From the IMG/VR virus record IMGVR_UViG_3300003321_000392, positions 1 through 43,378 of that record: a stretch of DNA of 43,378 nucleotides; one strand, given 5' to 3'. Numbering within the stretch: the first letter of the stretch is position 1; every line of letters starts with the position of its first letter. The position numbers and the translations under genes are program-made. Below are positions 1 to 43,378 of this stretch, one piece after another. The notes under the pieces are model-generated. The model made no database searches, had not been told where the DNA came from, and saw only the letters and a list, made by a program, of their open reading frames with translations. Origin of the DNA: a virus.

Positions 1-1
1 G

Positions 2-445
2 GCGCTCTACCAGGGCCAGGCGCTGACGGCACGCGATGCCTCGCACAAGGCCGCGCTCGAGCGGGCGGCGCGCGAGGAAGAGGACCATCTCGCGTGGAGC
101 GCGGAGCGCATCCGCGAGCTCGGCGGACGACCGAGTCTCCTGAATCCACTTTGGTATGCAGGCTCGCTCGCCATCGGCGCGCTCGCCGGCGCCTTGGGCG
201 ACCGCTGGAATCTCGCGTTCCTCGCCGAGACCGAGCGCCAGGTCGAGGAGCATCTCACCGGTCACCTGGATGCGCTGCCGAGCGCGGATGAGCGCACGCG
301 CGCCCTCGTCGATGCCATGCGCACCGACGAAGCCAAGCACCGCGACACGGCGCTCAAGCTCGGCGCCGCCGAGCTGCCCGAAGCCGGCAAGGCCGCGATG
401 CGGCTCGCCTCGAAGGTGATGACCACGGTCGCGTACCGTCTCTAG
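2..445 (+). CDS. coq7: COQ7-type demethoxyubiquinol hydroxylase, 3' part
   Basis: The start lies outside the window; the reading frame runs from base 2 to a TAG at 443-445. COQ7 proteins are ferritin-like di-iron enzymes that hydroxylate 5-demethoxyubiquinol in ubiquinone synthesis. The visible 147 residues show di-iron ExxH patterns (EEDH near residue 28, EAKH near residue 111) and a central hydrophobic helix with [17 protein letters not shown], all typical of the C-terminal two thirds of the family. It is followed after only 4 bp by a phage-type glycosyltransferase. It may be host DNA at a junction, a phage-carried metabolic gene, or an assembly join; the window cannot decide between these. 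Confidence 0.85.
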
Positions 446-449
446 GTCG

Positions 450-1136
450 ATGCTGCAGGTCTACATCGGCTACGACCCGCGGGAGTCGGTCGCGTTCTAC
501 ACCCTCGCGCACTCGATCTTCGCGCGCGCCTCGGTCCCGGTATCCATCGCAGCGCTGATGCGCCGGCACCTCGCGCATCTCTACAGGCGCCCGCGCGGCC
601 CGACCGAAGCGACCGAGTTCAGCATGACGCGCTTCCTCGTGCCGGCGCTCTCGGACTACCGCGGCTGGTCGATCTTCATGGATTGCGACATGCTCTGCCT
701 CGACGACATCACCAGGCTGCCGTCTTTGCTGGACACGACGCCCGACTGCGACGGCGCGGCCGTGTGCTGCTGTAAGCACGACTATCAGCCGCGAGAGGGC
801 GCGAAGTTTCTCGGTCACCAGCAGACCGCGTACCCGCGCAAGAATTGGTCGAGCTTCATGGCGCTGAACTGCGCCAAGTGCGAGAAGCTGACGGTGGACT
901 ACGTCAACACGGCGTCTGGGCTCGAGCTGCACCGCATGCTCTGGGCCGACGAGAAGATCGGGTCGATACCGCTCGAGTGGAACTGGCTCGTCGGCGAGTA
1001 TAATACCGCCGTCGAGGCGCCGTCGGTGCTCCACTACACGCTGGGCGGTCCGTGGTTCGACGAGTATCGCCACTGCGACTTCGCGGACGCGTGGCGCGAC
1101 GAATTCAATGATATGAAGGCTCCATATGTCGGGTGA
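450..1136 (+). CDS. Glycosyltransferase-like protein (GT8-like fold)
   Basis: A 228-residue protein that begins with IYIGYDPRE-like residues (VYIGYDPRE), which suits ATG 450 as the true start. It carries a DxD metal/nucleotide-sugar motif as MDCDM at residues 77-81, then AVCCCKHDY, YPRKNWSSFM and GGPWFDEY blocks of a small glycosyltransferase family often seen in phage and marine genomes. It probably transfers a sugar from a nucleotide-sugar donor; the acceptor is unknown (virion protein, DNA or host glycan). There is no obvious Shine-Dalgarno sequence, and the start is 4 bp after the COQ7 stop. It overlaps the next gene by 11 bp. Confidence 0.8.
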   Translation: MLQVYIGYDPRESVAFYTLAHSIFARASVPVSIAALMRRHLAHLYRRPRGPTEATEFSMTRFLVPALSDYRGWSIFMDCDMLCLDDITRLPSLLDTTPDCDGAAVCCCKHDYQPREGAKFLGHQQTAYPRKNWSSFMALNCAKCEKLTVDYVNTASGLELHRMLWADEKIGSIPLEWNWLVGEYNTAVEAPSVLHYTLGGPWFDEYRHCDFADAWRDEFNDMKAPYVG

Positions 1137-1770
1137 GATTCAGTTCGATCACGCGACCGGCAAGACGTGCTACGCGTTGCTGCGCGACGCGGTCGGCAAG
1201 ATATGGAACGGCTCGGCGTTCGAGACGTACCAGACGGCGCACCTCGCGAACTACGCGATCGCGGCGACAGAGCAGGGCGCGACCAGCGGGCTGTACGCCG
1301 CGACGATGCCCGCCGTCGCGCTCGGGCAGTACAACATCGTCGCCAAAGAGCGCGCTGGCGGCGCGCCGGCGGAGAGCGACACGACCGTGGCCGTCGGCGA
1401 GATTCCGTGGGACGGCGCTCGAGCACAGCCTGTACTGAGCGACGCATACGACGTGTATCACGCCGACGTGCACTACACGAAGGACTTGGCGAACCTCCAG
1501 GACGAGTACGAGGCGCGCTGGTTCTTGAACGGCGCGCCAATTCTGGCCGGCGTGTCCAATCCGACTATACAGGTCATCAAGCGCTCGGACGGCAGCGACT
1601 TGATCGCCGAGTCGGCGATGGCGCAGGTCGGCGCGACTGAGGCGTTCAAGTACACGGCGACCGGCGTCGCCGTCGCCCCGGGCGGCGAGGACATCGAGGT
1701 CGTCGTGCGCGCGACCATCAATAGTGCGACGCGAGAATTTCGCCGCATCGTCGGGAGAGACTCGCAGTGA
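1126..1770 (+). CDS. Phage virion-region protein, unknown function
   Basis: A 214-residue protein starting at ATG 1126 with AAGG six bases upstream, inside the end of the preceding gene. The N-terminal half (residues 5-105) is rich in beta-forming and small residues and contains the phrases QYNIVAKERAGG and GEIPWDG. These recur in uncharacterised proteins encoded near phage tail and lysis modules. The C-terminal half looks like an immunoglobulin-like or other beta-sandwich domain. No enzyme motif is visible. A structural or tail-associated role is inferred from neighbours only. Confidence 0.6.
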   Translation: MSGEIQFDHATGKTCYALLRDAVGKIWNGSAFETYQTAHLANYAIAATEQGATSGLYAATMPAVALGQYNIVAKERAGGAPAESDTTVAVGEIPWDGARAQPVLSDAYDVYHADVHYTKDLANLQDEYEARWFLNGAPILAGVSNPTIQVIKRSDGSDLIAESAMAQVGATEAFKYTATGVAVAPGGEDIEVVVRATINSATREFRRIVGRDSQ

Positions 1771-2021
1771 TAATGCGCCGCGTGCTTCCGCAGCTCATTC
1801 GCGACGACTACGTCACGCAGCGGCGACCGCTCACGACGAAGCCGCCGTGGTGCGGGACGCTGTATATCTGGCGCGATGGCGGCGCAATATCGCTCGAGCC
1901 GGACCGAGGCACCAAGGCGCTTGAGCGCGACGCCGGGACCATCGCTCTCGACCTAGTTCAAGCCACACCGCTCGTTGTGGACCGCGACGAAGCCGACTTA
2001 AAACTGGTGACTTGCTGCTGA
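1767..2021 (+). CDS. Hypothetical protein, 84 aa
   Basis: Starts at GTG 1767 (GTGA overlap with the previous stop) or at ATG 1773, with GGGAGAG upstream. It is a small soluble protein with two C-terminal cysteines. Residues 28-70 alternate charged and hydrophobic residues, as in a small beta barrel. I do not recognise it. It is co-translated with the upstream gene, and its stop codon directly abuts a TATAAT element that appears to drive the following gene. Confidence 0.5.
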   Translation: MIMRRVLPQLIRDDYVTQRRPLTTKPPWCGTLYIWRDGGAISLEPDRGTKALERDAGTIALDLVQATPLVVDRDEADLKLVTCC

Positions 2022-2022
2022 G

Positions 2023-2028
2023 TATAAT
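2023..2028 (+). promoter_or_regulatory. Late-type -10 element (TATAAT) for gene 2038
   Basis: TATAAT in the context GAGTATAATCGG begins 2 bp after the preceding stop. It ends 9 nt before ATG 2038, so transcription would start at or within a few bases of the start codon. No credible -35 box lies 16-18 bp upstream. It is one of five similarly placed elements (2023, 8481, 12457, 17514, 24461). Confidence 0.6.
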
Positions 2029-2037
2029 CGGTCTTCG

Positions 2038-2373
2038 ATGTTACCGGCCATCTTCGTAATAGGCGACGACCTCGCGTTCCGACTCGACGACGTCAAGTCC
2101 GGGCGCGACGGTTCTAATCTGCCGGACGCCACCGTGTCGTACGTCATGATGGACGCCGAGACTCGAGAAGAGATCACGGCCGGCGACATGGATCAGTACG
2201 ATACCGACCCGTCGTCGTTCGACGGGGTGATCGCGGCGAACTTCCTCACGGAGGAAGCCGGTATCGTAAACGGCAAGGACTACTTGCTGCGCACGACGAT
2301 TCACAACGGCGGAGTGCGCACGACGAAGACGGCCACGCTCAAGGCGGTGTACGACGAGCCCGAGAACACTTAG
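2038..2373 (+). CDS. Hypothetical protein, 111 aa, probably leaderless mRNA
   Basis: Starts at ATG 2038, nine bases after a TATAAT box and with no Shine-Dalgarno sequence. The protein is acidic and beta-rich, with a GDDLAFRLDD opening and a TTIHNGGVRTTKTATLKAVY C-terminal strand pair. It resembles the small beta-sandwich accessory proteins encoded around phage tail genes. No catalytic motif is visible. The function is unknown. Confidence 0.55.
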   Translation: MLPAIFVIGDDLAFRLDDVKSGRDGSNLPDATVSYVMMDAETREEITAGDMDQYDTDPSSFDGVIAANFLTEEAGIVNGKDYLLRTTIHNGGVRTTKTATLKAVYDEPENT

Positions 2374-2388
2374 AAAAAGGAATATCGT

Positions 2389-2739
2389 ATGGCGGACCCG
2401 AAGTTCAAGCAGGCGCTCATGCAGGCGGCTGACGGCGCTCTCGCCGACGGTACGATCAGCAAGCACGATCACGAGACGCTCGCCGCGGTCAACGCGAACC
2501 CGAACCTGACGTTCGCGACCGCGCTGCAATACCTCGTGCAGCACACTCTTGGCGGCGTCGCCTCGACGGCCGGCGCGATCGACTGGCTGAGCCTCATCAA
2601 CGCGATCAAGACGATCCTGCCGCTCATCATGCAGATCGTCGCGATGTTCAAGCCGACACCGGCGCCCATTCCGCCGCCCGCGCCGAACGTCACAGCCACT
2701 GCCGCGCCGCCGCACGCCGTCGGCAGCGCACCGCACTAG
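2389..2739 (+). CDS. Small protein with hydrophobic segment and Pro/Ala tail
   Basis: ATG 2389 has AAGGA well placed upstream. Residues 1-60 are helical and soluble. Residues 62-88 (IDWLSLINAIKTILPLIMQIV) form one hydrophobic helix, followed by a Pro/Ala-rich tail to residue 116. A single membrane or membrane-surface helix next to other small membrane proteins suggests a role in lysis or membrane association. No holin family could be recognised, so this is inference from context. Confidence 0.55.
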   Translation: MADPKFKQALMQAADGALADGTISKHDHETLAAVNANPNLTFATALQYLVQHTLGGVASTAGAIDWLSLINAIKTILPLIMQIVAMFKPTPAPIPPPAPNVTATAAPPHAVGSAPH

Positions 2740-2752
2740 GAGACAAAAGCGA

Positions 2753-2852
2753 CTGAGCCGGGGGAGACGCCGCGACTGGGCAATCCGCGGCGAGTGACCG
2801 GCGCCGCGGCTCAGGCGGTCATGCTTCCCGCGAAAAGGACGGCGCCGGTCAC
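2753..2852 (+). ncRNA. Structured intergenic RNA with predicted pseudoknot
   Basis: The 137-bp gap between genes holds three perfect stems. Stem A pairs CTGAGCCG (2753-2760) with CGGCTCAG (2807-2814). Stem B pairs CGCCGCG (2768-2774) with CGCGGCG (2786-2792) inside the loop of A. Stem C pairs GTGACCGGCGCCG (2794-2806) with CGGCGCCGGTCAC (2840-2852). The 5' arm of C lies in the loop of A and directly abuts the 3' arm of A, which is the geometry of an H-type pseudoknot with no nucleotide between the stacked stems. No U-run follows, so an ordinary terminator is unlikely. It may be a cis-regulatory leader for gene 2877 or a stable small RNA. Confidence 0.6.
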
Positions 2853-2876
2853 ATCTTTAACACTGGAGATCGTAAC

Positions 2877-3281
2877 GTGGAAGCTTTAGTCAACTTGATG
2901 TGGCCGACGAACGCCGGCATGTGGCTCGGGTATGGAGTCGTCGCGCTGAGTCTGCTCTCTATGCTTGGAGGCACGATGGCAAGCGGAGGAATCGTCAACT
3001 TCATCAACGCCGCGGCGCGCGCGTTGTCCGGCAAACAGCAGACGAGCGTCTCGGCCACTGGTCAAGCGCTGAGCCAGGACGACCAAGCGACGCTCGACGA
3101 CATCCACGCGATGCAGCGCCTCGAGGCGAGAGCCAACCAACTCAACTGCGACGAGATGCGAGCCGCTGTCGCCACGATCAAGGACCACTTCTTCCACGTT
3201 CACAAGCCCGAACTGGCGCAGGCTAGTCCGCCCGCCGGGCCGACCGTCCCCACGAACATTCCGCCGCCGGCGCAAGGATGA
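2877..3281 (+). CDS. Membrane protein, 134 aa, holin-like candidate
   Basis: GTG 2877 has GGAG eight bases upstream and lies 25 bp after the structured RNA. Residues 12-40 form one long or two short hydrophobic segments (MWLGYGVVALSLLSML and ASGGIVNFINAAARAL). A soluble, charged helical domain (residues 55-110) and a Pro-rich tail follow. Size and topology fit a holin or other phage inner-membrane protein, but no family signature is visible. It overlaps the next gene by ATGA. Confidence 0.5.
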   Translation: MEALVNLMWPTNAGMWLGYGVVALSLLSMLGGTMASGGIVNFINAAARALSGKQQTSVSATGQALSQDDQATLDDIHAMQRLEARANQLNCDEMRAAVATIKDHFFHVHKPELAQASPPAGPTVPTNIPPPAQG

Positions 3282-3745
3282 CGATGTTCTATATCATACT
3301 AGCATACCTGATGGTTGACGCCATTGGTGGCGTCTATCACTGGATGGTGGACCGAGGATACGGTCTTCGCCAGCAGGTCACTCTGTTCGCGAGACATCAT
3401 GATGAGAACACGATGACGGATTTCGACTGGCAGACGTTCGCCGTTGGCCTGCCGTTCATGGTGGTCGGCGCGTGGTTTCACTCGCCGTTCTGGGTTGTCG
3501 CCGGATTCTTCGGCGTGATAACCCAGTGCACGCACTACTACGCACACCGTCGTAGTAGTGTCCCACTAATTTATCACGTCGTACGCGTCTTACAAATATC
3601 TGGCGTGATCATACGACCGAGCGCCCACCAGCGACATCACAGTAGCGGGCGCTACGATCGCGACTTCTGTCTACTCAGTGGATGGAATAACTTCTGGCTC
3701 AACCCCGTGCTACAGTTCTTAGATCGAAGAATGTTGAAGACATGA
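3278..3745 (+). CDS. Lipid desaturase-domain protein (CarF/TMEM189-like)
   Basis: A 155-residue membrane protein with the layout of the Kua/TMEM189/CarF lipid desaturase family (PF10520), whose characterised members make the vinyl-ether bond of plasmalogens. Visible family features are GGVYHW at residues 17-22, RHHDEN at 39-44, HYYAHRR at 86-92, and HQRHHSSG at 117-124 followed by CLLSGWNN at 131-138. These histidine clusters are the expected di-iron ligands. Hydrophobic segments lie at 4-16 and 55-82. The protein is shorter than cellular members. Base composition is lower in GC than its neighbours, which suggests acquisition. Substrate is inferred from the family only. Confidence 0.75.
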   Translation: MTMFYIILAYLMVDAIGGVYHWMVDRGYGLRQQVTLFARHHDENTMTDFDWQTFAVGLPFMVVGAWFHSPFWVVAGFFGVITQCTHYYAHRRSSVPLIYHVVRVLQISGVIIRPSAHQRHHSSGRYDRDFCLLSGWNNFWLNPVLQFLDRRMLKT

Positions 3746-4170
3746 AGCGACCATTCACGATGATGATGCTCGGGTTCGGTCTCGTGCTGGTCTTCAGCAA
3801 CGCGGGCGTCGGCGGGGGTGCGTCGTTCAGTTGCCCCAGCGACCAGCCCGTGGCCGTGGCGATCGCGGCTGACCTGTCGCTCACCGGCGACCAAGCGATC
3901 GGCAAGACGAATCCCGGCGTGCTGCCGATGATTCAGACTACAGCCGGCGTGACTAACGGCAAGGGTAATTATCGCTTGATGGACGTGACCACCGAGACGG
4001 CGGAGCCCGACGACGAACCGTGGGTCAAGTCCGCGTGGAAGGACCTCGGCGGCGACAAGCTCAAGCCCGGGACGTGGACCGCCGCCGGTCCGCGCGGCGG
4101 CTGGAAGCCGAAGGCGCTGCCGACGAAGGCGGAGGACGCGCAGGCGCAACTCAAGAGGATAATGAAGTGA
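3742..4170 (+). CDS. Secreted or lipoprotein-like small protein
   Basis: The 142-residue product starts MKRPFTMMMLGFGLVLVFSNAG, a classical signal peptide with a hydrophobic core at residues 6-20. Cleavage near residues 22-27 is plausible. The remaining domain has one Cys (FSCPSD) and a Lys-rich C-terminus; it has no catalytic motif. It starts inside the end of the desaturase gene and is overlapped by the protease gene, so the three are probably translated together. The function is unknown. Confidence 0.5.
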   Translation: MKRPFTMMMLGFGLVLVFSNAGVGGGASFSCPSDQPVAVAIAADLSLTGDQAIGKTNPGVLPMIQTTAGVTNGKGNYRLMDVTTETAEPDDEPWVKSAWKDLGGDKLKPGTWTAAGPRGGWKPKALPTKAEDAQAQLKRIMK

Positions 4171-5030
4171 TCTACGATCAGACCAACTACCAGGCCCTGC
4201 TCGGGCAGACTCGGCGTACGTACAACGGGTACACGTACTCGGTGCACCAGACGCCCGACGGCGAGCCGCGGTTCCTCTCCCGCATGGAGACGGAGTCCGG
4301 GCGCAGGGCGATGGCGGCCGCGGTCCCGTTCCGCGACGCGTTCCCGGTCTTCTCGCGAGACGAGGTATTCGATCGAGTCAAGGCTCAAGAAGAGGGCAAG
4401 CTCATCTCAATAGAGCGCTACGCGGCGATGTACAAGGTACACGCGCACGATCAGGACGGCCTGCCGACTTGCTGGGCGAACGGCCCGGCGCACGCCTTCA
4501 CACTGATGCGCGTCATCATGGGTCTGCCGCTCGTGTACATCTCCGCTTGCTCACTGGCCGTGCCGATCAGCGGCGGGCACGTCGGCGGCGACGAAGCGGA
4601 CGCCGGCGAATACCTGGTGAAGCACGGCGGCGCGTCGTTCGACGCGTGGTCCAATAACGACACGAGTCGCGGCCTAATGAACGACCCGAAAGTCGTCGAG
4701 TCGCGAAAGCATCACGTCGCCTTCACGATGTATTCGTTCGTCGGCTCGCGGGACGAGCGCCAGATGCAGATGGCGACCGCGTATACGATGGACGTCCCGA
4801 TGCCGTGCGCGTTCGCCTATAACTGGTGGTCGCACGTCATCAGCGGTGGTCGAATCAAGCGCGGCAGCGGCAGCTCGATGATCAATCGACAATGGAACAA
4901 CTGGGGCGACGGCTGGGGTGAGAAGAACGAGTACGACTCGACCATCGGCGGCTACGTCGAGTTGGCCGAGGGCCACGGCACGCCTGACTCGGGATTCGCG
5001 TTCGGTCCAGTTCTCGCCAGCGCGGCCTAA
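4167..5030 (+). CDS. Papain-like (C1-type) cysteine protease
   Basis: GTG 4167 overlaps the previous stop (GTGA) and gives 287 residues. The papain triad can be read in order: DGLPTCWANGPAHAF with nucleophile Cys102, SHVISGG with His223, and NNWGDGWGEKNEY with Asn245-Trp-Gly. The last block is the characteristic N-x-W-G...WG motif of C1 peptidases. There is no signal peptide, so the enzyme would act in the infected cell or be packaged. It could process virion proteins, degrade host targets or help lysis; the position among membrane proteins does not settle this. Papain-like proteases are uncommon in tailed-phage late operons. Confidence 0.75.
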   Translation: MIYDQTNYQALLGQTRRTYNGYTYSVHQTPDGEPRFLSRMETESGRRAMAAAVPFRDAFPVFSRDEVFDRVKAQEEGKLISIERYAAMYKVHAHDQDGLPTCWANGPAHAFTLMRVIMGLPLVYISACSLAVPISGGHVGGDEADAGEYLVKHGGASFDAWSNNDTSRGLMNDPKVVESRKHHVAFTMYSFVGSRDERQMQMATAYTMDVPMPCAFAYNWWSHVISGGRIKRGSGSSMINRQWNNWGDGWGEKNEYDSTIGGYVELAEGHGTPDSGFAFGPVLASAA

Positions 5031-5031
5031 C

Positions 5032-5130
5032 ATGAGAGTACGATATTTTGGACTAGGGTGCCTCGTCAGCCTGATTCTGTTCGTCGCAGGATTCGCGTGG
5101 CTGGCGATCAACATAGGGAGGATTGACTGA
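5032..5130 (+). CDS. Single-pass membrane peptide, 32 aa
   Basis: ATG 5032 follows the protease stop by one base. The peptide is a short basic N-terminus (MRVRYFG) and one hydrophobic segment of about 20 residues (CLVSLILFVAGFAWLAI). Its stop overlaps the next start as TGATG, which supports it being translated. Such mini-membrane proteins are common in phage lysis regions. No specific function is recognisable. Confidence 0.5.
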   Translation: MRVRYFGLGCLVSLILFVAGFAWLAINIGRID

Positions 5131-5612
5131 TGAACGATAAGACGATCAACAAGATGAGCTTCCTGCTGCTGGGGCTCGCCATCGTCGTAATGTGCGTGCA
5201 GCGCGCGGAGCCGATCAAGCAAGCGCTCGACGTGAAGCACGTCGTCGCCGCGGCGACGCCCGCGCCCATGCCTGTAGTCAATCTGCCATCTTCGAAGATC
5301 GACGAGAGTATGGTGCTCGAATTGAAGAACGGCGTAATTCAGGTCGGTGAATGTAGCTGCGAGAAGTGCGACTGCGCCAAGTGCGATGGTAGGTGTGACT
5401 TAGCGCCGAAGATAACCGAGGTCGCGCTCCGATCGAGGCCGCGCGCCGCGGCATCCTGCGCGTCCTGCGGCCCGGGTCAGTCATGCGGTCCTGGTCAAGT
5501 CTGTTCCGCGCCTCCGCAGGCGCCGCCGCAGCAATACGGATGGCAGCAGAGTAACCAGCGACGAGGCGTTCCCATCGTTCGTCGCCTGCGCGGTCGCTGT
5601 CGCGGCTGCTAG
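5130..5612 (+). CDS. Membrane-anchored cysteine-rich protein
   Basis: ATG 5130 overlaps the preceding stop. Residues 9-24 form an N-terminal membrane anchor or uncleaved signal. A linker leads to a dense cysteine cluster at residues 73-88 (CSCEKCDCAKCDGRC), a second group with two repeats of GPGQ(S/V)C near 116-130, and a basic C-terminus ending RGRCRGC. The cysteine spacing suggests metal binding or many disulfides in the periplasm. No homologous family is recognised. Confidence 0.55.
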   Translation: MNDKTINKMSFLLLGLAIVVMCVQRAEPIKQALDVKHVVAAATPAPMPVVNLPSSKIDESMVLELKNGVIQVGECSCEKCDCAKCDGRCDLAPKITEVALRSRPRAAASCASCGPGQSCGPGQVCSAPPQAPPQQYGWQQSNQRRGVPIVRRLRGRCRGC

Positions 5613-5668
5613 TCGTCGAGAGCCATCACAGCGTCTCTAGTCTCGCGTCTCGGAAGGGTTAACGGACG

Positions 5669-6094
5669 ATGTCGCAAGAAGCGATTACTTGGTGGCTCAA
5701 GGAAGGAAGCGTCTACGGGTTCGCCGTCATCTTCATGGCGGCGACCCTGCTCGGCGTGCTGTGGGTCGCGTACCAAGCGATCATCCTGCTGCGATTCTGG
5801 ATACCGAAGGTCGCGCAGGCGCACCTCGACTTGATCGACAAGCTGAGCAAGTCGCTCGACACGTTCGGCGCCGGGCTTACTATCTTGTGCAGCGACAGCG
5901 AGGCAACGCGCGGCGGACTACACGGCTTGCTGGTCGCCCTGATGAAGCAGCTCTCCGACAAGCAGCGTAACCAGCGCCTCGGCATCGAGAGCGACACGGT
6001 GTTCCACATTCAGCAGGCCGAGCGCACGATGCGCAAGACCGGCACGTCTCCCGTTCGCGTGCGGAACGAGGACGGCACGGAGCGAATGGCATGA
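5669..6094 (+). CDS. Small membrane protein with cytoplasmic helical domain
   Basis: AAGGG lies upstream of ATG 5669. A hydrophobic segment spans residues 15-42 (VYGFAVIFMAATLLGVLWVAYQAIILL). It is followed by an amphipathic, probably coiled-coil domain of about 100 residues. The gene belongs to a run of membrane proteins before the terminase. Candidate roles are holin, antiholin or envelope remodelling; this is positional inference. Confidence 0.5.
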   Translation: MSQEAITWWLKEGSVYGFAVIFMAATLLGVLWVAYQAIILLRFWIPKVAQAHLDLIDKLSKSLDTFGAGLTILCSDSEATRGGLHGLLVALMKQLSDKQRNQRLGIESDTVFHIQQAERTMRKTGTSPVRVRNEDGTERMA

Positions 6095-6330
6095 AATGCG
6101 ACTTAACCGACGACGAACCAGTCGAAGTGCCGCGCTGGGTCATCGCGCTCGGAGCGCGCTTGCTGCTCTTGGCGTTCGTCGTACCGATCTCTATCGCCAT
6201 CGTGGGATTCTTGATCTTGATGGGCGTCTTGAATCAGAACGTGGCCGTGCGCCAAACGCAGGAGGAGAACACCGCGCGGCTGGAGCAGATGCATCGTGAT
6301 GTCGAGGAGCTGCCAAAGAAGATAAAATGA
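6091..6330 (+). CDS. Single-pass membrane protein, spanin-like layout
   Basis: Overlaps its neighbour by ATGA. The 79-residue protein has a charged N-terminus, a hydrophobic segment at residues 23-49 and a coiled-coil-like C-terminal helix (TQEENTARLEQMHRDVEELPKK). The transmembrane-plus-coil plan is that of i-spanin-like or tail-adaptor membrane proteins. No outer-membrane lipoprotein partner is obvious next to it, so the assignment is weak. Confidence 0.45.
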   Translation: MKCDLTDDEPVEVPRWVIALGARLLLLAFVVPISIAIVGFLILMGVLNQNVAVRQTQEENTARLEQMHRDVEELPKKIK

Positions 6331-6749
6331 GCGTACTATTAGTCTTACTGAGTCTGGTAGCGGCCGACGCGCCGGTGAGCGCGCTGCCGTGCGACGTCGT
6401 CAGCGTGCACGACGGCGACACGCTGAAGGTGATCGTTCACGTCGAGCTGCTGGACATTCACACCGGGCCGACGTCCGTGCGATGCGCGAGCTACGACGCG
6501 TGGGAGATCAATCGCGTCAGGCAGACGATCGGGTTCATCAGCGACGAGGAGATCGAGAAGGGCAAGAAGGCGCGAGACGCGCTGGTCGCGCTCCTGGCGA
6601 CCGGCAAGCTCTACCTCGAGCCGACGGCGGACTCCGACCCGCACGGCCGATTAGAGGCGGAGCTCTGGCTCCTGAAGGACGACTCGTGGACGCGCGTCTC
6701 GACTTGGATGAAGCGTCACGGGCACGATCGCAACGTCGGTGACAAATGA
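6327..6749 (+). CDS. Staphylococcal-nuclease-like protein, secreted
   Basis: A 140-residue SNase-fold (thermonuclease family) protein. A short hydrophobic signal at residues 2-19 precedes VVSVHDGDTLKVIV (the DGD calcium-binding strand), VRCASYDAWEINR (candidate catalytic Arg and Glu) and DPHGRLEAELWL (Arg near residue 109 and the LYLEP strand before it). Members hydrolyse DNA and RNA with Ca2+. Export to the periplasm would fit scavenging or degradation of nucleic acid, or exclusion of competing DNA. It ends in an ATGA overlap with the terminase. Confidence 0.75.
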   Translation: MSVLLVLLSLVAADAPVSALPCDVVSVHDGDTLKVIVHVELLDIHTGPTSVRCASYDAWEINRVRQTIGFISDEEIEKGKKARDALVALLATGKLYLEPTADSDPHGRLEAELWLLKDDSWTRVSTWMKRHGHDRNVGDK

Positions 6750-8128
6750 GCACGACGACGCTCACGCCCGGATGGTTCTCTCTCCGATATCACCGCGATC
6801 AAAATCGCTACTGGCGCAGCTCGACGCGATTCAAGGCCGTCGTCGCCGGGCGTCGGAGCGGCAAGACCGAGCTCGCGCGGCGCAAGGTCATTCGGTGGCT
6901 GCCGGTTCGCAAGCCGTGGCCCGACCCGCTCTACTTCTACGCTCTGCCGACGTTCACGCAGGCGGCGCGCGTCGCGTGGCCTCGACTCAAGATGCTGGTC
7001 CCGAAGGACTGGCTCGCGCCTAACGGAATCAAGGAGTCCGAGCTGAGCATCACGACGCGATTTGGCAGCAAGCTCTACGTGCTGGGCATGGACAAGCCCG
7101 AGCGCGCGGAAGGCGTCGGCTGGGACGGTGGCATCGTCGATGAGTCCAGCGACCAGAAGGCCGGCATGTTCGATCGCACGCTGCGCCCGGCGCTCTCCGA
7201 TCGGCGCGGGTGGTGCGATCGCATCGGCGTACCGAAGCGCACTGGTCCCGGCGCGCAGGAGTTCAAGGAGTTCTGGGAGCGCGGCAAGGAAGGCGATCGC
7301 AAGGACCCGGACATCGAGTCGTTCTGGTGGCCGAGCTGGGACATCTTGCCCGAGGACGAGATCGCGTCCGCGCGACGGCTCCTCGACGAGAAGGACTTCA
7401 ACGAGCAGTACGGCGCGAGCTGGGAGACCGTCGGTGGCAAGGCGTACTACGGCTTCGACTCAGTGCTGAGCGTCAGCGACGAGATCGCGTACAACCCAGA
7501 CCTCGTGCTGCTCATCGGCTGCGACTTTAACGTCGACCCGATGGCGTGGGTCATCTGCCAGTCGAGCGACGGCAAGCTGCGCGTGCTAGACGAGATATAC
7601 GATCACGCAACCAACACCGAGGCGACGCTCATAAAGCTCGCGAAGCGGTACGGCGAGCACAAGAGCGGCTGCATCTTCTTCGGCGACGCGTCCGGTCGCG
7701 CTCGCGACACCTCGGCGAGCCAGAGCGACTACATCCAGATTCGCAACTTCAAGGGTATCACCGACTCGCGCGTGATGTTCCCCGAGTCGAACCCGGCGGT
7801 TCACGACCGAATCGCTAGCGTCAACGCGATGCTGAAGAACGCTGAGGGCGAGCGCCGCTGCAAGATTCACCCTCGATGTCGCAACCTGATTCGCGACTTG
7901 ATGGAGGTCGGATACAAGGAGGGCACCAACGAGATCGACAAGTCGAACATCACCCTGACGCACATCAGCGACGCGCTCGGCTATCTGATTCACTGGATGT
8001 TCCCGCTCATCATCACGCCGTCCAAGGAGCCGATCATAATTCCGGCTGCCGCAGTGGACCCGACGGCCCTGACGGTTTACGATCCTAGTAGGACAGAGGC
8101 TTCTGGTTTCACCGTGAGAGAGGTCTGA
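6746..8128 (+). CDS. terL: Terminase large subunit
   Basis: The 460-residue packaging motor has an N-terminal ATPase with Walker A AGRRSGKT near residues 34-41 and Walker B GGIVDES near 128-134. The C-terminal RNase H-like nuclease begins at IGCDFNVDPMAW near residues 256-267, with a further acidic site in FFGDASGRA near 312-320. It cuts concatemeric DNA and drives it into the prohead. No small terminase subunit was recognised immediately upstream. The next gene is a short helical protein, then the portal. Confidence 0.93.
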   Translation: MSTTTLTPGWFSLRYHRDQNRYWRSSTRFKAVVAGRRSGKTELARRKVIRWLPVRKPWPDPLYFYALPTFTQAARVAWPRLKMLVPKDWLAPNGIKESELSITTRFGSKLYVLGMDKPERAEGVGWDGGIVDESSDQKAGMFDRTLRPALSDRRGWCDRIGVPKRTGPGAQEFKEFWERGKEGDRKDPDIESFWWPSWDILPEDEIASARRLLDEKDFNEQYGASWETVGGKAYYGFDSVLSVSDEIAYNPDLVLLIGCDFNVDPMAWVICQSSDGKLRVLDEIYDHATNTEATLIKLAKRYGEHKSGCIFFGDASGRARDTSASQSDYIQIRNFKGITDSRVMFPESNPAVHDRIASVNAMLKNAEGERRCKIHPRCRNLIRDLMEVGYKEGTNEIDKSNITLTHISDALGYLIHWMFPLIITPSKEPIIIPAAAVDPTALTVYDPSRTEASGFTVREV

Positions 8129-8132
8129 ACAT

Positions 8133-8471
8133 ATGTACACCATGATACTACTGGCGTCGATCGGACAGCTCGACTCGAGTTCGGCTGCGTACTTCAGCAT
8201 GAGCAACGGCTACAAACAAGAGCAGCTCCAGCAGATGCCGCGTGACGAGAAGCTCAAGCGAATCGTCGCGATGTACAATGCGAACTTGAAGCGCCCGGCG
8301 GTCGACGCCGCGTATCACTCGGCTCACGACCGACTGGATAAGAAGCGCCAGGCCGAGTGCGACGCTGCGATCAAGGCCGCGCGAGCGGAGATCGAGAAGC
8401 TTGGACTGACGCCGAGTAAACTGGCGTGGCGCCAGATCGAGGCGGACATCATGCGAGAATATTCTCGGTGA
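8133..8471 (+). CDS. Small helical protein between terminase and portal
   Basis: The 112-residue protein starts at ATG 8133 or ATG 8142, with weak GAGG 5' of it. Residues 2-20 are hydrophobic (MILLASIGQL). The rest is charged and helical (residues 30-112), with the repeated pattern RDEKLKRIV and RLDKKRQAECDAAIKAARAEIEKL. Location between TerL and portal could suit a head accessory protein, but no family is recognised. Confidence 0.5.
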   Translation: MYTMILLASIGQLDSSSAAYFSMSNGYKQEQLQQMPRDEKLKRIVAMYNANLKRPAVDAAYHSAHDRLDKKRQAECDAAIKAARAEIEKLGLTPSKLAWRQIEADIMREYSR

Positions 8472-8480
8472 CGCCGAGAG

Positions 8481-8486
8481 TATAAT
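8481..8486 (+). promoter_or_regulatory. Late-type -10 element for the portal gene
   Basis: TATAAT in GAGAGTATAATATG lies 10 bp after the preceding stop and 7 bp before ATG 8494. The predicted transcript would begin at the start codon. No Shine-Dalgarno sequence precedes the portal start, and no -35 hexamer is recognisable. Confidence 0.6.
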
Positions 8487-8493
8487 ATGTCCC

Positions 8494-10431
8494 ATGACCC
8501 GCGTGTCTCCAGGCGTCATCAACGCCCCGCTGGCGATCGACCAAGAAGAGCGCCAAGTCGAGTCTACTCGCGCCCTGGCGCCGATCAACGGCGCCAACGT
8601 CATCGGCGCCGACGGCTCTCGTACGCCGCCTCAAGTCTTGACGATGGCCTCGCCGCTCGACGGCGAGCTGCCTCGACCGTCGACTCTGGGCAACGACTAT
8701 TATCGCAAGGCGCGCAACGAGATACGGAACGACCCGACGATTCGCATGATGCGCGAGTTGTCGATCGCCCCGCTGCTGATGGCCGAGTGGGAGTACGAGG
8801 CCGATCCGTACGCCCCGGAGGGCGCGAAGGAACTCGTCGAGTCGATCATGTCAGACATGCGACTTCGACTGCTGCGGACCAGCCTGCTCGGCATGTGCGA
8901 CTACGGGTGGCAGCCGTACGAGATCATCGCCGACGCGCGCCGAGACGGCATGAACGGACTGCGCCTCAAACCGCTCTTGCAGGACTTGACCGTCATCCTC
9001 GTGGACGCAGCGGACGGTTCGTTCTTCGGTCTGCGACAGATTCCGATGTTCGGTCTCCGCATCGGGTGGATTTATTTGCTGCATCGCGATCGCGAGTGCT
9101 TCGTCGTCAGCCAAGACGTTGAAGGAACAAACTGGTACGGCTACCCGACGCTCCGCTCGCTCGAGCGTACGTACGACGAGTCAGAGTTCGTGAACCGCGC
9201 CGCGCGAAAGTACGGCGCGAAGATCGCCGGCACGCACTGGGTCATCTACTATCCGCTGGGCTCGAGTACGTACAACGGCGTCGTGACGGACAACGGCGAG
9301 ATCGCCAAGAAGCTGCTCTCTATGGCCGAGGCCGTCGGCGGAATTATCGTCCCGCGGTCGGTCGTCCAGGCGACGGACGCGCTCAACGCGGCGGCCGCCG
9401 AGAAAGAATCGACGCAGTGGAAGATCGAGCTGCTGTCAGACGCCGGCAAGGGTCTCACCGGGTTCGAGGAGCGGCTCAAGTATCTCGACGTCCTCAAGGT
9501 GCGTGGGTTCGGCTTTCCCGAGCGATCGGTGCTCGAGGGCCAGTTCGGGACGAAGGCCGAGGCCGGCGAGCACGCCGATCAGGCCGTGTCGTCGCTCGAA
9601 GTCAAGCACGCGCTACTCGTCCAGCAGTACAACGATAAGCTCGTGGACGGGTGCATCCTGCCGTGGAACTTCGGTGAGGATGCGCGAGGCTGCGTGCGCA
9701 TCAAGCCAAGCCCGCTGCAAGACGAGAAGATATCGTTCTTCCAGAGCCTATACGAGCAGCTCCTGACGAACCCGCAGATGTTCGCGGCTGAGCTGAGTTC
9801 TCTGGACCTACACCAACTCCGCGAGCGCCTCGGGCTACCGGAGGCGCAGCAGGTCGGGATGTACGACCCGTCGCAGATGATGTGGGACCCGTACGCGGAC
9901 CCCATGACGAACTGGACGCCGTCCGCGATGGAGCAGGTTCAGCAGGACACGCAGCGATCGTTCGGCGGGTTCTCGCTCCGAGACGACGTCGATCGCGCCG
10001 CGAAGAAGGCCGAGAAGCCGACGAAGGCGCAGCGCCAATCCGGCAACTATCGCAAGGGTCACATCGATATTCTCGGCCTGCCGATCAGCATCGAGAACGC
10101 GCGCGGCAGCAAGCGTCACAAGGACTGGGCGCGACTGCCAGACCACTACGGGTACATCCGCGGGACGCTCGGGAACGACGACGGTCAAGTGGACGTGTTC
10201 GTCGGCAAGCACCCGGAGATCGAGCTCGCGTTCGTCGCCAACATGAAGAAGCCGACAGGCGGCTTCGACGAGCACAAAGTCTTGCTGGGCTTCAAGTCGC
10301 GCAAGAAGGCGCGCAAGTGTCTCGAGCGCGCGTACGACGGCGCGCATCACTTGATCGGCTCGATGACGCAGATGACCATTCCACAATTAAAGGATTGGCT
10401 CGACGCCGGCAAGCGAACGAGGCCAGTATGA
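8494..10431 (+). CDS. Portal protein (DUF935/Mu gp29-like) fused to an inorganic-pyrophosphatase-like domain
   Basis: Residues 1 to about 480 form a portal of the DUF935 type, with PTIRMMRELSIAPLL, CDYGWQPYEI and an Ala/Glu-rich helical tail. The portal is the dodecameric ring for DNA entry. From about residue 517 to 645 a second domain appears, with GNYRKGHIDILGLPISIEN, HYGYIRGTLG and GQVDVFVGKHPE followed by FDEHKVLLGF. This matches the InPase domain (PF18823) of phage polyvalent proteins. Fusion to a portal is unusual. The frame is continuous with no stop or frameshift between the parts. The start is set by the TATAAT box 7 bp upstream. Confidence 0.85.
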   Translation: MTRVSPGVINAPLAIDQEERQVESTRALAPINGANVIGADGSRTPPQVLTMASPLDGELPRPSTLGNDYYRKARNEIRNDPTIRMMRELSIAPLLMAEWEYEADPYAPEGAKELVESIMSDMRLRLLRTSLLGMCDYGWQPYEIIADARRDGMNGLRLKPLLQDLTVILVDAADGSFFGLRQIPMFGLRIGWIYLLHRDRECFVVSQDVEGTNWYGYPTLRSLERTYDESEFVNRAARKYGAKIAGTHWVIYYPLGSSTYNGVVTDNGEIAKKLLSMAEAVGGIIVPRSVVQATDALNAAAAEKESTQWKIELLSDAGKGLTGFEERLKYLDVLKVRGFGFPERSVLEGQFGTKAEAGEHADQAVSSLEVKHALLVQQYNDKLVDGCILPWNFGEDARGCVRIKPSPLQDEKISFFQSLYEQLLTNPQMFAAELSSLDLHQLRERLGLPEAQQVGMYDPSQMMWDPYADPMTNWTPSAMEQVQQDTQRSFGGFSLRDDVDRAAKKAEKPTKAQRQSGNYRKGHIDILGLPISIENARGSKRHKDWARLPDHYGYIRGTLGNDDGQVDVFVGKHPEIELAFVANMKKPTGGFDEHKVLLGFKSRKKARKCLERAYDGAHHLIGSMTQMTIPQLKDWLDAGKRTRPV

Positions 10432-10946
10432 CCGCGACCTATAGCACGAATCAAGACCTCTACTTGGTGTTCGGGCAGTCGAACATTAAGAAGTGGGCGG
10501 ACGTGGACAACGATCGAGTCTACGGCAACATCGAGGCTCGCCTCGACTGGGCGCGAGCGCAGGCATACGACGAGATCAACTCGAAGCTCGCCGAATCGCT
10601 CTATCAGTTCCCGCTCAAGGGCCCCGACTATCCACTGATCATCGTGCGAATGGAAGCGTCGCTGGCCGGCGTGCTGCTCTACGAGTCGCGCGGCGTGACG
10701 GACGTCGACGCGCAGGGCCGCGCGCAGCACGCGCTCCAGTGGCATCGAACGTTCGTAGAGCGATGCATTCGAGACATATTCGCTCGTCGGCTGGTCTTGC
10801 AGGGCGCCACGCTGCGAGACGACGCGACGGACCCGACGCTACAGAACGTCACGGCTCAGTTCGTACCGCTGAGTGACCCGAGTCTCGACCGCAACGCCGG
10901 GTTGCCGGTCATGGAAGACGACCTCATCGAGATACGAGTACAATGA
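10428..10946 (+). CDS. Mu gp36-like head-tail connector (DUF1320)
   Basis: ATG 10428 overlaps the portal stop (ATGA), giving 172 residues. The N-terminus (YSTNQDLYLVFGQSNIKKWADVDND) and the helical core with RLDWARAQAYDEINSKL match the DUF1320/gp36 family of Mu-like phages. These are thought to be head-completion or connector proteins. It lies between portal and MuF genes, as expected. Confidence 0.7.
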   Translation: MTATYSTNQDLYLVFGQSNIKKWADVDNDRVYGNIEARLDWARAQAYDEINSKLAESLYQFPLKGPDYPLIIVRMEASLAGVLLYESRGVTDVDAQGRAQHALQWHRTFVERCIRDIFARRLVLQGATLRDDATDPTLQNVTAQFVPLSDPSLDRNAGLPVMEDDLIEIRVQ

Positions 10947-11242
10947 TCATCGACGTAAGCGTCCCGCACAACCTAGGCATCAACGCTGCGCGCGATCGGC
11001 TCAAGAAGTCGGAGGGCAACAAGCTCCCCGATGGCGTGACGATGTTGCGCGAGGCGTGGGACGACGTCAAGCACCAGGGCGATCTCGACGTGAAGGTCGC
11101 CGGGCACGACGTACACGTCACGGTCGCCGTCGCGTCCAGCACGGTTCGGTTCACCACCAGCGAGCTGCCTTGGTACTTCGCGCCGTTCGCGTGGGCCGCG
11201 AAGCAGAAGATCAAGCAGCAACTCCAAGAGGTCCTGCGATGA
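10943..11242 (+). CDS. Small alpha/beta protein, unknown
   Basis: A 99-residue protein translated from an ATGA overlap. It begins MIIDVSVPHNLGINAARDRL, contains a two-strand section (DLDVKVAGHDVHVTVAVASSTV cut by turns) and ends in a long helix (AAKQKIKQQLQEVL). The plan is reminiscent of the small polyhydroxyalkanoic-acid-system family PF09650, but similarity is only at the level of pattern. In this location it is probably a head accessory protein. Confidence 0.5.
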   Translation: MIIDVSVPHNLGINAARDRLKKSEGNKLPDGVTMLREAWDDVKHQGDLDVKVAGHDVHVTVAVASSTVRFTTSELPWYFAPFAWAAKQKIKQQLQEVLR

Positions 11243-11616
11243 AGAAGAAAAAGCGAAAGAAGATCGATGCCCTGATGTGCATGGCGCTCGACGCCCACGT
11301 CGATCAGTTCGCCGCGATGGCGTTCGACGAGTCGAAGCACCCGCGCGGCGAGAAGGGCTCTCACGAAGGCGGTAAGTTCGTCTCGCAGCCGCACAGCAAT
11401 TATGAGCCGCAAGAAGGTCATCGAGTCAAAGTTAAGTCCAACATGATTGGTGGCGGCAAAGTCGGCGTTGCTGGCGCATCAACTGGTAGTCGCGGATTCA
11501 TTCAAGTCATGGGCGTCAATTCTGGCAAGCATCTCGGCTATTATCACGCTAGTGACTTGTTATATCACAAAGATGACTTGCCGCTCAAGGCGCACATGCA
11601 CGATCAACGCAGATGA
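11239..11616 (+). CDS. Basic small protein with HPRGEKGSHEGGKF motif
   Basis: ATG 11239 is in an ATGA overlap and gives 125 residues. A poly-basic start (MKKKKRKK) is followed by DESKHPRGEKGSHEGGKFVS, the short motif seen in many phage head and MuF-region proteins. The C-terminal 70 residues (VKVKSNMIGGGKVGVAG and YYHASDLLYHKD) resemble a small beta barrel. DNA of roughly 11390-11600 is clearly poorer in GC than its surroundings, which suggests a recently exchanged 3' segment. The function is unknown. Confidence 0.5.
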   Translation: MKKKKRKKIDALMCMALDAHVDQFAAMAFDESKHPRGEKGSHEGGKFVSQPHSNYEPQEGHRVKVKSNMIGGGKVGVAGASTGSRGFIQVMGVNSGKHLGYYHASDLLYHKDDLPLKAHMHDQRR

Positions 11617-12455
11617 CCTTCATCGCTCAAGCAGCTCGAGCCGACGACGACCTCGACCGAGTCCAGTCGGCCGGGCTCGGGGCGTCGCAGTCGTGCCTCG
11701 CGCGGCTGCGCTCCGGCGTAATTCGATCGTGGCGCACCGGGCATCGCTTCTCCGCGATGAACGAGCTGCTCAATCATCTCGGCCCGACGATGTCGCGGAC
11801 GCTCGCCGTCGCGAACCTCATGGGCCAGCGCCGGACGATGCTCAACGCTCCGCGCGAGCTCGCGTTCGATCGGTTCTCCGAGGTCATGAGACAGCTTCGC
11901 GCTGCCGGGCTCGGCGAGGACCTCACGCGACTACAGCGAGGCTACGCCAAGCGGGTCTACGACTCGCTGCGAGACCTCGGGTCGAACATCGACGCCACGA
12001 CGCGCGCGGCCATCAGCAGCTTGATAGCCGACGGCGAGCCGCCGGGGCGCGCGATCAAGACGTTGAAGCTCGTGCTGGACAAGCTCGGCGTCGGAGAGAT
12101 CGGGCAGTCGCGCCTCGAGACGATCTATCGCACTGAGGCGGCGATCGCGTACCAGACGGGACGTTGGGCGAAACTCCAGGAGCGATGGGACGATCTCTGG
12201 GGTTTTCGCTACGTTCAGATTCATCGTTCTACGCGACGCGACGAACACGTGCCGCTCGACGGTACGACGCTGCCGAAGGACTCGCCGTTCTGGCAGCGCT
12301 ACTGGCCGCCGAACGGGTGGAACTGCGGGTGCCAAGCCGTCGAGATATATAAGACGCCCGGCGTCAAGCCGCGAATCGTACAGCCCGGCAAGATCGACGG
12401 ACGAGTGCCGCGACCCGACGAGGGATTCGACAAAAAATTCTTCGGCGCCGACTGA
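11613..12455 (+). CDS. MuF-like minor head protein
   Basis: The 280-residue product has a helical N-terminus and a C-terminal MuF domain (PF04233). The signature is seen in ETIYRTEAAIAYQTGR, then RDEHVPLDGTTLPKDSPFW and PPNGWNCGCQ near residues 210-245. MuF proteins are packaged minor capsid proteins needed for head morphogenesis, and some carry toxins, though none is fused here. It overlaps the previous gene by ATGA and is followed by a late-type promoter. Confidence 0.88.
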   Translation: MTFIAQAARADDDLDRVQSAGLGASQSCLARLRSGVIRSWRTGHRFSAMNELLNHLGPTMSRTLAVANLMGQRRTMLNAPRELAFDRFSEVMRQLRAAGLGEDLTRLQRGYAKRVYDSLRDLGSNIDATTRAAISSLIADGEPPGRAIKTLKLVLDKLGVGEIGQSRLETIYRTEAAIAYQTGRWAKLQERWDDLWGFRYVQIHRSTRRDEHVPLDGTTLPKDSPFWQRYWPPNGWNCGCQAVEIYKTPGVKPRIVQPGKIDGRVPRPDEGFDKKFFGAD

Positions 12456-12456
12456 G

Positions 12457-12462
12457 TATAAT
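12457..12462 (+). promoter_or_regulatory. Late-type -10 element for the protease/scaffold gene
   Basis: TATAAT in CTGAGTATAATATCC starts 2 bp after the MuF stop and ends 9 bp before ATG 12472. There is no Shine-Dalgarno sequence or recognisable -35 box. Placement matches the other leaderless late starts. Confidence 0.6.
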
Positions 12463-12471
12463 ATCCGCATC

Positions 12472-13980
12472 ATGGGAACGGCGCTCCAGAACCTGAGCTC
12501 GATCATCTCGCTCTCCAACGTCGACAGTGACGTCATCGAGACCGACAACGATCGCGTCTTCATCAAGGAAGTCGTCCACGTCGGCACGTTCCACAAGGAC
12601 GATCAGCGCATTCCGATCACCGAGCAGCACCTCAAGCACTGGTGCAAGACGTTCGCTGAGATGGCTCGCGAGGGAATCGAGGTTCCCGTCCCGCTGGAGC
12701 ACACGCGCGACCCCGAGAAGCGGCGCGGCAAGGTGCTCTCGCTGACGATGTCCAAGAACTCGCGAGGTCTGCCGGCCATGTACGCCAAGATCGCGTTCAG
12801 CGACGCGAAGCAGGCCAAGCAGCTTCGCAACAGCGGCGTCTCGATCTTCGTCCCCAAGGAAGTGAAGACCGGGAGCGGCAACACGTACAAAATTCCGATC
12901 GAGCACATCGCCATCACCGACTACCCGGTGGTCGCTGGTCTCGAGCCGTTCAAGCCGATCGCGCTGAGCTTCACGCCGGCCGACGATAAGGGCGACGACA
13001 AGAAAGATACCAAGCCGGACGGCGACGCCAAGAACGACGGCAATCCGTCCAGCAATCCGCCGAACAAGTCCGGTGACCCGGTGCGCATGATCGCGAACAT
13101 GCTCGGCGTCGACCCGTCGATCACGGACCCAGCTCAGCTCTCCGCGGCCTGCCAGCAAGTCATTCAGACTCTGATGGCTCGCGGCGGGATGCAGCCTCCG
13201 GCCAATCAGCCGCAGCGCCCGATGACTCCGCAGGCGCCCGCGCCGGGTGTGCAGCCGATGATGCCGATGATGCCCGGTGGACAGCCGCAGGCTGTCGCCG
13301 GTCACCAGCAAGCGCAGCAGGCGTCGCGACCAGTCGGCAACGCGTCGGGTCGGCCGCTCATCGCGGCCTCTCGCATCGCGTTCTCACTAGACGACCTACC
13401 CACCGAGGTTCTCATGGCCCTCTCGAAGAAACAGATGAAGAAGATCAAGAAGGCCATCAAGAAGGGGAAGGTCAGCGTCACCGGCCCGACGAAGACGAAC
13501 GACAAGTCGCACTTCGGCTCAACCGAGGACTGCGGCGACGACACCTACTGCGACGAGGGCAACGATGCTTTCGACAACGGCGAAGAGAACGAAGAGGAGA
13601 ACGAAGACATGTTCAGCGGCAAGGGTCGCGGGACTGGCCTCGCGCTGTCGGGCAGCGTGCTCGACGTCGTCAAGAACGGCCGCCAGGTCATCATCGATCA
13701 ACTCTTCAACGCCGGCAACATCACGGCGCACGTCAAGAAGGGGATGGAAGAGCGCTTCATCGCGGCTCCGACCGTCGCCTTCAGCGCACAGTACGACGAC
13801 GGGTTCAACGCCTTCGTCAAGCTGATGCAGGAGAACGGTCGCGTGCTGCCCAAGGGCAAGTCGGGACCGCAGGTCGCCGGCGCCGTGGCGCTGAGTCACG
13901 CCGAAGGTAGCGGCGGCTCGGAGAGCAATCCGCTCGTCGCCGACGCCGAGCGCCGCGCGAAGGGCGAGAGTAACTTCTAA
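12472..13980 (+). CDS. Mu I-like prohead protease fused to scaffold
   Basis: Residues 30-165 form the protease. The sequence VPVPLEHTRDPEKRRGKV near residues 65-82 provides the candidate catalytic His, and NSGVSIFVPKEV near 120-131 the candidate Ser, as in Mu I-type phage serine proteases. The following 170 residues are Asp/Lys- and then Pro/Gln/Met-rich and unstructured. A basic KKQMKKIKKAIKKGK patch and an acidic EENEEENED stretch come next. The C-terminal 120 residues are a probable scaffold domain. It should template the prohead and be cleaved during maturation. It sits directly before decoration and capsid genes. Confidence 0.8.
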   Translation: MGTALQNLSSIISLSNVDSDVIETDNDRVFIKEVVHVGTFHKDDQRIPITEQHLKHWCKTFAEMAREGIEVPVPLEHTRDPEKRRGKVLSLTMSKNSRGLPAMYAKIAFSDAKQAKQLRNSGVSIFVPKEVKTGSGNTYKIPIEHIAITDYPVVAGLEPFKPIALSFTPADDKGDDKKDTKPDGDAKNDGNPSSNPPNKSGDPVRMIANMLGVDPSITDPAQLSAACQQVIQTLMARGGMQPPANQPQRPMTPQAPAPGVQPMMPMMPGGQPQAVAGHQQAQQASRPVGNASGRPLIAASRIAFSLDDLPTEVLMALSKKQMKKIKKAIKKGKVSVTGPTKTNDKSHFGSTEDCGDDTYCDEGNDAFDNGEENEEENEDMFSGKGRGTGLALSGSVLDVVKNGRQVIIDQLFNAGNITAHVKKGMEERFIAAPTVAFSAQYDDGFNAFVKLMQENGRVLPKGKSGPQVAGAVALSHAEGSGGSESNPLVADAERRAKGESNF

Positions 13981-13998
13981 GAAAGGACCAGAACGACA

Positions 13999-14445
13999 AT
14001 GGCACGCTCGATCACCAAGACCCGCGGCGCCGCGACGTACTTGGGCGACATTCTTCGCTCCGAGTTCGATCGCAAGTATAATATGGTCAGCGCGAAGATC
14101 AAGAATCCTTCGTCGAGCGTTGACCTGAGCGGGTTCAATCCGCTGGGACAGCCGGTGAAGCTCGTCAGCGACGTGTGGCAGTTCGTGCTGGCCACGGACG
14201 AAGCTAATACCGGTGGGCTGTTCATGGACCAGCGCCTGCTGACCCTCGCGCACGGCGCGACGAGCGACGACTTATTCATGATTCTCGTTCGCGGTCCGGC
14301 CGTGATCGACAAGGACGCGCTGCCCACGACCGACATCGAGGGCACCGCGCTGACGAACGCGACGATCGTGACGGCGCTCGCGGCGCTCAGCCCGAAGATC
14401 ACCACGGTCTCGGCTCTCACGCCGACCAAGACTCAGACGACCTAA
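13999..14445 (+). CDS. Head decoration protein (lambda gpD-like)
   Basis: ATG 13999 has AAGGA about 13 bases upstream. The 148-residue protein lies between protease/scaffold and capsid genes, the usual place of gpD. The block VLATDEANTGGLFMDQ and the later LFMILVRGPAVIDKDAL fit the head-decoration family (PF02924), which has small beta-rich trimers that cement the capsid. The C-terminal Thr-rich tail is low complexity. A TATAAT at 14077 lies inside the gene and is not used as a start. Confidence 0.7.
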   Translation: MARSITKTRGAATYLGDILRSEFDRKYNMVSAKIKNPSSSVDLSGFNPLGQPVKLVSDVWQFVLATDEANTGGLFMDQRLLTLAHGATSDDLFMILVRGPAVIDKDALPTTDIEGTALTNATIVTALAALSPKITTVSALTPTKTQTT

Positions 14446-14487
14446 CCAACGCGAAAACGCAAACGCAGCAACTCGGAGAACCAGGAA

Positions 14488-15555
14488 ATGCTTGACGTCT
14501 TCAAGTCCGACGCGTTCGGGCTCGTGTCGCTCACCACGGCGATCAATAAGCTGCCGTATCAACCGAGCCGGCTCAAGGAAGTCGGGCTGTTCACGGAGAG
14601 CGGCATCACCACGACGTCCGTGGCGATGGAAGAGCGCCAGGGCAAACTGTCGCTCATCCAGACGCAGGCTCGCGGGACCATGCCGCAGGTGCAGGAGACC
14701 GTCGGTCGCGTGACCAAGGTCTTCCCCACGCAGTACCTGCCGCAGGCTGACGAGGTCCTCGCCGACGAAGTTCAGAACATTCGCCAGTTCGGCACCGAGG
14801 ACCAGACGGCCGGCGTCGCGCAGGTCGTCAACGAGAAGCTCCAGCGGATGAAGCAGAACCTCGAGGCCACGATCGAGTGGCACCGCATGGGTGCCATCCT
14901 CGGCAAGACGTACGACGCGGACGGCACGACTGTGCTCTTCGACTGGTTCTCGGAGTTCAACCTGACGCAGTACGAGATCGACATGGACTTCTCGTCCGCG
15001 GCGCTGAACATTCCCGACATCGCGCTGAAAGTCTACCAGCTCGCCGAGGACGTCCTGGGCGCGCAGACCTACAAGCGCATCCGAGCCTTCTGCGGCAACG
15101 CGTTCTTCGCGAACTTGATCTCGCACGCGAGCGTCAAGGACGCGTTCAAGGCGTGGCAGATCGGCGGCGGGTTCAATCAGTCGCAGGTCTTCACGGTGAA
15201 CAGCCCGCAGGCGAAGCGCGAAGGCTTCGAGTTCGGCGGCATCATCTGGGAGAACTACCGCGGCTACATCGGCAGCTCGCCGTTCATGCCAACGAACGAG
15301 TGCCGGTTCATCCTCGAGGGTGTGCCGGACCTGTTCAAGATCAACTACGCGCCGGCGCCGTTCAACGAGACTGTGAACACCGTCGGCAAGCCGATGTACG
15401 CCAAGCAAGAACCCAAGAAGTTCGACCTCGGCATCGACTTGCTGGTCGTAAGCTGCCCGCTCGCGTGGTGCACCCGGCCGAAGACCATCATCAAGGGTCT
15501 TTCCACGGGCAACGTGACTGGTCTCTACGCAATGCCGGCCGGGCCGCTCGCCTAG
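14488..15555 (+). CDS. Major capsid protein (lambda gpE-like)
   Basis: The 355-residue product has the features of the phage capsid E family (PF03864). These include KLPYQPSRLKEVGLF near residues 19-33, the RQGKLSLIQTQARG strand, IEWHRMGAILGKTYDADG at 131-148, and FEFGGIIWENYRG in the P-domain. The C-terminus carries KPMYAKQEPKKFDLGIDL. GGAGAACCAGGAA precedes the ATG, so translation should be strong. It forms the icosahedral shell with the decoration protein. Confidence 0.9.
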   Translation: MLDVFKSDAFGLVSLTTAINKLPYQPSRLKEVGLFTESGITTTSVAMEERQGKLSLIQTQARGTMPQVQETVGRVTKVFPTQYLPQADEVLADEVQNIRQFGTEDQTAGVAQVVNEKLQRMKQNLEATIEWHRMGAILGKTYDADGTTVLFDWFSEFNLTQYEIDMDFSSAALNIPDIALKVYQLAEDVLGAQTYKRIRAFCGNAFFANLISHASVKDAFKAWQIGGGFNQSQVFTVNSPQAKREGFEFGGIIWENYRGYIGSSPFMPTNECRFILEGVPDLFKINYAPAPFNETVNTVGKPMYAKQEPKKFDLGIDLLVVSCPLAWCTRPKTIIKGLSTGNVTGLYAMPAGPLA

Positions 15556-15577
15556 TCGGCGGGAGGTCGGTCGCCGG

Positions 15578-16114
15578 ATGCGAGTGACGGTCACCATCAA
15601 TCTGTATAGACTCCGCAGGTTCGCGTCGACTCTGGAGAGCGACTTGCGGCTATCGTCTAACGGTCCAGTTCGCCGAGCGCTCGACGACTGGGCGATGATC
15701 TACAGCCGCTTCTTGACGAAGCGCTACGAAGAGTTCTCGCACGGCGGCGGCAACTGGGCACCGTTGAGCCCTCGAACGCTCGCCAGCAAAGTGGCGCGAG
15801 GTCTGCTCGGACTACTACTTCGCGCGACCGACACGATGTTCGAGGCATTCGCCGTCGGCTTCTCGCGCAAGCCGGGAACCGTCGAGACGATGCCCTTCGG
15901 CGTTCGAGTCAAGTTCAGCGGCGGAATGGAGCGGGCGCATCCGAACAGCGACAAGACCATCGCGGAGGTCGCGATGTTCCACCAGCTCGGCGGGCCGCAC
16001 CTGCCGCAGCGCAAGCTGATCGTCCCACCCGACCAAGAGACCGTACGCGCGATGCGCGATCGAATGGAGAACGCGCTCAAGGAGCTGGCCGTCGATGCCG
16101 GGTTTGCCGCCTAA
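15578..16114 (+). CDS. Tail completion/virion morphogenesis protein
   Basis: The 178-residue protein matches the phage virion morphogenesis family (PF05069, Mu G-like). It shows RRALDDWAMIYSRFLTKRYEEF and then GGNWAPLSPRTLASK, with the aromatic-Pro-Leu motif. A C-terminal patch HQLGGPHLPQRKLIV resembles the conserved xPxRxFL end of the family. GGGAGG is about 10 bases upstream of ATG 15578. It is expected to finish the tail or head-tail joint. The end overlaps the next gene by 20 bp. Confidence 0.7.
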   Translation: MRVTVTINLYRLRRFASTLESDLRLSSNGPVRRALDDWAMIYSRFLTKRYEEFSHGGGNWAPLSPRTLASKVARGLLGLLLRATDTMFEAFAVGFSRKPGTVETMPFGVRVKFSGGMERAHPNSDKTIAEVAMFHQLGGPHLPQRKLIVPPDQETVRAMRDRMENALKELAVDAGFAA

Positions 16115-16649
16115 CTCGACCAACCCGTTCACCATGGTTCACACCGAGCTATGGAACATGCTGCTCGCGCACCCGGGCTTCGTCCGCGACGTGGCCGAGG
16201 GCAACCGCATCCGATTCGACTCGCCGACGAATCGCGACCCGATCAAGAATCAGATTCAAGCGGCTGACGTCCCGTACGTAATGATCGCGGCGAGCACGCT
16301 GAACTTCAACTTGATGGAGACGAGCAGCACGTCGCGCGTCACGCGGCAGTACGCCATCATGGCCGCGACCGGCGACCTGCGGTACAATACCATTCTCGGC
16401 GTAGTCGAGTGGGAGGTGTTCTGCGCGCTGTCGGCGTGGAAGACGCGACTGTCGGCGCTACAGTGGAAGAAGAAGTCGTTCGCGCACGTCATGCGCGCGG
16501 TATCCGGCGGGACGAGGATGGACGACGGCAAGCTGAACATGAACTTGAAGGGCTGGACGTCCGTGTGGCAGGTCGAGGTCGAGATGCACTTCGCGACGGC
16601 CGATCTACAGGGCGAACTAGTCGCCGACGCGACAACTGGAGGAAACTGA
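16095..16649 (+). CDS. Phage tail terminator/connector candidate
   Basis: ATG 16095 lies within the end of the previous gene, with AAGGAG upstream. The 184-residue product begins with a Pro-rich segment and LWNMLLAHPGFVRDVAEGNRIRF, followed by mixed alpha/beta sequence with WEVFCALSAWKTRL. Position between completion and tail-tube genes suits a tail terminator or connector. No motif confirms this. Confidence 0.55.
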   Translation: MPGLPPNSTNPFTMVHTELWNMLLAHPGFVRDVAEGNRIRFDSPTNRDPIKNQIQAADVPYVMIAASTLNFNLMETSSTSRVTRQYAIMAATGDLRYNTILGVVEWEVFCALSAWKTRLSALQWKKKSFAHVMRAVSGGTRMDDGKLNMNLKGWTSVWQVEVEMHFATADLQGELVADATTGGN

Positions 16650-16650
16650 G

Positions 16651-17511
16651 ATGGGAATTCATTCCGGCAAGCACGGGCAGATCAACGGCGTCAATACGAT
16701 GCGCCGCTGGACGATCAACGACATCTTGAAGCACGCGCAGGCTGTCGCGAGCAACACGCTGCAAGGCGTCGCTCGCAAGGGCGGCGTCCGCGACTGGAAC
16801 GGGTCGTACATGGCGTTCGGCGGCAATCCCGTGAGCATGGTGCTGCCCGGCCAGTCGTTCGCGTTTGTCGGGTACGGCGCGCCGAACAACGACGTATCGG
16901 GCGTCGGTCTGCGCTACGAAGGTAACGCCGTCGCGAAGAGCGTAGCGATCGTGTGGAACTGGAAGACGCAGGAGATCATCGGGCACACCGTCCAGTTCGA
17001 GGGCGACCTCGAGCTCTCGATCAACGACACCGGCGCCGACCCGGGCGACACGGTGGCGCCGGCGATACTGTCGCCCGGCGGGACGAAGATCGACTGGGCG
17101 CTCAACAACTCCGGCTCGTTTAGCACGCTGCCTAACCTCACGCAGGCGACGCTGACGATCACGCAGGCCATCGCGGCGTACGTGAACAGCAGCACGTACA
17201 TCGCCGGCGAGACGTGGACCGGAAAGAAGGCCGGCGCACCGATCGACTGGACGCTGTCCATCCAGCAAGAGGACACCGATCGCTTGACGAACGTGTGGGA
17301 GCCCGGAGACGTGCTGGACCTCAAGCTCTTCGTTGACTCGACCAACTTCTGGCGACTGAAGTTCGGCCTCGCCGGCGACTTCACCGGCATCGGCGCGAAT
17401 CGCGAGACCGGAGCGATCATCGCTCGGACGCTCAACGTCGCCATGAACGCGTACTACGGCTCGAGCGTCGGACAGATACTCCTGCCCGGCGGAACTCAGT
17501 TCTGGCCCTAA
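16651..17511 (+). CDS. Tail tube (major tail) protein candidate
   Basis: GGAGG lies nine bases before ATG 16651, suggesting high expression. The 286-residue protein is beta-rich with many Gly/Ser/Thr residues and pieces such as VQFEGDLELSIND and WTLSIQQEDTDRLTNVWEPGD. Gene order (completion, terminator, this, chaperones, tape measure) is that of siphovirus major tail proteins. No Ig-like C-terminal extension is seen. Confidence 0.65.
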   Translation: MGIHSGKHGQINGVNTMRRWTINDILKHAQAVASNTLQGVARKGGVRDWNGSYMAFGGNPVSMVLPGQSFAFVGYGAPNNDVSGVGLRYEGNAVAKSVAIVWNWKTQEIIGHTVQFEGDLELSINDTGADPGDTVAPAILSPGGTKIDWALNNSGSFSTLPNLTQATLTITQAIAAYVNSSTYIAGETWTGKKAGAPIDWTLSIQQEDTDRLTNVWEPGDVLDLKLFVDSTNFWRLKFGLAGDFTGIGANRETGAIIARTLNVAMNAYYGSSVGQILLPGGTQFWP

Positions 17512-17513
17512 GG

Positions 17514-17519
17514 TATAAT
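17514..17519 (+). promoter_or_regulatory. Late-type -10 element for the tail chaperone gene
   Basis: TATAAT in AAGGTATAATCGG starts 2 bp after the tail-tube stop and ends 8 bp before ATG 17528. The downstream gene has no Shine-Dalgarno sequence. It is therefore another predicted leaderless start. Confidence 0.6.
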
Positions 17520-17527
17520 CGGCCCCG

Positions 17528-17971
17528 ATGATCGCACCGCAAGCACCAGTACCTCTGACCATCCAAGGGCGAGAGCTCGTGATGTCCGCGCTCACGGACG
17601 CGGACGAGGCGGAGCTCGATGCCTGGTGTGGCCAGCGCCTCATCCAGATCGCGCAGGACGCCGCGACGCCGGACACGTTCGACGCGATCGTGGGTCTCGC
17701 CATGCGCGAGGCGCTCAAGGTCACCTGGCGCTCCAGCGGCCTGATGCGGCGCCCGCTCGGCTACGCGCGGCTCATGTGGATGTCGCTGCGAGCCAAATCC
17801 AACATCGGGTTCGCTGACGTCGCCAAGCTGCTCGCCGCGGCCGACGCGCGAGAGAATATGATGCTCACCAGCACCTGGAGGTTGCTGAACGTCGAGCCGA
17901 CGCGCCCTATGTCGCCCGGCCTGGAGAAGCCGGGCAGCGATACGACCGGCACAGAGCCTACGCCGCCGTGA
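17528..17971 (+). CDS. Tail assembly chaperone (gpG-like) candidate
   Basis: A 147-residue protein located between the tail tube and tape measure, where siphoviruses encode the chaperone pair. The middle is helical (DADEAELDAWCGQRLIQIAQDAATPDTFDAIVG cut into helices by turns). The last 25 residues are a Pro/Thr-rich tail (MSPGLEKPGSDTTGTEPTPP). The stop overlaps the next ATG as TGATG, and the -1 frame is open from 17818 to 18126, so a frameshifted longer product is possible. A perfect 7-bp hairpin lies at 17914-17935. Confidence 0.6.
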   Translation: MIAPQAPVPLTIQGRELVMSALTDADEAELDAWCGQRLIQIAQDAATPDTFDAIVGLAMREALKVTWRSSGLMRRPLGYARLMWMSLRAKSNIGFADVAKLLAAADARENMMLTSTWRLLNVEPTRPMSPGLEKPGSDTTGTEPTPP

Positions 17972-18021
17972 TGCGGCGCTGGCCGCAGTACACCATCGAG
18001 TCAGTGAGCCGACTGACTCGA
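17914..18021 (+). promoter_or_regulatory. Two perfect hairpins flanking the chaperone stop/start
   Basis: GCCCGGC (17914-17920) pairs with GCCGGGC (17929-17935) across an 8-nt loop. TCGAGTCAGT (17996-18005) pairs with ACTGACTCGA (18012-18021) across a 6-nt loop. They sit on either side of the TGATG junction at 17969-17973. They could tune translational coupling or frameshifting. No canonical X-XXY-YYZ slippery site was found, so the role is open. Confidence 0.45.
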
Positions 18022-18126
18022 GCGCAGATACTCGGCCTGCTCGACGAGGAAGTGACCGCCAGCGACGTGCTCGAGTTCAAGACGATGGAGGATTATAGCC
18101 GGTGGCTGCTGGAGACGAAGAAGTAA
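17971..18126 (+). CDS. Small tail-chaperone-like protein (gpT-like position), 51 aa
   Basis: ATG 17971 overlaps the previous stop, and the TAA is at 18124-18126. The 51-residue product has SVSRLTRAQILGLLDEEV and a charged helix EFKTMEDYSRWLLETKK. The size and placement fit the second chaperone product between gpG-like and tape-measure genes. It overlaps the tape-measure start by 25 bp. It would be missed by a length filter. Overlaps on both sides support expression. Confidence 0.55.
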   Translation: MRRWPQYTIESVSRLTRAQILGLLDEEVTASDVLEFKTMEDYSRWLLETKK

Positions 18127-19166
18127 AGATAGAGGCGATACTCGACACCGCCGGCGTCAAGGCCGGCGTGGCGGATATCGAGTCGTCTCTGGACTCGCTG
18201 AAGAGCACCGCCGACGACGCATCTAACGCCGTCAGCGAGGCGGGCGGCGCCATGGCGGGCGCCTTCGGCGGCGCGGCGATGGGCGAGGCGATGGGGCCGC
18301 TCCTGGAGCTCATCAACGAGATCGGCGAGCGCGTCGCCGAGATGATCGACACCAAGATGTCGCGGCTGGAGCAGATGCGATTCGACGGCTTGGTGCATTC
18401 GCTCGACGAAGTCATCAAGAAGTTCGCCGAGATGGGGGAAGCGTTCCCCAAGGAGGCATTCTTCGAGACGAATCTCGCCGGCGAGGACATCGATTCGTTC
18501 ATCGAGAAGATTTTCAAGGCGAAAGAGGACGCCAAGCAGAAGACGCCGTGGTACGACGTCTTGACGCGCTTTACGCAGTGGCTCGGCGGCAACGAGCTAC
18601 CCGAAGTACAGGCACAACAGTTTCTCAAAGGCGTAGGCAAGGAATTCAAGGACTTCCAGGCCGCAGAGCGAGAGCGCAAGAGCGAGGGGTTCTACGACGA
18701 GAAGTTCGGCGCGCGCCAGTTCCGGCAAGACGAAGACCAACGCAAGGCTCGCGAGAAGGCCGAGAAGGAAGCTCTCCGCGAGCAGGAGAAGAACACGCGC
18801 GGTATTCTGGCGGAGGACGAGCGCGAGATGCGCGGCAATATCCGCGATCGCGATTCGGCCGTTCGCAAGTTCGACTCGCTCCAGAGCCAGCGAGATCGAA
18901 TGCAGGAGCAGTTCGCTCGCCAAGAGGAGATGCGTGCCCTACAGAGTCCGTTCGAGCGCGAGAAATACGGAATCGAGGGGCTCGAGGATACCTACAAGCG
19001 CCTGTCCGCCGGCGGGCTGGGCGACCACAACGAGGACAACAAGCGACATCGCGAACAGGTACACCGGTCGCAGGACGAGCTGCGACAGCGCTGGCACACC
19101 GAGGACTTGGCGAAGCTCGACGAGGCGATTGCCGCCATCAAGGAGAAGACCGGAGGACTGCGATGA
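18102..19166 (+). CDS. Short tape-measure-like protein
   Basis: Starts at GTG 18102 with ATGGAGG upstream. The 354 residues begin with VKIEAILDTAGVKAGVADIESSLDSL, typical of tape-measure N-termini. A hydrophobic Gly/Ala stretch at about 47-70 (GGAMAGAFGGAAMGEAMGPLLELI) follows, then a long charged coiled coil to the end. Tape measures set tail length at roughly 0.15 nm per residue, so this one would imply a tail near 50 nm, very short for a siphovirus. It could instead be an internal tail protein. Confidence 0.6.
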   Translation: MAAGDEEVKIEAILDTAGVKAGVADIESSLDSLKSTADDASNAVSEAGGAMAGAFGGAAMGEAMGPLLELINEIGERVAEMIDTKMSRLEQMRFDGLVHSLDEVIKKFAEMGEAFPKEAFFETNLAGEDIDSFIEKIFKAKEDAKQKTPWYDVLTRFTQWLGGNELPEVQAQQFLKGVGKEFKDFQAAERERKSEGFYDEKFGARQFRQDEDQRKAREKAEKEALREQEKNTRGILAEDEREMRGNIRDRDSAVRKFDSLQSQRDRMQEQFARQEEMRALQSPFEREKYGIEGLEDTYKRLSAGGLGDHNEDNKRHREQVHRSQDELRQRWHTEDLAKLDEAIAAIKEKTGGLR

Positions 19167-19960
19167 GCGACTGGACAGGAATCGCCGGCGCGGTCGAGGA
19201 GAGTCACCCGAAGGCTCGCCACGTAGAGGTGGACTTCCGCGGCATGAACAAGGCGCGCGTGACGCTGCGCTGCCCGTGGGGTATACGCTACCAAGTCGCG
19301 GCAGACATCATCAATAATAATCGACTGTGGCCTGACGTCAGTATCGGCGCGATCGGCGGTCACATCTCGATCGACCCGGCGCCGAACACGAAGCAAGTGA
19401 GCGTCAGCTCGGGCGGCATCATCTCGTACGAGGAGGCGCTGCTCACCGTTGACTACGACGTCGCGCAGTTCGGCAACCTCGAGAAAGATGTCGTCACGGG
19501 GCAGATATACAGCGAGAACATCGAGCCGACCATCGAGCACATTAAGATGGACCCGCATGGGTTCAGGTTCGGCACCGCGTTAGGGCCTACGCTGAAGGAG
19601 CCGCCTGTCCGCGAGTCGCGCGGGCTCTCGCTCGTCAGGACGCTGTATAACTTGCCGACGCTGCCGGCGAGTCTCTTGACGCTGTCGGGTCATGTTAATT
19701 CGGCTCCGTACACTAGCGCCTCGCTAGGTCTGACGTTCGCGGCGGAGACCTTGCTGTTCGTCCCTCCCCAGTCCACGCGCGTCGTGAAGACCGACGGCTC
19801 GAGGGCATGGACCGTGCCGGTCAAGTTCATGTACAAGAAGGACACCTGGAACAAGATATTTAGGCCCGACACCGCGACGTTCGAGGTCATCTGGAACGAC
19901 GCGACCGGCGCAGTGTACAAGCCCTACCCGCCCGACGACTTCTCCGACTGGCTGTTCTGA
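19163..19960 (+). CDS. Distal tail protein candidate
   Basis: ATG 19163 overlaps the tape-measure stop (ATGA). The 265-residue protein is beta-rich. It contains VEVDFRGMNKARVTLRCPWGIRY, the conserved-looking GAIGGHISIDPAPNTKQ, and a C-terminal WTVPVKFMYKKDTWNKIFRPD. Position directly after the tape measure is that of the Dit/baseplate hub gene. No specific family is recognised. It appears co-translated with the next two genes. Confidence 0.5.
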   Translation: MSDWTGIAGAVEESHPKARHVEVDFRGMNKARVTLRCPWGIRYQVAADIINNNRLWPDVSIGAIGGHISIDPAPNTKQVSVSSGGIISYEEALLTVDYDVAQFGNLEKDVVTGQIYSENIEPTIEHIKMDPHGFRFGTALGPTLKEPPVRESRGLSLVRTLYNLPTLPASLLTLSGHVNSAPYTSASLGLTFAAETLLFVPPQSTRVVKTDGSRAWTVPVKFMYKKDTWNKIFRPDTATFEVIWNDATGAVYKPYPPDDFSDWLF

Positions 19961-19961
19961 C

Positions 19962-20684
19962 ATGCGCACGGCGCCCGACCTCCTGCGAGAGTACGCACCA
20001 GGCGAGGACCTACTCGCCGCGGACGTCAACGCGTTCGTGCACGCGGCGCGCCAGCAAGTGTTCGGCACGGTGGACGGCGACGTCGATCAGATCGTTCACG
20101 ACGACGTTCAGACCGTGGCGCGCCCGACGCGCGTGTTCAACACGTCGTCGTTCAGTTGCCCGTACGGCGGCGTGCTGAAACCCGGTGCCCGGGCGCTGCA
20201 CTCGGGATTGGACGCCATCGACGTGACGCGCCCCGACGGCACGTACGTATGGAAGTACTTGATCGCCGCGACGAAGGTCCCAGCCGGTGGATTCGGGTGG
20301 GCGTGGTGGCTACTGAACACCAAGGAGGAGTTTGCGCTCCTCGGCGATACGTACAACACGTCTCTGGAGTGGGGCCCGAAGAAGGACGACTTCAGCCTGT
20401 GGCCCGATCGGCCGGGCTTCCTCTTCGTGGAGCGTACGGCAGATGGACAGGGCCGCGTAATTCAGCGCATCCCGCCGGTGATCATCGGGCACGCGACCTA
20501 CCCAATATCGCACAACGGTACGGGTGCAGTTAAAGTGTACGGTGGCGCGACGTTCGGAACCGACTTGCTGTACTCCATCCCGACATGTCGCAACAAAGGT
20601 CCAGACATCGGCGCGAACGGCGAAGTAAGCGTCTCGCTCGTGTGCGGACAGGCCGTATGTGCGCCGCTGGACTGCGGGAGCTGA
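19962..20684 (+). CDS. Tail-associated protein, 240 aa
   Basis: ATG 19962 follows the previous stop by one base. The N-terminus has a phage tail-like phrase LLREYAPGEDLLAADVNAFVHAAR. The middle is aromatic and beta-rich (FGWAWWLLNTKEEFALLG), and the last 50 residues hold five cysteines ending VCAPLDCGS. Similar small N-terminal segments occur in phage tail tip or fibre adaptor proteins. The function is inferred from position. Confidence 0.5.
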   Translation: MRTAPDLLREYAPGEDLLAADVNAFVHAARQQVFGTVDGDVDQIVHDDVQTVARPTRVFNTSSFSCPYGGVLKPGARALHSGLDAIDVTRPDGTYVWKYLIAATKVPAGGFGWAWWLLNTKEEFALLGDTYNTSLEWGPKKDDFSLWPDRPGFLFVERTADGQGRVIQRIPPVIIGHATYPISHNGTGAVKVYGGATFGTDLLYSIPTCRNKGPDIGANGEVSVSLVCGQAVCAPLDCGS

Positions 20685-20687
20685 GCG

Positions 20688-22763
20688 ATGCTAATACGCC
20701 TCCCGTGCGGCTGCTGCTGTCAGCTCGCGAAAGAGAGCTTCAATCATCCCGACGAGTCGTTTCAGTTCCCGCCGACCAAGTACGGCTTCAACGCATTCAA
20801 GGGTCATAACAGCAACCGGTGGGAGATCAAGGACAACGTCCTTCAGATCAGGACGGGCGACGGGAACGACTACACCAATGTAGGAACTGTCGGGCTCAAT
20901 CCGTACAGCTACGTCAACTACGCGTCGTTCGGCCCGACGCTGACTCCGTCGAATTTATCGTGCAAGCTTAAGTTCGCTCTCCCGGCGACCGGCAAGTGGC
21001 AGCTCCGCTTCAGCATGGAGACCGGTGAAGGCACCTGCGGACGCTTCGCCGTCGAGATCGAGGCGGTCGGTAGCTGCTGGGCGATGCGGCTCTTCAAGTT
21101 CGACATCGATGACTTCACGGGGCAGGAGCAGATAGGCGACGTCCACGACGTGCCGCTCGACGGCCTGGTGCCAGACACGCTCTACCAGATTAGACTCTGT
21201 ATCGACCCGCAGAAGCGCATGGTGCGCGCCGTGGTCATCGACGACACCGGTCGCGAGCAGTGGCATCACGCGAAGAACATCGAGTTGCAGTGCTGCCCGC
21301 GCGAAGTGTTCATCATGTGGGCCGTGGACGCATCGGTGGACGGCGCGTATAAGTTCGACGACTTCGACTTGAGCGAGATCAAAGTCAGGGGCGGCTCCTA
21401 CGGGACGTACGACGGCGAGACGTATCACACGTGCTACGCCTACTACAATAAGTGTCCCGACTGCTTGCGCTTGAACGACGGTAAGTGCGAAGAAGTCGAA
21501 GGCATCAGCGGCAGCGTCGAAGTAGATGATTGTCGGTGGCACACGATCAGCGGCGGGCGCTGCTACTCCGGTTCGTCGTCCGGCGTAGATAGCAACGGTG
21601 AGCCTGACAACACGACGATGGTGGAGATGTCAATCCACATCCCGCCCGGCGGGACTACGGCCACGACCGACGTCAGCATAGGCGGGACATCGCTGACGTT
21701 CGCGATAGACGGCGATGGCAACTGGACGAACGACTTATCGACCGGAGAGACAGACAGCGGTGCGACAGCAGGGTTGTTGGACACCGACGTGACGCTGCGA
21801 ATATGCTGCTTACCGAACGTCATCGTGGCGTCAGTGATATCGAACGAGACGCCTGCGATCATTCGCTCGATCTTACACCACGTCGGCGAGACCGATTGCA
21901 GCGGCGAAGCGTGCGGGCACGCCGAGGAGATCAACGACTTGCGCGTCGTGCATCACCTGCTCGAGAAGTCCAGCTGCTTTAGGTGTCTCGAGACCCACGA
22001 AGACGTGCTCTGCGGCGACTGCACGCTGCCGCAGGGTAAGACAGTGACTTGGACGGGTGGCGACGACCCACCGCCTCCGGCGACAATCGGCGAGTACGAC
22101 TACACGTGGCAATGCGGGCCGTTCTCATGGGGCATGATTCCCGACCCAGACAATCCCTGCACCTACATCAACGGACTTCCATATGAGACATGGCCCGACG
22201 ACGACTGCTTCGGCTCGGTGACGTACTTCCCTCACGATGCCTTCGGCGTCGCGCCGTGGATGTTCGCCGAAGTAGATTGGATGTGCGCCGCCGCTCAAGC
22301 GCGGCCGAGCCCGCCCGGTATCTTGTGGAACTACAACGACGACCCGTTTCCCGACGTGCCCGTGACTCCGTATCTGCAAGTGATCGAAGAATCAATGGCG
22401 CATCTTGATTTTATCCGAACACAGATTGAGTCGCCAGTATTTCACACTATCTCAGCATGGGGTCGGTCGTACATTGTTCCGTACAGCTTGAGCTTTATCT
22501 TCGGGCAGTTCATAGGCTTCGAGATATACGATATGACGCTTAGGGTCTCGTTGTGGACAGCCGGCGTAGCCCTATTGCAACTGTGGGTGACGAGGCCCAA
22601 CGTGGGCGCGCCGATCGGCTACCAGCTCGCGTACGACGACCCGAGCGGTATCAGCGGTTGCGAGATTTATACTCGCGACATGCACATCGACCATAAGACG
22701 AGCGGCAACGACGTAATCGGTCACTGCGACGCCAAGAACGCTACGGGCGAGGTGATAGGGTGA
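20688..22763 (+). CDS. Large cysteine-rich tail tip/fibre protein
   Basis: The 691-residue protein is the largest in the tail region. It begins with LPCGCCCQLAKESF and has over thirty cysteines overall, including CYAYYNKCPDCLRLNDGKC near 250-270 and SCFRCLETHEDVLCGDC near 425-441. Residues 25-240 look like a jelly-roll or laminin-like beta sandwich. Bases of about 22395-22560 (roughly residues 570-625) are notably lower in GC and encode an aromatic-rich segment. That pattern fits a host-recognition domain under exchange. It is the best receptor-binding candidate here, though no motif proves it. Confidence 0.55.
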   Translation: MLIRLPCGCCCQLAKESFNHPDESFQFPPTKYGFNAFKGHNSNRWEIKDNVLQIRTGDGNDYTNVGTVGLNPYSYVNYASFGPTLTPSNLSCKLKFALPATGKWQLRFSMETGEGTCGRFAVEIEAVGSCWAMRLFKFDIDDFTGQEQIGDVHDVPLDGLVPDTLYQIRLCIDPQKRMVRAVVIDDTGREQWHHAKNIELQCCPREVFIMWAVDASVDGAYKFDDFDLSEIKVRGGSYGTYDGETYHTCYAYYNKCPDCLRLNDGKCEEVEGISGSVEVDDCRWHTISGGRCYSGSSSGVDSNGEPDNTTMVEMSIHIPPGGTTATTDVSIGGTSLTFAIDGDGNWTNDLSTGETDSGATAGLLDTDVTLRICCLPNVIVASVISNETPAIIRSILHHVGETDCSGEACGHAEEINDLRVVHHLLEKSSCFRCLETHEDVLCGDCTLPQGKTVTWTGGDDPPPPATIGEYDYTWQCGPFSWGMIPDPDNPCTYINGLPYETWPDDDCFGSVTYFPHDAFGVAPWMFAEVDWMCAAAQARPSPPGILWNYNDDPFPDVPVTPYLQVIEESMAHLDFIRTQIESPVFHTISAWGRSYIVPYSLSFIFGQFIGFEIYDMTLRVSLWTAGVALLQLWVTRPNVGAPIGYQLAYDDPSGISGCEIYTRDMHIDHKTSGNDVIGHCDAKNATGEVIG

Positions 22764-23818
22764 CGACGCACGTATGCCCAAAGTGTCATCGGGAATGGCG
22801 GGTAGCAGCATTTCCGTTCAACTGCGTGTGTCGACACCAAGCTACGTCGGCTAATCCGAGCTCGATCATTCGTAAGCTGCTCGGTCTCGGGCAGCCGACT
22901 GTGCCAGCGCAGAGTCGACTCGACTGTATTCATCGCGGCGAGCTGCTGAGACTCGAGACATGCAGCGAGTGCCGCGGTAAGATTGAGATCAAGGTGTTCG
23001 AGTGCGCCAAGCACGGCGCGTGCGCCATCAGCAAGCGAATCAACGGCGTGGCGATGTGCGACCACTGCCATACGTATCAGAAGTATCGCGATATCACGAC
23101 GCGGAACCTGATATATCACGTCTGCCCGCTGCGCAATAACGACGGCTGGCGACATAATCTGGCGTTGCTGGCTCGACGCCTCGACGCGTTCAACGGTAAG
23201 CGCATCATCGCGATCGCGACAGGCGACGAATGTGAATCGTCCGTCGAGGTGCACCGCGAACTAAGCGGGCTCGACTACGAGTGCATCCTTCGCCCTAACG
23301 ACCCGGAGCTGCGCGAGGTCGCCACGTTCGCCGACCTATTGCAGGTCGTCGCTAACACGAACAACGACGAGGCGACGTTCTACGCACACTCGAAGGGTAA
23401 CAGCACGGCCGGCGCCGTAGACGGGGCGCAGCGCTGGACCAGCACCATGTATCATGAGCTGCTCGACGACGGCAAGTGGCAGCGATGCATGGAGCATCTC
23501 AAGACGCACGCGGCCGTCGGCATCAACAAGATGGTGTGGGATGATAAGCAGCCGCCGTATCCTAGCCGATTGCGACACGGCAAGTGGATGTTCTCCGGCA
23601 CGTTCTGGTGGATTCGTCACGATGTTGCGTTCGGGCACGATAACTGGTCGTACGTCCCGCGCGATCGGTACGGCGCCGAGGCTTGGCCGAGCGGCGTCAT
23701 CGACGAGTGGTGGCGGGTCAAGTCAGTGTTTCAGCCGTGGCCCGAGACGCAATACCCGACGCCGTCTCCGTATGACCCGTCGCTGTATCCAGAGAAGTAC
23801 GATGAGGAGTGGCGATGA
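22760..23818 (+). CDS. Zinc-ribbon glycosyltransferase-like protein
   Basis: GTG 22760 overlaps the tail gene stop. Residues 1-112 carry cysteine pairs in CPKCHREW, CVCRH, CIHRGELLRLETCSEC and CAKHGAC, then CDHC. This metal-binding module is known from environmental glycosyltransferase-like proteins. Residues 114-352 form an alpha/beta domain with NLIYHVCPLR, EATFYAHSKGNS, and FSGTFWW, then DRYGAEAWPS. The same domain recurs in gene 24474. A role in sugar transfer to virion or host glycans is inferred from family flavour and from the neighbouring epimerase. Confidence 0.6.
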   Translation: MTTHVCPKCHREWRVAAFPFNCVCRHQATSANPSSIIRKLLGLGQPTVPAQSRLDCIHRGELLRLETCSECRGKIEIKVFECAKHGACAISKRINGVAMCDHCHTYQKYRDITTRNLIYHVCPLRNNDGWRHNLALLARRLDAFNGKRIIAIATGDECESSVEVHRELSGLDYECILRPNDPELREVATFADLLQVVANTNNDEATFYAHSKGNSTAGAVDGAQRWTSTMYHELLDDGKWQRCMEHLKTHAAVGINKMVWDDKQPPYPSRLRHGKWMFSGTFWWIRHDVAFGHDNWSYVPRDRYGAEAWPSGVIDEWWRVKSVFQPWPETQYPTPSPYDPSLYPEKYDEEWR

Positions 23819-24465
23819 GACGACCAGACGGCACGCACATTCCGGCAGAGGCGTGGGCAGAGCTGCTGCCTCGCGCGTGCTCGACGATCGACCCATGCGT
23901 CGTCTTGAGGCCATCCATACCGCTGGGACCACGCACCGTCGCAGTGATCGGAACGTATCGAAGTGGAACGTCATTCGTTGCCGAGATTCTGATGCAGCTC
24001 GGCGTTCACATGGGCGACGCGTTCGTGGAGACAGTACCGCGCGCCGACTATGAGTGTTACGAAGACGCAGAGATGCATGACGCTCTCAAAGACGTGATGA
24101 GCCGCAACAAGCATCACGCACAGTGCAATGAGTGGAGATACGTCCAGCAAGTGATCTCAGAGCATGACGCCAAGCACGACGTATGGGGCTTCAAATATCC
24201 AGGCAGTGTGTTCGTGATAGACCGACTGCTGGGAATGTTGCGGAACCCACATTTGATCGTCGTCGTTCGCGACCCGATCGCCACTTGGCAGAGTGACTGG
24301 GCGCACGGCGGACAGATGGCGTGGCCCGTGGTTCGCAATCACATGGCGTGCGTGCTGGACATGATCGAGAAGCCGCGAGCCCCGACGCTGGCCATCAGCT
24401 ACGAGCGCGCCAAGGACCAGAAGAGCGCCGTCGCAGATGCAATAAAATCTTTCTTGAAAGTATAA
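23815..24465 (+). CDS. Sulfotransferase-like protein
   Basis: ATG 23815 overlaps the previous stop (ATGA), giving 216 residues. The 5'-phosphosulfate loop is visible as VAVIGTYRSGTSFVAEIL near residues 42-59, with the family R-S-G-T-S signature. The 3'-phosphate motif VVVRDPIATWQSDW lies near 149-162. Such enzymes move sulfate from PAPS to hydroxyls of sugars or proteins. It sits between two glycosyltransferase-like paralogs, so the acceptor may be a glycan. The stop codon overlaps the late-type TATAAT of the next gene. Confidence 0.78.
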   Translation: MRRPDGTHIPAEAWAELLPRACSTIDPCVVLRPSIPLGPRTVAVIGTYRSGTSFVAEILMQLGVHMGDAFVETVPRADYECYEDAEMHDALKDVMSRNKHHAQCNEWRYVQQVISEHDAKHDVWGFKYPGSVFVIDRLLGMLRNPHLIVVVRDPIATWQSDWAHGGQMAWPVVRNHMACVLDMIEKPRAPTLAISYERAKDQKSAVADAIKSFLKV

Positions 24466-24466
24466 T
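24461..24466 (+). promoter_or_regulatory. Late-type -10 element for gene 24474
   Basis: TATAAT in AAAGTATAATAGCGG overlaps the sulfotransferase stop codon and ends 7 bp before GTG 24474. The start codon has no Shine-Dalgarno sequence. This supports the GTG as a leaderless start, even though GTG is less usual for such mRNAs than ATG. Confidence 0.55.
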
Positions 24467-24473
24467 AGCGGCC

Positions 24474-25232
24474 GTGACTCGGGACCTCATATATCACATC
24501 TGCCCGCTGCGCAGCAACGACCTGTGGCTGCGCAACGTCGAGCAGCTCCTCGCGCGCATCGAGGTGTTCAACGGGCGCCGACTGGTCGCCATCGCCGTCG
24601 GCTCGAACGACTTGCTGCATGACGTCGACCGAGTCAAGCGCGAGCTGAAGGGCCACGGCATCGACTATATTCTGGTGCGCAACGATCGCAACCTACGCGA
24701 GGTCGCGTCGTTCCGGCCCTTGCTGGACGTCGTCGGCGGCGACCCGAACAAGGACCGCGCCGTCTTCTACGCGCACACCAAGGGCAACTCCACGTACGAC
24801 AACGTGGAGGGCGCGACGTACTGGCGCAACGTGATGTATCACGAGCTGCTGGACAAGTGGCAGCGATGTGTCGAGCTGATTCAAGAGGGCTACGCGTTCG
24901 TCGGCACGCACCAGATGATATGGGGCGCGACGCAGAAGTGCCCGTACCCGAGCCGCCTGGCGCACGGACAGTGGATGTTCGCCGGCACGTTCTGGTGGTT
25001 CAGCGCCGCTCGCGTATTCAGTCATCCTCGATGGCGAATCGTTCCGCAGGACCGCTACGGCGCCGAGGCGTGGCCGAGCGGGCTGTTCAATCCCGAGGAG
25101 TGCAAGTCCGTGTGGCAGCCCATCGCTCCGGACAAGCTGTACGGTCGAGACCCGTATGACCCGGAGCTATACGCCAGGATGGGCGCGTGCATCGCCGACT
25201 GCGAACTCAAACACCCGAGCTATCAGATATGA
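24474..25232 (+). CDS. Paralog of the glycosyltransferase-like domain in gene 22760
   Basis: GTG 24474 gives 252 residues aligned over their length with residues 110-350 of the upstream paralog. Shared landmarks are LIYHxCPLRxND, AVFYAHTKGNSTYDN, MYHELLDKWQRC, and FAGTFWWFS, then DRYGAEAWPSG. The N-terminal zinc module is absent. Neither copy has a clear DxD motif, so the sugar-transfer assignment is a family inference. The pair probably arose by duplication with a sulfotransferase between the copies. Confidence 0.6.
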   Translation: MTRDLIYHICPLRSNDLWLRNVEQLLARIEVFNGRRLVAIAVGSNDLLHDVDRVKRELKGHGIDYILVRNDRNLREVASFRPLLDVVGGDPNKDRAVFYAHTKGNSTYDNVEGATYWRNVMYHELLDKWQRCVELIQEGYAFVGTHQMIWGATQKCPYPSRLAHGQWMFAGTFWWFSAARVFSHPRWRIVPQDRYGAEAWPSGLFNPEECKSVWQPIAPDKLYGRDPYDPELYARMGACIADCELKHPSYQI

Positions 25233-26287
25233 GAATCTTGATCACAGGATGCGCCGGACACGTAGGATCAAAACTCGTCGAGTGGATTCTCCGCGAAGAG
25301 CCCAGCGTCGAGCACGTCGTCGGCGTCGATGACTTGTCGTGTGGATACCTCGAGACGGCGGTCAAGCTCGTCGAGTCGAGCCATGGTCGGTTCTGGTTCA
25401 AGCAGTGCGACGCCGGCGACCAGCGCGTCGTCAACGATCACGGGCCGTTTGACGCGGTGTTCCACCTCGCCGCGTACGCCGCCGAGTGCATGAGCGCGTT
25501 CTGTCGCCGGTACAACTACCAGAACAACCTCGTCTCGACCGCCGGGCTCGTCAGCAACTTGATCGACGCCGGATTCAGAGGCAGGCTGGTCTTCACGTCG
25601 AGCATGGCGGCGTACGGCGATGCGCGAGGTTCATCGCCGCCGTTCAGCGAATCGATGCACTGCTCGCCTAAGGACCCATACGGCGTCGCCAAGCTGGCCT
25701 GCGAGCGAGACATCGCGATCGCCGGAGAGCAGCACGGACTCGACTGGTGCGTCCTGCGCCCTCACAACATCTACGGCCCGGGTCAGAGCCTCTGGCAGAA
25801 GTATCGCAACGTCATTGGATTATGGATGCGCGCCGTGCTCGAAAACAAGCCGATCACGATCTTCGGCGACGGCGAGCAGAAGCGCGCGTTCAGCTACGTC
25901 GACGACGTCGTGCCGTGCATCTGGCGCGCCGCGACGTACGATTGCGCGAGCGGTCACGTCATCAATCTGGGCGGGCGCGAGCCGGTCACCATCAACGACC
26001 TGTACGACATCCTGTGCGCCGTGGTGGGGCGCGACGTCGCCGTCGATCGGCAGCCGGCGCGACACGAGGTGAAGCTCGCGTACTGCACGACGCGCCACAG
26101 CGAGGAGCTGCTCGAGTATCGCGAGGCGACGACGCTCGTGGACGGCGTCAAGCGCATGTGGACTTGGGCGCAGGACGCGTGGGAGCGCTACCCAAATCGT
26201 GTTAACATTACGGCGCGGCCGACGACCGAGGACCTAGACACAAGGGTGAAGATGCCGGCTAAATGGCTGGCGGACTATGTCGACTAG
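25229..26287 (+). CDS. NAD-dependent sugar epimerase/dehydratase
   Basis: ATG 25229 is in an ATGA overlap; the product has 352 residues. An extended short-chain dehydrogenase is clear from the Rossmann motif TGCAGHVG (GxxGxxG at 7-13), HLAAYAAE, the catalytic Tyr151-x3-Lys155 in DPYGVAKLACE, and RPHNIYGPGQ, then FGDGEQKRAFSYVDDV. Members act on UDP-, GDP- or dTDP-sugars. It likely supplies a modified nucleotide sugar for the neighbouring transferases. The gene ends just before the first early-type promoter. Confidence 0.88.
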   Translation: MRILITGCAGHVGSKLVEWILREEPSVEHVVGVDDLSCGYLETAVKLVESSHGRFWFKQCDAGDQRVVNDHGPFDAVFHLAAYAAECMSAFCRRYNYQNNLVSTAGLVSNLIDAGFRGRLVFTSSMAAYGDARGSSPPFSESMHCSPKDPYGVAKLACERDIAIAGEQHGLDWCVLRPHNIYGPGQSLWQKYRNVIGLWMRAVLENKPITIFGDGEQKRAFSYVDDVVPCIWRAATYDCASGHVINLGGREPVTINDLYDILCAVVGRDVAVDRQPARHEVKLAYCTTRHSEELLEYREATTLVDGVKRMWTWAQDAWERYPNRVNITARPTTEDLDTRVKMPAKWLADYVD

Positions 26288-26295
26288 TGTACACT

Positions 26296-26372
26296 TGTAC
26301 AGTATGGACAAGTCCGGTCCAGTCTGATAAGATACTATCTGCCGGTCGGACTTCCCGACTGGTCATATCGCA
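26296..26372 (+). promoter_or_regulatory. Early-type promoter, hairpin and ATATCGCA leader before gene 26392
   Basis: A TGTACAGTAT box starts at 26296, with another TGTACA a few bases before it. The -35 TGGACA (26305-26310) is separated by 17 bp from TAAGAT (26328-26333), which is preceded by TGA as an extended -10. The leader then folds CCGGTCGG (26342-26349) with CCGACTGG (26355-26362), one G-U pair, 5-nt loop. ATATCGCA follows at 26365-26372, 20 bp before the ATG. Confidence 0.72.
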
Positions 26373-26391
26373 GATCGCAGAGGTAATCGTC

Positions 26392-27066
26392 ATGAAAGAG
26401 TTCGGACTTCAAATCGATGCCGACTATTATAACCAGTCGGACGCGATCAAAGAGACGCAAGAGCTCGTTGCGGAGTTCTGTCGCGTCAACACAATTCCTG
26501 AGCCTCTCATTCTCGAGAGCAATCGCAGCGCGCGCTGGGTCCGCTTCGGATTCTATAAAGCGTCTAATCACGCTGGACGCGGCGATAATTGGCACGGTGC
26601 GCTCTACTATAATCCGCGCAAATGTCGCAAGCCAGTTAAGACACCAGGATTTGCTTGGACGTATACCGGCTATAAGGCTGATCTAACGGCACCCGGCGTT
26701 ATTGCTCACGAGATGGGACATCACGTCTGGGAGTGCCAATGCCGATCAACTAACGGACGTCATTGTAAATCACTAGAAGCGCAGCTCGCTGCTGCGTGGC
26801 AGAACGAAACGCAAGGCGAAAAGCCGACGACCAGCTACGGCGCGACTCGCGTCGAAGAAGACTTTGCTGAGTCGTTCAAGCTATTTCTGCTGAATCCTGA
26901 TTTGCTCGATCGCGGCGCGACGCTGCGTCATTCATTCTTCGTTGACCAGCTTAAATTGCAGCCAGTCGTTCATTGGACGTTCGACGAAGTTCTGGCATTA
27001 GCGCATCCTCGATTGATCGCAGCGGCCGCTCGATGGGCCGGCTGCGACATGGAGGCAGTGCGATGA
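26392..27066 (+). CDS. HExxH zinc metallopeptidase-like protein
   Basis: ATG 26392 was chosen because it follows the promoter leader. The 224-residue product has VIAHEMGHHVWE with HEMGH at residues 106-110, and a downstream acidic EEDFAESF that could give the third zinc ligand as in gluzincins. There is no signal peptide. Base composition is clearly lower in GC than in flanking genes, with codons such as TAT and GAT common. That suggests a recently acquired early gene, possibly acting on a host regulator or defence protein. Confidence 0.7.
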   Translation: MKEFGLQIDADYYNQSDAIKETQELVAEFCRVNTIPEPLILESNRSARWVRFGFYKASNHAGRGDNWHGALYYNPRKCRKPVKTPGFAWTYTGYKADLTAPGVIAHEMGHHVWECQCRSTNGRHCKSLEAQLAAAWQNETQGEKPTTSYGATRVEEDFAESFKLFLLNPDLLDRGATLRHSFFVDQLKLQPVVHWTFDEVLALAHPRLIAAAARWAGCDMEAVR

Positions 27067-29066
27067 GAGCGCTCTCCGACGCGACCGCAGGAATGCTCAA
27101 GCCGCTCAATCTGTCCAGCAGGGACAAGATCGTCATCGACGTCGACAAGGACCTCAAGCACTTTGTCGTGCGCATCACGACGAGCGACGAAGGCGAATAC
27201 GTTCGCTCGTACCCGTCCACCGCGGCGACTCGCGCGTGGCTCGGCCGAGTACCGGAGCGAAAAGAACTGAAGGACCGACCGAACACGTGGATGCTCGCGG
27301 CGACCGACTACACGGCTGAGATCATTCGCGCCGTGTGGCCGGCGGAGCAGATCGAGTGGAAGTCGAGCGAGGCCGAGACGCTGTTCGACTATCTGCTGCT
27401 CAGCACGACGCAGCAGGACATGAACGCCGAGGCCTACGGCAAGTTCAAGGAGTCCGGCGAGTTGCCGGACTCGCCGCTCGAGTTCAGCAGCGAGCACCCG
27501 CTCGCGCCTTACCAGCGATGCGCCGGCGCGATCGCGCTGCGCAGCGAGGGATACGGCCTGTTCAAGGAGCAGGGCACCGGCAAGACGCCGGTCGCGATAT
27601 CCGTCGTGTGCACCGCGGCGTCAACGCGCGACTGGCGGCAGCCGTACCGAGTGCTGGTCGTCGCGCCGAAGAACGTTCGCCGCAACTGGGTGCGGGAGTT
27701 CGAGCGATTCGCAACGCAACCCGGCAAGGTCGAGGTCATCAAGGGCGGCAAGATCGATCGCATGGCACTGCTGATCGAGACCATCGCGCCAGAGCAGGAC
27801 TGCAAGTACTCGGTCTGCATCATGAGCTACGAGGCCATGACGCGCGACATCGAGTTCTTGACCAGCATCGAGTGGGACCTCGTGATGCTCGACGAAGGCC
27901 ACTACATCAAGTGGCCCGAGACGCAGCGAGCGAAGGCTGCGTTCAAGCTGCGCGACGCGGCGCGAAAGCGCATGGTGCTCACCGGCACGCCGGTCTGCAA
28001 CTCGCCGCTGGACCTCTACTCACTCTTCGAGTTCATGGGCGAGGGATGGTCCGGTTTCAAGCGCTGGGAGAATTTCCGACAGTTCTACGGTGTGTTCAAG
28101 GACGTCAACGACGGCACGACGCACCAGAAGCTCGTCGCGGTCCAGAACCTGCCGTTCATGAAGGAGCGGCTCGCGCGTCTCAGCTTCATCATTCGCAAGG
28201 ACGAGGCGCTGCCCGACCTACCAGACAAAGTATACGACACCGACGACGTCCAGATGACCAAGGCGCAGGCCGACGCGTACGAGCGCGTGGCGAACGACTT
28301 GCTGGTGAAGATCGAGAACGAGCTTGACTCGACGCAGAACAAGTCGATGTCGGTGAACAACATCCTGACGCAGCTCCTGCGACTCGCTCAGATCACCTGC
28401 GGCTACGTCACCTGGGACCCGGTGTTCGACTTGAACACGCTGGAGGAAGTCCGACCGAAGTCCATCGAGTGGTTCGGCGAGGACCCGAAGCTCGAGCGGC
28501 TCGTACAGATATTGAAGGGACACGGCGAGCCGGGCGACGACGACTATGCGACGCCGAAGACCGACAAGCAGAAGACGATTATCTGGTCCTGCTTCGTGCC
28601 GTGCATCAAGCGCATCAGCGAGCGACTCACCGCCGAGGGAATCGACCACGTAACGTTCTACGGCGGCACGAGCGAAGCTGATAGAATAGAAGCCGAGCGT
28701 CGCTTCAACGAGGACCAGAACTGTCGCGTGCTGATCGGCAACCCGGCAGCCGGCGGCACCGGCCTGAACCTGCTCGGCTATCCGCCGCACGCCGGCGAGA
28801 CGGCCGAGACAAACTGCGATCACGTCATCTACTACGCGCAGGACTGGTCGTACGTCAAGCGCGCGCAGAGCGAGGACCGATGCCACCGGCGCGGCACTCG
28901 ATCGAACGTGCGCGTGACCGACCTCGTCGTGCCGGACACGATCGACGAAGAGATTCGAGTCCGAGTGCTCAAGAAGAAGATGGTCGCGCTGGAGATCGCG
29001 GACATTCGCGAGATTCTGTCGGCCGTCGTTCATGGTCTGAAGGTAAAGAAGGAGAGCGATGAATGA
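27063..29066 (+). CDS. SNF2-type DEAD/DEAH helicase
   Basis: ATG 27063 overlaps the previous stop, giving 667 residues. Motif I is EQGTGKTPVAI near residue 170, motif II VMLDEGHYIKW near 275, and motif III LTGTPVCNSPLDLYSLFEFM near 307. Motif V is AAGGTGLNLLGY near 562, and motif VI appears in RAQSEDRCHRRG. The order is that of SNF2/superfamily 2 translocases found in many phage replication modules. It probably works in replication or recombination of phage DNA. Confidence 0.9.
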   Translation: MRALSDATAGMLKPLNLSSRDKIVIDVDKDLKHFVVRITTSDEGEYVRSYPSTAATRAWLGRVPERKELKDRPNTWMLAATDYTAEIIRAVWPAEQIEWKSSEAETLFDYLLLSTTQQDMNAEAYGKFKESGELPDSPLEFSSEHPLAPYQRCAGAIALRSEGYGLFKEQGTGKTPVAISVVCTAASTRDWRQPYRVLVVAPKNVRRNWVREFERFATQPGKVEVIKGGKIDRMALLIETIAPEQDCKYSVCIMSYEAMTRDIEFLTSIEWDLVMLDEGHYIKWPETQRAKAAFKLRDAARKRMVLTGTPVCNSPLDLYSLFEFMGEGWSGFKRWENFRQFYGVFKDVNDGTTHQKLVAVQNLPFMKERLARLSFIIRKDEALPDLPDKVYDTDDVQMTKAQADAYERVANDLLVKIENELDSTQNKSMSVNNILTQLLRLAQITCGYVTWDPVFDLNTLEEVRPKSIEWFGEDPKLERLVQILKGHGEPGDDDYATPKTDKQKTIIWSCFVPCIKRISERLTAEGIDHVTFYGGTSEADRIEAERRFNEDQNCRVLIGNPAAGGTGLNLLGYPPHAGETAETNCDHVIYYAQDWSYVKRAQSEDRCHRRGTRSNVRVTDLVVPDTIDEEIRVRVLKKKMVALEIADIREILSAVVHGLKVKKESDE

Positions 29067-29440
29067 TCGCCTCAGCGACTAAGACAGCTCGCGTATTCAT
29101 GCTGGCGCCGCACGACAAGAACGTGTCGCGCGCCAAGCGATACGGCGAGCTGGAGATGATATACGACAGAGACGAGTCCCGCCCGTCCATCTGGGACGAG
29201 GCGATGTACGACGAGGCGCTCGAGCGCCTCGCCGAGCTGGACTACGACCCGAATCACGACTACATCCTGATCGCCGGCACGATGGTGCCGGTCGTGACGT
29301 TCGTCGCTCGGCTCGTCGCCGAGTACGGACAGATCAAGACGCTCTGCTACGACATGGTGTCGGGAGAGTACGCCCAGAAGCTCATGGGGAATATCGCAAA
29401 TGAACCAAACCGTAAGAGAACTGTACATCGACGTTCGTGA
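29063..29440 (+). CDS. Hypothetical early protein, 125 aa
   Basis: ATG 29063 is in an ATGA overlap with the helicase. The first 100 residues look like a small alpha/beta domain (ARVFMLAPHDKNVSRAKRYGELEMIYD, then DYILIAGTMVPVVTFVARLVAEYG) resembling a nucleotide-binding half-fold. The last 15 residues overlap the next gene and are basic run-on. I do not recognise a family. Confidence 0.55.
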   Translation: MIASATKTARVFMLAPHDKNVSRAKRYGELEMIYDRDESRPSIWDEAMYDEALERLAELDYDPNHDYILIAGTMVPVVTFVARLVAEYGQIKTLCYDMVSGEYAQKLMGNIANEPNRKRTVHRRS

Positions 29441-29990
29441 CTTTCACCACAAGTTGCTGCGCGTCTTGCCGGAGATCGAGCAAGAGATCAAGTCGGGCAG
29501 CGACGAGAAGGAGATGGCCGACTTGGCGTACGCCATGCGCGAGATAGCTCGACTCTGCGACGACGCGCGCAAGCGCTGCGAGCAGAAGAAGCGACTGGCC
29601 GAGCAGCTCGCTTGCGCGCTCACCATCGCGGTGACGCAGAGCGCCGAGCCGATTCGCACCGAGTTCTGTCGCGCGTCGCCCAAGATGCGATCGATCGTCT
29701 CCGTCCCGCGCCGTTCGAAGGAGCCCGAGAAATACGCCGAGCTGATGAAGTACCTCGGCGTGCCGGAGCACCTATGGCAGGGCGGCGAGCACGCCGTCGT
29801 CAACACGCACTGGCCAGGCCTGATGGACCTGCTCGCGGCGAAGCAGGAGCGCGGCGAGCCGCTGCCGCCGGGCATCGACCCGAATAAGACGTACCCGGAG
29901 TACACGCTGGTCATCCACGGATACCAGTCGCCGGCTGGCGGCGCAGTGGAAGACGACGACGGCGTGCTGACGGAGGAGGTACCGTTCTAG
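29400..29990 (+). CDS. Hypothetical coiled-coil protein, 196 aa
   Basis: ATG 29400 lies 40 bp inside the upstream gene, with GGGGA upstream. The sequence ATATCGCA is at 29391-29398, one base before the start codon. Residues 1-80 form an amphipathic coiled coil (RVLPEIEQEIKSG and DDARKRCEQKKRLAEQL). Residues 95-196 are mixed, with LGVPEHLWQGGEHAVVNTHWPG and an acidic end EDDDGVLTEEVPF. Acidic C-termini often bind replication partners. The function is unknown. Confidence 0.55.
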   Translation: MNQTVRELYIDVRDFHHKLLRVLPEIEQEIKSGSDEKEMADLAYAMREIARLCDDARKRCEQKKRLAEQLACALTIAVTQSAEPIRTEFCRASPKMRSIVSVPRRSKEPEKYAELMKYLGVPEHLWQGGEHAVVNTHWPGLMDLLAAKQERGEPLPPGIDPNKTYPEYTLVIHGYQSPAGGAVEDDDGVLTEEVPF

Positions 29991-30002
29991 CGATTCATAC
30001 GC

Positions 30003-30032
30003 CGCGCGAGGGCTCACCGATCACCTCGCGCG
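30003..30032 (+). promoter_or_regulatory. 9-bp perfect hairpin before the SSB-like gene
   Basis: CGCGCGAGG (30003-30011) pairs perfectly with CCTCGCGCG (30024-30032) across a 12-nt loop in the 81-bp gap between genes. No U-run follows, so it is not a standard terminator. It resembles the leader hairpins of other early genes but lacks ATATCGCA behind it. It ends 39 bp before ATG 30072. Confidence 0.5.
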
Positions 30033-30071
30033 ACGTTATTCAAGATCGGTTCACTATCAGGAGTTCAGACG

Positions 30072-30914
30072 ATGGGAAAGATCATGAATCCCGCGACCGC
30101 CACGTCGCCCGGCGCACTCGCCGTGCCGGACTTCATGTCGCAGCACCAGGTGGAGGGTACCGACCTGCTCAAGCAGGCCGTCATCCCGCCGAGGCTCAAG
30201 TTCGTTCAGCCGACGAGCAAGTCGCCGTTCTGCGACCTGTTCAATCCCGGTGACCTGGTCGTCGTCCCGATGATGCAGCGCGTCGCGGAGTACGACAAGC
30301 AGGAGAAGAAGATCGCGCTGTACTTCGCGACGGTCTTCTACTGGCCGGAGTGGGTGTGCTGGAACCCGCTCGACACGCGCGGGCAGTTGAAGTCAGTTCG
30401 CGAGCGATCGCTCGACCCGAAGAGTACGGTCGCCATCAAGGCCCGCGACGAGTCACGGCGCAACAGCGAGGTGTGCCCAGAGGTGCCCGAGAAGGACGGC
30501 AAGAAGCTGTACTTGCGGTACCTCGAGCATCTCAACTTCATGATCGTCCCGTTCAACGCCGGCGGCGTCGAGACGCAGTTCGCTGGTCTGCCAATCTGCT
30601 TGTCGTTCGCTAGCGGCGAGTGGATGAAGGGCAGCAATCTGGCCGGGCTTATCACCGTTCGTCGTGCGCCGATCTACGGCTGCCAGTTCCAAGGCGTCAT
30701 GCGTCGCCGACAGAACTCGAAGGGCACGTGGTTCGGGATGGACGTCGATAACCCGGCCGACGAGAGCGTCGGGCCGTGGGTCAGCAAGGAATCGTTCGAG
30801 GCCTTGCAGACGGTGCACCGCGAGTTCAAGAAGGCACACGAAGAGAAGACGCTGCAAGTTGACTACGAGGACGAGCCGGAGGCGCCGAAGCCCGGCGACT
30901 CGAAGGAGTTCTAG
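30072..30914 (+). CDS. Candidate single-stranded DNA-binding protein
   Basis: GGAG precedes ATG 30072. The 280-residue protein has PPRLKFVQPTSKSPF and GDLVVVPMMQRVAEYDKQEKKI, rich in beta strands and aromatics. It ends in an acidic tail with YEDEPEAPKPGDSKEF, the arrangement of phage SSB-like proteins such as T7 gp2.5. Between the helicase and the primase this is a sensible job, but no motif is diagnostic. A recombination mediator is the alternative. Confidence 0.55.
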   Translation: MGKIMNPATATSPGALAVPDFMSQHQVEGTDLLKQAVIPPRLKFVQPTSKSPFCDLFNPGDLVVVPMMQRVAEYDKQEKKIALYFATVFYWPEWVCWNPLDTRGQLKSVRERSLDPKSTVAIKARDESRRNSEVCPEVPEKDGKKLYLRYLEHLNFMIVPFNAGGVETQFAGLPICLSFASGEWMKGSNLAGLITVRRAPIYGCQFQGVMRRRQNSKGTWFGMDVDNPADESVGPWVSKESFEALQTVHREFKKAHEEKTLQVDYEDEPEAPKPGDSKEF

Positions 30915-30968
30915 GTACCGCGGACGGAGAAGAGGCTTTTCACACATTCACGTTATGAGGACACTGCA

Positions 30969-31172
30969 ATGTTGAAGGTCAGCATCAAAGTACTGCGCGG
31001 GTTCAACGAGCTCGGGACTCTCACCGGCGAGCTCGACGAGACGAAGCTGCCGATGCACAAGCCAGACGAGGCGTCCGACCAGCCATGCATCGACGCGCTC
31101 AAGGGCCACCTGGTGCGCATGGAGAACGCGGCCAACGCCGGGCCGCTGCGTCTGCATCTGAGCGTCGAATAA
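30969..31172 (+). CDS. Hypothetical early protein, 67 aa
   Basis: TGAGGA precedes ATG 30969. The small acidic protein has a beta-helix-beta look (MLKVSIKVLRGFNELGTL, then PCIDALKGHLVRMENA and LRLHLSVE). The gene stands alone between two intergenic regions. No family is recognised. Confidence 0.45.
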   Translation: MLKVSIKVLRGFNELGTLTGELDETKLPMHKPDEASDQPCIDALKGHLVRMENAANAGPLRLHLSVE

Positions 31173-31239
31173 GCGCACGAGCGCTCCGAGAGTTCACGCC
31201 CGGTCGGTGAAGCTGGGCCATTTTCTGCTGCATATCGCA
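31172..31239 (+). promoter_or_regulatory. Structured leader with ATATCGCA before the primase-helicase
   Basis: In the 105-bp gap, AGCGC (31172-31176) pairs with GCGCT (31181-31185), and TTCAC (31193-31197) pairs with GTGAA (31207-31211). ATATCGCA follows at 31232-31239, 38 bp before ATG 31278. No strong promoter is visible nearby; TAGATT at about 31245 is only a weak -10. Confidence 0.5.
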
Positions 31240-31277
31240 TAGTGTAGATTTCTCTCGAGACAGAACGACGACGCGAC

Positions 31278-34115
31278 ATGGCTGTGCCCGCGGTATCGGT
31301 GCTCGCTGAGTTAGATCGCTACCAGATAGCGTACGACTGGGCGGGCGACGACGAAGTGAAGGTAAAGTGCCCGTTCCACGACGACAGCGTCGCGTCGTGC
31401 AACGTCAGCGTGTCGAAGCGGCTCTTCATGTGCCACGCCGGCGGGTGCGGCAAGAAGGGCGACATCATCACGCTGCTCGCGAAGGTGATCGGTCACGCAC
31501 GGGCGGTCGTCCTCGAGGAGCTCGGGCAGCGCTATGACCTAGACGACGTCAAGATCGTCGAGCCGGACGTAGTCGATCGCTGGCACGCGGACATCTGGAG
31601 CGCCGGGCCGCTCCTGTCCGAGCTGTACAAGCGGGCCGTCATCGACGACGACATCAAGAAATACAAACTCGGCGTCGATCACGGTCGCGTCACCATCCCG
31701 ATCGACAACGAGCGACACGACTGGGTCAACGTCCGTAAGTACCTTCCGGGCGCGCCGGGCAACGAGAAAATGAAGAACCAGCGCGGCCGCGGGTCGGCGC
31801 GGTGGTTCCCGATCGAGCAGCTCAGATTTCCGGCCATCGTGCTGTGCGGCGGCGAGCTGAAGTCGATCGTGGCCGCTAGGCAGCTCAATCCACACGGCGT
31901 GGGCGCGATGTGGGCGACGCAGGGCGAGAAGCTGCTGCCGCCGAAGCTGCTCGCGCAGCTCAAGGGCAAATCGGTGGCGTTCTGCCTGGACGTCGACGCG
32001 GCGGGCCGACAGGCCACCGACGAGAACGCTCGCGCGCTGAAGTCGATCGCCAGCGAGATACTCGACGTCAGGCTACCGCTGGACCTCGAGAAGTTCCCGA
32101 AGGGAGACATCAACGACTTCGTCGCCAGCGGCGGCGACATGTGGGAGCTGTACCAGCAAGCCGAGCCATGGCAGGACTCACGCGCCGACAAGCTGGCCGA
32201 GACCGAGCCGGAAGTGATTCACCTGTCGGCGTCGGCCAACGCGCGATACGCCGGCAAGCGCATCGCCGTCACGGCGATCACCAGCGCGATGGACACCGCG
32301 CCGTATAGCGTGCCCAAGGACGTCGTCGTGCACTGTGATCGGTCGCAGACGTTCTGCGCGGCGTGCCCGGTCTTCCCGACCGCCGACGGGAAGTTCGAAG
32401 TCTCGCCGGAGTCGCCCGGCGTACTGGAGTGCATCCAGGCGACGCGGCGCGGCGTACACGAATCGCTGATCGGCGCGCTCGGCATACCGCGAGTCTGTCG
32501 AGTATGCGACTTCGAGGTCGAGACGTATCACAACTGCGAGGACGTCCGACTGACGCCGCAGATCGACATCACGGACCGAACGGCGGACCAGCGAGTGCAG
32601 CCGGCCATCTGCGTCGGCGAGGGCCTCGAGCTGAACGAGCCGTACAAGATGGTCGGTCGGATGTGGCCGCACCCGCAGACGCAGCAGGCCACGCTGCTCA
32701 TCTCGAAGTACGAGCCGACGCGAGACGCGCTGTCCGAGTACGAGCCGACCACCGAGCAGCTCGCCACGCTGGACGTATTCAAGCCGGACGAATGGACTCA
32801 AGATGGAATAGAGAGACGCTTGAACGCTCTGTATTCCGACCTCGAGCTGAACGTCACGCGAATCTACCAGCGCCGCGACCTGCACATGGCGATCGACTTG
32901 GCGTATCACTCACCGCTGCTCATCACGTTCGAGGGCGACATCGTCAAGGGATGGACCGAGGTGCTCGTCGTCGGCGACTCGGCGCAGGGTAAGTCGGAGG
33001 CGGCCCTGCGCATGATGCAGCACTATGGCCTAGGGGAGCGCATCGAATGCAAGAATGCGTCTGTAGCTGGACTCCTCGGCGGGTTGAAGCAATCAGGGTC
33101 GAGGTGGATGGTGGAATGGGGCTTCATACCCAAGCACGACAGGCGCTTAGTGATACTGGAGGAGATCAAGGGGACGAGCACGGAGGTGATCGGAAAGTTG
33201 ACAGATATGCGGAGTTCAGGCGTAGCCGAGCTGAGCAAGATCGAGAAGATGCGAACGCACGCCAGGACTCGCGCGGTGTGGATAAGCAACCCGCGAGCCG
33301 AGGGTCGATCGCTGGCGTCCTATGGGTACGGCATCGAGGCGGCGAGGGAGTTGATGGGAAGCCTCGAGGACCTACGCCGATTCGACCTGGTGTTGCTGCT
33401 CGCCGCGAGCGAAGTCGACGCAGCCGAGATCAATCGACTGCACGCCGCGCGGAACGGTCACCACTGCGTACACGCGCCGGACCTGTGCCGCGCCCTGGTG
33501 CTCTGGGCGTGGACCCGAGCACCGGAGCAGTGCTGCTTCGATAAGCCAGTCGCCAAGCTGTGTCTCAGCGAGGCTACGCGACTGAGCGACCTGTTCAGCG
33601 ACAGCATCCCGGTGGTCGATCGAGGCAGCGCTCGGTTCAAGATCGCTCGACTGGCGGCGTCGCTTGCCTGCCGCACGTTCAGCGCGAGCGAGGACCGAAA
33701 GTCGATCGTCGTGCGAGAGTGCCACGTCGAGTACGCCAGCAAGCTGCTCGAGCGAATATACAGCAAGCCGGCGGCAGCGTACCTCGAGTACACCAAGGCG
33801 CAGCGAGCCAGCGAGGAGCTCATCGACCCGGACTCGATCACTCGCACCATATCGCTGCTGCCGTTCCCCTACGAATTCGCGGAAGCCGTGCTGAAGGTCG
33901 ATCGAGTCGACATGCAGGACCTCATCGACTGGTGCGGCGCAGAGCGAATGGAGGCCGCGCGCATCATGTCGCTGCTCGTGCGCAAGCAAGCCGTCACGCG
34001 AGACGGCGGCGGCTATCGCAAGACCCCGGCGTTCGTCAAGTTCCTGCGGGACGTCATCGAGACGAAGGGCTTCGAGGGTCGTCCCACTCACATTCCTATA
34101 GAGGGAGAGTTCTGA
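31278..34115 (+). CDS. Primase-helicase: CHC2/TOPRIM primase fused to an MCM-like AAA+ helicase
   Basis: The 945-residue protein has three parts. Residues 1-60 are a CHC2-like zinc finger (Cys31, His34, Cys52, Cys57). Residues about 185-260 are a TOPRIM domain with CGGELK and the LDVDAAG acidic pair. The middle (about 350-480) is cysteine-rich with an OB-like ELNEPYKMVGRM block, as in MCM N-domains. The AAA+ core has Walker A GDSAQGKS (Lys572), Walker B RLVILEEI (628-629), sensor-1 WISNPR (Asn671) and an SRF-like arginine finger in LRRFDLVL (Arg701). A winged-helix-like end follows. It should unwind and prime phage DNA. The start has little Shine-Dalgarno sequence but fits the leader. Confidence 0.8.
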   Translation: MAVPAVSVLAELDRYQIAYDWAGDDEVKVKCPFHDDSVASCNVSVSKRLFMCHAGGCGKKGDIITLLAKVIGHARAVVLEELGQRYDLDDVKIVEPDVVDRWHADIWSAGPLLSELYKRAVIDDDIKKYKLGVDHGRVTIPIDNERHDWVNVRKYLPGAPGNEKMKNQRGRGSARWFPIEQLRFPAIVLCGGELKSIVAARQLNPHGVGAMWATQGEKLLPPKLLAQLKGKSVAFCLDVDAAGRQATDENARALKSIASEILDVRLPLDLEKFPKGDINDFVASGGDMWELYQQAEPWQDSRADKLAETEPEVIHLSASANARYAGKRIAVTAITSAMDTAPYSVPKDVVVHCDRSQTFCAACPVFPTADGKFEVSPESPGVLECIQATRRGVHESLIGALGIPRVCRVCDFEVETYHNCEDVRLTPQIDITDRTADQRVQPAICVGEGLELNEPYKMVGRMWPHPQTQQATLLISKYEPTRDALSEYEPTTEQLATLDVFKPDEWTQDGIERRLNALYSDLELNVTRIYQRRDLHMAIDLAYHSPLLITFEGDIVKGWTEVLVVGDSAQGKSEAALRMMQHYGLGERIECKNASVAGLLGGLKQSGSRWMVEWGFIPKHDRRLVILEEIKGTSTEVIGKLTDMRSSGVAELSKIEKMRTHARTRAVWISNPRAEGRSLASYGYGIEAARELMGSLEDLRRFDLVLLLAASEVDAAEINRLHAARNGHHCVHAPDLCRALVLWAWTRAPEQCCFDKPVAKLCLSEATRLSDLFSDSIPVVDRGSARFKIARLAASLACRTFSASEDRKSIVVRECHVEYASKLLERIYSKPAAAYLEYTKAQRASEELIDPDSITRTISLLPFPYEFAEAVLKVDRVDMQDLIDWCGAERMEAARIMSLLVRKQAVTRDGGGYRKTPAFVKFLRDVIETKGFEGRPTHIPIEGEF

Positions 34116-34117
34116 TT

Positions 34118-34699
34118 ATGACCACCATATCGCAAGCACAGCAGATGGTTCACCAGTTCCATGAGCACTGCAAGCTACTCACCAAGGCACAGCTCACGCG
34201 CGAGAACAGTGGCGGCATGAACAGCATGCTCTACGAGACGCACGCGGCGTTGCATCGCCAGTCGATGCAGCTCCAGGAGTGGGTCGGACACGATCGAGGT
34301 CTTCGCGCGCACCTCCTGACCGAGGAGCTGGCGGAGGTCGTTGAAGCGCTGATGAAGGCCGACGAGAAGCAACTGCTCGATGGTCTCGCCGATCTACTGT
34401 ACGTCGTGCTCGGCACAGCCGCGATCTACGATCTCCCGCTCGAGGCCGCGTTCGTCGAGGTGCACCGATCGAACATGACCAAGGAGAAGCAGCCGGACGA
34501 CCCGCACGCGCAGCGGCTGCGCAGCAAGGGTCCGAACTATCGACCGCCGAACATCGAGCGCGTACTGACGAACTATCGTAGCTGGCAGCGGGAGCACGTC
34601 TTCGCGCCGGACGATCTATACTCGCCGTACTGCGAGTGCGGCAGGACGCAGAACGACTCCATTCACATCACACGTAGCATGGAAGACTCTGGACAATGA
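34118..34699 (+). CDS. MazG-like all-alpha NTP pyrophosphohydrolase
   Basis: GGGAGAG lies before ATG 34118, three bases after the primase stop. The 193-residue protein has LLTEELAEVVEALMKADEKQLLDGLADLLYVVLG near residues 67-102, the EExxE...ExxD-like (here DGLAD) helices of MazG, HisE and dUTPase/dCTPase enzymes. VHRSNMTK follows, as in that superfamily. The C-terminus has a short Cys/His group (CECGRTQNDSIHITRS). It would hydrolyse a dNTP, which suits emptying a canonical dCTP or dUTP pool for the genes that follow. ATATCGCA occurs within its first codons (34127-34134). Confidence 0.7.
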   Translation: MTTISQAQQMVHQFHEHCKLLTKAQLTRENSGGMNSMLYETHAALHRQSMQLQEWVGHDRGLRAHLLTEELAEVVEALMKADEKQLLDGLADLLYVVLGTAAIYDLPLEAAFVEVHRSNMTKEKQPDDPHAQRLRSKGPNYRPPNIERVLTNYRSWQREHVFAPDDLYSPYCECGRTQNDSIHITRSMEDSGQ

Positions 34700-35952
34700 G
34701 CGACTTGACCGCCGTAGGCATTCACGTGTTCGCGGGCGGATTCACGCGCGGCGTGCTGGACGCCGGGTGGACCGTGCCGGTGCAGCTCGAGAAGCATGAC
34801 TTTGGCCTGGAGACGACCGCGGTCATGAACGACGTGCCGAGCATCAACGGCGCGAACTGGCCTAAGGTCCAGGCGCGCGTGGCGTTCGGCAACCCACGCT
34901 GCACCGCGTTCTCGACCATCACGTCGGGCGATCGCTACGTGGAGGGCAACACGCACGGCGCGTGGGCCAAGCAGACATGCGACATCCACGAACTGTGTCA
35001 GTACGCCGCCGGGCAGTACGACTTCATCATCTGGGAGTCAGTGCAGCAGGCGTACAAGGCCAGCGGTCGCGAGCTCGTCGATCACTTGATCAAGGAGCAC
35101 TTCGCCGACAAGCACTACCGCGTCGCGCACCTGTTCATCAACGCGGCGACGTTCGGCAACTGCCAGCAGCGCAAGCGCTACTTCTTCGTGGCGTACCGCG
35201 ACTGCTATCGATTCAACGTCGAGCCGCCCGCGATAACCGCGTACTATCCAGTGCTGTGGGACGTCATCAAGGAGACGCGGCACGTCGATGGTCGAGAGTC
35301 GCGACTGCGAGCAGGCGAGTACGACGCCGACTGCTACACGAACCTCACCGAGGACGAGTGGGCCGTAGTGCCGCACCTACCCAACGGATGGTCGCTCCAG
35401 CAGATGGCGCAGTACGACTACGACAACTTGCCGCCGAAGTTCAAGCGAGTATGGGACGATCGCATCAGCGATTTACCGTTCTCACTGCACGGCATCGTGC
35501 GCCTGAACTGGCTGCGACCGTGTCCGACGCTGCACTCGAGCGCCGGGCGATTCCTGCACCCGATCAAGAATAGACCGCTGACGGTCGGCGAGCTGGCGAC
35601 GGTCATGGGATGGCCTCGCATCCCGGTCGGCGATCGGCCAGTCGCGCAGATCGCGAAGGGCATCGTGCCGGCGATCGGCGCGTGGCTCATGAAGCAAGTC
35701 GAGCTGTCGATGGCGAATCACTGGGGCGAGGACGACTGGGAGTCGAGCTTCTGCGATAACTCGCAGGAGTGGGTGGGGCGCGACACGACCGGACAGCTCG
35801 AGAAGACGATCGACATGACCAAGTACGTAGGCAAGCTATTCGACAAGGACCGATACAATGACGAAGCGCTACGAGGAAATCGACTCGATGTGGCTATCGC
35901 TGCTCGCCGACTTAAGGAACAGCGGAAAGAAGCAAAGCTCGCGCAATGGTGA
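34696..35952 (+). CDS. C5-cytosine DNA methyltransferase-like protein with divergent catalytic loop
   Basis: ATG 34696 is in an ATGA overlap. The 418 residues keep the C5-MTase motif order: motif I VFAGGFTRGVLDAGW (11-25), motif IV GNPRCTAFS with Cys69, motif VI as WESVQQ (Glu114), motif VIII NCQQRKRYFFVA (155-166) and motif X TVGELATVMGWP. In standard enzymes motif IV is PCQ and motif VI is ENV; here they read RCT and ESV. The nucleophile and glutamate remain, so activity is plausible but may be altered. The gene overlaps the TS-like gene by 95 bp, which suggests tight coupling. Confidence 0.75.
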   Translation: MSDLTAVGIHVFAGGFTRGVLDAGWTVPVQLEKHDFGLETTAVMNDVPSINGANWPKVQARVAFGNPRCTAFSTITSGDRYVEGNTHGAWAKQTCDIHELCQYAAGQYDFIIWESVQQAYKASGRELVDHLIKEHFADKHYRVAHLFINAATFGNCQQRKRYFFVAYRDCYRFNVEPPAITAYYPVLWDVIKETRHVDGRESRLRAGEYDADCYTNLTEDEWAVVPHLPNGWSLQQMAQYDYDNLPPKFKRVWDDRISDLPFSLHGIVRLNWLRPCPTLHSSAGRFLHPIKNRPLTVGELATVMGWPRIPVGDRPVAQIAKGIVPAIGAWLMKQVELSMANHWGEDDWESSFCDNSQEWVGRDTTGQLEKTIDMTKYVGKLFDKDRYNDEALRGNRLDVAIAARRLKEQRKEAKLAQW

Positions 35953-36868
35953 CACGCGGCAGATCATCGGATGGTCGGGCTGCCTCGAGGATCCGCGGCG
36001 TAACTTCATCGTCAACGAGCGCCGCGCGGTCGACCCGAGCTACGCCTGCGCCGAGCTGCTGTGGTACCTAAGTCGATCGGACGACATCACCATGCTCAAG
36101 GCGTACGCCAACCAGTACGATCGCTTCGCCGAGCCAGGCACGACGCAGGCGTTCGGCGCGTACGGCAAGCGCATCGCGGAGAACGCCGGCATCGATCAAC
36201 TGTGGTACGCCGTGAACAAGCTGATAAATAAGCCGGACACTCGCCAGTGCGTCATCACGCTGTGGAGGCCGAGCGACTTACTGGAGGAAGACCGCCGCGA
36301 CTTGCCGTGCACCGTCTGCTTGCAGTTCATCGTCGAGAACAAGCGGCTTCACATGTGCACGTACATGAGGTCGAACGACGCGTGGCTCGGGTTCCCGTAC
36401 GACGTCTTCTGCTTCACCTGCTTGCAGATGCTCGTCGCCGGCACGATCGGTATCCAGCTCGGGACATACACGCACTTCGTCGGCAACATGCACCTATACG
36501 AGAAGAACGCCGCCGCGACGCGCGAGGCTTCGCTCGAGCGAAGCCTCGCGACGCCGGCGCAAGAATGGATGCCTTATGGCAGCACGCTGTACCACGCCAA
36601 GGACGCAGTGACGCTCGAGCACCTCGTGCGCAACGGATACGGCGACGAGCAGTTCTGCGAAGAGTACTACGCCAGCAAGCTCGGCGGCGAAATGAGCCTA
36701 CTCTCGGACGTCGTTCGCTGCTGTAACGCGAGACACGACTGGGTCGACTGGGACCAGAGAATCGTTTCACCCTCCTTACGCAAAGGACTCGATAATGTTG
36801 ATAATCGAAGGCGCCGATCTAGTCGGCAAGACGACGCTGGCGAAGGCGCTGACAAAGCAGCTCAATGA
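35858..36868 (+). CDS. Thymidylate-synthase-like enzyme, predicted dCMP-specific (hydroxy)methylase
   Basis: AAGGA lies about eight bases before ATG 35858. The TS fold is shown by SCAELLWYLS-like YACAELLWYLSRSDD, the nucleophile motif DLPCTVCLQF with Cys151, MRSNDAWLGFPYD (170-182), and FVGNMHLYEKN. Thymidylate synthases have PCH and Asn in LPFN; here they are PCT and Asp182. T4 dCMP hydroxymethylase has the same Asp swap and the same CT and MRSND residues, so dCMP is the likely substrate, giving 5-hydroxymethyl- or 5-methyl-dCMP. The last 35 residues overlap the kinase gene and are low-complexity run-on. A 30-bp palindrome lies inside the gene. Confidence 0.78.
   Translation: MTKRYEEIDSMWLSLLADLRNSGKKQSSRNGDTRQIIGWSGCLEDPRRNFIVNERRAVDPSYACAELLWYLSRSDDITMLKAYANQYDRFAEPGTTQAFGAYGKRIAENAGIDQLWYAVNKLINKPDTRQCVITLWRPSDLLEEDRRDLPCTVCLQFIVENKRLHMCTYMRSNDAWLGFPYDVFCFTCLQMLVAGTIGIQLGTYTHFVGNMHLYEKNAAATREASLERSLATPAQEWMPYGSTLYHAKDAVTLEHLVRNGYGDEQFCEEYYASKLGGEMSLLSDVVRCCNARHDWVDWDQRIVSPSLRKGLDNVDNRRRRSSRQDDAGEGADKAAQ
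36521..36550 (+). repeat. Perfect 30-bp palindrome inside the TS-like gene
   Basis: The arm CGCGAGGCTTCGCTC (36521-36535) is followed immediately by its exact reverse complement (36536-36550). It encodes about ten residues rich in Arg, Ser and Leu in the C-terminal third of the enzyme, in frame. It can form a 30-nt snap-back in single strands or a cruciform in duplex DNA. Confidence 0.85.
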
Positions 36869-37358
36869 ACTCGGGTGGCCGCACGTCTATCAGCATCTCA
36901 GCAGGCTGCCGACATGCTGGCGCGAGAAGACGGTCGGCAACTACTCGAGGCTGATGAACGCGTACGCGGTGCGCGATCGCTTTCACATGAGCGAGCCGCT
37001 CTACGCGGCGGCTCGCGGCGAGGAGCCGATGCTGTCGCCCGGACAGTATCGCTCCGTGGACGAAGAGGTGAAGTCGCACGGCGGCTATATCATCGTCGTC
37101 ACGGCCGACCCGGAGCTCATCGAGCGACGCTACGCGGAGCACGCGGCTCGCGAGATGTACTCGCTGGACAAAGTGCTCGAGGTCAACGAGGGATTCGTCG
37201 CCATGGCCAATGGTGGATGGGACAACTACGTGAATCCGCTCATGGACCTTCACGTTCACTGCACGCAGGCCGAGCAGTGGCCGGCGCTGCCGCAGTTGCG
37301 TGCCTACACCGCGCGCCTCGCCGCTAACTTCCCGTACCCAGGAGCTCGAGCAGCATGA
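36795..37358 (+). CDS. Deoxynucleoside monophosphate kinase (thymidylate-kinase-like)
   Basis: AAAGGA precedes ATG 36795. The 187-residue P-loop kinase has IIEGADLVGKTTLAKAL (Walker A at 6-14) and VRDRFHMSEPLY, the DR motif that binds the monophosphate. TADPELIERRYAEHAAREMY resembles a lid region with arginines. The substrate is probably the dNMP made by the preceding TS-like enzyme. It overlaps that gene by 74 bp. Confidence 0.78.
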   Translation: MLIIEGADLVGKTTLAKALTKQLNELGWPHVYQHLSRLPTCWREKTVGNYSRLMNAYAVRDRFHMSEPLYAAARGEEPMLSPGQYRSVDEEVKSHGGYIIVVTADPELIERRYAEHAAREMYSLDKVLEVNEGFVAMANGGWDNYVNPLMDLHVHCTQAEQWPALPQLRAYTARLAANFPYPGARAA

Positions 37359-37705
37359 AGAGACCGACAATGGAGCGAATCTGGACCGCCGTGACCCGCG
37401 CGGTCCGAGAGCACAAGCTGAACCCGCGATGGACGGGTATCGGTCACATGCTCGACGTGCTCGACGACGAGGAGGTCCTGACGTGGATTTGCGTCACGAT
37501 GCACCAGCGAGACATCACTCGATCGTGCTTCATCGCGGCGTTCTTCGAGTACATCGAGATGCCATCCATTGCTGGGCTCGCGCGCGACGAATACGCCAAA
37601 CACGACACTAGGAGAATCAAAGATGCTCGCCGTGATAGTCGCCGAAGCGCTCGTAATCGTCGGTCTCGTCGCGTCGCTCGTCGTCGCGCGACGGATGTGG
37701 ACTGA
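37355..37705 (+). CDS. Hypothetical protein, 116 aa
   Basis: ATG 37355 overlaps the kinase stop. The first 80 residues are helical and have WTGIGHMLDVLDDEEVLTWICVTM and RSCFIAAFFEYIEM. The remaining residues, from about 85, are Arg-rich and lie over the start of the next gene, so part of the C-terminus may have no function. No family is recognised. Confidence 0.45.
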   Translation: MKRPTMERIWTAVTRAVREHKLNPRWTGIGHMLDVLDDEEVLTWICVTMHQRDITRSCFIAAFFEYIEMPSIAGLARDEYAKHDTRRIKDARRDSRRSARNRRSRRVARRRATDVD

Positions 37706-37916
37706 GGAACATACCCGACTCGTCGAGGCCGTGTACTGGGCGCTGCGATCGCAGGGCATCAGCGGGTACGAGGACCATCACGCCATCCAGGACGTGAGGA
37801 ACAACTTGGGATGCGGCTACCTAGCCGCCGAGTCCATCGTGCTCGAGATCATGCTATCGGAGCAGGATCTCCCGCGTCCCGTCATCACCAAGACAGACAT
37901 AGGACCGCTATGCTAG
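37623..37916 (+). CDS. N-terminally anchored membrane protein, 97 aa
   Basis: AGGAGA lies just upstream of ATG 37623, which was preferred over ATG 37569 for this reason. Residues 1-21 (LAVIVAEALVIVGLVASLVVARR) form a membrane anchor. The rest is a small soluble domain (RLVEAVYWALRSQGISGYEDH). The end overlaps the polymerase start by 7 bp. The function is unknown. Confidence 0.5.
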   Translation: MLAVIVAEALVIVGLVASLVVARRMWTEEHTRLVEAVYWALRSQGISGYEDHHAIQDVRNNLGCGYLAAESIVLEIMLSEQDLPRPVITKTDIGPLC

Positions 37917-39979
37917 AGCTGTGCAACGGCGGGCTCCTGGTGCAGAGCACCGACGAACTCCCGCGACTCGATTGGTCTCTGATCTTCAAGGACTACGAGA
38001 CTACGTCCTTCGACTGGTACAAGGACGCGCTGAACGTCTGGCGCGACTGCTGGGCGCTTGGCGTCGCGGTGTGCGACGCGCGCAGCAAGGCCTACTATAT
38101 CCCGCTGCGTCACCACGCGAAAATCGACCCATACCACAACCTGGACGTCGACGCGGTGATCGCGTGGCTCGCCGACGGCATGTCGCGATGCCGGCGATGG
38201 GTGAACCACAACGTCAAGTACGACGCCCACGTCGAATACAACGACTTAGGCGTCGACTCGCCGAAGTGCGAGCTGGTCTGTACGGTCACACACGCCAAGA
38301 TCATCGACAGCGATCGACAGTTCCGCGGCGGATACGGACTCGACGCGCTGTCGCTGGCGTGGCTCGGCGAAGACATCTCGGCGTTCGAGAAGGAGATCAA
38401 GCGCTATCTCGGGCGCGACGGACAGGACTACGGATTCATCCCGATCTTGCCGATGGCGACGTACGCCTGCCAAGACGTCCTGACGAACCGTCGCTTGTAT
38501 AAGTACATCGAGCAGCAGCGACCGAAGGCGTGCGTCGGAGTGGCCGACGTCGAGACGAAGCTGACGCGGCGACTCGTCGAGATGGAGCGCGCCGGGCTGT
38601 GCGTCAACCCGACCGAGCTGCAACTGCGCGAGGTGATGGTGATCTCGCGCATGCTCGAATGCGAGACGGAGCTGCACGAGCTGATCGGACGCACGATCAA
38701 CCCGACGAGCACCGACGACGTGTACGACGTGCTCGTCAATCAGTATGGCCTGCCGGTGCTGCACTGGACCGAGGAGGACGAGGACGGCAACCCAGCCGGC
38801 AATCCGAGCTTCGACAAAGAGGGTATGAAGAAGTACCTCGCGTACCCGCTCGCGCCTCGGCGCGTGGTCGAGCTGATCGGCGAGTTCAGGAAGCTCAGCA
38901 CGCATCGCAGCCTGTTCTTGGAGAAGTACCAGAGCCTCGCCACCGCCAGCGAGTCGGCGCACGGCACCGAGTGGTTCCTCCACGGCAGCTACAACCAGTG
39001 CCTGCGCACCGGGCGCATGGGGTGTCGCGAGCCCAACGCGCAGCAGCTCGACAAGAAGACGCAGGAGCTGATTCACCCGAGGCGCGGCAACGCGATCATG
39101 CGAGCAGACCAGTCGCAGATCGAGTTCCGCATCATCGCGCACTACATCAACGACTCGGACGTCATTCGCGCGTACAACGAGAACCCCGACACTGACTTCC
39201 ACGACTGGGTGGCGCAGGTCGCCGGCATGGCGCGCAGTCCGGCGAAGACGATGAACTTCATGATGGGCTACGGCGGCGGCAAGAAGAAGGCCGTGCGCAC
39301 GATGGCGGCAAACGCCGACGTGATCGGCAACTTGCTGGCGAAGGTCGAGGCGCTCGTCGAGGCCGGCACGATTCGTCGCGAGGACGCCAAGAAGGTCTTC
39401 GACGAGATGTGCAAGCAGCGCGGCGAACAGGTGTACGATGAGTATCACCGCACGCTGCCGACGCTCAAGTCGACGAGCCGGCGCGCCGCCGCGACGTGCG
39501 CCGAGCGAGGCTACGTCTTCAACGGCGCCGGGCGCCGGAGACACCTGCCGCAGCAACACGCGCACGTGGCGTTCAACTCACTCTGCCAGAGCTTCGCGGC
39601 CGACATCCAGAAGGAGCGGACCGTCGCGCTGTGCGACGCCATCGACGGCACGCCGATCTTCATGATCGCTAACGTGCACGACGACACCGTACTAGAGGGA
39701 CCGATCAAAGTGATGCGCGATCGCCGGACGCAGGTCGCCGTGGCGTGGATACTCGAGCACACCGCGTACGAGCTGCGAGTGCCGCTGCGAGTGTCGCTCG
39801 GCGTGAGCGAGCTGAACTGGCGCGAGGCCGGCAAGTCGGTGAAGGACGGCGGGACCGCTGGACCGATCATGTACACCGACGCCGAGCGCGAGTGGCTGCT
39901 GTCGACGCCGGCTGTCAGATTGTTCGACTGGCTCCGCGCGAGTGTTGACGATTTGGCTGTCAATATGACACGGCATTAA
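37910..39979 (+). CDS. DNA polymerase A family with 3'-5' exonuclease
   Basis: ATG 37910 was chosen because it overlaps the upstream stop and precedes the exonuclease motif closely. The 689-residue protein has exonuclease motifs DYETTSF (Asp28, Glu30), HNVKYDAH and YACQDVLTNR. Polymerase motif A is MRADQSQIEFRI (Asp400), motif B RSPAKTMNFMMGYGGG, and motif C NVHDDTV (Asp591-Asp592, where most A-family enzymes have VHDE). There is no 5'-3' nuclease domain. It is the phage replicative polymerase and would incorporate whatever nucleotide the upstream cassette makes. Confidence 0.93.
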   Translation: MLELCNGGLLVQSTDELPRLDWSLIFKDYETTSFDWYKDALNVWRDCWALGVAVCDARSKAYYIPLRHHAKIDPYHNLDVDAVIAWLADGMSRCRRWVNHNVKYDAHVEYNDLGVDSPKCELVCTVTHAKIIDSDRQFRGGYGLDALSLAWLGEDISAFEKEIKRYLGRDGQDYGFIPILPMATYACQDVLTNRRLYKYIEQQRPKACVGVADVETKLTRRLVEMERAGLCVNPTELQLREVMVISRMLECETELHELIGRTINPTSTDDVYDVLVNQYGLPVLHWTEEDEDGNPAGNPSFDKEGMKKYLAYPLAPRRVVELIGEFRKLSTHRSLFLEKYQSLATASESAHGTEWFLHGSYNQCLRTGRMGCREPNAQQLDKKTQELIHPRRGNAIMRADQSQIEFRIIAHYINDSDVIRAYNENPDTDFHDWVAQVAGMARSPAKTMNFMMGYGGGKKKAVRTMAANADVIGNLLAKVEALVEAGTIRREDAKKVFDEMCKQRGEQVYDEYHRTLPTLKSTSRRAAATCAERGYVFNGAGRRRHLPQQHAHVAFNSLCQSFAADIQKERTVALCDAIDGTPIFMIANVHDDTVLEGPIKVMRDRRTQVAVAWILEHTAYELRVPLRVSLGVSELNWREAGKSVKDGGTAGPIMYTDAEREWLLSTPAVRLFDWLRASVDDLAVNMTRH

Positions 39980-40251
39980 AACACGTGATTTGGAGTGCCA
40001 AAATGGCAAAATGCAATAGGAGGCCCTCAGCACGGCCCGGCCGACTCTGGTATTGGAATACCAACATGCCCGATAAAATGCTCTAAAGCCTCTCCTATTG
40101 ATCGAATTTTCGGCTCTCCGGCAGTCCGATCGATCGCATCGACGCTCAACACGAAATTCGAGAAAATTCTCGCGCGAGTGGCAATAATCGCAGCGCGCGC
40201 TAGAATTACTGATATCAAACACGCTGGCACGACGATTGCAATTAGTAACAC
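39980..40251 (+). other. AT-rich intergenic region with several DNA dyads
   Basis: No convincing gene occupies this stretch. It holds TGCCA-AAA-TGGCA (39996-40008), TGGTATT-GG-AATACCA (40048-40063), CGAGAA-AA-TTCTCG (40159-40172) and a run of CGATCGATCG near 40131. Composition is lower in GC than the coding surroundings. A GTG-initiated frame from 39995 to 40258 exists but lacks a ribosome-binding site and uses foreign-looking codons. Operators, an origin of replication or a remnant gene are all possible. Confidence 0.5.
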
Positions 40252-40331
40252 GCAGTGATCAACACTGCCATATCGCAAGAAAGAACAGAGAAGAGGCTCG
40301 GCGCGGCACGGTGCTGCGCCGATATATCGCA
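40252..40331 (+). promoter_or_regulatory. Two successive hairpin + ATATCGCA leaders before gene 40350
   Basis: GCAGTG (40252-40257) pairs with CACTGC (40263-40268), followed by ATATCGCA at 40270-40277. A second hairpin pairs GGCGCGGCA (40300-40308) with TGCTGCGCC (40312-40320), one G-U pair, 3-nt loop. It is followed by ATATCGCA at 40324-40331. The ribosome-binding site GGAGAG and ATG 40350 come next. Confidence 0.65.
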
Positions 40332-40349
40332 ACCGACCGGAGAGCACAG

Positions 40350-40508
40350 ATGACGATTCGACTGGTACCTGATTTGGCCGAGCAGCTCGGCGTGAGCGAG
40401 AACGAACTCCGCGATCGCGCGGAGGACATCGCCGTCCTCATCGAGGACGACGACGCGGTGATATGGAACGAGGAGCGATTCGAGTACTTGACCGGAGTCT
40501 CGCTCTAA
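40350..40508 (+). CDS. Small acidic early protein, 52 aa
   Basis: GGAGAG lies eight bases before ATG 40350, behind a double ATATCGCA leader. The product has LAEQLGVSENELRDRAEDIAVLIEDDD, which could be a short helical DNA- or protein-binding unit. Its stop overlaps the next start as TAATG. The function is unknown. Confidence 0.5.
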   Translation: MTIRLVPDLAEQLGVSENELRDRAEDIAVLIEDDDAVIWNEERFEYLTGVSL

Positions 40509-40711
40509 TGTACTCGATCTTCTGGAACCTGCTCGGCGAACCAATCAGCAGTGACAACTACGCCGGCGGCAACATGACGCGATCGGCGGCGCTCATGCAA
40601 GCCTGGGCGCTGGCTCGGCGCAATCCCGACCGAGTGTACTCGATTCGAGACGAGGACGTCGACTGGCTGAGACACACGATCTCGGCTCGAGACGGACAAA
40701 AGAATTTCTAG
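40508..40711 (+). CDS. Small early protein, 67 aa
   Basis: ATG 40508 overlaps the previous stop (TAATG). The product is helical, with MYSIFWNLLGEPISS, then MTRSAALMQAWALARRNP and an acidic DEDVDWLRHTI. There is no recognised domain. The gene ends 9 bp before the -35 box of the next promoter. Confidence 0.5.
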   Translation: MYSIFWNLLGEPISSDNYAGGNMTRSAALMQAWALARRNPDRVYSIRDEDVDWLRHTISARDGQKNF

Positions 40712-40720
40712 TCGGACCAG

Positions 40721-40807
40721 TTTACAGGCCCGACGCAATCTGATATAATTAAGACAGAACACAGCCGCCAACGGTCGGCGCGGCTTTCAAGTCCGACCAA
40801 TATCGCA
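40721..40807 (+). promoter_or_regulatory. Early-type promoter, H-type pseudoknot and ATATCGCA leader
   Basis: TTTACA (40721-40726), a 17-bp spacer and TATAAT (40744-40749) preceded by TGA form a near-consensus sigma70 promoter. In the leader, AGCCGC (40763-40768) pairs with GCGGCT (40780-40785). GGTCGG (40773-40778), inside that loop, pairs with CCGACC (40793-40798). Loops are 4, 1 and 7 nt, ideal for an H-type pseudoknot. ATATCGCA follows at 40800-40807 and gene 40838 starts 30 bp later. Confidence 0.75.
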
Positions 40808-40837
40808 GCCACAAACTGCACACGAAAGGGTCCGATC

Positions 40838-41362
40838 ATGGCGAAGATTCTCAGCAACGCGACGGCCGAAAAGCCCAGCAGCAAACCCGGCAGCAAGGCC
40901 CCGGAGGCCGCGAAACCGAAGAAGGAGAAAGTCGTTCGGCAGTTCCACCCGGCGCTGGCCGCACAGCCGGCCGTCAAGGACGGCAAGCCGGTGACCAACA
41001 AGAAGGGTCAGCCGGTCATCCGCCCGACCAAGAAGCTCGACGCGGTGCCGACAGACTTCGACCCGAAGTTGCACAAGCCGCTCGGCAAGGCGGACTTCGC
41101 CGACGAGTCGCTCTTCTACGAGCTGAAGGCCGTGCAGCTCGACAAGCAGGCCGCCGCGCTCCGCAGCAAGGCCGCCGACATCAAGGCACTCGGCTCCGTG
41201 AAGGACCGCCAGGCCGCGAAGAAGCTGCTGTCGCTCCAGAAGCGCATGAAGGAGCTGGTCGAGTCGCTGAAGGCCAGCGGCGTCGACACCAGCGTCGTCG
41301 ACGCCATGGTGAAGAAGCAGCTCGAGGCCGCGCAGTCGGCGCCGGCCGCTCAGTCGGCCTAG
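40838..41362 (+). CDS. Lys/Ala-rich early protein, 174 aa
   Basis: GAAAGGG precedes ATG 40838. Residues 1-75 are basic and low in complexity (EKPSSKPGSKAPEAAKPKKEK), like a histone H1-type tail. Residues 80-160 form a coiled coil (ESLFYELKAVQLDKQAAALRS broken by short turns, and KKLLSLQKRMKELVESLKASG). The tail is Ala/Gln-rich. With a strong promoter, abundant DNA- or RNA-binding is plausible, but no family is recognised. Confidence 0.55.
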   Translation: MAKILSNATAEKPSSKPGSKAPEAAKPKKEKVVRQFHPALAAQPAVKDGKPVTNKKGQPVIRPTKKLDAVPTDFDPKLHKPLGKADFADESLFYELKAVQLDKQAAALRSKAADIKALGSVKDRQAAKKLLSLQKRMKELVESLKASGVDTSVVDAMVKKQLEAAQSAPAAQSA

Positions 41363-41370
41363 CAGACAGT

Positions 41371-41453
41371 CGGGTCTCGTCGACCCGGCGAACTCGCCGC
41401 CGACCGCGCTTGAGCGGCGGCGAGCTGCTGGTTCGATCAACCCTTATATCGCA
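41371..41453 (+). promoter_or_regulatory. Double-hairpin leader with ATATCGCA before gene 41468
   Basis: CGGGTC (41371-41376) pairs with GACCCG (41382-41387). CTCGCCGCC (41393-41401) pairs with GGCGGCGAG (41416-41424). ATATCGCA lies at 41446-41453, followed by AGAAGGAA and ATG 41468. No promoter is visible in the gap, so this RNA would be read through from upstream, and the hairpins could act as processing or attenuation sites. Confidence 0.6.
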
Positions 41454-41467
41454 GAAGGAACCACGCA

Positions 41468-41737
41468 ATGAACACCGTACGAATGATCAGGGTCTGGATT
41501 TGGGACGCCCGCGACTTCAACATCGAGCACTCGTTCGACGTTGACGTCAGTCCGGACATCAACGTCAGCATGGCGATCGCGCAAGCCGAGCGCATCGCGA
41601 CCGTCCTCGCCGAGAAGCATCCCGATCGCAAGGTCCACGTGGACTTGCAGCTCGGCTGGCGCCACGACGCGGTGATCGACGCTCGCCAGATCACGCGCGA
41701 CGAGATCCAGGCCGTTCTGAACACCTGTACAGTATAG
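41468..41737 (+). CDS. Small early protein, 89 aa
   Basis: GAAGGAA precedes ATG 41468. The product shows a beta-alpha-beta pattern (NTVRMIRVWIWDARDFN, SMAIAQAERIATVLAEKHP, KVHVDLQLGWRHDAVI), a compact ferredoxin-like or dsRBD-like size. No motif allows a function. It ends inside the operator-like TGTACA of the next promoter. Confidence 0.5.
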   Translation: MNTVRMIRVWIWDARDFNIEHSFDVDVSPDINVSMAIAQAERIATVLAEKHPDRKVHVDLQLGWRHDAVIDARQITRDEIQAVLNTCTV

Positions 41738-41805
41738 ACGTCTTAGGACAGTTCTGATATAATGTCTCTCAGCCGGACGGTATCGGACCGCCGGCTCATA
41801 TCGCA
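41727..41805 (+). promoter_or_regulatory. Early-type promoter, hairpin and ATATCGCA leader before gene 41840
   Basis: TGTACAGTAT starts at 41727. A weak -35 TAGACG (41735-41740), 17-bp spacer and TATAAT (41758-41763) with TGA before it form the promoter. The leader folds AGCCGG-a-CGGT (41771-41781) with ACCG-CCGGCT (41787-41796), leaving one bulged A. ATATCGCA follows at 41798-41805. The layout copies that at 26296-26372. Confidence 0.72.
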
Positions 41806-41839
41806 TATCGACCAACTACTCTCTCGGAAGGATTCAATC

Positions 41840-42175
41840 GTGGCGTACGAACCACTCCCGCGCGGAGAGCGCATGCGCGAGACGCAGGCCCTCATCGACG
41901 CGCAGGTCCAGCTCAAGCGGTACTACATCTCGTTCAACACTCCAGAGGTCCGCGATCGACAGCTAAAAGAGGCGGCGCGGCTGCGAGAGAACGCGGCCAA
42001 GATCGTCGCCCAGGCGGAGCGCATCGAGACGGCCTGCCGAGACTGGCTCGCCGGGTACGAGGCGGCCGACGCTCGACTGGCGGAGCTCCGCCGCGAGCTG
42101 ACGCTCATCGAGAACGAGGACAAGCTCGCGCGACTGCAAGACATCGCGCAGCAGATTGAGGAGCTCTCGGTATGA
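41840..42175 (+). CDS. Coiled-coil early protein, 111 aa
   Basis: GTG 41840 has GGAAGGA upstream. The in-frame ATG at 41762 was rejected because it overlaps the -10 box and would place the leader hairpin in the protein. The product is almost entirely helical with heptad character (LKEAARLRENAAKIVAQAERIE, LAELRRELTLIENEDKLARLQ). It overlaps the next gene by ATGA. The function is unknown. Confidence 0.6.
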   Translation: MAYEPLPRGERMRETQALIDAQVQLKRYYISFNTPEVRDRQLKEAARLRENAAKIVAQAERIETACRDWLAGYEAADARLAELRRELTLIENEDKLARLQDIAQQIEELSV

Positions 42176-42933
42176 CGACGCTCATCAGCAAACCGTACGT
42201 CATCCAATCGCTCGACGCCGAGGGTCAGCCTGAGTATCAGTTCGTCGCCCGAGAGGACGCCGGCTGGCGCTGGACCGACGACCTCGACGTCGCCGCCGGG
42301 TTCGGCAGCCGACTGGCGGCCGATCGATTCGCGGAGACTCACGCTATGAGACAATTCAAGATCGCGCGGCGCGACGCCGTCGCGATCAAGCCGAAGAAGT
42401 TCGAGGCACCGTTCGCCTTGGCTATCTCCTGCCCGCTGGAGGCCGTGCAGACTACTTTTGATTTGCACGAGGAGTACTGCCAGCGAGTCGAGGCGTGGCT
42501 CCAGCGCGCCGGCTGTCAGCCGGACTACAGCAAGGGACGACCCACGCCGTGCATGACCATCACGGCGCCGAAGTGGGCCGGGATGTACAGCAGCGACACG
42601 CATCACTGTCACTACCCGGCGGTCTACGCCATGCTCGCGCCCGAGAACGGTCCGGAGGCCTGGCGCACCATCGTCGCCCACGAGGTGGTACACGCCTATC
42701 AGCGCGCGTTCACTGGTCGAGGCGCCGGACACGGCCCGGACTTCTATGCTTTGATGAAGCACGCGGCGCGAGAGCCCGTGACCAGTCATACTCACGGCTA
42801 TTCGGTCAAAGAGGCGCGGCGGCTCAGCGAGAAACTACTCCCGTGGTGGGAGCTGACGCGCCAGCAGGGCCTGCTCGCATCACTTCCGCTTGAAGTGCTG
42901 ACGACCAAGACCAAGCGAAAGGGCATCAGGTGA
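42172..42933 (+). CDS. SprT-like zinc metalloprotease domain protein
   Basis: ATG 42172 overlaps the previous stop. The 253-residue protein has a central IVAHEVVHAYQRAF with HEVVH at residues 170-174 and a downstream GRGAGHGPDFYALM, the H-E-x2-H...GHGxxF arrangement of SprT/Spartan-like peptidases. Cellular Spartan proteins cut DNA-protein crosslinks. A phage member could clear proteins from replicating DNA, but the substrate here is not known. The N-terminal 90 residues are unassigned. Confidence 0.7.
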   Translation: MTTLISKPYVIQSLDAEGQPEYQFVAREDAGWRWTDDLDVAAGFGSRLAADRFAETHAMRQFKIARRDAVAIKPKKFEAPFALAISCPLEAVQTTFDLHEEYCQRVEAWLQRAGCQPDYSKGRPTPCMTITAPKWAGMYSSDTHHCHYPAVYAMLAPENGPEAWRTIVAHEVVHAYQRAFTGRGAGHGPDFYALMKHAAREPVTSHTHGYSVKEARRLSEKLLPWWELTRQQGLLASLPLEVLTTKTKRKGIR

Positions 42934-43196
42934 GCGTCCAAGATCAACTGCGCGAGGCCGAGGCGCTGCTAGAGGCAGTATTGCGTCTAGCAGCGCCGCG
43001 AGTCGATCACTCGCCGCTGGTCGAGGTCGCGCGCCGGCGCACTGAGCAGATCGCGTCGCTGCGCGAGCGATTCCCGGACCGCTACCCGATGGGATGCTTC
43101 CAGTATCGCGACGAGCACTGGCTCGAGAAGGAACACGCGAGTCCCGGACACGAAGACATGAAAGAACTACTCTCTATTCTTAAGGAATTATCATGA
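42930..43196 (+). CDS. Small early protein, 88 aa
   Basis: GTG 42930 is in a GTGA overlap. The product is helical at the start (LREAEALLEAVLRLAAP) and contains ERFPDRYPMGCFQYRDEHWLEKEH. A perfect 12-bp inverted repeat spans its codons 11-23. No family is recognised. Confidence 0.5.
   Translation: MSVQDQLREAEALLEAVLRLAAPRVDHSPLVEVARRRTEQIASLRERFPDRYPMGCFQYRDEHWLEKEHASPGHEDMKELLSILKELS
42962..42997 (+). repeat. 12-bp perfect inverted repeat near the start of gene 42930
   Basis: GGCGCTGCTAGA (42962-42973) and TCTAGCAGCGCC (42986-42997) are exact reverse complements with a 12-nt loop. In mRNA this would be a stable hairpin about 30 nt into the coding region. Confidence 0.75.
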
Positions 43197-43378
43197 AAAC
43201 CTACACATCCGACGAACTGAAAGCGGTGCTCGACGCGCATTGGAAGTGGTTGAAAGACGAGGAGGGTGGTAGCCGCGCCGTCCTCAGCCGCGCCGTCCTC
43301 AGCCGCGCCGTCCTCAGCCGCGCCGTCCTCAACCGCGCCGACCTCAGCCGCGCCGACCTCAGCGGTGCCGACCTCAGC
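43193..43378 (+). CDS. Pentapeptide-repeat protein, truncated by the window end
   Basis: ATG 43193 overlaps the previous stop (ATGA), and AAGGA lies upstream. The first 25 residues are a charged helix. From residue 27 the sequence is SRAVL repeated four times, then NRADL, SRADL and SGADL, matching the A(D/N)LxX rule of right-handed quadrilateral beta helices. Some such proteins mimic DNA and inhibit gyrase; others have no known role. The C-terminus is outside the window. Confidence 0.8.
   Translation, partial: MKTYTSDELKAVLDAHWKWLKDEEGGSRAVLSRAVLSRAVLSRAVLNRADLSRADLSGADLS
43271..43378 (+). repeat. Tandem 15-bp repeats encoding pentapeptides
   Basis: Four identical units AGCCGCGCCGTCCTC run from 43271 to 43330. 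Three diverged units (43331-43375) follow, with a partial unit at the edge. Identity of the first four at DNA level points to recent tandem duplication. Confidence 0.85.

Follow-up and report, generated by a model that had tools for sequence, protein, structure and literature searches.

A putative pseudoknot-forming RNA element beside the start signal of a small gene in an uncultured tailed phage

Results

The phage window and the gap between two small genes

The window, by which we mean the whole stretch of 43,378 bases analysed here, gave family matches for a terminase large subunit, a major head protein, a primase, a helicase and a DNA polymerase, and it is thus a tailed phage or most of one. 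All the genes that were picked by hand from a mechanical list of open reading frames lie on the plus strand. In this hand-picked set, on which the ranking of gaps rests, the longest internal gap is the one at 2740-2876, and it contains the whole of the element described below. Its length of 137 bp agrees with that given in the initial annotation of this DNA. The two genes on either side of the gap are as follows.

2389-2739, plus strand: upstream gene, 116 aa; its TAG stop codon (2737-2739) lies 13 nt 5' of stem A
2877-3281, plus strand: downstream gene and proposed target, 134 aa, GTG start

Neither flanking gene matched any family in PHROG or Pfam, and their designation as late genes follows from their closeness to the terminase gene. 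The product of the downstream gene has a borderline hydrophobic stretch near its start (best 19-residue hydropathy 1.62) and, judged by its sequence, is possibly a small membrane protein.

Several other features of the window were recorded. The second gene downstream of the gap (3278-3745, plus strand) has a Pfam Lipid_desat match (PF10520, E 1.4e-13), and a lipid-desaturase-like gene is unusual cargo for a phage. A run of genes for nucleotide and DNA modification, comprising PRA-PH/MazG-like, C-5 cytosine methylase and thymidylate synthase genes, occupies 33560-36868 on the plus strand. A 15-bp tandem repeat (AGCCGCGCCGTCCTC), one frame of which would give pentapeptide repeats, spans 43271-43375 and reaches the end of the contig. 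A second strongly folded gap, of 105 nt at -48.0, is found at 41363-41467 and contains a GC-rich hairpin of 10 bp.

Stems and geometry of the element

The element occupies positions 2753-2852 and is followed directly by a further hairpin. Its parts are listed here.

2753-2760 with 2807-2814, plus strand: stem A, 8 bp, read from the sequence; within a longer inverted repeat
2768-2774 with 2786-2792, plus strand: stem B, 7 bp, an inverted repeat; hairpin inside loop 1, with an 11-nt loop
2794-2806 with 2840-2852, plus strand: stem C, 13 bp, an inverted repeat with 33 nt between its arms
2815-2818 with 2828-2831, plus strand: hairpin D, weak, 4 bp, flush on stem A in loop 3; taken from nested folds
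2832-2839, plus strand: purine linker GAAAAGGA of loop 3, read from the sequence
2853-2859 with 2864-2870, plus strand: hairpin E, 7 bp including two G-U pairs, loop ACAC, flush on stem C; part of the minimum-energy fold of the gap

Stems A, B and C, which the initial annotation had proposed, are all perfect Watson-Crick helices at those positions, and the three are compatible with one H-type pseudoknot, in keeping with the single compact fold that it described. With 2806 as the last base of the 5' strand of C and 2807 as the first of the 3' strand of A, the spacer between them is indeed zero, as the coaxial arrangement of A and C in that annotation had supposed. D and E are weaker helices, additional to these three. 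By analogy with H-type geometry, the purine linker would cross the shallow groove of stem A.

Chance occurrence of stem C and of the composite

Stem C alone had been called improbable by chance, and this stands only in moderated form. Perfect 13-bp inverted repeats with a spacer of 3-100 occur twice in the window, and one was present in one of eight dinucleotide shuffles of the whole window; C on its own is therefore moderately improbable and not very rare. Each arm of C also carries a copy of the octamer CGGCGCCG, which has 17 copies in the genome against 5.6 expected, and this over-representation makes C easier to get than the shuffles indicate.

A composite score was also used, namely the stacking energy of A and C with C flush on A, defined after the element had been seen. 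The value of the element, -50.3, lay beyond all 2000 dinucleotide shuffles of the gap, the best of which came to -41.4, and again none of 2000 gap shuffles matched the element when the loop hairpin was scored too. Within the window, the tile with the element was the only one of 961 to reach it. The same was true of none of 45,986 tiles from 246 other loci (best -48.2; 9 copies or extracts excluded), in a scan with a step of 60, which is able to miss a 100-nt element, and over loci of which many are AT-rich. A rescan restricted to tiles of at least 60% GC, with a step of 25 and with 1,186 exact duplicates dropped, found none among 27,347 tiles of 289 fetched loci (best -44.6), at a setting that recovers the element in the window itself. 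The score of A and C is identical on both strands, and with the hairpin term it is -62.5 on the plus strand versus -54.3 on the minus strand. By nested minimum energy the gap stands out only modestly from its shuffles (z -2.1), of which 4 of 200 were equally or more stable. A pseudoknot-capable element is well supported statistically at this locus. A loose structure descriptor (6/5/7-8 bp) was dropped as uninformative, since it fires often in other loci.

Pseudoknotted and nested folding

The best nested fold of 2753-2852, at -51.6 kcal/mol, has C and D without A or B, and in the nested ensemble of these 100 nt the pair probability is 0.00 for A, 0.01 for B and 0.57-0.60 for D. The pseudoknot energy of the same stretch was put at -60.7, or at -53.9 kcal/mol with a harsher penalty and no coaxial term, both being rough sums of helix energies and pseudoknot penalties and not the output of a program. 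Extension of the sequence to 2906, and so 30 nt into the next gene, made a different nested fold the best one (-68.0), and in it C is lost. On these models a pseudoknotted fold of the 100 nt is credible and probably the preferred one, and in the full leader it is a candidate fold.

Hairpin E and the start at 2877

The 3' strand of hairpin E contains the Shine-Dalgarno GGAG (2865-2868) of the downstream gene, 8 nt before the GTG. Folded alone, E is weak (-2.8 kcal/mol), and in a context that takes in 30 nt of the gene it pairs with a probability of 0.19-0.39. When the 24 nt after C were put through 20,000 mononucleotide shuffles, a flush stem of at least 7 bp arose in 77 of them, a test chosen after E had been seen. 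These 24 nt, which lead from the pseudoknot to the start, include 15 that are A or T (genome 38% A+T), with one UUAA and no repeats. Accessibility was calculated in local folds from -60 to +30 around each of 41 hand-chosen starts, and the Shine-Dalgarno of 2877 ranked second lowest at 0.22, although the ranking is narrow, with four further starts at 0.25-0.27. Thus the idea that the element is a late regulatory RNA fits, since the flush helix E is able to cover the Shine-Dalgarno of the next gene. The least accessible Shine-Dalgarno region of the 41 (0.02) is that of the start at 10493, where a 12-bp hairpin with three G-U pairs (10463-10490, plus strand) lies just 5' of the GTG.

Transcription signals and coding potential

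A consensus scan of 2000-4000 gave no promoter-like sites, and the terminator scan of the same interval gave one site, on the opposite strand at 3928-3914, and none at the gap. The latter agrees with the earlier remark that no U-tract follows the element. Nothing was found in favour of a discrete stable small RNA or an assembly scaffold, which had also been put forward, as promoter-like sites in 2000-4000 and terminator-like sites at the gap were both lacking. The nearest upstream TATAAT, at 2023-2028 on the plus strand, was not flagged by the two-hexamer promoter scan and is a possible promoter of a transcript that includes the element. Across the genome TATAAT is over-represented (12 copies versus 2.0 expected). 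Four of the seven plus-strand copies of GTATAAT (2022, 8480, 12456 and 17513) lie 7-9 bases before the ATG of 2038, 8494, 12472 and 17528, and by their placement look as if they were phage promoters yielding almost leaderless mRNAs.

All three plus-strand frames of the gap, which are those that the coding scores cover, fall below the 5% point of real genes and thus score as noncoding. The frame after the upstream TAG stays open for 49 codons, to a stop at 2887-2889. This extension scores -0.13 per codon, where 49-codon pieces of real genes have a mean of 0.32 (sd 0.15, 5% point 0.04), and its third-position GC is 0.69 versus 0.85; the short gene 3278-3745, taken whole, also scores low (0.006 per codon). 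The low score of the extension speaks against a plus-strand gene in the gap and against readthrough into it. A terminating ribosome reaches about 13 nt ahead. The upstream gene ends 13 nt before A, so that its translation need not unfold the knot.

Search for relatives

The terminase had 182 viral relatives (80 kept, best 69%) and 273 relatives in genomes (80 kept), the best of the latter being a Pirellulales MAG at 46%, and the gene at 450-1136 as query gave 11 loci. The proteins of 2389-2739, 2877-3281 and 3278-3745 gave no relatives among viral contigs. With 18 proteins of the window as tblastn queries (E 1e-3), the 91 loci L002-L092 showed no copy of either flanking gene, and tblastn of the two flanking proteins against phages gave no matches. 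The protein query P0002 had none in 12 records; its matches in 392 genomes numbered 7, all weak, the best of them with E 0.0012 and 32% over 56 aa. An alignment of gene 2038-2373 with its relative from the locus L028 returned only two records, L014 and L028 itself. L028 is the closest relative with local synteny, with a terminase at 63% and a homologue of gene 2038-2373 at 40%. The next two open frames after this homologue are 33 bp apart, which leaves no room for the element at the corresponding place.

The DNA of the element was itself used as a query. Among the 20 of 206 phage records listed, the lowest E was 0.03 and none covered 80% of the query; among the 20 of 28 plasmid records listed, again none covered 80%, and the match with the lowest E (0.002) lay inside a transporter gene. 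With a 901-base query, none of the 20 of 70 records listed touched the element. Four of 12 related records had matches, of only 11-19 bases (best E 0.028). A match in Streptomyces clavuligerus (E 0.009), which lies inside long mechanical open frames and includes a 7-bp stem close to where B would be, was rejected as chance, with no counterpart of A or C and a best flush pseudoknot of -24.6. The exact 16-mer of the C/A junction occurred in 67 viral stretches, of which the best was identical at 59 of 137 positions without gaps, and none had both stems in this ungapped test. The exact 15-mer of hairpin B occurred in 43 viral stretches (best 56 of 137, best pseudoknot -32.8), and none of the stretches in either set extends.

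A covariance model was built from the single sequence with stems B, C and D. Over 42 sources, which take in part of the fetched loci, it scored the window at 130 bits and the next best at 18.1 bits (E 1.1). A scan of 392 genomes from the phylum to which the Pirellulales MAG belongs had no hits at E 0.1; its filters were stricter, no more than 10 candidates were scored for each genome among those listed, and it had no positive control. In Rfam the window had no matches at the gathering threshold, and a search at E up to 10 gave three (E 1.9 to 5.5), far below the gathering scores. Records very close to the window may be missing from the collections, so that this absence of relatives is not proof of uniqueness, and the element was filed as an orphan candidate.

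Discussion

A possible restraint on translation of the downstream gene

The most likely role for the putative knot beside the start signal of the next gene would be that of a brake or switch on the making of its protein. In the version that we tentatively prefer, and hold as a real possibility short of an even chance, the element acts in cis on the mRNA and restrains translation of the gene at 2877. In a plus-strand polycistronic phage mRNA, A and C would stack coaxially as an H-type pseudoknot whose two loops carry hairpins B and D, and hairpin E would stack on the 3' end of C and hold the Shine-Dalgarno of gene 2877. This stack would keep ribosomes off the start until E opens, whether through a phage protein bound to the pseudoknot or through a change of fold, and the downstream protein would then be made late or in limited amount. 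The stems, their flush layout and rarity, the noncoding signature of the plus-strand frames and the overlap of E with the Shine-Dalgarno come from the sequence itself; that the region is transcribed and folds in this way, that a partner binds it and that translation responds is what we infer.

Counted for such a restraint were the rarity of the composite, the noncoding scores of the plus-strand frames, a rough pseudoknot energy below that of the nested fold, the position of E directly after C and over GGAG, the low accessibility of the Shine-Dalgarno, and the better score of the plus strand with the hairpin term. Counted against it were the lack of a homologue and hence of covariation, the weakness of E, the breaking of C in the best nested fold with gene context, the near-absence of A and B from the nested ensembles, the strand symmetry of A and C, and the 33 bp at the corresponding place in L028.

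Other readings of the locus

The main rival, somewhat unlikely in our judgement, is that the element acts on the mRNA itself, as a block to exonucleases or a processing site between the genes, giving the two halves of the transcript unequal lifetimes and perhaps yielding a separate RNA some 100 nt long. Such a role would suit a stable, GC-rich and compact element that stands directly after the TAG at 2737-2739 within a tightly packed run of genes, and a simple terminator is excluded by the absence of a terminator-like site. However, the promoter-like and terminator-like consensus sites of a discrete RNA are absent, no conserved relative was found, and hairpin E over the next Shine-Dalgarno would be superfluous.

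It is quite unlikely that the inverted repeat serves as DNA, its two CGGCGCCG palindromes, 41 bp apart, being recognised by a protein of the phage or the host as an operator or as a site of recombination or packaging. The palindrome in each arm of C and the strand symmetry of A and C would be expected of such a site, but of the 17 copies of CGGCGCCG, 15 are scattered over the genome beyond the gap, in a manner more like composition than an operator, and stems A and B and the flush A/C junction would be left unexplained.

Coincidence in GC-rich noncoding DNA we regard as improbable. It would account for the lack of homologues in the searches made, the over-represented palindromic octamer in C and a nested z of only -2.1, but it has to be set against a composite that, though scored post hoc, recurred in none of the 2000 shuffles and none of the 27,347 GC-rich real tiles.

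Readthrough in gag-pol of murine leukaemia virus is stimulated by a pseudoknot placed after the stop codon. A similar stimulator here, for which the TAG, a purine-rich spacer, a pseudoknot starting 13 nt after the stop and 49 open codons provide the outline, is very improbable, as the codon score and third-position GC given above are not those of a coding extension, and the extension ends without joining the frame of the next gene.

Returning to translational restraint, a bolder form of it is that the element is the first seen member of a new phage cis-regulatory class, in which a coaxial pseudoknot, each of whose loops holds a hairpin, sits directly upon a Shine-Dalgarno hairpin and times the expression of a small protein, possibly membrane-bound and perhaps of a lysis or envelope cassette; this we consider unlikely. 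A second, larger and unrelated phage pseudoknot, from an uncultured phage, would lengthen a list that is very short as judged by a 2010 review (PMC3014915). A strong orphan of this kind would also offer a clean test of single-genome structure statistics against regulatory RNAs missed by comparative methods.

Comparison with known RNA classes

Like intrinsic terminators, the element has a strong GC-rich stem between genes, but a terminator was ruled out by the 33 nt between the arms of C, the lack of a U-tract and the pseudoknotted layout of the stems. A type III antitoxin RNA, with tandem repeats before a toxin gene, was likewise rejected, as the only tandem array in 2000-3800 is one of 1.9 copies at 2405-2427, inside the upstream gene, and the downstream gene matches no family.

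In HDV the strand order is such that P2 precedes P3. The element differs, in that its C 5' strand comes after hairpin B and is followed by the 3' strand of A. A descriptor of the HDV topology (P1-P2-P3 nested double pseudoknot, P1 of 6-7 bp) fitted the plus strand weakly at two places, with a best sum of 13 bp, and the other strand nowhere; this is no better than shuffles, 13 of 30 of which gave at least 13 bp, and in Rfam no ribozyme family was found at E up to 10. A self-cleaving ribozyme, HDV-like or of another known class, has a very small probability, even if the element as modelled shares with the HDV-like and theta ribozymes reported in phages (PMC10879173) the character of a compact pseudoknotted RNA in a phage genome, here with inserted hairpins.

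The element differs from the Escherichia coli rpsO pseudoknot in its stem lengths and inserted hairpins, and no ribosomal protein is recognised at this locus. The rpsO (S15) translational operator includes a pseudoknot (PMC3014915), as the element may.

The autoregulatory pseudoknot in the leader of T4-type gene 32 consists of two coaxial helices upstream of the start codon; that of T4 is placed some 67 nt upstream, and from it gp32, a single-strand DNA binding protein, begins to bind along an unstructured leader that carries several UUAA(A) repeats (PMC3014915). The element resembles the T4 and T2 gene 32 leaders, at the level of sequence, as a phage leader RNA with a coaxial pseudoknot 5' of a start, and the stretch between pseudoknot and start is A+U-rich as in T4 (15 of 24 nt here). 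In contrast to T4, it is a larger architecture of about 100 nt, GC-rich and with hairpins in both loops, which ends 24 nt before the GTG in a leader without UUAA repeats that hairpin E may close. There is no known repressor, and the 2877 product is not recognised as an SSB, though the lack of a PHROG or Pfam match is not proof of this. By analogy the element would act, if it acts at all, like the T4 gene 32 pseudoknot, of which it is at most a candidate relative.

Follow-up and report, generated by a model that had tools for sequence, protein, structure and literature searches.

The window, a viral DNA analysed here over its whole length of 43,378 nt, carries the octamer ATATCGCA repeatedly ahead of genes in its right-hand part, and this raises the question of what a short fixed sequence may do at such a place and whether it acts as DNA or as RNA.

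An octamer enriched in gene leaders

Ten copies of ATATCGCA are present on the + strand and none on the - strand, at the ten positions given in a preliminary description of this DNA, all of which are correct. The comparison with shuffled sequence on both strands proposed there bears out the excess and places it on the + strand, 100 dinucleotide shuffles yielding a mean of 1.18 copies for both strands and a maximum of 5. Predicted genes are found on the + strand only, so that every copy lies on the gene strand. Seven of the ten copies fall in non-coding DNA (binomial p 9e-8), which according to a hand-made gene table amounts to 2,197 of the 43,378 bases (5% of the window). Furthermore, ATATCGCA is the most frequent non-coding 8-mer (n=7, the runner-up reaching n=4), and an 8-mer occurring at least seven times was obtained in 6 shuffled non-coding sets out of 2,000. 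Forms with one mismatch show no enrichment in the window, with 39 sites, exact copies included, versus 30.6 expected, and 6 of 100 shuffles reach 39. To call the signal phage-wide is an overstatement, since the seven leader copies are restricted to the right 17 kb and are absent from the late -10-type starts. Replication iterons were considered and thought unlikely because the copies are dispersed over 15 kb. Three copies lie outside the leaders:

20505-20512, + strand: ATATCGCA within a coding region
29391-29398, + strand: ATATCGCA immediately upstream of ATG 29400, a doubtful member
34127-34134, + strand: ATATCGCA within the first codons of a gene, a doubtful member without hairpin

With the strict single-hairpin measure described below, none of these three has a convincing hairpin, and they are probably background.

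A hairpin of free sequence one base upstream

The seven leader copies and the structures beside them are as follows:

26341-26363, + strand: hairpin, 9 bp, -14.9 kcal/mol, starting 8 nt after a -10 box
26365-26372, + strand: ATATCGCA, 1 nt past the hairpin, 19 nt upstream of ATG 26392
31198-31218, + strand: terminator-like hairpin, ending 13 nt upstream of the motif and thus off the 1-nt rule
31232-31239, + strand: ATATCGCA in the leader of the primase-helicase gene (gene 31278)
40252-40268, + strand: hairpin, 6 bp, -7.3 kcal/mol
40270-40277, + strand: ATATCGCA, first of a tandem pair upstream of ORF 40350
40298-40322, + strand: hairpin, 11 bp, -19.9 kcal/mol
40324-40331, + strand: ATATCGCA, 1 nt past the hairpin, 18 nt upstream of ATG 40350
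40763-40798, + strand: alternative H-type pseudoknot, GCCGC/GCGGC plus GGTCGG/CCGACC, drawn and not the minimum free energy fold
40800-40807, + strand: ATATCGCA, 30 nt upstream of ATG 40838
41393-41424, + strand: strong hairpin between genes 40838 and 41468 (fold prediction), ending 21 nt upstream of the motif
41446-41453, + strand: ATATCGCA, 14 nt upstream of ATG 41468
41771-41796, + strand: hairpin, 10 bp with one bulge, -16.3 kcal/mol, starting 8 nt after a -10 box
41798-41805, + strand: ATATCGCA, 1 nt past the hairpin, 34 nt upstream of GTG 41840

A permissive hairpin measure that allows long loops gave no signal, and the strict single-hairpin measure was adopted only after that failure; by this measure, hairpins upstream of the motif average -10.1 kcal/mol versus -1.7 at random positions. 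In five of the seven leader copies (26365, 40270, 40324, 40800 and 41798), exactly one base separates the end of the hairpin from the octamer, and none of 20,000 within-leader permutations brings five sites to one linker length. While the distance from octamer to start codon varies (14, 18, 19, 30, 34 and 38 nt), the gap to the hairpin is constant at 1 nt, and the position of the octamer is set by the hairpin and not by the start codon. No one-mismatch form of ATATCGCA is located 1 nt after a hairpin of -7 kcal/mol or better.

The five stems are mutually unrelated in sequence and their pairing is nevertheless kept: closing base pairs are standard in 30 of 30 cases, with 2-4 pair types per position, whereas swapping arms between sites (44 derangements) leaves a mean of 12.5 standard closing pairs and a maximum of 19. 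Because the stems differ in sequence yet retain pairing, this conservation points to an element that would act as RNA rather than as DNA. The link between fixed sequence and RNA structure put forward in the preliminary description is therefore borne out by five unrelated stems at the same 1-base distance. Its wording that each copy follows a hairpin holds strictly for five of the seven leader copies; those at 31232 and 41446 are a poor fit to the rule, the latter adjoining only a weak 4-bp hairpin (41430-41442) with a 3-base linker. As to the pseudoknot it mentioned, one can be drawn at 40800, where stem 2 alone (40773-40798) is the hairpin 1 nt upstream of the motif; it is not the predicted minimum free energy fold, the folding program ignoring pseudoknots. 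Fold z-scores of six leaders are modest apart from one at -3.73, the others ranging from -1.72 to +0.96.

Promoters and expression context

A promoter scan of the + strand between 25 and 43 kb retrieved four sigma-70-like sites, the best-scoring ones of the early region and each upstream of a hairpin-motif unit, a yield at shuffle level (4 sites versus 3.0):

26305-26333, + strand: TGGACA-17-TAAGAT, with TG before the -10 box
40178-40206, + strand: GTGGCA-17-TAGAAT, weak
40721-40749, + strand: TTTACA-17-TATAAT (11/12), with TG before the -10 box
41735-41763, + strand: TAGACG-17-TATAAT, with TG before the -10 box

In two of the four promoter-linked copies the hairpin starts 8 nt after the -10 box, transcript starts being predicted; the hairpin start at 26341 is thus the expected 5' end of its transcript. 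A general habit of 5' hairpins after promoters in this phage group was rejected because 62 promoter leaders, taken from the window and from relatives, fold no more strongly than their shuffles do (mean z -0.14, p 0.38). Judging by gene content (primase-helicase, polymerase and small ORFs), the tagged genes would be early ones.

Leaders of related phages

Absence of the motif at the same genes in related phages had been named beforehand as a refutation of the proposed signal, and such absence is what we found, in relatives that are distant (polymerase about 41-55% identity, terminase up to 69%). Indeed, ATATCGCA is not enriched on the gene strand in 12 polymerase records or in 11 further records and genomes, and polymerase loci of relatives hold 0-3 copies on either strand. 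Since these relatives are distant and some carry other leader elements, the comparison shows the motif to be, as far as these sequences go, lineage-specific rather than meaningless. That the octamer is enriched in none of the sampled relatives counts against a module.

Scanning viral_contigs for CTGATATAAT followed after 25-55 bases by ATATCGCA returned 36 stretches, which were taken as chance: they have at most 3 copies per strand and locus and are AT-rich (GC 0.28-0.57). Searches of the same collection with the primase, capsid and SprT-like protein gave no confirmed relatives, and genes 26392, 31278 and 30072 have leaders with nothing in common with those of relatives (3, 5 and 5 leaders compared). 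A leader k-mer search (nine records, greedy ORF calling) overlooked the motif of the window itself and was for that reason discarded as unreliable.

Other devices do appear in the leaders of relatives. A type II hammerhead-like element (8841-8906) lies upstream of the ortholog of gene 40838 in L009, the nearest polymerase relative, with a match of 35.1 bits (E 1.4e-5) that is under the 37-bit cut-off. Our own hammerhead descriptor finds 62 elements on the + strand and none on the - strand, in 24 of 87 loci entries. H-type pseudoknots with free linkers occur in 6 of 53 distinct leaders of the 40838 family (3 of 56 having been dropped as duplicate or short) versus 0.65 on average over 20 shuffles; the window's own, with its loop of 4, is left out of this count, and the L011 match overlaps the L011 hammerhead. 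A pseudoknot family with the linker TTTCAA shows no overall enrichment (25 on the + and 24 on the - strand). Four leader cases of it (window 40785, L009 8447, L033 and L036) look good by eye only.

Possible roles of the hairpin and octamer

The tag resembles the start-associated sequences of mycobacteriophages, while the closest relatives appear to use other leader devices, some of them hammerhead-like. These sequences (SAS) and their extended form (ESAS) were described in mycobacteriophages of Cluster K and Microbacterium phages of Cluster EF (PMC3203893, PMC7302621). In both cases a short asymmetric repeat stands in one orientation in the leaders of non-structural genes, where intergenic gaps are sizeable, and many copies have an upstream inverted-repeat element. 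Unlike the 13-bp SAS, which has a Shine-Dalgarno core (AGGAG) 3-7 bp from the start codon, hence at the position of a ribosome-binding site, the octamer is 8 bp long, has no GGAG and lies 14-38 nt from the start. The 17-bp arms of ESAS are conserved in sequence and its authors doubted RNA hairpins, whereas here the arms are free and the pairing is kept.

We tentatively favour, at close to an even chance, a 5'-leader mRNA module made of a protective 5' hairpin and of AUAUCGCA read by a putative trans-acting RNA-binding partner. Such a module would consist of a hairpin free in sequence and a single-stranded octamer, AUAUCGCA, one base 3' of it. If the leaders are transcribed, as we infer, the hairpin of the promoter-linked copies would form on the nascent transcript at its 5' end or close to it, and would shield this end from pyrophosphohydrolase and 5'-dependent ribonucleases. 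The octamer, whose spacing from the helix is fixed, would be the recognition site of the partner, most likely a phage protein, and this partner would jointly tune the stability or translation of early messages. To our knowledge, 5' stem-loop stabilisers have no invariant octamer after the stem. They are represented by the ompA, papA and aprE leaders; in E. coli and B. subtilis, a hairpin at the 5' terminus hinders the conversion of that end by RppH and makes the mRNA more stable (PMC3997798). With transcript starts as predicted, two of the four promoter-linked copies would have their hairpin at the message 5' end or close to it. No candidate RNA-binding protein for the octamer was identified. 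Points against the module are the two of seven leader copies without an adjacent hairpin, the two of four promoter-linked hairpins that do not begin where the transcript is predicted to start, the shuffle-level yield of the promoter scan, the mostly modest fold z-scores and the promoter leaders of the group, which are folded no more than shuffles.

A passive leader would also suit a hairpin close to the predicted 5' end; in this reading it stabilises that end while the octamer keeps the region open or aids the host ribosome with no dedicated regulator. The phage T7 gene 10 leader would be the model for this, and most leaders do have a Shine-Dalgarno-like stretch downstream. Openness alone needs no eight invariant bases, however, one-mismatch forms are neither enriched nor placed 1 nt after hairpins of -7 kcal/mol or better, and with E. 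coli 16S rRNA the octamer forms no run of at least 7 pairs; we consider this explanation unlikely.

An asymmetric 8-bp operator or stoperator in the DNA, at which a phage repressor would halt RNA polymerase downstream of promoters, would account for the single orientation, the restriction to leaders and the proximity to promoters, as in the L5 stoperators (PMC3203893). It leaves unexplained, however, five unrelated inverted repeats ending one base upstream, and is quite improbable. In L5-type stoperators the phage repressor binds 13 bp of DNA; no repressor was identified here, and 8 bp is short for a specific one in a bacterial genome, the octamer occurring 132 times in the 3.8-Mb MAG G021, which is not known as host.

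Processing by a ribonuclease that recognises the hairpin with AUAUCGCA and trims the leaders would fit a structure adjoined by a fixed single-stranded sequence. T4 RegB cleaves a fixed sequence in early leaders and a mycobacterial VapC target is described as AUA(U/A)-hairpin-G; T4 RegB, RegA and the gene 32 pseudoknot also exemplify post-transcriptional control by phages through short leader sites or a pseudoknot (PMC3014915). Yet RegB and RegA sites are unstructured and located at the Shine-Dalgarno sequence or start codon, and the pseudoknot of gene 32 acts on one gene only, unlike the present tag (PMC3014915). Since the RegB GGAG core is missing from the octamer, copies that lie at predicted transcript starts would offer little to remove and no candidate nuclease was found, we regard processing as very unlikely.

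Promoter-proximal hairpins in several early units recall the structured RNAs of HK022 early transcripts, and a put-like antitermination RNA would act on RNA polymerase from early promoters. This is highly improbable: put RNAs are described as about 70 nt with two long stem-loops of shared sequence (PMC9378689), whereas each unit here has one variable hairpin and eight fixed bases, and the window gives no Rfam match at the gathering threshold and none to a relevant family when E values as high as 10 are allowed. Least probable of all is a degenerate or novel self-cleaving ribozyme, suggested by the hammerhead-like elements of the relatives, L009 included. Type II hammerheads (RF02276), which have a CGAAA/CUGANGA core and stems I and III closed by loops, cluster between prophage genes (PMC3088659) and are likewise RNA elements that recur across the leaders of successive small phage genes. 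The window has no hammerhead by descriptor or by Rfam even at relaxed E, lacks the core and a second conserved strand, and has its conserved letters on one side of the hairpin, the 5' side having none.

Implications for phage leaders

Beyond the module itself, Hairpin-N-AUAUCGCA could represent a class of regulatory RNA not yet described in phages, a two-part leader tag that would coordinate early mRNAs through a dedicated phage RNA-binding protein. At one orthologous gene it occupies the place of the type II hammerhead-like element of the nearest polymerase relative; this we hold as a rather doubtful proposal. SAS, ESAS and other repeated phage leader motifs have been known since 2011 with no mechanism, and the present motif, tied to a free-sequence RNA hairpin at fixed spacing, lends itself to a simple test by compensatory mutations. 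If the proposal is true, related phages would swap RNA devices of unrelated kinds, be it a ribozyme, a pseudoknot, a start-associated motif or a hairpin tag, within one and the same leader, all of which would shape the same mRNA 5' end. Comparison with the orthologous leaders of relatives, some having hammerhead-like elements, suggests that selection may act on how the mRNA 5' end is structured, irrespective of the device responsible.

The octamer and its adjoining hairpin

All predicted genes of this 43,378-base uncultured virus record lie on the + strand, with PHROGs assignments along it to terminase, major head protein, helicase, primase, methyltransferase, thymidylate synthase and DNA polymerase. 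As the preliminary description had proposed, the octamer ATATCGCA is over-represented, with 10 copies on the + strand and 0 on the - strand, as compared with a mean of 1.18 (both strands) and a maximum of 5 in 100 shuffled sequences. Seven of the 10 copies fall within 2,197 non-coding bases (p 9e-8, the coding/non-coding split being based on a hand-made gene table), where it is the commonest 8-mer, an equally frequent one arising in 6 of 2,000 shuffled non-coding sets. Forms with one mismatch show no enrichment (39, exact copies included, versus 30.6), and the signal is therefore the exact octamer, which was not found in the open literature searched.

A hairpin or pseudoknot had been described ahead of every leader copy, the one at 31232 being the weakest. 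Using a strict hairpin measure (a single hairpin of at most 28 bases), adopted after a permissive one (up to 60 bases, any loop) had given no signal at the octamer sites, this holds for five of the seven, namely 26365, 40270, 40324, 40800 and 41798, and not for 31232 and 41446. The five hairpins range from -7.3 to -19.9 kcal/mol and exactly 1 base separates their end from the octamer; the mean strict-hairpin energy of all seven leader copies is -10.1 versus -1.7 at random positions. When sites were shifted randomly inside their own leaders and the best linker was picked for each draw, five sites sharing one linker were obtained in 0 of 20,000 draws at a threshold of -7; at -5 the figure was 0.065% of draws. 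The five stems are unrelated in sequence, yet their 30 closing pairs are without exception standard, and 2-4 pair types occur at each position, while exchange of arms between sites (44 derangements) gives a mean of 12.5 and a maximum of 19 of 30 pairs. No convincing hairpin was seen at copies 20505, 29391 and 34127, two of which lie at gene starts. At 40800, the octamer-adjoining stem can also join an H-type pseudoknot, though the energy model, which handles no pseudoknots, prefers a different fold involving the start region. A single genome and five strictly fitting copies limit how strong the claim can be.

Position relative to promoters and start codons

The distance from hairpin to octamer is constant in the five copies, at 1 nt, whereas that from octamer to start codon varies (14, 18, 19, 30, 34 and 38 nt); the octamer thus belongs to the hairpin and not to the ribosome-binding site. 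No complementarity of the octamer to E. coli 16S rRNA was found. A scan of 25-43 kb for sigma-70-like promoters returned four sites, every one upstream of a hairpin-octamer unit.

Sigma-70-like promoters found by the scan
26305-26333, + strand
40178-40206, + strand
40721-40749, + strand
41735-41763, + strand

Since this number does not exceed that of shuffled sequences (4 versus 3.0), the argument rests on promoter position. At copies 26365 and 41798 the hairpin starts 8 nt past the -10 box, which is the expected transcription start, and at 40800 and 40270 it starts 24 and 46 nt past it. Such 5' hairpins after promoters are not general in the window and its relatives, 62 promoter leaders showing no stronger folding than shuffled sequences (mean z -0.14, p 0.38).

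A second promoter class, TATAAT (mostly GAGTATAAT) with no -35 box, lies 7-9 nt before left-arm start codons, so that left-arm mRNAs may be leaderless; a start codon stands at such a distance for 5 of 10 TATAAT versus 13% of random positions. The related record G001 has the same type of arrangement, with GAGTACAAT.

Left-arm sites of the TATAAT class
2023
8481
12457
17514
24461

Three further features of the window were observed: a lipid desaturase domain protein at 3278-3745 (Pfam PF10520, E 1.4e-13), an unusual phage cargo; a heavily structured intergenic region at 2740-2876, with a 12-bp inverted repeat (GTGACCGGCGCC / GGCGCCGGTCAC), for which Rfam gave no relevant match up to E 5; and, at 43193-43378, what is probably the beginning of a protein with pentapeptide repeats, which has near-exact repeats in its DNA and is truncated by the window end.

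Leaders of related phages

The best IMG/VR polymerase relative is locus L009, in G001, at 54%; terminase relatives reach 69%, and MW202657 is a distant named record. The octamer is enriched in none of these sampled relatives. In the loci printed, the leaders of tagged genes 26392 and 31278 (primase-helicase) have nothing in common with those of relatives. In the loci scanned, 55 homologs of gene 40838 were found; with the window's own, this makes 56 leaders, of which 10 contain a type II hammerhead (descriptor) and 20 a promoter with at least 9 of 12 matches.

Of the known kinds, the Start Associated Sequences of Cluster K and EF phages (PMC3203893, PMC7302621) come nearest. Their layout is alike, but the window motif falls outside the class, as it lacks the location at the ribosome-binding site, the Shine-Dalgarno content and the conserved arms. 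Among relatives, L034, L037, L039, L066, L078 and L083 have long and conserved ribosome-binding stretches ahead of many starts, ATAGGAGATAGT being one example; these resemble start-associated sequences. G001 carries ATACTGGAG, a start-associated motif containing a Shine-Dalgarno core, 7 times ahead of gene starts and 0 times on the other strand.

Copies of ATACTGGAG in G001
8163
8470
9818
19369
49763
50476
53394

H-type pseudoknots with linker TTTCAA, resembling window 40763-40798, occur in leaders at L033 15051, L036 14731 and L009 8447, the first two preceding homologs of gene 40838. In L069 (12285-14953), tRNA T-arm-like repeats (GCGGGTTCGACTCCCGC...GGGGCTT) lie in leaders upstream of AAAGGATAG; ARAGORN finds no tRNA in them.

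Our descriptor found 62 type II hammerheads on the + strand and 0 on the - strand; they come from 24 of the 87 loci entries, a set that includes overlapping or near-duplicate loci. They form trains ahead of consecutive small genes in the region past the DNA polymerase gene.

Loci with hammerhead trains, among others
L009
L010
L011
L034
L039
L048
L066
L078
L091
L094

Rfam's own cut-off is reached by hammerheads in L091 (7), L039 (2) and L083 (1), and those of L009 (35.1 bits versus 37, E 1.4e-5) and L011 (34.5 and 29.3 bits) lie below it. The L009 element precedes gene 8932, homolog of 40838, and occupies the site of promoter, hairpin and octamer in the window. Clustered hammerheads between prophage genes are already known (PMC3088659), and this part of our observations is therefore not new. 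The window itself has no hammerhead by the descriptor and no Rfam match at the gathering threshold, nor does any relevant family match at relaxed E, and a ribozyme is ranked below an mRNA module.

A proposed 5'-leader module

Passive protection by the hairpin, a DNA operator, a nuclease site and antitermination like that of the HK022 put RNA are likewise ranked below a module of hairpin and octamer. An RNA-binding partner would call for just such features: a stem of free sequence, a linker of constant length and an invariant single-stranded octamer. A 5'-terminal hairpin on a transcript has been reported to impede RppH and 5'-dependent decay (PMC3997798). For these two reasons, we favour a 5'-leader mRNA module, in which the hairpin would protect the mRNA 5' end and the octamer would be recognised by a putative RNA-binding partner.

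Follow-up and report, generated by a model that had tools for sequence, protein, structure and literature searches.

A phage gene cassette that pairs a predicted dCMP hydroxymethylase with a lysine-class C5-methyltransferase-like protein

A conserved four-gene cassette beside the replication genes

Does a phage that encodes a C5-methyltransferase-like protein among enzymes of nucleotide metabolism place modified cytosine in its DNA, and what would the methyltransferase do there? The question is raised by a cassette at positions 34118-37358 of the window analysed here, which comprises all 43,378 bp of an IMG/VR virus record. The four cassette genes code for an NTP pyrophosphatase of the MazG/all-alpha type, a C5-methyltransferase-like protein (designated MT), a thymidylate synthase (TS)-fold enzyme and a TMPK-like kinase, with a primase-helicase gene on the left and a family A polymerase gene on the right. 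A first-pass annotation had described four consecutive, overlapping genes, a MazG-like enzyme, a C5-methyltransferase-like protein, a TS-fold enzyme with dCMP-hydroxymethylase-like residues and a dNMP kinase, and these calls held, with the substrates of the MazG-like protein and the kinase remaining inferred.

All four genes are real, with support for each that is far above chance. The MazG-like/PRA-PH all-alpha NTP pyrophosphatase (34118..34699, + strand) matched PF01503 (4e-13), PF03819 (8e-7) and phrog_671 (3e-24). MT (34696..35952, +) matched PF00145 (3e-9) and, by profile, the HaeIII MTase (6e-20). The predicted TS-fold dCMP hydroxymethylase (35858..36868, +) matched PF00303 (1e-32), and its best solved-structure match was the CMP hydroxymethylase MilA (2e-34). 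The P-loop dNMP kinase-like protein of the TMPK superfamily (36795..37358, +) is YorR-like and matched phrog_761 (4e-7). The primase-helicase (31278..34115, +), with a CHC2 zinc finger, a Toprim domain and an MCM-like P-loop (PF01807, 7e-9; phrog_18685, 1e-77), forms the conserved left border of the cassette and lies 5' of MazG or MT in nearly all homologous contigs. That the polymerase gene follows the kinase held only in part, as one or two small ORFs intervene. The first (37355..37705, +) had no family match in Pfam or PHROG and a weak homologue in contig L007 (32% over 108 aa, E 5e-5), and a second possible ORF spans 37569-37916. The polymerase (37910..39979, +) carries a 3'-5' exonuclease domain and a DQSQIEFR motif (PF00476, 2e-38; PF01612, 4e-6; phrog_17, 1e-85), and its start is probably at 37910 rather than 37811.

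Adjacent genes overlap by 4 bp (MazG/MT), 95 bp (MT/TS) and 74 bp (TS/kinase). The 95-bp overlap was ruled out as an assembly error or frameshift because the MT/TS overlap recurs in most homologous cassettes, at 14-167 bp. A search for a conserved neighbourhood found the order MazG-MT-TS-kinase-polymerase in about 24 other IMG/VR contigs, and MT directly 5' of TS likewise in about 24. A Nudix hydrolase takes the place of MazG in L007, and the pyrophosphatase step is therefore kept. Four TS-bearing relatives of the cassette (L037, L042, L046 and L112) have the hydroxymethylase and no detected MT, indicating that the pathway can do without MT. The closest annotated relative, Manatee Spring phage ctIqW946 (MW202657), also has a primase-helicase, an NTP-PPase, a 'pyrimidine hmase', a kinase and a polymerase, but its MT, though of the Lys-class described below, belongs to a different branch (ETG motif) and is located 3' of the polymerase.

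The TS-fold enzyme and its accessory enzymes

Alignment to T4 gp42 identified E66, Y102, R129, D148, C151, R171, S172, D174, D182, H212 and Y214 in the TS-like enzyme, among them the general-base Glu (E66) and catalytic Cys (C151) of the TS fold. D182 occupies the position of T4 D179 and E. coli TS N177 and is Asp in all relatives. D148 occupies the position of T4 D145, three residues before Cys151, in 109 of 109 aligned rows. The hydroxymethylase signature residues were present in all 109 aligned relatives but not in E. coli ThyA, an outgroup sequence used only as a TS yardstick. The Asp equivalent to D182 selects cytosine over uracil, and S172 and R129 are deoxy-type residues (PMC5175136). 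MilA likewise has Asp at the base-specificity position, but has Ala176 and Lys133 in place of the deoxy-type Ser172 and Arg129. An Asp three residues before the catalytic Cys has been proposed as a signature of hydroxymethylation, activating water in T4 dCH, and both D148 and Y102 match the T4 dCH signature (PMC6400193). In the Ser94-X-Tyr96 pair of T4, the Tyr is kept and the Ser is replaced by Gly, here and in nearly all relatives of the branch. No water-shielding tail like that of TS could be recognised, and the Pfam match stops at 227/266. A single-protein pattern scan with this enzyme found no viral relative, whereas alignment-based searches did. The TS-like enzyme is thus likely a dCMP hydroxymethylase of the T4 type, its conversion of dCMP to hmdCMP being inferred from sequence, and the D182, D148 and C151 signature makes 5-hydroxymethylcytosine (hmC) in virion DNA the best-supported prediction. 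The earlier prediction of modified cytosine is supported to that extent, with no biochemical evidence for this phage.

Comparison with the T4 hmC pathway (gp42 dCMP hydroxymethylase, gp56 dCTPase and gp1 dNMP kinase), which the first-pass annotation had invoked, indicated that the cassette follows the logic of that pathway and uses a TS-fold enzyme of the gp42 class. Cys148, Asp179, Asp145, Tyr96, Glu60 and Arg123 of gp42 all have equivalents in the TS-like enzyme. The two proteins differ in sequence (about 24% identity, with Gly for T4 Ser94) and in the length that lies C-terminal of the last TS motif (122 aa here, 28 in T4). The cassette also has MazG where T4 has gp56 and adds MT, and no beta- or alpha-glucosyltransferase was recognised in the window.

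The metal-binding residues of the MazG-like protein (E69, E70, E73, D88 and D92, in an EExxE...DxxxD pattern) were invariant in 16 homologues. Its nearest solved structure is DR2231. DR2231 is a dUTPase-like enzyme, so a dUTPase role is possible, and we regard the protein only as a candidate dCTPase/dUTPase whose dCTP specificity is inferred. The kinase alone fell below the Pfam TMPK cut-off, but matched YorR (2axp) at 1.6e-6 as a single sequence and 1e-13 by profile, and yeast TMPK at 1e-5 by profile. Its motifs are a P-loop, GADLVGKTT, in which G6, G11, K12 and T14 are invariant in homologues, and DRFHMSEPLY, with D61, R62 and Y70 invariant in 22 homologues. Action of the kinase on hmdCMP is inferred.

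The Lys-class methyltransferase-like protein and its link to the predicted hydroxymethylase

MT keeps the catalytic residues of C5-methyltransferases, namely C69 (motif IV), E114 (VI) and R159/R161 (VIII), and the target-recognition region that separates its motifs VIII and IX is of normal size. The nearest structures found by Foldseek to its AlphaFold2 model (pLDDT 89.7) were HaeIII, DNMT1/MET1, 8yf3 and HhaI. It lacks the canonical PCQ (IV), ENV (VI) and GN (X), and has RCT, ESV and (A/G)KG instead. By HMM alignment, K321 in motif X lies at the position of HhaI N304 and SpCmoX R350. This residue was Lys in 20 of 20 distinct cassette members and in about 87 of 89 relatives, whereas the canonical control had Asn in the 57 sequences with the column aligned. 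Across this group, designated the Lys-class, Ser/Thr also takes the place of the Gln that follows the catalytic Cys. No relatives of MT were found in prokaryote genome contigs, and tblastn of MT against phage records gave no match at 1e-5. Wider Lys-class queries matched Gordonia, Micrococcus and actinomycete phages.

The Lys-class was linked to the hydroxymethylase genome-wide. Of 50 wider Lys-class contigs, 38 carried TS; among the 35 with a length of 25 kb or more the count was 32, whereas none of 50 canonical C5-MTase contigs in that length range had TS (Fisher p about 3e-20, uncorrected for kinship). Conversely, MT was present in 30 of 50 contigs chosen for TS, and all 20 MTs inspected from these carried the Lys. 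Both Asp residues occurred in 41/41 TS examined from Lys-class loci, and in 33/59 wider Lys-class loci MT had a nearby NTP pyrophosphatase belonging to a different branch (PF08761). These counts have limits: the search profile was built from TS-linked members, the canonical set was drawn from a capped scan and not at random, and contigs that share kinship do not count as independent. Six cultured Lys-class carriers each encode a D-type TS and carry a MazG/dUTPase gene near MT; cultured phages of this class include Gordonia phages GodonK, Phendrix, Forza, Sixama and GMA2 and Micrococcus phage Kurnik. Mycobacteriophage Cueylyss has a canonical PCQ/ENV/GNSV enzyme and no TS. The pairing of MT with the hydroxymethylase therefore recurs across unrelated phages and is not random, which hints at a second modification step not yet described.

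The co-location with a divergent C5-MTase, which the first-pass annotation did not know as a described system, was thus real and widespread. Co-occurrence of TS with PF01503 pyrophosphohydrolase neighbours has itself been published by MetaGPA, on contigs shown to carry modified cytosine (PMC8670742). The cassette contigs differ in having no carbamoyltransferase (0/28) and a C5-MTase-like partner instead, which the main text of that paper does not mention.

A proposed hmC pathway and its alternatives

Sequence and structure comparison established the gene identities, the active sites, the conservation of the cassette and the link between Lys-class MT and hydroxymethylase. On this basis it is likely, with no chemistry measured, that the cassette makes and uses 5-hydroxymethyl-dCTP and that MT then acts on hmC-DNA; hmC in the virion and the action of MT on it are both inferred. 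The MazG-like enzyme would deplete dCTP (dCTP to dCMP), the hydroxymethylase would form hmdCMP, the kinase would begin its re-phosphorylation toward hmdCTP, and the neighbouring polymerase would incorporate hmdCTP, so that much or all virion cytosine may be hmC. MT would work after replication on hmC-containing DNA, flipping the base out for attack of Cys69 on C6. The pocket that holds K321 ordinarily faces the methyl group being transferred; there, the Lys may engage either the 5-hydroxymethyl of the base or a donor that has been altered, and the outcome would be a further, sequence-dependent modification of undefined product.

An alternative is that MT is an ordinary sequence-specific C5-methyltransferase protecting residual-cytosine sites, with the hydroxymethylase an incidental neighbour. 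Its intact catalytic residues, normal-size target-recognition region and HaeIII/HhaI fold are consistent with this. However, the genome-wide association with dCMP hydroxymethylase is absent for canonical C5-MTases, the changes at motif X and after the catalytic Cys are class-wide, and little substrate would be left if most cytosines were hmC. We consider this alternative unlikely.

Also unlikely is a CmoX-like role, in which MT would be a carboxymethyltransferase that draws on host carboxy-SAM and either writes 5-carboxymethylcytosine or carboxymethylates hmC at its hydroxyl. Both MT and CmoX of the CmoX/CmoA/CmoY system (PMC12783734) have the C5-MTase fold, a basic residue at HhaI N304 and, directly after the catalytic Cys, a small one (Ser/Thr). 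SpCmoX Arg350, with which K321 aligns, binds the carboxylate of Cx-SAM and mirrors M.MpeI N374K, engineered to accept Cx-SAM (PMC12783734). Membership of CmoX was nevertheless rejected, as MT has NPRC rather than SPPC (NPRC/NPPC in the Lys-class), Lys rather than Arg350, and no CmoA. Because SPPC and Arg350 were requirements of the CmoX survey, the Lys-class fell outside it. That survey counted 4,257 CmoA on the contigs that carry its 5,615 CmoX sequences (PMC12783734), whereas CmoA (carboxy-SAM synthase) was absent from all 78 contigs searched here (0/28 cassette and 0/50 wider). A host CmoA cannot be excluded. A Corynebacterium control genome, of the same order as Gordonia, gave no CmoA match at all. 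CmoX phages are not known to carry dCMP hydroxymethylases, to which the Lys-class is linked.

Methylation of dCMP by an Xp12-type TS-like enzyme, giving virion DNA with 5-methylcytosine, was the other route that the first-pass annotation had named. The Asp at the specificity position alone turns thymidylate synthase into a dCMP methylase (Liu & Santi 1992, in references of PMC8670742), and Xp12 DNA is 100% 5mC (PMC7653180). Hydroxymethylation is favoured because that Asp is accompanied by Asp148 three residues before the Cys; Y102 and the lack of a recognisable water-shielding tail further weigh against methylation, which we regard as very unlikely. Finally, ordinary thymidine supply by MazG, TS and kinase (dUTP to dUMP to dTMP to dTDP) is all but excluded, since D182 and D148, common to all relatives, are unlike known dUMP methylases, even though the same families serve thymidylate metabolism and many phage annotations read 'thymidylate synthase'.

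The absence of CmoA from all contigs searched thus favours MT as an hmC-directed enzyme over CmoX; this is the likely assignment, its activity on hmC being inferred. A bolder reading, which we would not yet favour, is that the Lys-class is a large undescribed phage family dedicated to hmC-DNA, in which covalent C6-Cys chemistry, with Lys replacing the motif X Asn, would alkylate or replace the 5-hydroxymethyl group and, with no CmoA involved, yield a novel hypermodified cytosine. In phages, hmC usually ends up capped by a sugar or some other group. What is tied to the hmC pathway here, across phages that differ widely, is a methyltransferase-derived enzyme in which the cofactor pocket has been recoded. 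If MT does act on hmC, it would add a new way to hypermodify DNA and might serve as a tool to write on hmC or to read it, and the cultured carriers make the pathway directly testable. Known hmC cappers were rejected as a common extra partner: besides the missing carbamoyltransferase, a GT2 glycosyltransferase was sporadic among contigs (none in the window) and a nucleotide-sugar epimerase occurred in 4/28. Many wider Lys-class carriers also have glycosyltransferase-like genes, suggesting that MT need not be the final modifier.

Gene order of the cassette

The window, 43,378 bp long with 62% GC, is an entire IMG/VR virus record. It encodes a terminase large subunit (6746-8128) and a major head protein (14488-15555), and the phage is therefore tailed. 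Its replication block starts with an SNF2 helicase (26973-29066), followed by small Pam3-like proteins, a primase-helicase (31278-34115), a MazG/PRA-PH pyrophosphatase (34118-34699), a C5-methyltransferase (C5-MTase)-like protein designated MT (34696-35952), a thymidylate-synthase-fold enzyme designated TS (35858-36868), a TMPK-like kinase (36795-37358) and a family A polymerase (about 37910-39979). The first-pass annotation had described the four genes from MazG to kinase as consecutive and overlapping, with the polymerase gene following; this held except for the polymerase start and for one or two small ORFs that lie between kinase and polymerase.

The same annotation had called for a conserved-neighbourhood search. 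The order primase, MazG, MT, TS, kinase, polymerase was found in about 24 IMG/VR contigs in which an MT relative lies immediately 5' of a TS with both hydroxymethylase Asp residues. Identity among 20 distinct MT sequences of the cassette ranges from 34 to 93%. The MT and TS genes share 14-167 bp in most homologous cassettes, and these recurrent overlaps suggest translational coupling. In L007, the closest relative, a Nudix hydrolase (1833-2351) occupies the MazG place, indicating that the pyrophosphatase step is retained by unrelated means. In a sister group (L037, L042, L045, L112 and L001) the cassette has no MT at the usual place; in L001 (phage ctIqW946) and L045, another MT that has the motif X Lys described below, from a separate branch, follows the polymerase. 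On the primase tree, only two changes explain the MT label, and none of 500 shuffles was as low.

An ORF resembling an HNH endonuclease is inserted between TS and kinase in L007 (4504-5019). Kinase homologues in other hydroxymethylase phages are extended by a C-terminal domain of roughly 150 residues and unknown function (L054 4979-6055, L065 4474-5382, L097 2497-3387). Between the window's tail region and SNF2 helicase are a sulfotransferase-like ORF (23809-24465; PF13469, 2e-7) and an NAD-dependent nucleotide-sugar epimerase (25187-26287; PF01370, 3e-42); the epimerase occurs in just 4 of 28 related records. The window also carries a lipid-desaturase-domain ORF (3278-3745; PF10520, 1e-13), unusual in phage; a long ORF (8494-10431) whose C-terminal part matches phrog_4660, phrog_938 and phrog_10089, with the family names minor head protein, endolysin and DarB-like antirestriction; a SprT-like metalloprotease ORF (42172-42933); and an ORF made up of pentapeptide-like repeats (SRAVLSRAVL...; 43193-43378) that extends past the record end.

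The TS-fold enzyme and the predicted base

The top solved-structure relative of TS was the CMP hydroxymethylase MilA (2e-34). Alignment with T4 gp42 (from NC_000866) identified shared residues E66, Y102, R129, D148, C151, R171, S172, D174, D182, H212 and Y214. The residue at the D182 position sets the choice of cytosine, and S172 and R129 are deoxy-type residues (PMC5175136). D148, three residues N-terminal of the catalytic Cys, is equivalent to T4 Asp145, the water-activating residue proposed as a hydroxymethylation signature (PMC6400193). Both Asp residues were present in 109 of 109 aligned relatives (rows that include T4 and count some contigs twice); the corresponding residues of E. coli ThyA are Leu and Asn. 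T4 Ser94 is replaced by Gly in the window's branch. The dCMP-hydroxymethylase-like residues reported in the first-pass annotation were thus upheld, and a dCMP hydroxymethylase is therefore the best call, likely although inferred from sequence alone. The annotation's further prediction of modified cytosine in virion DNA is supported by the same residues; 5-hydroxymethylcytosine (hmC) is the favoured and probable base, and the inferred pathway is of the T4 kind.

A lysine class of C5-MTase-like proteins

An AlphaFold2 model of MT, built from 23 sequences, had a mean pLDDT of 89.7 and a pTM of 0.88. Its closest solved structures were the DNA C5-MTases MET1, HaeIII, DNMT1 and HhaI, together with the carboxymethyltransferase 8yf3. 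Cys69, Glu114 and Arg159/161 are invariant catalytic residues. The C5-methyltransferase-like identity assigned earlier held. Motifs IV (NPRCT), VI (ESV) and X ((A/V/G)KG) deviate. In profile alignment, K321 of motif X matched HhaI Asn304, the equivalent HaeIII Asn and Arg350 of the carboxymethyltransferase SpCmoX. SpCmoX Arg350 binds the carboxylate of carboxy-SAM and parallels the N374K substitution that was engineered into M.MpeI so that it takes this donor; the CmoX survey, with 5,615 candidates, required SPPC and Arg350 (PMC12783734), so proteins with the motif X Lys (Lys-class) fall outside it.

A deeper scan for MT relatives yielded 80 loci. Lys occupied the K321 position in about 87 of 89 MT rows, and all 57 canonical C5-MTases with the motif X column aligned had Asn. 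Among the wider Lys-class contigs, TS was present in 38 of 50, and in 32 of the 35 that reach 25 kb; in many cases it lies tens of kb from MT. Both Asp residues were found in 41 of 41 TS examined from Lys-class loci. None of 50 control contigs (>=25 kb, with canonical GPPCQGF-type C5-MTases) carried TS. In the reverse test, MT was found in 30 of 50 contigs chosen solely for a TS of the window type, with Lys in all 20 looked at. Lys-class MT and TS are thus associated in both search directions. The search profile was seeded with TS-linked members, the contigs are related, and the control came from a capped scan. The two exceptional MT rows, distant relatives in L033 and L049, have Gln, perhaps a further pocket variant; both contigs also bear a TS with both Asp residues.

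The annotation had considered the combination of the pathway with a divergent C5-MTase unfamiliar. Co-occurrence of TS and PF01503 on modified-cytosine contigs is already published (PMC8670742), and no C5-MTase class with a motif X Lys linked to dCMP hydroxymethylase was described in the literature searched. There is a real, if unproven, chance that Lys-class phages make a new DNA base.

Possible MT function and cultured carriers

The product of MT cannot be deduced from its sequence. In the simplest reading, hmC-DNA would be its substrate, and K321 would contact either the 5-hydroxymethyl moiety or an altered donor. There is precedent for a C5-MTase reacting with hmC: M.MpeI forms covalent complexes with it, with apparent removal of the hydroxymethyl (PMC11347137). 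No carboxy-SAM synthase (CmoA) was found in 78 contigs examined, and no carbamoyltransferase in 28. Glycosyltransferases were only sporadic in the cassette group and commoner in the wider Lys-class group, where STELLO/RGP-type enzymes occurred in 16 of 59 loci. A 454-residue protein (L151 1780-3141) recurs near the Lys-class MT in 29 of these 59 loci; it had no Pfam or PHROG match and might be a GT-B-like glycosyltransferase.

A TS with both Asp residues was present in six of six cultured Lys-class carriers, namely Gordonia phages Sixama, Phendrix, Forza and GMA2, Micrococcus phage Kurnik and Actinomycetia phage DSL-LC01. Mycobacteriophage Cueylyss, which has a canonical C5-MTase, has no TS. 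The cultured Lys-class carriers have MazG/dUTPase genes close to MT. In DSL-LC01 (L346 2434-4245), the Lys-class MT adjoins a small SAM-dependent methyltransferase of class I, and genes for a glycosyltransferase and a tryptophan halogenase are nearby.

Follow-up and report, generated by a model that had tools for sequence, protein, structure and literature searches.

The window considered here is the whole of the 43,378 bases of the IMG/VR virus record IMGVR_UViG_3300003321_000392. It carries, in this order, genes for an SNF2-type helicase, a Pam3 gp32-like protein, a hypothetical protein, a Pam3 gp34-like protein (weak match), a primase-helicase and a MazG/PRA-PH pyrophosphohydrolase, followed by those for a C5-methyltransferase-like protein (hereafter the partner), a putative hydroxymethylase, a kinase and a family A polymerase (Table 1). 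Scans for promoters and terminators gave none exceeding chance.

Table 1. Genes of the locus, residues of the putative hydroxymethylase, and HMUDK_hel proteins of related phages (positions in the window, or in the related locus whose handle precedes the colon)
Feature	Position	Strand	Basis or remark
Primase-helicase-like protein, upstream of the cassette	31278..34115	+	PF01807 7.3e-9; phrog_18685 (unknown function) 1.4e-77; syntenic in relatives
MazG/PRA-PH-like nucleotide pyrophosphohydrolase, proposed dCTPase	34157..34699	+	PF01503 3.8e-13; PF03819 7.7e-7
C5-cytosine-methyltransferase-like partner, 418 aa	34696..35952	+	PF00145 2.8e-9; 95-nt overlap with the hydroxymethylase gene
Putative dCMP 5-hydroxymethylase (thymidylate-synthase fold), 336 aa	35858..36868	+	PF00303, phrog_160, MilA 5jnh, model
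Arg129, proposed phosphate/deoxyribose preference	36242..36244	+	On T4 R123, ThyA R126, SPO1 R139; MilA Lys133
Asp148, three before Cys	36299..36301	+	On T4 D145, SPO1 D159, ThyA L143; 83/83 relatives
Cys151, predicted nucleophile	36308..36310	+	On T4 C148, ThyA C146; 83/83 relatives
Thr152	36311..36313	+	On ThyA H147, T4 T149, SPO1 N163; T in 81/83 and S in 2/83 relatives
Ser172, proposed deoxyribose preference	36371..36373	+	On T4 S169, ThyA S167, SPO1 S183; MilA Ala176
Asp182, predicted cytosine-recognition residue	36401..36403	+	On T4 D179, ThyA N177, SPO1 N194; 83/83 relatives
Small kinase-like protein, proposed hmdCMP/dNMP kinase	36795..37358	+	phrog_761 3.7e-7; PF02223 0.0054, under cut-off
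Family A DNA polymerase	37811..39979	+	PF00476 2e-38
HMUDK_hel protein	L130:10164-11183		Phage with an Asp-type hydroxymethylase
HMUDK_hel protein	L119:2141-3121		Phage with an Asp-type hydroxymethylase
HMUDK_hel protein	L126:2240-3193		Phage with an Asp-type hydroxymethylase

The product of 35858-36868 matches PF00303 (1.2e-32) and phrog_160 (1e-47), and its nearest solved structure by sequence is that of MilA (5jnh, 2.2e-34), the CMP hydroxymethylase of mildiomycin biosynthesis. An AlphaFold2 model derived from 41 sequences (pLDDT 94.2) predicts a thymidylate-synthase fold. The top seven Foldseek rows obtained with this model are all MilA, on which VIA-align superimposes it with a Z of 36.9 (305 residues, 2.2 A), against ~26 for thymidylate synthases.

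When 50,697 phage records were searched by tblastn with this protein, 2,731 of them gave a match, none with at least 60% identity. Best ranked is the 'pyrimidine hmase' from the Manatee Spring phage ctIqW946 (MW202657; 40% identity, residues 1-219), which also carries the Asp discussed below and mostly shares the gene order of the window. In contrast with the window, the C5-methyltransferase-like gene of ctIqW946 lies ~7 kb downstream of the hydroxymethylase gene, is 25% identical and encodes PPC. Viral contigs gave no match when searched with the single protein; the search with an alignment gave matches, of which the best 80 of 581 were kept. The whole set of relatives comprises 83 distinct proteins from 101 loci, three of these loci being from named phage records. 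As all five search seeds carried the Asp, and as the search patterns, which did not include position 182, included Glu66, Ser172 and Asp174, these relatives form a coherent clade and not an unbiased survey.

Active site of the thymidylate-synthase-like protein

The window protein (...RRDLPCTVCLQF...YMRSNDAWLGFPYDVF...) was aligned by MAFFT with T4 gp42, E. coli ThyA, SPO1 gp29 and the 83 distinct relatives. Cys151 and Asp182 are encoded at the two ends of the interval 36308-36403, where the original prediction had placed them. It had assigned an Asp to the base-recognition position, and the alignment bears this out, since Asp182 and no other residue falls on ThyA N177 and T4 D179. It had also opposed PCT to the PCH of thymidylate synthases; the residue after the Cys does differ, but the Pro is common to ThyA (APCH) and is not a difference. 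The likeness drawn with T4 gp42 holds as well: the T4 protein has the Asp, a CT behind a different residue (FMCT) and MRSND.

Asp182, Asp148, Cys151, Ser172, Arg129, Glu66, Tyr102, Asp174, His212 and Tyr214 are identical in all the relatives. In T4 numbers, Cys148, Asp179, Thr149, Asp145, Ser169, Arg123, Glu60, His216 and Tyr218 of gp42 are matched in the window protein. MilA shares with it the Asp at the base position and the Asp and Thr on either side of the Cys. The window protein differs from gp42 by its length (336 versus 246 aa), by a fold that is nearer to MilA, and by Gly100 and Gln130 in place of Ser94 and Arg124. The Ser94 of the T4-derived signature is therefore absent; its position is occupied by Gly in 62/83 relatives, by Ala in SPO1 gp29 and by Thr in MilA, and SPO1 gp29 also has Gln in place of Arg124. 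As SPO1 gp29, which is annotated as a dUMP hydroxymethylase, does without Ser94, this residue was not taken as defining, and the Ala and Gln of SPO1 gp29 suggest that neither T4 residue is required.

Several published rules bear on these positions. According to work on T4 gp42, Asp179 selects cytosine over uracil and Asp145 is the water-activating residue of hydroxymethylation, on which the role proposed for Asp148 is based; the same work proposes that hydroxymethylating enzymes are marked by a Ser, a Tyr and, three positions ahead of the Cys, an acidic residue, Asp or Glu (PMC6400193). Asp186 of MilA is associated with cytosine, and the roles proposed for Ser172 and Arg129 are likewise taken from work on MilA (PMC5175136). 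For phage-enriched samples, the MetaGPA study compared 433 sequences of thymidylate synthases and reports that positions 177 and 147 best split modified-cytosine from unmodified contigs, that Asp at 177 accompanies modification and that PF01503 near PF00303 is a pairing from modified contigs (PMC8670742).

The window protein has an Asp at the position of ThyA Asn177, an acidic residue three before the Cys and the Ser and Arg of T4 positions 169 and 123. Its Asp182 and Thr152 are exactly MetaGPA positions 177 and 147, and since the rule on these positions is already published, the hydroxymethylase joins a known kind of enzyme (PMC8670742). The Asp177 homologues of MetaGPA share with it the Asp, the changed residue at 147 and a nearby PF01503, but are described there with a carbamoyltransferase as partner instead of a C5-methyltransferase-like gene (PMC8670742).

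An Asn occupies the position equivalent to 182 in ThyA, in SPO1 gp29 and in a protein of Glutamicibacter phage Montesquieu, close to which lie genes annotated as thymine pyrophosphorylase. The product of L003:3838-4500 from Agathobaculum phage AB434P2 is annotated as a deoxyuridylate hydroxymethyltransferase, yet carries Asp183 and Thr153; from these residues, it is more likely a dCMP enzyme.

Probable substrate and product, and proposed pathway

Judged by its sequence and predicted fold, the product of 35858-36868 is very probably a dCMP 5-hydroxymethylase, its chemistry being carried over by analogy from T4 gp42 and MilA. This assignment follows from the Asp, Thr, Asp and Cys found at T4 D179, T149, D145 and C148, from Ser172 and Arg129, which are as in dNMP enzymes, from MilA being nearest in both sequence and predicted fold, and from the Asn, not Asp, of the comparison proteins ThyA, SPO1 gp29 and Montesquieu. 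The genomic context adds the presence of PF01503 near PF00303, a pairing of MetaGPA modified contigs, and the kept order MazG - C5-methyltransferase-like - hydroxymethylase - kinase - PolA. The choice of dCMP as substrate, already made in the original prediction, is thus supported by the alignment of Asp182 and Thr152 and by the published association of Asp with cytosine. Counted against the assignment are Gly100 and Gln130 at the sites of T4 Ser94 and Arg124, the weak kinase match, the preference of the nearest solved relative, MilA, for CMP, and the dCMP deaminase matched in 23/101 loci, which would serve dU metabolism too. This deaminase occurs in 10/34 partner-bearing versus 13/67 other hydroxymethylase loci.

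A dCMP 5-methylase would act on the same substrate and end by hydride transfer to give 5-methyl-dCMP, as occurs in phage Xp12. Such an enzyme would be in line with the missing Ser94 of the hydroxymethylase signature and with the Asn-to-Asp thymidylate synthases that MetaGPA cites as producing 5mdCMP (PMC8670742). It is nonetheless quite improbable, since Asp148, which points to hydroxymethylation rather than methylation, stands where ThyA has Leu143 and is an Asp in T4 gp42, SPO1 gp29 and 83/83 relatives, and since the nearest predicted fold is that of a hydroxymethylase. MilA being the top match by both sequence and fold, the protein could instead be a MilA-like CMP 5-hydroxymethylase providing a modified ribonucleotide that would go into RNA or a small molecule. 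However, in place of the Ala176 and Lys133 that characterize the CMP enzymes (MilA/BcmA), it has Ser172 and Arg129, the same pair as in the A176S/K133R double mutant of MilA, whose preference switches from CMP to dCMP (PMC5175136). As a residue of the dNMP type stands at both positions, Ser172 and Arg129 argue for dCMP rather than CMP, and closeness to MilA does not imply a CMP enzyme; with the gene located within a phage replication cassette, a CMP substrate is very improbable. A dUMP enzyme, either a thymidylate synthase or a dUMP hydroxymethylase, is suggested by the family libraries, which call the product a thymidylate synthase, and by the dCMP deaminase present with many relatives. Against this, the Asn177 and His147 of dUMP thymidylate synthases are replaced by Asp182 and Thr152, a position where SPO1 gp29 has Asn, and the reverse change in T4 gp42, D179N, cuts kcat by up to about 3600-fold (PMC6400193), so that dUMP is extremely improbable as the substrate.

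The dCMP 5-hydroxymethylase reading can be inserted into a pathway of the T4 type. Phage T4 disguises its DNA by dCMP hydroxymethylation: dCTP is hydrolysed, and dCMP is hydroxymethylated, phosphorylated and incorporated into DNA. Taken as a whole, the process encoded by the window could be as follows. Cys151 would attack C6 of dCMP, while Asp182 would read cytosine and protonate N3. C5 would receive a one-carbon unit from methylene-tetrahydrofolate, and the exocyclic methylene would be hydrated by a water molecule that Asp148 activates, leading to 5-hydroxymethyl-dCMP. The MazG-like neighbour would probably remove dCTP, its presumed substrate, and the neighbouring kinase, also of presumed specificity, would together with the host nucleoside diphosphate kinase lead to hmdCTP. 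The phage polymerase would then build 5hmC-containing DNA, and the C5-methyltransferase-like protein would probably act on flipped-out 5hmC or on the remaining C. According to this scheme, 5hmC is probably present in the phage DNA. The hydroxymethylase is a well-supported addition to a known kind and illustrates how phage proteins filed as thymidylate synthases can be given a new name.

The C5-methyltransferase-like partner

The search from the partner gene alone gave 18 loci encoding 13 different proteins, and a relative of the hydroxymethylase is present in 18/18 of them. It is directly downstream of the partner in 17/18 loci, its match starting from -163 to +5 bases relative to the partner stop. 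The reverse linkage is not kept, as tblastn gave no partner in 67/101 hydroxymethylase loci, including that of ctIqW946. No C5-methyltransferase-like gene coupled to a dCMP hydroxymethylase was found in the literature (open-licence PMC papers). The partner protein of the window has no match in named phages, and no relatives of its gene were found in genome contigs, so that no host is named. Distant members of the partner family match annotated phage cytosine methyltransferases with 23-28% identity (27 records, and 65 in another search), which points to a true kinship with methylases. A profile of 24 partner sequences matches M.HaeIII (2e-23), and the predicted structure of the window protein (pLDDT 89.0) is related to M.HaeIII and DNMT1 (Z about 27) and to CmoX (8yf3, Z 23.7).

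The motifs typical of C5 methyltransferases are FxGxGG (I), Pro-Cys (IV), ENV (VI) and GN(S/A)V (X), motif I being involved in cofactor binding. In an alignment that has E. coli Dcm and two phage methylases (KP27, YongM2) as references, the partner retains the fold, the catalytic Cys, the Glu of motif VI and QxRxR; Cys69, Glu114, Gln157, Arg159 and Arg161 are invariant in 26/26 sequences. It carries HVFAGG, NPRC, ESV and AKGI in place of motifs I, IV, VI and X. The Pro before the catalytic Cys is replaced by Arg in 21/26 (NPRC), and Arg68 and Lys321 occur jointly in 21/26. The residue after the Glu of motif VI, Asn in methylases, is Ser in 25/26 and Thr in 1/26. At the motif X Asn, Lys is found in 22/26 (Lys321 in the window protein), Arg in 2/26 and Gln in 2/26. 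Motif I is of the usual length, with HVFAGG facing the LFAGIGG of Dcm, that is HxFxGG for FxGxGG: His replaces the F in 24/26 and an aromatic residue the first Gly, the final two Gly being kept. Its first residue is F, C and F in the Dcm, KP27 and YongM2 methylases, respectively. On the basis of these motifs, the partner is not a typical methylase.

Distribution and possible role of the partner

The related records that were compared number 73: the window, 22 others with the partner and 50 of the remaining hydroxymethylase loci, near-copies and the rest being left out. Gene contents were compared in 11 partner-bearing and 7 partner-free records among them. One family is found in 0/11 of the former versus 6/7 of the latter, and three of its members (Table 1) match the Pfam family HMUDK_hel, '5-hmdU DNA kinase, helical domain'. 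The enzyme behind this name has a hydroxymethylated DNA base as its substrate; in these three phages, the HMUDK_hel proteins may act on 5hmC rather than 5hmU. The dCMP deaminase is found in 4/11 partner-bearing versus 7/7 partner-free records. Several structural gene families are also restricted to partner-bearing records in this comparison, so that the contrast partly reflects kinship.

Of the 73 records, 32 match the partner profile and 18 match HMUDK_hel; the two never coincide (0/73), HMUDK_hel being present in 0/32 partner-matched versus 18/41 other records. These counts include 23 records picked for having the partner and several short fragments, where absence means little. Fisher's test, which ignores relatedness, gives 4.1e-6 with all 32 matches and 3.8e-4 with the 23 strong ones, the 9 weaker matches (E 3.2e-67 to 2.4e-14) perhaps including ordinary methylases. 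On the hydroxymethylase tree, the partner and HMUDK_hel traits need 8 changes each. The 32-row half that includes the window (SH-aLRT 90, midpoint root) has 19 strong and 1 weak partner matches, 11 HMUDK_hel and 1 row with neither, and in the sister pair L047/L049, one has the partner and the other HMUDK_hel. A test on independent pairs gives p 0.5, with 3 supported pairs only and low power. These data are suggestive of a mutual exclusion of the partner and HMUDK_hel.

Carbam_trans_C was found in 1/73 related records, and a carbamoyltransferase was rejected as the usual decorator. A family resembling nucleoside 2-deoxyribosyltransferases is present in 5/7 partner-free and 1/11 partner-bearing records; it includes L122:15475-16251 (- strand) and L119:3045-3572 (+ strand), and one of the two members tested matches PF05014 just under the cut-off.

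Tentatively, the partner would act on 5hmC in DNA. In a possible, still doubtful scheme, it would flip out 5hmC and Cys69 would attack C6; loss of water would give an exocyclic methylene, to which the enzyme would add a nucleophile with a carboxylate, bound through Lys321 in what was once the SAM pocket. Alternatively, the hydroxymethyl would be removed at chosen sites. The partner would thus stand in, as 5hmC decorator, for the HMUDK_hel-type enzyme of the sister phages. Coupling of thiols to 5hmC is a side reaction of C5 methyltransferases. Dehydroxymethylation of 5hmC is also discussed as a side reaction of these enzymes (PMC11347137). A cofactor or co-substrate with a carboxylate is suggested by the basic residue in place of the motif X Asn, since in CmoX the Cx-SAM carboxylate is bound by Arg350, the counterpart of M.HhaI Asn304, and the Lys of M.MpeI N374K does the same (PMC12783734).

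The same residue would also suit a Cx-SAM-dependent cytosine carboxymethyltransferase that, like CmoX, acts on unmodified C; Lys321 would then be the carboxylate-binding residue. The Lys (22/26) or Arg (2/26) found at the motif X Asn of Dcm and M.HaeIII, which is the Asn replaced by Arg350 in CmoX (PMC12783734), and the structural match to CmoX are in favour of this reading. However, the partner has Lys instead of Arg and, in 21/26 sequences, NPRC instead of SPPC, so that it falls outside the published search filter for CmoX (SPPC and Arg350), and it is coupled to a hydroxymethylase, whose replacement of C by 5hmC would leave little substrate. A CmoA in the same phage record is described as typical, although not universal, for CmoX (PMC12783734); CmoA was found in 0/28 partner-bearing records, several of which are fragments, the same search being positive in 9/14 control genomes. 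A phage-borne CmoA was therefore rejected; Cx-SAM could be supplied by the host. Such a carboxymethyltransferase is rather unlikely. It is unlikely as well, and less probable still, that the partner is a diverged but ordinary 5mC methyltransferase marking residual, early or host cytosines. The C5-methyltransferase fold, the residues invariant in 26/26, the length and last two Gly of motif I and the matches of distant members to annotated phage cytosine methyltransferases (27 and 65 records) would all be expected of such an enzyme. The concerted changes of the active site and SAM side (PRC in 21/26, Lys or Arg at the motif X Asn in 24/26, HxFxGG) and the linkage to a hydroxymethylase in 18/18 loci, 5hmC being without free C5, argue against it.

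As the partner lies beside a hydroxymethylase in 18/18 loci and never occurs with HMUDK_hel in the 73 records, the module with its altered partner suggests that DNA cytosine or 5hmC undergoes a step that is as yet undescribed. Should the partner act on 5hmC, the side reactions of C5 methyltransferases on this base would have been put to physiological use; should it add a group to 5hmC, phage DNA would be modified by a new route, and 5hmC labelling might gain a tool. The altered C5-methyltransferase-like gene may represent a novel means of processing such bases.

Elsewhere in the window, 22760-26287 carries a pair of mutually similar ORFs of 352 and 303 aa, which enclose a sulfotransferase-like ORF, both the similarity of the pair and the sulfotransferase name being judged by eye; a nucleotide-sugar epimerase gene (PF01370, 2.8e-42) follows. 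These sugar genes were rejected as part of the module: the epimerase is found in 1/101 loci, at 21%, and the similar ORFs and the sulfotransferase-like ORF in 0/101. They might decorate the virion or the DNA.
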